From a virus, in IMG/VR virus record IMGVR_UViG_3300020125_000033, positions 1 to 20,115 of that record: a stretch of 20,115 nt of DNA. One strand, 5' to 3'. The notes beneath the pieces were generated by a model, which saw only the letters and a program-made list of their open reading frames with translations, made no database searches and had not been told where the DNA came from. The position numbers and the translations under genes were made by a program. Positions 1 through 20,115 of this stretch are shown here, in pieces. The first letter of the stretch is position 1. Every line of letters begins with the position of its first letter.

Positions 1-126
1 ACTGATGCTTCTACTACACAACAACGTAGTTGTCCAATACCTGTCGTGGTACCTGAGAGATCCGAACCGACTGCTAATAGACGCGAGTACGTTTTTCCTC
101 GGCTATCAGACAGGGAGGTTGCTAGT
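1..126 (+). other. Left edge: leader or end of an upstream gene, unresolved
   Basis: This stretch cannot be assigned securely. Frame 1 is open from base 1 without a stop and runs into the gene called at 127, so that protein could begin outside the window. Frame 3 has a stop at 3-5 (TGA) that overlaps an ATG at 5 in frame 2. TGATG junctions are common in this genome, so an upstream gene may end here. The frame opened by the ATG at 5 runs to 304, but past base 127 it reads like a shadow of the frame 1 gene. A CTGTCG motif copy lies at 41-46. No tRNA or strong hairpin was seen. Confidence 0.3.
113..118 (+). promoter_or_regulatory. Ribosome binding site GGGAGG for the gene at 127
   Basis: GGGAGG lies eight bases before the ATG at 127. 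It is the reason for choosing that start over the in-frame start at 46 or an origin outside the window. Confidence 0.6.
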
Positions 127-423
127 ATGGCAGGCTTTGATGAGGCAGAGAACTACTTCATTGAGCAGGCTCAGCGGGATATCTCGGCAGCACTTACTCG
201 CAGCTATGGTGACAAGGCAGAACTCTTTCCAGTTCGTCAGTCTCGTTGGAGTCCTGATCTGTTTGCAGGTGGCTTTATCTGTCCTTACTGTCACCAGGAC
301 GTGAGGTATGTGCCGTACTGTCGGCCAGTCGAGAGAGTCGAAGAGTCAAGAAACAAGATGGACTTCGATCCTAGTACAGTTGTGGACGCCAATCCCAACA
401 GAGCAGAACTAGGACACAGCTAA
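127..423 (+). CDS. Small Cys-containing protein of unknown function
   Basis: Predicted 98-residue protein, not recognised. The N-terminal half is acidic and helical (start MAGFDEAENYFIEQAQRDI). A short CPYC motif is followed eight residues later by a further Cys (CPYCHQDVRYVPYC, about residues 51-64), which could bind a metal ion. Three Cys and one His are barely enough for a complete zinc site, so this is a suggestion only. The start at 127 is chosen for its GGGAGG ribosome binding site. The frame is open upstream to base 1, so a longer protein is possible. It stops with TAA at 421-423, followed by a 114-base gap before the next gene. It heads the plus-strand replication block and may be an early protein. 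Confidence 0.6.
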   Translation: MAGFDEAENYFIEQAQRDISAALTRSYGDKAELFPVRQSRWSPDLFAGGFICPYCHQDVRYVPYCRPVERVEESRNKMDFDPSTVVDANPNRAELGHS

Positions 424-428
424 CTGAA

Positions 429-512
429 TGCGGGCCAGAGGTTACAGTACCCCACCCCTCATAGGGACTGTGACTGGTGTCGTGCATCTGGGAGCGGGAG
501 CGGTACCCCGCA
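429..512 (+). other. Structured intergenic RNA element with competing stems
   Basis: The gap between the first two genes can fold. A local hairpin pairs GTTACAGT (441-448) with ACTGTGAC (467-474), continues past a bulged A449 through CCC (450-452) with GGG (464-466), and has an 11-base loop. Downstream, CCCGC (507-511) can pair with GCGGG at 494-498 or with an identical GCGGG at 430-434; the long-range pairing gains one more pair, T429-A512. The two pairings exclude each other. There is no T-run, so it is not a classical terminator, and no tRNA T-loop. It may be a leader controlling the gene at 538, whose ribosome binding site (528-534) is outside the fold. Function is inferred only. Confidence 0.35.
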
Positions 513-537
513 CACATAGTCTAAGTCAGGAGAGTCA

Positions 538-930
538 ATGTGGACTACTAAGCAGGATGATAGTGAGTATGGTTGGTTCCAAGGTAAGGTCTGTGTCTGT
601 GACATGTCCAAGATCTACCACAATGGATTCAACTGGGAGACTATGAATGAGTTCAAGTCCCCACCTACCTGTGCAGAGTGTGGCCTATGGGCCAATAGAG
701 TCATGTGGTGCGTCAAGTGTCAGAGTCGTTACTATCAGTTCTTCATGCATCCTTGCATGGGCTACCACTCAGACGTGCGAGGCTGGTACTGCTGGAACTG
801 TTTGGAGAAGTTCTATCCTCCAGCAGTAGAGTCGTCTGCGGCTAAGAACAGGACTCCAATACCTCCACCACAGATAGTCTTGCCTCCTGGGTATGAGATC
901 TATGTACCGAAGGAGCTAGTATGGGGATGA
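538..930 (+). CDS. PHD-finger-like zinc-binding protein
   Basis: Predicted 130-residue protein with nine cysteines. Residues 45-88 follow C45-x2-C48-x9-C58-x2-C61-x9-H71-x-C73-x11-C85-x2-C88, with Trp83 two residues before the last Cys pair. A C4-H-C3 order with that Trp is the hallmark of eukaryotic PHD fingers, although the His-Cys spacing here is one residue instead of the usual two. Two more cysteines (19, 21) lie upstream. The C-terminal third is Pro-rich (PIPPPQIVLPPGYE). By family analogy this is a two-zinc cross-brace fold used for protein or nucleic-acid contact; no enzymatic motif is visible. The start is set by AGGAGAG at 528-534. It ends four bases before the primase-helicase start, so the two are probably co-translated. 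A treble-clef or zinc-ribbon protein that converged on this spacing is the main alternative. Confidence 0.7.
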   Translation: MWTTKQDDSEYGWFQGKVCVCDMSKIYHNGFNWETMNEFKSPPTCAECGLWANRVMWCVKCQSRYYQFFMHPCMGYHSDVRGWYCWNCLEKFYPPAVESSAAKNRTPIPPPQIVLPPGYEIYVPKELVWG

Positions 931-933
931 CAT

Positions 934-2745
934 GTGCCGGTAGAACGGGAACTATTCGACTTCTTCGATAAGATCCTAGGTCAGAACACAGGAGTATTAC
1001 GAGTAGCTACTAGAGACAGTGAGGAAAGATTCAAGACAACTCTATTTACCTGGCCACAGAAGTCAGAAGGTGTCATACAGTTAGTCAATGATTCAGTAGC
1101 TGAGAACAAGGAGGTATACTTCTCACCAGACTTGTTTCAACCAGAGGCAATCCGACAGGGACGAGTGACAAAAGATCTCATCAAGGGATCACAAGTCATC
1201 TGTCTAGATTTTGATGGTAACGCACCACAAGATGATGGCTGGTACGCAGAGCATGATCTACCTTTGCCAAGTATCAGAGTCCAGACATCGGGAGTGGACA
1301 ATCAACATGTATATTGGAAGCTCGATGAGTTCGTGGAGGACATTGAAAAACTAGAGAACATGAGACGGACTCTTACATACACAGTACACTCTGACCCGTC
1401 TGGTTGGGATGCAGGTCAGTTACTCAGAGTCCCATACACTACCAACCACAAGTACGGCAAACCCGACAGTGCTACCTATGATGTCTTCATCGAAGAGGAT
1501 TCATCCGACAGGATCTATCCGACAGGGTCCTTCAAGACGACTGGTGACTTCAGACCATTAGTCGGTAGCGTCATAGACTTAGAGAACTTACCTGATGTAG
1601 TAGATGTCCTCACTACCAACAGCTTCGTGAGTGGATTCCTAGAGAGCTTCAAGAAGTTCCCTGATGAGAAGCACAGAAGTGACGCTCTCATGCGTGTTGC
1701 TTATGATTCAGCAGAGTCAGACCTAACCAATGAAGAAATATATTCTCTACTCTTAGATGCTGACAGTAGGTGGGGTAAGTACTATCGGAGAAAGGACAGA
1801 CAACTTCGGTATGTAGACATCATCGAGAGAGCCAAAGCTAAGTATCCTCATGGTGCTACAGAGATCAGCATTACAGATGAAGTCGAGGTTGGTTATCAGA
1901 GAGTCTATGGATGGGGTGAGTTAGTTGATTCGACTGACACTATCCAATGGTTCTTCGAGGGCTGGCTGTCGATGGGTGGATACGGGATCTTAGCAGGTCC
2001 ACCCAATGTTGGTAAGACTCAGTTAGCTCTTCGACTAGGAGTCGCCTGTGTACTACAGAAGGACTTCATAGGCTGGACGAATGAGACTGACAGAGCTATG
2101 AAAGTAGTGTTCTACTCCTTGGAGATGAGTAAACAGGCCATCAAGTATTTTCTAGATACGATGACTGATCTCCTACCGTTCAAAGATCTCCTGCAAAAGA
2201 ACTTCAAGATCCTACCTCTCGCTCAACTAGTAGACTTCAATGATAAGAAGATGCGAGAGCAAGTACTAGCAGACATCAACGAGTACCGTCCAGACTTAGT
2301 CATCATTGACAGTCTGTCGATGGCAGCAAGTGAATCACTAGCAGACGACAAGACAGCACGGAATCTCAACGCGAACATTAAAGTCATACGTAATATAGCC
2401 AAGTGTGCAGTAGTCTCAGTCCACCACAGTAAGAAGTCACAAGCAAACAAGTCGATGACCGGAGACATGGATGATCTCTATGGGTCACGGTTTATAACAG
2501 CCGAAGCCGATTTCGTCACAACGTTCTTACCAGAGTACGGCGATTCTCAAGAAGACAATGAAGCCAAGAAAGTCCATCATATTCGAGCAGTCAATACCAA
2601 GATCCGTCTAGGTCGATGGAAGTCACCAGTCAATCTGTTTAGGACAGAAACTCTCGACTTCGTAGACGAGGATCCCGATGTTGCTCTTCCAGGATTTAGC
2701 CAAGGAAAACATAGCACTGGAGATAGTTCGGAAACTATGTTCTGA
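934..2745 (+). CDS. Bifunctional DNA primase-helicase (AEP-like primase + RecA-fold ATPase)
   Basis: This 603-residue protein probably primes and unwinds DNA at the phage fork. The N-terminal half resembles archaeo-eukaryotic-type primases of the RepB/Prim-Pol group: an acidic metal motif DFD at 92-94, a TSG...H stretch at 118-125 (His125), and a basic RVPYTTNHK stretch at 165-173. The C-terminal half is a RecA/RepA-like ATPase: Walker A GPPNVGKT at 355-362, Walker B VIIDS ending at Asp459, and a VVSVHHSKK sensor-like strand at 493-501 typical of hexameric replicative helicases. The start is GTG at 934, with GGGGA just upstream overlapping the previous stop. The 3' end overlaps the DNA polymerase gene by 68 bases. 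Motif copies of CCGACAGG occur in three different reading frames inside this gene (1151, 1504, 1518). Confidence 0.85.
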   Translation: MPVERELFDFFDKILGQNTGVLRVATRDSEERFKTTLFTWPQKSEGVIQLVNDSVAENKEVYFSPDLFQPEAIRQGRVTKDLIKGSQVICLDFDGNAPQDDGWYAEHDLPLPSIRVQTSGVDNQHVYWKLDEFVEDIEKLENMRRTLTYTVHSDPSGWDAGQLLRVPYTTNHKYGKPDSATYDVFIEEDSSDRIYPTGSFKTTGDFRPLVGSVIDLENLPDVVDVLTTNSFVSGFLESFKKFPDEKHRSDALMRVAYDSAESDLTNEEIYSLLLDADSRWGKYYRRKDRQLRYVDIIERAKAKYPHGATEISITDEVEVGYQRVYGWGELVDSTDTIQWFFEGWLSMGGYGILAGPPNVGKTQLALRLGVACVLQKDFIGWTNETDRAMKVVFYSLEMSKQAIKYFLDTMTDLLPFKDLLQKNFKILPLAQLVDFNDKKMREQVLADINEYRPDLVIIDSLSMAASESLADDKTARNLNANIKVIRNIAKCAVVSVHHSKKSQANKSMTGDMDDLYGSRFITAEADFVTTFLPEYGDSQEDNEAKKVHHIRAVNTKIRLGRWKSPVNLFRTETLDFVDEDPDVALPGFSQGKHSTGDSSETMF

Positions 2746-4429
2746 TCCTCTTGTCGCTATTGATACGGAGACTAATGGACAGGACATCCGAGATGGAAGA
2801 GGTATATGCTATGGGGTGTCTATTGCCACTCCTTATGCAGCCCTGTATCTGCCATTCCGACACACCAACCAGCCAGAACAGAATTACGATCTCCGACAGT
2901 TCCTACCATTACTTCAAGAGATCCTCGACAGGGCAACTGTCATCTATCACAACGCCAAGTTTGACCTCTTGTCTCTGGAGACTCTGGGGCTCAAGGCCCG
3001 TGGCCGGAAGTTCGTAGACACTATGGTCCTGTGTCATCTGATAGATGAGAACAGGCCATTCGCAGGCAAGAGTCTAGACGCATGTACCAAGATGTACCTA
3101 GATGATGGAGGTAAGAGAAAGTCTGATGAGTACGTCGGGCTACTTAAGATCCTGGGTTATGCCAAGATGCCAGCAGACTGTACGGCAGAGTATGCCACAT
3201 GGGATGCATGGCTAACCTACCAGTTGTACCAGAAGATCCTGCCTAAGCTAAAGGCAGAACAGCTTGGCGAGATGTGGAATCACAAAGCCAAGATGATTGA
3301 ACGACTCATCTGTATGGAAGGGCACGGCACTAGCATTGACCAGCCGCTCTGTGAAGAGATGTCAGACAAAGGTCGCTACTGGATGGAGAAGATCCCAGCA
3401 CTGTTGGGTGGACTCAATCCTGGTAGTGGCAATGATCTACAGATCTTACTGCTGGACATCCTAGGTCTGCCTGTCGTCAAGACAACTCCCAAAGGCAAGC
3501 CATCGTTTGACAAGTGGGCGATGGAAGTCTATGACGACATACTTGAAAGAAGTAACGACCTAACAGCGAAGAGAGTCTTTACTTACCGTGGATGGCAGAA
3601 GTCAACAACAAGTAACTACGAACCCTACGTCCGTCTGCTCTCGCCCGATAGTCGTCTCCGGCCTGATTATCTCTTGCACGGAACGGTTACGGGACGCATG
3701 TCCTGTCGGCACCCTAATCTGCAACAGATCCCAAGGGAGGGTGATAAGCCCTGGAATGGGAGGATGAAGAGTTGCTTCATAGGTAGGCCAGGATATGTAC
3801 TGATCGAGGGAGACTACTCACAACTAGAGTTCAGACTGTCTGCCAGCTTCTCCAAGGATCCACAACTCATCGGGATCTTTAACGATGAGGAACGAGACAT
3901 CTTCACTGAGATGTCCATACTTCTAGGGATGTCTAGGTATGACACAAAGCGACTCGTCTACTGTCTTAGTTATGGTGGTGGTGCTACGCGCATCGCCGCG
4001 ATCTTTGGCGTATCTCTGTCTGAGGGTCAATCCATCAGGGACAATTTCTATCGCACGTATCCTCGTCTTAAGCATGTTGCCAAGTACGCGCAGGATTATG
4101 CTAGCAGACATCGTCAAGTGCCAATGTGGTCGGGTCGGCGTAGACATTTTCTTGACGTAAAGAAAGATGCTCACAAGGCATACAACAGTTTGACCCAAGG
4201 TGGCGCAGCAGATGTAGTCGAGAGGACTATGGTTCGCTGTGCTGAGAAGGGACTTGATGTCCCAGACTGTCGGATGTTGCTACAAGTTCATGACTCCATT
4301 GTGTGGGAGATCAGAGAAGATCTGGTTCCCTTCTACACTCCTATCATCAAGGAGACAATGGAGGCAGTGGACTATGAGTTCGGAGTGAAGTTCAAAGCGG
4401 ATGTGCACCGCTGGGCACTCGCCGCATAA
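2678..4429 (+). CDS. Family A DNA polymerase with 3'-5' proofreading exonuclease
   Basis: This 583-residue enzyme is the probable replicative polymerase. The exonuclease domain shows Exo I DTET (Asp29, Glu31), Exo II HNAKFD (Asp96) and Exo III Y172-x3-D176. The polymerase domain shows TGRMSCRHPNLQQIP, motif A DYSQLEFRL (Asp379, Glu384), motif B R420-x3-K424-x3-Y428-x3-Y432-G433, and motif C QVHDS (His538, Asp539). There is no 5' nuclease domain, as in T7-like phage polymerases; it is shorter than T7 gp5 (about 700). Tyr at the Phe762-equivalent position of E. coli Pol I matches T7 polymerase. The ATG at 2678 has GAGGA nearby and leaves a normal short lead before Exo I, at the cost of a 68-base overlap with the helicase gene. 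Confidence 0.95.
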   Translation: MLLFQDLAKENIALEIVRKLCSDPLVAIDTETNGQDIRDGRGICYGVSIATPYAALYLPFRHTNQPEQNYDLRQFLPLLQEILDRATVIYHNAKFDLLSLETLGLKARGRKFVDTMVLCHLIDENRPFAGKSLDACTKMYLDDGGKRKSDEYVGLLKILGYAKMPADCTAEYATWDAWLTYQLYQKILPKLKAEQLGEMWNHKAKMIERLICMEGHGTSIDQPLCEEMSDKGRYWMEKIPALLGGLNPGSGNDLQILLLDILGLPVVKTTPKGKPSFDKWAMEVYDDILERSNDLTAKRVFTYRGWQKSTTSNYEPYVRLLSPDSRLRPDYLLHGTVTGRMSCRHPNLQQIPREGDKPWNGRMKSCFIGRPGYVLIEGDYSQLEFRLSASFSKDPQLIGIFNDEERDIFTEMSILLGMSRYDTKRLVYCLSYGGGATRIAAIFGVSLSEGQSIRDNFYRTYPRLKHVAKYAQDYASRHRQVPMWSGRRRHFLDVKKDAHKAYNSLTQGGAADVVERTMVRCAEKGLDVPDCRMLLQVHDSIVWEIREDLVPFYTPIIKETMEAVDYEFGVKFKADVHRWALAA

Positions 4430-4446
4430 CGGTAAGGAGATAGACA

Positions 4447-4659
4447 GTGGCTGACTACAACTACTTCATGGAGAAGAACGATTCAGAGGATGATGAGAAG
4501 TGGCCGCTGGCTGTTGTCTCTGTCTACTCTGACGGCTCTCTGTCTATCTCCGGCCGTGCGGATATGTCTATGCGAGAAGTCGCAGCACTGCTACACATCG
4601 TCTCACATGACATGGTCGAAACTCTCGACAGAAGAGAAGAGAAGGCCAAGGAGAATTGA
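4447..4659 (+). CDS. Small acidic protein of unknown function
   Basis: Predicted 70-residue protein, not recognised. It has an acidic N-terminus, then a beta-like stretch (WPLAVVSVYSDGSLSISG) and a helical C-terminus rich in Glu and Lys (HDMVETLDRREEKAKEN). No Cys, membrane segment or catalytic motif is seen. The GTG start at 4447 has a strong AAGGAGA at 4434-4440 with a six-base spacer. Its stop (4657-4659) overlaps the ATG of the next gene by one base (TGATG), so the two are likely translated together. It follows the polymerase by 17 bases and belongs to the same replication operon. A DNA-mimic or accessory role is possible but unsupported. Confidence 0.75.
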   Translation: MADYNYFMEKNDSEDDEKWPLAVVSVYSDGSLSISGRADMSMREVAALLHIVSHDMVETLDRREEKAKEN

Positions 4660-4931
4660 TGCTAGAAAACTGGGGAGTCTATGTCACCACAGTTGACCGA
4701 CCTGCTGTCGGTGGAGAGTTGCTCTGCTCAACACACTGGACTCAGTACGGTGCAGAGGTTAATGCCCATGAGAATCAGAAGATGGCAGACTTAGAAGGAT
4801 ATGATCAGATGTACTACATCAAAGCACTGAAAGGACCTTTCGCACAGTGGAGCTTTCACTACCCTTCCTGGCATTCCTCGACCTCGAAACTACCGGGTTG
4901 GATCCGGCGGCTGATATTATTCTTGAGATAG
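4659..4931 (+). CDS. Small protein of unknown function overlapping the exonuclease gene
   Basis: Predicted 90-residue protein, not recognised. The first 60 or so residues look like a normal coding sequence (start MLENWGVYVTTVDRPAVGG), with one Cys and several Tyr and His. The last 28 residues (from about 4848) are read from DNA that also encodes the catalytic start of the next gene, so they may be functionally neutral. The ATG at 4659 has AAGGAGA at 4648-4654 and a TGATG junction with the previous gene. The 85-base overlap with the exonuclease is the longest in the window. A frameshifted fusion to the downstream protein cannot be excluded. Confidence 0.65.
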   Translation: MLENWGVYVTTVDRPAVGGELLCSTHWTQYGAEVNAHENQKMADLEGYDQMYYIKALKGPFAQWSFHYPSWHSSTSKLPGWIRRLILFLR

Positions 4932-5458
4932 GTATTGTCCTCACCGACAGAAACTTGGAGACACTCGCAGTCTTCGATAGAGTTGTCTGTTGGCCAGAGC
5001 TTAGATACAATCCCGCTCTTCAGGAGATGGAGATTCCGTTCGGTGTGCATGACAAGGTAGTTGAGATGCATACCAAGAACGGACTCTGGGAAGAGAGTTA
5101 CCGTTCGACAAAGGATCTCGAAGCCTGTCTAGCTGATGCTGCTTACTGGATGGGACAGCACACATCCGGCTTGGACTATCAGGTATTCATGGCAGGCAAC
5201 ACTATCGGATTCGACAGGCAGTTCCTCTACATGGCTGACTTTAAGTTCCTGGAACTATTCCATCACAGGTCTGTAGATGTCAGTTCTATTCGTACTCTCT
5301 ATGAAGAGTGGGTCACGAAGGAGTATGACTACGCAACCAACGCCATACCTGCCGACAATGACTTGCACCGTGCGATACCAGACTGTCACGACAGTATCAA
5401 CAAACTGAAGTTCTTCCGCAAATCACTCTTCGGAATCAACAGGGACATCCATGCCTAG
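4847..5458 (+). CDS. Oligoribonuclease-like DEDDh 3'-5' exonuclease
   Basis: This 203-residue protein belongs to the DnaQ/RNase T superfamily and most resembles oligoribonuclease (Orn). The opening FLDLETTGLDPAADIILEIG (Asp12, Glu14) matches Orn's LEMTGLDP...ILEIA pattern. The central NTIGFDRQFL (Asp123) resembles Orn's NSI..DRRFL, followed by an FHHRSVDVSSI stretch. His174 and Asp179 have the five-residue spacing of Orn's catalytic His and Asp, and the end INKLKFFRKSLF resembles AELRYYREHF. Orn cleaves 2-5-mer RNAs to mononucleotides. Here it could recycle RNA fragments for DNA synthesis or remove short signalling oligonucleotides; both are inference. The start is GTG at 4847 with a weak AAAGGA upstream. 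Length is close to bacterial Orn (about 180). A general DnaQ-type proofreader is the alternative. Confidence 0.8.
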   Translation: MELSLPFLAFLDLETTGLDPAADIILEIGIVLTDRNLETLAVFDRVVCWPELRYNPALQEMEIPFGVHDKVVEMHTKNGLWEESYRSTKDLEACLADAAYWMGQHTSGLDYQVFMAGNTIGFDRQFLYMADFKFLELFHHRSVDVSSIRTLYEEWVTKEYDYATNAIPADNDLHRAIPDCHDSINKLKFFRKSLFGINRDIHA

Positions 5459-5705
5459 TACCCGAGAAGCAGAGTATGATTCTGAAGGAAGACTCATCAC
5501 ATTCGAGGGAGAGCTAACGAAGCTACTCAACAGATTCGGTTGGGATCAGACAACTATGACTCCCGACTTCCTGTTATCTTCTATGGTACTAGGTATGCTC
5601 AACTCCTACAACATGTGCAGATCACGGAGAGACAAGTGGTGGGACTTCAGACCAGAGATTAAGTACAAGGTACCCACTACTAAGAAGGAAGCTGATGGTG
5701 TCTGA
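5451..5705 (+). CDS. Small protein of unknown function
   Basis: Predicted 84-residue protein, not recognised. An acidic first third (EAEYDSEGRLITFEGE) precedes a helical stretch (FLLSSMVLGMLNSYNMC) and a basic, Trp-containing tail (RSRRDKWWDFRPEIKYKVP). The ATG at 5451 has AGGGA at 5441-5445, overlaps the end of the exonuclease gene by eight bases, and its own end overlaps the resolvase gene by 11 bases, so it is embedded in the operon. The basic tail could contact nucleic acid or a partner enzyme, but there is no direct evidence. Confidence 0.75.
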   Translation: MPSTREAEYDSEGRLITFEGELTKLLNRFGWDQTTMTPDFLLSSMVLGMLNSYNMCRSRRDKWWDFRPEIKYKVPTTKKEADGV

Positions 5706-6159
5706 TGTCGAGTTAGCTTGGGGGTTTGATCCTGGATACTCGACAGGATGGGCATTGTTGAATTGGGTAGATGGGGAACAGTTAGACGAAGGGACTATCC
5801 CATTCCCTGACATGCCAGAGTTTTTGTTCGACAAAGGTGAGATGCTAGAAAGAACGAGAGCCATTGTCGTAGAGGACTTCGCTCTACGCGGGGGGAAAGA
5901 GAAGGCACAGATTGGATCACACTTCGAGACAGTCCAGGTCATTGGAATGCTACGGCTGTGGGCAGCCAGCGCCGGACTGTCTATCCACTTGCAAGCCCCA
6001 AGTATCAAACCTATTGCTCAGAGGTTTACTGGGAGAGTGCCTAAAGGCGCGCATTCTAAGTCCCACTCAGTTGATGCATACAACCATGTGGCCTACTATC
6101 TCAAGGGAATTGGACACTTCGAGACTAGATATGAACGAGAGTTACGGGAAGCACCATGA
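5695..6159 (+). CDS. RuvC-like Holliday junction resolvase
   Basis: This 154-residue protein has the RNase H-fold plan of RuvC resolvases. Motif I is WGFDPGYSTGWALL (Asp12), motif II is AIVVEDFAL (Glu60, Asp61), and motif III is SHSVDAYNHVAYYL (His124, Asp127, His131). These acidic residues bind the two metal ions that cleave four-way DNA junctions. The length equals the family's usual 150-180. In a phage it would resolve replication and recombination intermediates before packaging. The ATG at 5695 has AAGGAAG just upstream. The stop overlaps the next ATG (ATGA, 6156-6159). HxxD in place of RuvC's DxxD in motif III is a variation I believe also occurs in other phage RuvC-like proteins. Confidence 0.85.
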   Translation: MVSDVELAWGFDPGYSTGWALLNWVDGEQLDEGTIPFPDMPEFLFDKGEMLERTRAIVVEDFALRGGKEKAQIGSHFETVQVIGMLRLWAASAGLSIHLQAPSIKPIAQRFTGRVPKGAHSKSHSVDAYNHVAYYLKGIGHFETRYERELREAP

Positions 6160-6320
6160 CGACAGTTATCCCGAAGGACTGGACAAAGGAAGCTAGAGAA
6201 GTGGTCGACAAACAAGACTATCTTCTCATGGAAGAGTTACCTCTCGCCGTGTTAGTAGAGATCAGCGAGAAACTAACAGAACTCAACGAGTTGCTGAAGA
6301 GCAGAGTCAGACTCTTCTAG
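6156..6320 (+). CDS. 54-residue helical protein, last gene of the plus-strand block
   Basis: The ATG at 6156 overlaps the resolvase stop (ATGA) and opens a frame to TAG at 6318-6320. The predicted 54 residues start MTTVIPKDWTKEAREVVDKQ. Residues about 24-50 form a Leu-rich amphipathic helix (EELPLAVLVEISEKLTELNE) that could be a short coiled coil or dimerisation helix. GGGAAG at 6146-6151 may serve as ribosome binding site. No known family is recognised. Its last four bases overlap the last four of the convergent WhiB gene; the palindromic CTAG supplies both stops. Confidence 0.65.
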   Translation: MTTVIPKDWTKEAREVVDKQDYLLMEELPLAVLVEISEKLTELNELLKSRVRLF

Positions 6321-6324
6321 AGTC
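6296..6324. terminator. Possible weak bidirectional terminator at the convergent junction
   Basis: Three alternating blocks, AGAGTC (6303-6308), GACTCT (6310-6315) and AGAGTC (6319-6324), allow overlapping hairpins: GACTCT-TCT-AGAGTC is a perfect six-pair stem, and GAAGAG (6296-6301) can alternatively pair with CTCTTC (6312-6317). They sit where the two operons collide. The stems are short, partly AT-rich and lack a T-run, so this is a weak candidate. Confidence 0.3.
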
Positions 6325-6571
6325 CATTAGCTCGCAACTCAAGTCGAGTAGCCCGAGTGGTACCTCCCCATACTCCATAGGCATCCTGTCGGAGAGCCTC
6401 CAGGAGACACTTGGTTTTGATTGGACAGTCTCTGCAATAGTCAATCATCATGCGGAGATTGTCTTCCACCTTTGGGGAGAACGACAGTTCGTAGGCGCGT
6501 GGGTTTTCCCGACACGCAGCCATTGCGTTGTCCATGTGGAGTAAGCTACCATCAGATTCGTTGGATACCAA
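6317..6571 (-). CDS. WhiB-family iron-sulfur transcriptional regulator
   Basis: This 84-residue protein shows the WhiB signature: Cys20, then C46-x2-C49-x5-C55, the four ligands of a [4Fe-4S] cluster, followed by GVWGG (66-70) and a basic C-terminus (TTRATRLELR) that binds DNA. WhiB proteins bind the vegetative sigma factor to change transcription. The mycobacteriophage TM4 WhiB is known to repress host whiB2, block septation and exclude superinfection; a similar host-takeover role is plausible here. TTG at 6571 is chosen because AGGGTCGG lies five to six bases upstream. An ATG 12 codons later would still keep all four Cys. It is the last gene of the virion operon, 17 bases after the dead NlpC gene. 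Confidence 0.92.
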   Translation of the reverse strand: MVSNESDGSLLHMDNAMAACRENPRAYELSFSPKVEDNLRMMIDYCRDCPIKTKCLLEALRQDAYGVWGGTTRATRLELRANGL

Positions 6572-6588
6572 ATCCGACCCTAAGAAGC

Positions 6589-7050
6589 TCAGATACCTCC
6601 GGGATTAGCCTCCGCTGGGGGTATCTGGGCTTCTTCTGGTTGTGGAGCATTACCAGTGATGATGACTGGCATACCGAACACATTGTCTTGTGGAGTTAGA
6701 TCACGAGTTCTGTTGGTTCCATAGAACCTCTCCATAATCTTACGGTTGCCAAGATAGATGGCAGCCTGTCCGACATACTGTCCATCACCTTGTTGTCCAC
6801 CATGCCATCCTACCAAATCCCCTGGCTTGAGTCTAGCAACAGAGTCTTGGTACCCTGCTAGAGACACAGGCATACTAATTCCCATAGAGGCATAGACATT
6901 CCCAGCCATGTCTGGTTCTTCTCTTGCCTTGGCGACACTAGCCAACAGTTGACTGCGGACTTCACCAGGAGCAGGCATTGGCTCTGGCTGTTGCTGATCT
7001 GGCCCGACAGGTGGTTGCTGAGTCGGATCAGGCTGTTGCGGGTCAGTCAT
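6589..7050 (-). CDS. Degenerate NlpC/P60-like protein lacking catalytic residues
   Basis: Predicted 153 residues. After a Pro/Gln-rich N-terminus (1-30), residues 51-107 match the NlpC/P60 domain of the gene just upstream: VYASMGISMP against VYSKMGISMP, LKPGDLVGW against LQPGDLVAF, and GQAAIYLGN against SHIAIYIGN. The DCSG motif carrying the nucleophile is missing or reads DMAG, and there is no Cys anywhere. The catalytic His is Gln95; the third position (Glu107) is kept. The active core YVWGG is also absent. It is therefore probably a duplicate kept as a non-enzymatic wall-binding or structural protein. ATG at 7050 overlaps the previous stop by one base (TGATG); a GTG at 7053 is possible. 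No signal peptide is seen. Confidence 0.8.
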   Translation of the reverse strand: MTDPQQPDPTQQPPVGPDQQQPEPMPAPGEVRSQLLASVAKAREEPDMAGNVYASMGISMPVSLAGYQDSVARLKPGDLVGWHGGQQGDGQYVGQAAIYLGNRKIMERFYGTNRTRDLTPQDNVFGMPVIITGNAPQPEEAQIPPAEANPGGI

Positions 7051-8222
7051 CACTCACCTGGGAATCTAGTGTGGATATAGATAGCGCCCTTGTCCTGAGC
7101 AGAGTTGCCTAGAGATCTAATGTCTCCATGAGCACCGCCAGCAGCTTCGATGATCTGTCCGTTCCCAATGTAGATGGCGATGTGAGAGACAGTGTTGGGA
7201 CCTGCCCATCCTCCTGCCCACTTGAAAGCTACCAAGTCTCCTGGCTGCAACTGATTGTAAGAGCCGACACGCACACCTGTCGTAGCCTGCTGAGCAGATG
7301 TCCGAGGCATTGATATACCCATCTTAGAGTACACCTGTTGCACCAGACCAGAACAGTCGACACCTGTATTGAGAGAGTTGCCACCCCACACATACGGAAT
7401 GTTGAGCACTTGTCGGCTAATCGACAGAGCCTGAGCACGAGCAGTGGAAGTCGGTACACCAGAGAAAGCCATAGCCTGTCCCACTTGTGCGTAGGACATG
7501 CCACTGACAGTGTTGGCTACATATGGCTGAATAGGTGGAGCCTGTGCTGGCATGTACTTCTTGTACGCACCATTGGTGAATGTAGTCCAGTCTCGGAAAG
7601 ATCCACCCGCACCTTGATACAGTGCGAATGCAGCCTGAGCAGACTGTAGTGGGTCCATCGGATTCTGTGGGTACCAGGCATTACCCTTGTGGACAGAGTT
7701 GATCTGGAACAGACCCTGATCAATAGTTCCATTGGAATTACTGTGAGTCGCACCGGGATTCCCTGACGACTCTGCCATAGCAATACCCATCATTGTGGGT
7801 ATAGCAGACTCTGGGAATCCAGCCTGTCGGAGAACGTTAGCTATTCCCTGCTGACCACCAGATCCCCAACCTGCACCTTGTGCACCACCAGAGTAATTGC
7901 TAGCACCACCGGCAAAAGAGTTCATGCCGTCAGTAGCAGCTTGCAATGCAGCCTGTCGCTGCTTCTCTACATTCGCTGCTTGGACTGCTGCGTCGTACTG
8001 TCGACGTGTGTTATCAGCAGCGATAGAGCCAGCAGCAGCACTAGCACTGTCGTTCCTAATAGTGTTGAGACGAGAGTAAATATCAGTACCATTGAGGCTA
8101 GCAGCATCAGGTACGATAGTGTCTTGCTGGGCTTGTCGATTTTGTCTGTCCTGTCTCTTCTGGTCAAGTTGTTGCCATAGAAGTCCTTGGTTGTCATCAA
8201 GGAGATTAAGAGGCGTTGTCAC
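7050..8222 (-). CDS. Virion-associated peptidoglycan hydrolase: lytic transglycosylase + NlpC/P60
   Basis: This 390-residue protein joins two wall-cutting domains. Residues about 125-225 form a lysozyme-like/transglycosylase domain, with MGIAMAESSGNP (Glu151 the likely acid) and DQGLFQINS. Residues about 262-388 form an NlpC/P60 endopeptidase, with IPYVWGG, DCSG (Cys290), SHIAIYIG (His347) and Glu359 at the third catalytic position. The first cleaves glycan strands, the second peptide stems. The N-terminal 100 residues are Gln/Arg/Ala-rich like the neighbouring internal proteins, and there is no signal peptide. A virion-borne enzyme that opens the wall at DNA entry therefore seems likelier than a free endolysin, though that remains possible. 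GTG at 8222 has AAGGAG upstream and a GTGA overlap with the previous gene. Confidence 0.88.
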   Translation of the reverse strand: MTTPLNLLDDNQGLLWQQLDQKRQDRQNRQAQQDTIVPDAASLNGTDIYSRLNTIRNDSASAAAGSIAADNTRRQYDAAVQAANVEKQRQAALQAATDGMNSFAGGASNYSGGAQGAGWGSGGQQGIANVLRQAGFPESAIPTMMGIAMAESSGNPGATHSNSNGTIDQGLFQINSVHKGNAWYPQNPMDPLQSAQAAFALYQGAGGSFRDWTTFTNGAYKKYMPAQAPPIQPYVANTVSGMSYAQVGQAMAFSGVPTSTARAQALSISRQVLNIPYVWGGNSLNTGVDCSGLVQQVYSKMGISMPRTSAQQATTGVRVGSYNQLQPGDLVAFKWAGGWAGPNTVSHIAIYIGNGQIIEAAGGAHGDIRSLGNSAQDKGAIYIHTRFPGE

Positions 8223-11200
8223 GTCCTATTCTCCTTGGCTACTAGTTTTTGGTAAGACGAACGATTAGTGTCCTGGACCCCGAGTCCAAGCAGTGTATTG
8301 AAGAGAGTCCTATTCCAGAATGCGTCCTTCTCTCCCTTAGCCAGTGCTCTCTGTGGATCCAGGACAGGAGTGTTACCGCCCTGGAAGACATTGCCAATGG
8401 TACCAGAGGCGCTATATCCAGAGATACTGGACAACTGATTGAGGAATGGTAGTCCTTGGTCAAGATTCTCCGACAGGTCTGATACATAGTTACCAGTAGC
8501 AGTGTCCTGTCGAGTGATAGCCTCTGTCGGAATAGTCAGTAGCGGGTTCAGAGATCCTGACAGGTAGGTGCCAATGTTTCGTGGCAAGTTCGTAGAGTCT
8601 TTGTCATTGAAGATGTCAGCCAAAGTCTCCATTGGAGTGCCAAGATTGTACGTGAACTGGTTGTCTCCGAGACTGATGTTGCCCGACAATCCTTCACGCA
8701 AGAATGAGGGAAGATCTCCACCATTGGAAGTAGGATCCGACAGGGATTTAGGATCTAGACCCATCTGTTGAGCAGCAGCATAGTACGCCTTCGGAATCAC
8801 CATAGCCCGATCAGGCTTAGTTGCGGCAGTCTTCAAGATAGTCGGTACTGCCTGTCGCATCCAAGTGTAGAACGGAATGATTGGTCGGAGATTCCTAGAC
8901 TCCCAAGGAGTCAGTCCAGCAGGATCAGGGTGATACCTCAGAACTTCCTTGTTCGCCTCATGGATTGCATCTTCGATAGTCTCGAACTGCCTGGTGAAGT
9001 TCGGATCATTCAGCTTGTGAGACATGTGTGCCAACTTGTTGAAGTCAGCAATGTTCTCAGAGACAACACCTGCGCCTCTGTAGAGCTTGGTATCCGCCAG
9101 CCAGTCAGCAGCCTTGTCTAGTCCAGTCTGTCCTCGCTCCAGCTTACTCTCTGCTGACAATAGATCTTCAGAAGACTTATAACCAACAAGCGTACCACCA
9201 CGAGTAGACTCCCGATACAACTGAGCAGGTGTAAGAGGAACATCTCCACCTTTCAGTTTGACCGAGTACATAGGCTTGGTGAGGTCTTCTCCACCCTTCT
9301 CAGCCAAGAGCTTCTCAAGACCCTTGACATCACCCCTGAACTGTCCGCCAGCCTTGAGAGCCTGAGCAGCATACTTGAGATGCTTCGGGTTGGACATGCC
9401 AGCCAGGAAACTGTTGCTCAGATCCCCGATCATGTTCCTGATCTGGTGACCTGGACGGATGAGAGTAGCAGTTGGCTTCCACAATCTGAGGTATGGGTTC
9501 AAGACATTGGACGCCAGCATTGCATAGAGTCCTTTGTCGCCTCTCTTGTATGACCTAGCCTCTACGAGCATGTTGTTTACACGCCGCAGATGCTCACGAG
9601 TCACCCTGTCGAAGCCAACACCATCAGGAATGAAGTGTGACAGTGGAGCCTTCTCATAGTCTCCCTTAACAATGCCAGCATATCCCTCCGGCATCTTCCC
9701 ATCTACTGCCTTCTTGCCGAATCTCCTGGCAATGTCTACACCGAACGCTCTCCTAGCTTCCATGTCCATGACAGCAGAGTGCATCTTCGACAGGAAGTCA
9801 ATGACATCCTTCTGTGGATGCTGAAAGATAGTATGGAACACGTCAGCCAGAGTTGGGTTGTCATTCCCTGGGATCTTAGTCGGGAACTGGAAGTTGAGTC
9901 CGTGCTCCTTGAGTGCAGCATTAACAGTGACAATAGAGTGTCCGTTGCGAGTCAGAGCATTGGCAGCACCGTCAGGGTTGTTGACATCAAGCATGTGATC
10001 CAGCAGTGGCTTCAGTTGACGAGTAGAGTCTCCAGTCCTGCCTTCCTCTTGCAGTGCTCTGAAGCCTAGCTCTGGACTAGTGGTGAGTTGCGTGTATGCA
10101 CCGAGAGTGTCAGCCTGGTCATACTGCTTCTTGTACCTCATCAAGTCTTTGCCGTAGATCTGCTTAGACTTCTCAGAGAAAGCCATGCCATCACGGATCA
10201 GTGCGTCAAGTCCACCCATGCGGTGACCATTGACCATAGCTCCCATGACAGAGTGATAGCCTCTACGCAGTCCCTGATCGAGAGTGTTAGCAACTACATC
10301 GTCAAGAGTCACGTACTTTGTGTCAGTGTCAGCCAGCATAGCTGCCTCATCAGCAGCCATCTGCTTGGCCTGCCTGTCGGCTATCTTCTGCTTAGCTTCA
10401 TCTGTACCCTTGGCAGACTCCTTAGCTGTTGCCTTAGAAGTCTTCGCAGCTTCCACATCAGTCGGCACTAGAGTATCCGACAGGGAGTCCTTAGCCTTAG
10501 CAGCAGCGCGTGCCTGTCCACCAGCCGAGACTCCTGCTGCGTTGCCATCTCTGATGATCTTTCCACCTACATCTGCAACAGAGTCAATCACCTTTGCAGT
10601 AGGAGCCAGAGGATCTGTTACAGCAGCCTTGACTTGGTTCGCAGTACTTGTTCCGAGAGCTTCTCCCTGGACTAGATCTCTCTTTCCAAGACGTGCTTCA
10701 TTCTCTACCAACTTCTGTTCAAGGTCGTCTGTATGTGCGATGAGAGTCTTAGCTGCTCTCTCCGCTTTAGTAGCAGATGTAGGAGTCTTTGTCTTGTTGG
10801 CAGCGACAATCCTGTCGGCTACAGACTTGATGAGATCGTCTCCTGTTAGACCACCAATCTTTCCTTCGATTGCCTGAGCAGCACCATGCAGCATAGAGCT
10901 AGTAGGAATCTTCTCAAACTTCGACAGGTGCAGTGGAACTCCATGCTCTGTCCCAAGAGAGTCCATGACATCTGCGATGTGCAGGTTGTACTCATTGTTC
11001 CCGAGCTTGACGACAGGATAGTCTCCTGCTTGGATAGCCTGCTCTTTAGACACCTTTAGATCATTCAAGACATTGTCATAGATCCGCGGACTAGTCTGAT
11101 CGAACTTAGATCCTGCCATAGCAGGGTCATCAAGTACAGACTTAGTAGCTCTGTTAGTCAACTCCTGAGTCAGTCTTGCCTGCTCATAGGCATTGGACTG

Positions 11201-12295
11201 TCGAGCCTGGCTTGGCTTCGGAATCGGAACCTGACCGGCAGGAGTGATATTGACAGCTTCCGGTGCAACTGCATCAGCAACCTTGGGAGTAACAACAGGC
11301 TGAGAATCAGCGATCTCCTTCTTGATTGCATGACCCAACTCTGGATGATCCAAGAATGCAGTGCGGTAGATGTTGGCAGCATCCTTAGAGTTCTTAGATG
11401 CAGCCTCTGCTGCTGCTCTCGCAGCCTCTTCCGCTGTGTCGAAGCCACCATTCTTGTAGTTATCCACGAAGGTTCTCTTAACAAAGTCAAGAGTCGCAGG
11501 ATCAAAGTTCTTCAGTGTGATTGGCTTAGTCTTAGCTCCCACATTTGCAGGACTTGGAGTTGCCAGATCAGCCAGATCAGGTAGAGCGGATGCAGGGTCA
11601 GCAACAGTATCACCGGCAACCTTCGTGTTGACAGCGTCCTGTCGACCAGCATTGACATCTGCCGCAATATCAGATGCAGCAGCAGTCTTCTCTTCGAGAG
11701 GACGAGTGGGAACAGTGACAGGAGTGCCTCTGTTCTTCATCTCACTGGCAGTGAACTCAGTCATGCCAGTCTTGCCAGCGTCTACTGCTTCCTCAAACTT
11801 CTTGGTTCCCTTGAGAACTCTTCCAGCAGCATTAAGTGGAGCAGCTAGTGCCTTGCCTGGGATCAAGTTAAGAGGATCGACAACAATGTCTGACGCCAGT
11901 CCACCCCAAGTGTTAAACCAGTCCGGGACATCTACACCGCGAGACTTGCCCAACTGACCAATGACATCACTACCTGTAGTCTTGTCGACGCCCATCAGAC
12001 CAGCGCCGATAGACTCGAAAGGGTTGAAGCTGGTCTTACTCCCTGGAGTCAGAGCTTCAAGAGCATCCTTAGCTGTATTCTGGACAGCATAAAGAGGCCG
12101 AGAGACAACGTCCATCACTCGACTGAAGAGACTCGGATCATAGTCTGTTGGCGGTGGAGTCCATCCGAAGTTGGCTGATTGTCCGACAGGCCCTCTCGCA
12201 GTGTTGTCCACTGGATTCGGATAGGTGATTGCCGGACTGTTGACGATACTGTTGATGAATGCCTTGTGCTTGGCTACATCTGATGCACTTGGCAT
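8219..12295 (-). CDS. Very large internal virion (DNA-ejection) protein
   Basis: At 1358 residues this is the largest gene here. No catalytic motif is recognised. Visible features are a segment ASDIVVDPLNLIPG near residue 135; a long Ala/Lys/Asp/Thr-rich helical middle with likely coiled coils (about 560-670); and, near 940-965, LIRPGHQIRNMIGDLSNSF followed by helical repeats. That last motif style is seen in large internal or polyvalent proteins of podoviruses. Size and position, as the last of three consecutive large helical proteins before the wall hydrolase, resemble T7 gp14-gp15-gp16 (gp16 is about 1318). I infer a role in the ejection channel through the cell envelope. ATG at 12295 overlaps the previous stop (TAATG), with AGGTGG just upstream. 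An enzyme domain I fail to recognise is possible. Confidence 0.75.
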   Translation of the reverse strand: MPSASDVAKHKAFINSIVNSPAITYPNPVDNTARGPVGQSANFGWTPPPTDYDPSLFSRVMDVVSRPLYAVQNTAKDALEALTPGSKTSFNPFESIGAGLMGVDKTTGSDVIGQLGKSRGVDVPDWFNTWGGLASDIVVDPLNLIPGKALAAPLNAAGRVLKGTKKFEEAVDAGKTGMTEFTASEMKNRGTPVTVPTRPLEEKTAAASDIAADVNAGRQDAVNTKVAGDTVADPASALPDLADLATPSPANVGAKTKPITLKNFDPATLDFVKRTFVDNYKNGGFDTAEEAARAAAEAASKNSKDAANIYRTAFLDHPELGHAIKKEIADSQPVVTPKVADAVAPEAVNITPAGQVPIPKPSQARQSNAYEQARLTQELTNRATKSVLDDPAMAGSKFDQTSPRIYDNVLNDLKVSKEQAIQAGDYPVVKLGNNEYNLHIADVMDSLGTEHGVPLHLSKFEKIPTSSMLHGAAQAIEGKIGGLTGDDLIKSVADRIVAANKTKTPTSATKAERAAKTLIAHTDDLEQKLVENEARLGKRDLVQGEALGTSTANQVKAAVTDPLAPTAKVIDSVADVGGKIIRDGNAAGVSAGGQARAAAKAKDSLSDTLVPTDVEAAKTSKATAKESAKGTDEAKQKIADRQAKQMAADEAAMLADTDTKYVTLDDVVANTLDQGLRRGYHSVMGAMVNGHRMGGLDALIRDGMAFSEKSKQIYGKDLMRYKKQYDQADTLGAYTQLTTSPELGFRALQEEGRTGDSTRQLKPLLDHMLDVNNPDGAANALTRNGHSIVTVNAALKEHGLNFQFPTKIPGNDNPTLADVFHTIFQHPQKDVIDFLSKMHSAVMDMEARRAFGVDIARRFGKKAVDGKMPEGYAGIVKGDYEKAPLSHFIPDGVGFDRVTREHLRRVNNMLVEARSYKRGDKGLYAMLASNVLNPYLRLWKPTATLIRPGHQIRNMIGDLSNSFLAGMSNPKHLKYAAQALKAGGQFRGDVKGLEKLLAEKGGEDLTKPMYSVKLKGGDVPLTPAQLYRESTRGGTLVGYKSSEDLLSAESKLERGQTGLDKAADWLADTKLYRGAGVVSENIADFNKLAHMSHKLNDPNFTRQFETIEDAIHEANKEVLRYHPDPAGLTPWESRNLRPIIPFYTWMRQAVPTILKTAATKPDRAMVIPKAYYAAAQQMGLDPKSLSDPTSNGGDLPSFLREGLSGNISLGDNQFTYNLGTPMETLADIFNDKDSTNLPRNIGTYLSGSLNPLLTIPTEAITRQDTATGNYVSDLSENLDQGLPFLNQLSSISGYSASGTIGNVFQGGNTPVLDPQRALAKGEKDAFWNRTLFNTLLGLGVQDTNRSSYQKLVAKENRT

Positions 12296-13992
12296 TATCC
12301 ACCTGTGCCCTTCATCGCATTCCAGTACTGCAAGGCAATGTCAATTACCTTGTTCTGATCCATGTTGGGAGTAGCTGCTTGTACTTCTTGCATGAACTGT
12401 GTGAAGTTGTTGCCAGAGTATCCCTTGCCAGCAGACATCACATTCTGGACATTGTTGGCGATAGTGTCTCCATCAGCACCGTACTTGGCCTGTGCAACTG
12501 CACGAGCCTTAGCAGGTCCAGAGAAGTCAGTCTGTGTCAGTCCACCACCAGCCTGAGCAGCAGCAGCCTTCTGAGTTTGTGCATCCTTCTGCAACTGGAT
12601 CTGTGCAGCAGTGTTCTGATTGTCGATCTCTTGTTGGTTATACTTCTGCTGTGCATTCCACTTATCCAAGATAGCCTGCTGTGCAGCAGTCTGTCCTTGA
12701 ACCGACAGACCAGCGTTAGAAGTCTGAACTCCTAGATCCTGTTGAGTCAGATTCTGTCCGATGTCGATAGCCTTGTTGGCCTTGTCAGTCTGGATCCCAG
12801 CAATCTGCTGGTCTACAGCTTGTTGTGCCTGACCTTCTTGATTGAGACTGTTCTCCTGAGCGACAGTGCCACTAGTCCGAGCCACATCCTGTCGGTTAGC
12901 ATTGAGGTTGTCTTCACCCTGCTGCTGTTGACCAAAGTAGTTCTGGACTGCGTTAGTGTTCGCACCAGTCATCCCCTGTAGCCATGCCTGGTCATTGGCA
13001 GATGCCTGATTGTTTACCGGAACAGCAGCATCTAGTCCCAGTTTCTTGGCTGTTTCAGCAACATTCTGTTGCCCACTCTGGTACCCCTGACCAATAGACT
13101 GTTGTAGAGCCGCGCCTCTTTGTCCGACATCAGCCTTCTGCGCATCGTACTGAGCGTGAGAGTCTGCCGCAGTCTTAGCAATGTCGTTGACCATGTTCGA
13201 GTATAGTCCCGACAGAACTTGACGAGCCCGTTGACCCTGTTGTCCGATGTTAGTCTTCGAGGCTGCAAGACTATCAAGGACAGGTTTGAACGCACTGTCA
13301 GCAATGCGCGTTGCATCTGCTGTGAAGTCTTTCGGAGTGATGACTGGAGTCTGGATAGGATCGAGGGTAGGATAGTCAAACCCTTTCTCTTCTCCTGCTC
13401 CATCTGGAGTGAATGGAACATAGCCCTTCGGGAACGGATTGGCAGCAGATCCGAGGTTAGTTCCGAATGGACCACCGAAAGAGTTGTAGTCCATGCCTCC
13501 ACCCTTGGGACCTGGCTTGTCAGCCCCAATGAGCTTGGTCATGTCGAGCTTCTGGTTCTGCTGAGACATCGGAACAGTTGTTGCCATTCCATGTCCAGGC
13601 AGAGTTGCAAGAGACTTCTGTTGTGGAAGACTATCGACATAACTCTTTGGTGCGACAGACCTCTTACCTCCTGCGAAGTCTACATTAGCAGCAGCAGACT
13701 TAGCGACAGGATTGCCAAAGCCATAGAAGTCAGCCCACGTAGTGTTACTCGCAGGATTTAGTGCGCCGAAGAATGTACCCCAACCACCAGCAGTCTTAGG
13801 ACTGGTACCGAGAGCACCTGTCTGTTCTGCCTTGCCGAACTGTGACTGAGGATCAGTTCCAAGAGTCTTCTGTGCATTGTTCATCAGTGCAGTATTAGCA
13901 GTACCTGAACTGATCTGTTGAATCTGTCCAGCAGTGAATCCTGCTTTCTTGAGAGCAGCGATGTCAGCAGGGGATAGCTGCTTTGGTGCCAC
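12295..13992 (-). CDS. Gln/Ala-rich coiled internal virion protein
   Basis: Predicted 565 residues, no family recognised. The N-terminal third is Gly/Pro/Lys-rich and probably flexible; residues about 230-480 are rich in Gln, Ala, Asn and Asp with few hydrophobics (for example GQQGQRARQVLSGLYSN and QQEIDNQNTAAQIQLQKDA), typical of long helical bundles. The C-terminus (GNNFTQFMQEVQAATPNMDQNKVIDIALQYW) resembles a small helical domain. There is no Cys or membrane segment. Its place between the 314- and 1358-residue proteins parallels T7 gp15, a Gln-rich ejection protein. GTG at 13992 follows the previous stop by two bases, with AGGTGG upstream. Confidence 0.75.
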   Translation of the reverse strand: MAPKQLSPADIAALKKAGFTAGQIQQISSGTANTALMNNAQKTLGTDPQSQFGKAEQTGALGTSPKTAGGWGTFFGALNPASNTTWADFYGFGNPVAKSAAANVDFAGGKRSVAPKSYVDSLPQQKSLATLPGHGMATTVPMSQQNQKLDMTKLIGADKPGPKGGGMDYNSFGGPFGTNLGSAANPFPKGYVPFTPDGAGEEKGFDYPTLDPIQTPVITPKDFTADATRIADSAFKPVLDSLAASKTNIGQQGQRARQVLSGLYSNMVNDIAKTAADSHAQYDAQKADVGQRGAALQQSIGQGYQSGQQNVAETAKKLGLDAAVPVNNQASANDQAWLQGMTGANTNAVQNYFGQQQQGEDNLNANRQDVARTSGTVAQENSLNQEGQAQQAVDQQIAGIQTDKANKAIDIGQNLTQQDLGVQTSNAGLSVQGQTAAQQAILDKWNAQQKYNQQEIDNQNTAAQIQLQKDAQTQKAAAAQAGGGLTQTDFSGPAKARAVAQAKYGADGDTIANNVQNVMSAGKGYSGNNFTQFMQEVQAATPNMDQNKVIDIALQYWNAMKGTGG

Positions 13993-13994
13993 AG

Positions 13995-14939
13995 TTACAC
14001 CACCTGTCGTTGAATTGTTGCAGTGCTAGTGTCCTTCGGGACAGCAGAGAGATCAATGCCATACTTGGATGCAATCCGCGACACAGCATCAGTCAGAGCC
14101 GATTGTCTCGTTGCATCTTGGGAAGAGCCAAAGGTCGAGAGTGCCTGTGCCTGAGTGTTGACATTATCATTCCGAGCCGTGTCCAGACTCGCCTTACGAT
14201 CCCCGAAGTCTCTGTCGATGTCCGACAGGGAGTTGACATAGAGTCCAGAATGCAGCATCCCTCTTCCGGCGAAGTCTCCTTCGTCAGCAGTGACAGAGTC
14301 TCCGTAAGCTCCGGGACGGTACCTGTCGAACTTTCCGGCAGTCTGATCCCATCCCATTCTTCGCTTAGCATCATTCCAACCGAAGTCATACTGGTTTCTT
14401 GCCAGTCCCTGTTGAGCCTCGAAATCAGCTCTAGCTCTCGCAAGATCTCCGACTGTTCGTTGATAGTTCTCGTCTGATGCCGCTCCGGGGATAGTGACAT
14501 TCTCCATGACTGGAGCAGGAGGAGCGAAAGAAGCAGCACTAACACCGACACTACCACCGCCTCCGCCTGCACTACCTCCACCACCACCACCACTACTCCC
14601 TCCACCACCGGAAGAGCCTCCCCCACCAGAGCTAGTAGTCTGTCCAGAAGATGTTGGAATGTTTACCTTTGGAGAAGAGACAGTCTTTGGAGCAAGAGTG
14701 CTGCCTTTGCCTTTGGGAAGATTGTCATTGGTACTCTTCGCCACAGGCTTGGGAGCAGGCGGCGGGACATATGCAGGTTGGATTCTCGGCGGAGCAGTTG
14801 TCTGAACAAAGCCAGCCTGCTTGTTGGCGTTGTTAATGACTCCCTGCATGATAGTTGGCTTGGGAGGCTGTGGCTTGTTGAGTGGATTCACCCAGCCAGG
14901 CTGTGCATAACTAGGAGCACCGGGAATGTACCCTGCCAT
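13995..14939 (-). CDS. Virion protein with Pro-rich head and Gly-Ser linker
   Basis: Predicted 314 residues. Residues 1-100 are Pro/Lys-rich and probably disordered. Residues 105-130 are an almost pure Gly-Ser linker. The rest is helical and contains GRGMLHSGLYVNSLSDIDRDFGDRKASL (about 225-255), a style of motif seen in minor structural proteins of many actinophages (recognised by eye only). In operon position it parallels the small internal core protein (T7 gp14) that precedes gp15 and gp16. ATG at 14939 overlaps the previous stop (TGATG); a GTG at 14942 would add one residue. Function is inferred from context. Confidence 0.7.
   Translation of the reverse strand: MAGYIPGAPSYAQPGWVNPLNKPQPPKPTIMQGVINNANKQAGFVQTTAPPRIQPAYVPPPAPKPVAKSTNDNLPKGKGSTLAPKTVSSPKVNIPTSSGQTTSSGGGGSSGGGGSSGGGGGGSAGGGGGSVGVSAASFAPPAPVMENVTIPGAASDENYQRTVGDLARARADFEAQQGLARNQYDFGWNDAKRRMGWDQTAGKFDRYRPGAYGDSVTADEGDFAGRGMLHSGLYVNSLSDIDRDFGDRKASLDTARNDNVNTQAQALSTFGSSQDATRQSALTDAVSRIASKYGIDLSAVPKDTSTATIQRQVV
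14550..14627 (-). repeat. Gly-Ser linker coding repeat
   Basis: Twenty-six codons encode GGGGSS-GGGGSS-GGGGGG-SA-GGGGGS. All four Gly codons (GGT, GGA, GGG, GGC) and several Ser codons are mixed, so the repeat appears to be kept at protein level and is not a recent slippage product. It produces a long Pro-rich shadow frame on the plus strand. Confidence 0.85.
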
Positions 14940-15127
14940 CACTTCCCGCCCTTCTTCTTAGTCATCAAGTTAATGATGGCTTGTTTCTTGGCACTCTTGT
15001 CACTGTCCTCCGCAGCTTCTTCCTTAGCTGTCGGTGGATGTCCTGCTCTTGCCTCTGCTCTGTCTTCCGGATCATCCAGAAGAGAACTCTTGCCCTTGGA
15101 CTTTAGCCAAGGAGGTTGCCCAGCCAT
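14939..15127 (-). CDS. Small highly charged virion-operon protein
   Basis: Predicted 62 residues, not recognised. It is dominated by Lys, Asp, Glu, Ala and Ser (DDPEDRAEARAGHPP; SDKSAKKQAIINLMTKKKGGK) with a basic end. It is probably a disordered or helical minor protein. ATG at 15127 overlaps the previous TAA (TAATG) and its TGA overlaps the next ATG, so it is coupled on both sides. It may be a DNA-contacting or scaffold-like peptide, but there is no direct evidence. Confidence 0.7.
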   Translation of the reverse strand: MAGQPPWLKSKGKSSLLDDPEDRAEARAGHPPTAKEEAAEDSDKSAKKQAIINLMTKKKGGK

Positions 15128-15270
15128 TACTTACCAGCCTTCTGTGAGTTGTCCTTGGCCTTTGCCATACTGATAAGGATAGCTTGAGCCTGTGCTCTCT
15201 TGTTACCAGTCATACCCTCAAGAGTATAACCTTCCTGTCCTGGCTCTCTTCCGTTCTTATCTATAGGCAT
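15127..15270 (-). CDS. 47-residue protein of unknown function
   Basis: The frame from ATG at 15270 to TAA at 15127 encodes 47 residues, start MPIDKNGREPGQEGYTLEGM, with an Ala/Lys/Gln-rich helical second half ending DNSQKAGK. The ATG overlaps the TGA of the preceding 30-residue gene (TGATG), and the TAA overlaps the next ATG (TAATG). AGGCGG lies about eight bases upstream. The frame is open further upstream, but no ATG, GTG or TTG occurs there before an in-frame stop, which fixes the start. Its small, charged, Gly-containing composition resembles the neighbouring 62- and 88-residue proteins. Confidence 0.7.
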   Translation of the reverse strand: MPIDKNGREPGQEGYTLEGMTGNKRAQAQAILISMAKAKDNSQKAGK

Positions 15271-15362
15271 CAGACGTGCCGCCTGTAACCTACCAATGCC
15301 AGGAGAAGGAGGATAGTCGTCTCGATGACAATGATGAGAAGAAAGATCGTCGTGGTGTCCAC
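15270..15362 (-). CDS. 30-residue single-pass membrane protein
   Basis: GTG at 15362 to TGA at 15270 encodes a 30-residue protein. Residues 6-25 are almost wholly hydrophobic (IFLLIIVIETTILLLLALVG), interrupted by Glu14 and two Thr, and the end YRRHV is basic, predicting N-out/C-in insertion. A full AGGAGG (15372-15377) sits nine bases before the GTG. The start overlaps the previous stop (TAGTG) and the stop overlaps the next ATG (TGATG), so it is coupled like its neighbours. Candidate roles are a tiny holin-like or lysis-timing peptide, or an inner-membrane partner of the ejection proteins; neither is proven. The strong ribosome site and junctions argue against a chance frame. Confidence 0.7.
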   Translation of the reverse strand: MDTTTIFLLIIVIETTILLLLALVGYRRHV

Positions 15363-15628
15363 TACTGTTGACCTCCTAGATATGCCTGACTCATGTAGTT
15401 ACCAGCCTGTGCAGCCTGCATTCTCTTCAAGACTGCTTCTCGGCGTGCTCTTTGTTCTTGATCTCTCTGTTGGTATCCCTGCATTCCTTCAGAAGAGACA
15501 GGACCCATAGTCGCCTGAGTCCCACCACTGGGTCCATACTGTTTCGCACCAGCAGCATAAGGGTTGAATCCGCCACCGGCTTTCTTCATCCCCATCTGTT
15601 GGACGGTGTCTCGCCAGGGCTCGGTCAT
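15362..15628 (-). CDS. Small Gln/Gly-rich virion-operon protein
   Basis: Predicted 88 residues, not recognised. Residues 1-50 are Gly/Met/Ala-rich with aromatic residues (GGGFNPYAAGAKQYGPSGG). Residues 50-75 form a charged helix (QQRDQEQRARREAVLKRMQAAQ). ATG at 15628 overlaps the stop of the nozzle gene (ATGA). Its end overlaps the next start by one base. It is probably a minor virion or assembly protein, by position only. Confidence 0.7.
   Translation of the reverse strand: MTEPWRDTVQQMGMKKAGGGFNPYAAGAKQYGPSGGTQATMGPVSSEGMQGYQQRDQEQRARREAVLKRMQAAQAGNYMSQAYLGGQQ
15372..15377 (-). promoter_or_regulatory. Ribosome binding site AGGAGG for the 30-residue membrane protein
   Basis: AGGAGG on the minus strand, inside the last codons of the 88-residue gene, nine bases from the GTG at 15362. 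It is the main support for that very short gene. Confidence 0.7.
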
Positions 15629-17328
15629 GAGGTCTCTTTCACTACCCCTTCCTTATGCTTGATGAATACAGTTAGATCATATATCCGAAGTGATGCATCT
15701 GCAATACCGCCATTGCTGATGACATCGAAGGAGATAGTAAAGTAGACCTGTCGGAACCTGACTTTCTTGAGTAACTTGATGAACTTACGTGCATACCTGC
15801 CAAGAGTTGGCAAGACTGTCTCTGCAATGATGACTGGAGTGTTACTGGCCCACGCTTGTTTAGCGTTAGCTGCTGCACTCCAAGTACTGTACTGAGTCTT
15901 AGCCTCGCTGTAAGTCATGTTCTTTCGAGCATTGGGAATGATGAGACTAGTGCTGAACTTGCCTGATGTTGCGACAGCAATGCCCCACCAGAAGATCACC
16001 TTGAATGTGTGCGGTGCATCGAAGTCATAAGTCTTGGTAGTGAGTTTACCTTGGAAGACTTCGATAGTTGATCCTACAGCGCCCACATCATCGGTAGTTC
16101 GTATGTCTTGGAAGTAATAAGCCTCTGTCGGCTTGGACTGTGATGCTGTTGTGGTATAGGCAGTGTCAAGTCCGACAGTAGCTGAGGGAATCACTACCAC
16201 CTTGGAGAACTTCCGAGTACTGACCCAGCTACTCCATCTCTTTACGCGAAGAGAGAAGACATAGAGATTCTTGAAGTATCTGACGAAGAGACGGTCTCTG
16301 TGTATGGTGAGCCCATACTGATCCTTGGAGAATAGATCAAGGTCTGATACCTGCTCCATGTTAATGGAGGTTGAAATGCGGTTGTATGTGTACTGGAAGA
16401 GTTCATAAACAGCGTTGTCATGCAGTGAGTAGATGGTATTGTTGTTATACACCACCACACAGTTGATCGCTGGTACTCCGACAGTTGCGTCAACCTCATT
16501 TAACTCAGCCTTGCGAGGGTCTGTCGTGTATGTGAATCTATGAGTCGAGTGCTCCTTAAACAGTATGAGGTCATTTCCAAGTCGTACAAGAGATACGAGC
16601 TTCTGACCGTTACCAGGAGCGACATCCACGAAGTCAGTGCTTGTCCAACTAGATGGATCACCGGCAGCAGAGAAGGAGAAACGAGAAGTGTTGGAGGTTG
16701 CTCCGATACCACAGGCAACCCATATCCTCTCTCGGTACTGTGCAACTGCCTCTCCCCTCGGCATTGTTGCAACTGCGGTCCAGGTAATACTTGTCGGAGT
16801 TGGAGCATCAAAGTATCCACCGCCACCTGTGCTTGCATTTTGAGCAACAACCCAGAGTTTGTTTCCATACTGGATACAACAGACAGTGTCGATGCCATCA
16901 TGATATGCAGCACCACCACCACCGATCTGACCAGTAGCCGCATCAACACACATGACTCTGTGAAGAGTAGGCAGATATGCGACAATGAACTTGCGTCCAT
17001 CAGACGGCAAGTAAGTACCAATGAAGGACCAGTTGTCAGTGTTGGTAATGCCAGTAGTCGTGAACAGATTGATCTGAGGTCTGTTGACTAGAGATCCATC
17101 TGTGTCAACTTCCATGTTGGTGAGTTCATACAACTCATCATTCTGGATGAACTCTCCGGAACCTGATGAGTTGTGCAGACCACCAATGAATGGTCCGAGC
17201 TTGGTAGCTACGCCACCAATGTAGAAAGCCTTCTGGTCAGGATCGAACCTAGTCCCGTAGATAGAACTGGTAGCTGACTGTTGAGAAGTTGTAGGGTTGA
17301 CGGCAGACTGTGCAAGAGGATTTGTCAT
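15625..17328 (-). CDS. Tail nozzle protein (T7 gp12 / tail tubular protein B-like beta-propeller)
   Basis: Predicted 567 residues, rich in beta-strands and aromatic residues. It has the repeated propeller-like pattern of podovirus nozzles: NKLWVVAQN, YRERIWVACG, RFSFSAAGDPSSWTSTDFVDVAPGNG, LVRLGNDLILFKEHSTHRFTY, NNTIYSLHDNAVYEL and HRDRLFVRYFKNLYVFSL. The phrase about a sample with date-stamp-like SAAGDPSSW is typical of phage stabilisation/nozzle proteins. It would form the distal six-fold end of the tail tube that opens when DNA leaves. It directly follows the adaptor gene with an ATGA overlap, the order seen in T7 (gp11-gp12). The last 120 residues look like a separate beta-sandwich. No enzyme motif is seen. 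Confidence 0.82.
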   Translation of the reverse strand: MTNPLAQSAVNPTTSQQSATSSIYGTRFDPDQKAFYIGGVATKLGPFIGGLHNSSGSGEFIQNDELYELTNMEVDTDGSLVNRPQINLFTTTGITNTDNWSFIGTYLPSDGRKFIVAYLPTLHRVMCVDAATGQIGGGGAAYHDGIDTVCCIQYGNKLWVVAQNASTGGGGYFDAPTPTSITWTAVATMPRGEAVAQYRERIWVACGIGATSNTSRFSFSAAGDPSSWTSTDFVDVAPGNGQKLVSLVRLGNDLILFKEHSTHRFTYTTDPRKAELNEVDATVGVPAINCVVVYNNNTIYSLHDNAVYELFQYTYNRISTSINMEQVSDLDLFSKDQYGLTIHRDRLFVRYFKNLYVFSLRVKRWSSWVSTRKFSKVVVIPSATVGLDTAYTTTASQSKPTEAYYFQDIRTTDDVGAVGSTIEVFQGKLTTKTYDFDAPHTFKVIFWWGIAVATSGKFSTSLIIPNARKNMTYSEAKTQYSTWSAAANAKQAWASNTPVIIAETVLPTLGRYARKFIKLLKKVRFRQVYFTISFDVISNGGIADASLRIYDLTVFIKHKEGVVKETS

Positions 17329-17957
17329 TCGTACTCACTATCACTTGCAACCCAAAAAGAACCGATCATGTTCTTCTCAGCGTTAGTAGCCTCAGTGAGT
17401 TTGTCCTCGAACATCTTCCGACTGACCTGATTGGCTGGCCAGTCTTCGTCCATCTCATATGCCTTGGACATGACATACTCACAGACCCGATCATAGTACC
17501 TGTCGGGAACTCCTAGCGGGTCACTGGTCAGAGCTACCGACACAGGGACTTTGCTGTAGTTCACCGAGATCTGCTTGGTATCAGTGGGAATCGGCCAGAG
17601 ATAGATCTGGTTTGCCCATGTGTACCAGAACAGTGGAGTTCCCTTGGTGTTGTTATCAGCACCTAGTTCTGTCCGGATACTCTCAAAGCTCTGTGGTTCC
17701 AGAATGTTTCCATCGTACATGATAGATTCAATCTGGATCATGTCTGGTGGGATAGAGTATGTCTGCTGATTCGCTACAGCCGACTGAGTAGCGACAGCCT
17801 GAATCATTGGGTTCTTGTTGACAATCTCCATCTGTGCCTGATTGACCCACCTGATGATGTCAGGGTCAGTCAGTTGCACACCAGACTCATCACCGAACTG
17901 TCGCTTGACATATGTCATCACATCCGACAGGGTGTGGATCGCGGTAGGTGTAGGCAC
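17325..17957 (-). CDS. Tail adaptor protein (T7 gp11 / tail tubular protein A-like)
   Basis: Predicted 210 residues. A helical N-terminus (LSDVMTYVKRQFGDE...LTDPDIIRWVNQAQMEIVNKNP) is followed by a beta-rich core (QTYSIPPDMIQIESIMYDGNILEP; TPLFWYTWANQIYLWPIP) and a helical end (YYDRVCEYVMSKAYEMDED). This is the layout of podovirus head-tail adaptors that sit under the portal. The start is set at GTG 17957: GGAGGG (17962-17967) lies four bases upstream and the codon overlaps the previous stop (TAGTG). An upstream TTG at 17969 would add four residues and coincide with the ribosome site, so it is less likely. It is followed by the nozzle gene with an ATGA overlap. Confidence 0.83.
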   Translation of the reverse strand: MPTPTAIHTLSDVMTYVKRQFGDESGVQLTDPDIIRWVNQAQMEIVNKNPMIQAVATQSAVANQQTYSIPPDMIQIESIMYDGNILEPQSFESIRTELGADNNTKGTPLFWYTWANQIYLWPIPTDTKQISVNYSKVPVSVALTSDPLGVPDRYYDRVCEYVMSKAYEMDEDWPANQVSRKMFEDKLTEATNAEKNMIGSFWVASDSEYE

Positions 17958-18406
17958 TATTCCCTCCAAGTCTTCCCGTTATGCTTGAAGGTGTTCAGTC
18001 GAGTCTTGAGAGCCCACTCTCCGAACTCCCACTTCTCTGCTGCTCTGTCTTCAATCTCCTTCTCAGCCAGGAGTTGAGCAGCCATCTGAGAAGCCTGCAT
18101 CTCTTTCCAGATGATGTCAGGATCTCTCTTGTCGAAGTCGTTGGCAATCAGTCGAGCGATGACACGCTCGTCAAGTTCCGCTTCTGTGAGGTAGAAGACG
18201 ACCTGGTCAGACCCATCGTCATGGAAGTAGACGACACAGTAAGGGAACACATCAACAGGGTCCCGACTCTCTGGAGGAATCCAGGCAAGTGCAAGTCGAG
18301 GGTCATACTCATGGATGATGGTAGCGATTCTTTCGTGCTTTGCATTGACGAATCGTCCAGCCTCTTCGTTGTATCGGTAGTTACTGCCGAACAGTGGATG
18401 GCTCAC
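17957..18406 (-). CDS. Virion-operon protein of unknown function
   Basis: Predicted 149 residues, not recognised. The N-terminal half is mixed alpha/beta (NEEAGRFVNAKHERIATIIHEYDPRLALAWIPP; YCVVYFHDDGSDQVVFYL). The C-terminal half is a long charged helix (AQLLAEKEIEDRAAEKWEFGEWALKTRLNTF) that could be a coiled coil. GTG at 18406 has GGAGGG upstream and a GTGA overlap with the previous gene; its TAG overlaps the adaptor start by one base. Lying between the receptor-binding protein and the tail adaptor, it may be a tail accessory or assembly protein. Confidence 0.78.
   Translation of the reverse strand: MSHPLFGSNYRYNEEAGRFVNAKHERIATIIHEYDPRLALAWIPPESRDPVDVFPYCVVYFHDDGSDQVVFYLTEAELDERVIARLIANDFDKRDPDIIWKEMQASQMAAQLLAEKEIEDRAAEKWEFGEWALKTRLNTFKHNGKTWRE
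17962..17967 (-). promoter_or_regulatory. Ribosome binding site GGAGGG deciding the adaptor start
   Basis: GGAGGG on the minus strand, four to five bases before GTG 17957. It overlaps the alternative TTG start at 17969, which it therefore disfavours. Confidence 0.65.
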
Positions 18407-20115
18407 CGCTCTATCCCTCCTGGGAAGTTCCGAATCCCTGCTGCGATACGCATGTCTGCCATGCTTCCAGAGTAGGTCTTAGTCAGATACATATACTCCA
18501 AGTCTGTATCTGTCAGAGTAGATGTAGCTGGCAATCCTAGCAGTGACAGATAGTTCTGCCTTCTGTTCTCCATGACAGACCACAGAGGATTATCCACTGT
18601 TCCTCCACCACCACTGGCAGTAGTAACCAGCTTCATCATGGCCAACTGGCCCATCTGAGCAATGCGAGTGTTGCCAGCATCTGTCGGATGAGTGTTGTCG
18701 CCACCAATGAAGTTGGCTACGTCAGTTGCATCTCGGAGCATTGGTCCGATAGTTCCGAGAGATGCACCAGTCTTGTCATAGCAGTTGCCGTTGTACGGAG
18801 AGTAGAATGGAATCCCCTTAGCAGCACACTCTTCTCGGAACACCTGATCGTGAGACACAACAGTAGCTGTCGGATTAACTGACGGACTCCAGGTACCCCA
18901 CACATAGATCTCAGTGTTGGGGAACAGAGTCTTCAAGCTGGCGTACAACTGTTGAGCAGCAGTTCTCACAGCAGCATCAGTTGAGCCGATGTCATTGGTA
19001 CCGGCAAACACAATGACTATGTTTGGACTCCAGTTCAAGACATCTTGAATGCGAGCCTGGAGATTCTCAGTAGTGGTACCAGGACTTGCGCCTCTGTTTA
19101 TGTATCCCGTCCCACCAATCGCAATGTCCCATATGTCGTCGATTCCACAGTACTTGTCGAAGAGTTGTTTCCAAGTTCCGTTGGCAAGTCCTGTCGTGTA
19201 TGCCGCGCCATTAATGATCGAATCCCCGAATAGCAGACACCGCACAGTCGGAAAAGGAGCAGCAGCAATAGTGTTGCCAGCGCCCAGGAACACACCACCA
19301 AAGTGATGGTACGCATGGTCAAGGTCAATTCTCCTAGTCGCACTAGTTGGGAAAGTGACCTTCCAGACAAACCTACCGCCAGCACTCACACCTGTTGTCA
19401 CGACAGGGAGTGCAGTGTATCTCTTGCCATCAATGCGCATCCGAATAGATCCAGCAGCATTGGCGAAGTAGTACAGAATCTCGAACTCAGTACCTGTATG
19501 CATGAACGACTCACCACAGTTAGTAGGAGTCGCATAGGCATAGCTATACCGACTATTCGGTGCCATGACTGTCGTGAATGGGAATGGAGATCCATAGACA
19601 AATCCAGCGGCACCGCGATACTTGAACTTGGGATCTGTCGGTGCAGTCAGTACACCACCAGAAATAGTCGTTGTCGCTTGTGCAGTGATGAGAATGGTCG
19701 GAGTCTCAGTCGACAGGACATCACAGGATGCCTGAGACGGGAAAGTCATCTTCGTAGTTGTCCACGCAGGCACAGGGACATTGACAATCTGCATCGCCCA
19801 GCCATTAGTACTGGCAGCGTTCAGAGTCAGAGTACAGTCACCAGTGTTACCAGCACCAGCATTGACGAACTCACCGAGATAGAATGCAACCTGTCCGTTG
19901 TTGGAGACATTGTCATCCTGATAGACAAGCTGTGTAATAGCTGCACCATTGGTGTTGGTACATGAGACGACTGCTGTCGCACTGATAGACCTGTCGCTTC
20001 CCAGTACCCAACAGGTAACTCCTGCCGCAGCAGCGACAGATGGTGCAACAGAGAATGCCTGAGAGACTCCGTTACGAGTGGCAATAGTTCCAACAGTCAC
20101 ATCACTAGTGAAGAA
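18403..20115 (-). CDS. Receptor-binding tail protein with SGNH/GDSL hydrolase domain (start outside window)
   Basis: The frame is open to the window edge, so the true start is upstream of 20115; the GTG at 20100 used for numbering is only the first start codon. Residues about 1-280 are Thr/Ser/Gly/Ala-rich beta structure, as in tail fibres or spikes. Residues 287-492 are an SGNH hydrolase: block I FGDS (Ser294), block II GG (Gly329/330), block III GTND (Asn369), and block V DNTHP (Asp468, His471). This fold removes acetyl or other ester groups from sugars and lipids. I infer that it trims an O-acetylated cell-surface glycan during adsorption. The C-terminal 70 residues (TASGGGGTVDNPLW...) may attach to the tail. 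The first gene of the visible operon, it sits just ahead of tail genes. Confidence 0.85.
   Translation of the reverse strand, partial: FFTSDVTVGTIATRNGVSQAFSVAPSVAAAAGVTCWVLGSDRSISATAVVSCTNTNGAAITQLVYQDDNVSNNGQVAFYLGEFVNAGAGNTGDCTLTLNAASTNGWAMQIVNVPVPAWTTTKMTFPSQASCDVLSTETPTILITAQATTTISGGVLTAPTDPKFKYRGAAGFVYGSPFPFTTVMAPNSRYSYAYATPTNCGESFMHTGTEFEILYYFANAAGSIRMRIDGKRYTALPVVTTGVSAGGRFVWKVTFPTSATRRIDLDHAYHHFGGVFLGAGNTIAAAPFPTVRCLLFGDSIINGAAYTTGLANGTWKQLFDKYCGIDDIWDIAIGGTGYINRGASPGTTTENLQARIQDVLNWSPNIVIVFAGTNDIGSTDAAVRTAAQQLYASLKTLFPNTEIYVWGTWSPSVNPTATVVSHDQVFREECAAKGIPFYSPYNGNCYDKTGASLGTIGPMLRDATDVANFIGGDNTHPTDAGNTRIAQMGQLAMMKLVTTASGGGGTVDNPLWSVMENRRQNYLSLLGLPATSTLTDTDLEYMYLTKTYSGSMADMRIAAGIRNFPGGIER

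Follow-up and report, generated by a model that had tools for sequence, protein, structure and literature searches.

A dispersed CTGTCG word in a phage genome as the probable priming site of an AEP-type primase encoded by the phage itself

The viral DNA stretch analyzed here (20,115 nt, hereafter the window) carries many more copies of the short word CTGTCG than base composition or codon choice would produce. We propose, with a probability of about 0.8, that this word marks where the phage's own primase, an enzyme of the AEP (archaeo-eukaryotic primase) type, recognises the template and starts synthesis, with copies placed at Okazaki-fragment intervals on each strand.

The + strand of the window contains exactly 39 copies of CTGTCG and 36 of CGACAG between positions 41 and 20039, that is, 75 copies of the word split 39 and 36 between the + and − strands, whereas Markov models predict 12.2 (first-order) or 17.2 (second-order). 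Among 8-mers, CCGACAGG ranks first in the window, with 18 copies against 0.5-0.8 expected, of which the + strand shows 10 as CCGACAGG and 8 as CCTGTCGG. Its reversed-letter control, GGACAGCC, has 0 copies in the window, and each version of CCGACAGG with a single-base change inside the CGACAG core has only 0-2. The CCTGTCGG sites are located on the + strand at 3702..3709, 6385..6392, 7823..7830, 10373..10380, 10811..10818, 12888..12895, 15747..15754, and 17499..17506, and on the − strand at 1152..1159, 1505..1512, 1519..1526, 7004..7011, 8470..8477, 8737..8744, 10477..10484, 12183..12190, 14222..14229, and 17924..17931. The decamer TCCGACAGGG is present six times, at 1151, 1518, 8736, 10476, 14221, and 17923.

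Most copies (68 of 75) are located within coding sequences, 29 on the coding and 39 on the non-coding strand, with a sense-frame usage of 13/12/14 across the three frames; the three copies in the primase-helicase gene are indeed read in three different frames. We performed 300 shuffles of each of two types. Shuffling of synonymous codons left 17.1 ± 3.6 copies in the coding sequences, and a stricter version that keeps the codon-junction bases left 26.1 ± 4.2; the highest count in any shuffle was 40, and codon-preserving shuffles thus did not reproduce the observed 68. These results confirm that the over-representation of the word is real and not a product of codon choice. An earlier, sequence-only reading of this DNA had arrived at the same hexamer counts by eye, at the same six decamers and at selection acting on DNA rather than on codons, and all of this is borne out. 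It had also hinted at a half-site, based on the near-palindrome TGTCCGACA. This sequence is present at 6767, 12180, 13121, and 14219 (two positions, previously given as 12183 and 13122, were off by 3 and 1); however, its reverse complement never occurs in the window. The palindromic model was rejected on this count and because CTGTCC, with 25 copies, stands at the level of the stricter shuffle (24).

The proposed reader of the word is encoded by the primase-helicase gene at 934..2745 (+ strand), which is assigned by PHROGs DNA primase and helicase matches, Pfam AAA_25/DnaB_C, and fold matches, and whose relatives track the word. The sequence-only reading had named this gene only as a site of copies; it is now the likely, predicted reader. 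According to the structural model (pLDDT 81.6), its product is an AEP domain followed by a helix bundle, as in RSF1010 RepB', fused to a helicase of the RSF1010 RepA type. The predicted AEP catalytic domain (residues 1-205; 934..1548) contains D92/D94 (in LDFDG), H125, D159, and R165; in alignments D94, D159, and R165 are invariant or nearly so, D92 is nearly so, and H125 is present. Its fold matches the S-2L PrimPol (6zp9, Z 18.4) and RepB' (3h25, Z 16.7). The helix bundle (residues 235-303; 1636..1842), with modeled helices at 245-261, 266-280, and 289-303, is the part expected to read the template. The match to RepB' 3h20 extends over residues 2-300 with an rmsd of 18, probably because the domains are differently placed, and the match to the pRN1 primase 9aam covers residues 1-309. 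For the helicase domain (residues 337-586; 1942..2691), the best structure is RSF1010 RepA (1olo, Z 22.7 over 217 residues). A direct sequence search of the PDB with the window primase matched no primase, whereas the fold searches did. In the helix bundle, Tyr283 co-varies with GTC, and Phe with GTA/GTG, within an 11-member clade; since a second column out of 353 behaves likewise, it can be taken only as a hint. The adjacent gene (2678..4429, + strand; Pfam DNA_pol_A) is predicted to encode a family A DNA polymerase, the likely primer extender.

Related contigs carry the window word, and further relatives carry the like-shaped CTGTGG, CTGTAG, GTGTGG, GTGTGGCC, and GTGTGC; the word contains GTC in the window lineage and GTG in relatives. 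Among contigs and phages with homologous primases, a 7-mer containing TGT[A/C/G]G usually ranks top, although the pattern was picked after part of the panel had been seen, and the later test comprised a subset of contigs only. Among contigs picked by primase homology alone, such a 7-mer ranks first in L335, G651, L337, G652, G653, and L342. In seven controls (T7, TM4, Bxb1, phiC31, lambda, P22, and D29) the highest-placed 7-mer of this kind stands at rank 3-75, and the ranking recovers known signals, namely the T7 promoter words and, in D29, the top word ACTTGACA, which resembles the stoperator core. The panel phages are related, so these counts are not independent. The signal is weak in Gibbous, which has the primase (rank 8), and in L340, L341, and L343, which are short; in Shocker the main word is CTGTAAAG and CCTGTCGG is second. 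Thirty phage proteins were used as queries; the AEP primase and polA were the only two present in every primase-bearing complete or near-complete record, and polA was also present in four word-less controls. In Anansi the homology is confined to the AEP and helix bundle region (residues 9-324), yet the word GTGTGC is present. Sequence comparison points to the primase-helicase as the gene that tracks the words across relatives. A DNA search of the phage collection with the window gave no match. At the level of individual sites, 23 of 47 window sites are kept in the related contig G001, double the rate for hexamers in general (11; P 6.5e-5); about half of the window sites turn over between relatives, with density constant.

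The spacing of the word was assessed separately for each strand. In ten relatives with a GTG word, same-strand pairs closer than 200 bp are depleted (21 vs. 100 expected; 8 vs. 50 below 100 bp and 13 vs. 50 at 100-200 bp), whereas opposite-strand pairs are not (84 vs. 85; 39 vs. 43 and 45 vs. 43, respectively). Gaps in these relatives are ~1-2 kb, and the per-strand coefficient of variation of gap length falls to 0.30-0.58 (random ~1), below nearly all control words. Permutation of strand labels (3000 draws) was matched by no draw in Anansi and gave P values of 0.001 in FF47, 0.026 in Jasmine, and 0.06 in Koji. The strand bias in the GTG relatives runs through both transcription arms, and the coding-strand preference is not steady. 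The window shows the spacing signal in a weaker form, with 26 same-strand pairs below 300 bp against 40.5 expected (P 0.005) and 38 opposite-strand pairs against 41.3. In the window lineage, strand-label permutation gave P 0.095, gap variation did not reach significance (seven contigs pooled for CTGTCG, Fisher P 0.27), and word-polarity plots showed no clear switch.

If the word is a priming site, then 5'-(C)CTGTCG(G)-3' would be recognised on the single-stranded template by the AEP primase fused to the RepA-type replicative helicase, which would travel 5' to 3' on the lagging-strand template while the helix bundle reads GTC(G). The primer would start just 5' of GTC(G), its first two nucleotides being A (opposite T) and G (opposite C), and would be extended by the phage polymerase. 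An 8-base site is too rare by chance for one Okazaki start per kb, so we propose that selection retains copies. A copy arising anywhere on either strand would be kept, often at a synonymous site, and lost copies would be replaced. Sister lineages may have retained (C/G)T-GT and changed the next bases (GTG, GTA, GTAAAG), the window lineage reading GTC and not GTG.

Precedents for such reading exist. The helix bundle of the pRN1 primase reads GTG in 5'-CTGTGCTCA, with the first ATP opposite T and then dGTP opposite C (PMC11009956). This Sulfolobus plasmid enzyme (ORF904) is similar in its AEP domain and helix bundle, but it reads GTG instead of the predicted GTC, pRN1 is a small plasmid, and the accessible text of that paper describes no genome-wide enriched word. 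The NrS-1 primase-polymerase, a phage AEP with a helix bundle and a helicase part, favours GTGG/GTGA and also reads TTTGGTTA, while BcMCM and TthPrimPol read CCTG (PMC8718748); the NrS-1 genome holds TTTGGTTA only twice (PMC7102993), compared to tens of word copies in the window. The ssiA site of RepB' contains a GTG proposed as the start site (PMC4434180). RepB' and RepA of RSF1010, the closest folds to the two halves of the window protein, are separate proteins rather than fused, and they use one 40-nt hairpin site per strand for leading-strand replication only, in contrast to the window, where each strand has tens of scattered sites of 6-8 bases. The published motif of the AEP primase class is GTG, from which GTC in the window lineage and GTA in some relatives differ. 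Phage T7 gp4 likewise joins primase and helicase and reads a short template word; however, its primase fold is TOPRIM, unrelated to AEP, and the top T7 words in our ranking are not of the TGT[A/C/G]G type. A literature search for reports of phage genomes with enriched primase sites or an even spacing of such sites, within papers open without subscription, returned nothing relevant, and the words 'motif' and 'over-represented' are both absent from the Jasmine genome paper.

Three candidates of the sequence-only reading, namely dispersed repressor sites, Chi-like signals, and a host-wide word, fared worse than its proposal of DNA-level selection. Dispersed repressor sites and Chi-like signals both fit poorly, because the sites are mainly coding and on both strands, half of them turn over at constant density, and the spacing is strand-specific in relatives. 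A Chi-like signal, by which a host- or phage-encoded recombination nuclease such as the phage Cas4-like exonuclease would protect or recombine phage DNA, is improbable. The word is short, asymmetric, and dense, Chi works strand by strand, and several relatives encode a Cas4-like exonuclease with an AAA ATPase; however, Cas4 homologues were undetected in Anansi, Gibbous, and the examined sequence of G651 and G652, although Anansi, G651, and G652 have words, and Chi does not need even same-strand spacing. Nor is the word enriched in ~646 sampled actinobacterial genomes, a sample outside which the window host may lie; four of them had a high word-to-reversed-control ratio, and stretches of these four were unenriched against a Markov model. 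Still less likely are dispersed repressor or nucleoid-protein sites similar to the stoperators of L5 and D29, which are asymmetric words in many copies per phage genome. Their number per L5 genome resembles that of the 8-mer sites here, and the lineage-specific word changes resemble immunity groups. Stoperators, however, are repressor sites, mostly intergenic and aligned with transcription, whereas the window sites are mostly genic, equal in orientation, and variable in position. Same-strand-only exclusion, as seen in relatives, would be unexpected for a binder of double-stranded DNA, and PHROGs/Pfam identify no repressor gene in the incomplete window contig.

We give hardly any credence to a host-wide word that the phage has taken up, or to mutational or codon bias, even though phages tend toward host composition. 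The maximum among the sampled 250 Microbacteriaceae and 396 Actinomycetota was ~0.16/kb, compared to 0.9/kb in the phage, in most members of a set of 40 Microbacteriaceae GTGTGGCC is rarer than the same word reversed, codon shuffles fall short, and the word varies among related phages. Separately, genome and viral collections were scanned for triple words as a means of host identification; the matches were mostly clustered and repeat-like (they probably come from coding repeats, for example Pro-Thr-Gly), so they single out no host. Equally hard to credit is a site for another replication protein travelling with the primase (ssDNA-binding protein, clamp loader, or resolvase): the strand-specific spacing implies only that a single-strand process is the reader, but among the tested proteins polA alone is also common to all word-bearing phages, word-less phages have it too, and the word matches the published motif of the AEP primase class.

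The priming-word interpretation may extend beyond the window. We consider it reasonably probable, with less confidence than for the window itself, that the genomes of phages with AEP primases are shaped throughout by a lineage-specific word for priming at Okazaki-length spacing per strand, that the third recognition base of this word has changed between G, A, and C across the branches of the primase tree, and that sequence by itself reveals primase specificity and fork usage. If this is true, lagging-strand start sites in uncultured phages would be locatable to the base by word counting, and fork direction and fragment length would be obtainable from strand bias plus spacing. The evolution of primase specificity could then be studied from sequence, with dozens of natural experiments to draw on, and the unexplained dispersed words of these actinophages (CTGTGG, GTGTGGCC, CTGTAAAG) would form one testable class.

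The 20,115-base IMG/VR contig comes from an uncultured phage with kin in Arthrobacter podovirus Jasmine, Microbacterium phage Shocker and Cellulosimicrobium phage DS1. Its rightward genes (934-6159, + strand) encode a primase-helicase, a polymerase, an exonuclease and a resolvase-like protein, and its virion genes (6589-20115) run leftward. Exact counts of CTGTCG (39) and CGACAG (36) agree with those made by eye in the sequence-only reading; the 8-mers CCGACAGG and CCTGTCGG together occur 18 times. CTGTCG is the top-ranked 6-mer and CCTGTCGG the top-ranked 8-mer in the window and three related contigs, G001 (39.6 kb), G002 and G649. The earlier claim of an excess beyond codon preference was borne out, with 68 in-gene copies compared with 17 ± 4 after synonymous-codon shuffling and 26 ± 4 after a stricter shuffle that also kept codon-junction bases; the word uses the sense-strand reading frames evenly. 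A simple repeat, CACCACCA, is likewise over-represented in the window (13 places vs. 1). In G649 the CCGACAGG 8-mer is heavily strand-biased (15 vs. 2), a bias not seen in the hexamer (34 vs. 25).

The word extends to related phages: DS1, G001, G002 and G649 share CTGTCG, and others bear related words, namely CTGTGG (Jasmine, Casserole, Adat), CTGTAG (ctEqG8), GTGTGG (Troje, SheckWes, NoShow, FF47, Serratia phage Tlacuache, Yersinia phage P744), GTGTGGCC (Sansa, Renzie, Koji, Schubert), GTGTGC (Anansi), and both CTGTAAAG (45 copies) and CCTGTCGG (25) in Shocker. Most of these relatives were chosen for encoding a homologue of the window primase. In a later set of viral contigs picked by primase homology alone, a TGT[A/C/G]G word was the top 7-mer in six (L335, G651, L337, G652, G653, L342), weaker in L340 and L341, and absent from L343; the best such 7-mers rank 3-75 in seven control phages without this primase. 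Of 30 proteins used as queries, only the primase and polA turned up in all substantial records that carry the primase; T7, Bxb1, phiC31 and D29, all without the word, have polA too.

Several records showed further features. Throughout Shocker two priming-like words occur together, CTGTAAAG, with C before every TTTACAG, and CCTGTCGG; its CTTTACAG copies keep a single orientation from ~40.7 kb across the terminal repeat to 4.3 kb. Gibbous has a primase relative and only a weak GGTGTGG word, possibly through recent word loss or altered specificity. The G652 primase frame (710-2490) seems broken, the long ORF covering the last ~423 residues with homology beginning upstream, which appears to be a frameshift or assembly error. 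Two unexplained words are strong in phiC31: CTACTCAC (z 39.5) and CCCAGG (z 19.7).

AlphaFold models were made of the window primase (934-2745) in full and, separately, of its first 313 residues (pLDDT 81.6). Domain by domain, these matched the S-2L PrimPol and RSF1010 RepB', including the RepB' helix bundle, with the pRN1 primase further down the list; the C-terminal part best matched the RSF1010 RepA helicase. Among published enzymes of this kind, the pRN1 primase reads GTG on 5'-CTGTGCTCA, placing A opposite T and G opposite C just 5' of GTG (PMC11009956). The NrS-1 primase reads GTGG/GTGA, and BcMCM and TthPrimPol read CCTG (PMC8718748); a GTG lies at the start site proposed for RepB' (PMC4434180). 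The phage words (C)CT-GTC-G, CT-GTG-G, CT-GTA-G and GT-GTG-G share the layout of the published GTG sites, but the third base is altered in some lineages. In the primase tree the GTC lineages do not form a single group, and G651 (GTC) sits among GTA phages.

In ten GTG-word relatives, same-strand pairs closer than 100 bp numbered 8, compared with 50 expected, and this avoidance reached a few hundred bases; opposite-strand copies were random (39 pairs vs. 43 expected). Single-strand gaps had coefficients of variation as low as 0.30, far under random and also below most control words of equal number, with mean gaps mostly near 1 kb for one strand and near 2 kb for its complement. When strand labels were permuted and positions left unchanged, the outcome supported a strand-specific arrangement in Anansi, FF47 and Jasmine. 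In the GTG relatives, strand bias runs on across both transcription arms, with no steady coding-strand preference. The window signal was weaker than in these relatives (26 same-strand pairs <300 bp vs. 40.5 expected, P 0.005; strand-label permutation P 0.095), and tests of gap evenness were not significant across the window lineage. Were the reader a double-stranded-DNA-binding protein, avoidance on the same strand only would not be expected; the spacing would fit a primase for which the single-stranded template must offer a site roughly once per kilobase. A host-wide word absorbed by the phage gained no support from the sampled actinobacterial genomes, which may not include the phage's own host. 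Across two genome sets overlapping by a few members, 250 from Microbacteriaceae and 396 from Actinomycetota, CCGACAGG stayed below ~0.16 per kb, compared with 0.9 per kb in the window. Four genomes in which the word was frequent relative to its reversed control were sampled in part, and a Markov-model test of those stretches found no enrichment. Most of 40 Microbacteriaceae had fewer copies of GTGTGGCC, the Microbacterium-phage word, than of its reversed control.

Gene association, the match to published motifs, domain structure and strand-specific spacing are independent lines that lead us to propose, on indirect evidence, that the word is a priming site of the phage primase. Conservation of individual copies, raised earlier as a check, held in part: 23 of 47 aligned positions were kept between the window and G001, compared with 11 expected from the same genes, and the remaining half had turned over. 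Since word density is similar in the two, selection appears to favour frequent presence of the word and not individual copies. A primase recognition site is a known kind of element; in the accessible literature there seems to be no earlier description of one that recurs genome-wide in phages, evenly spaced and lineage-coded, and, going by the literature examined, GTC and GTA would be new recognition motifs for this primase class.
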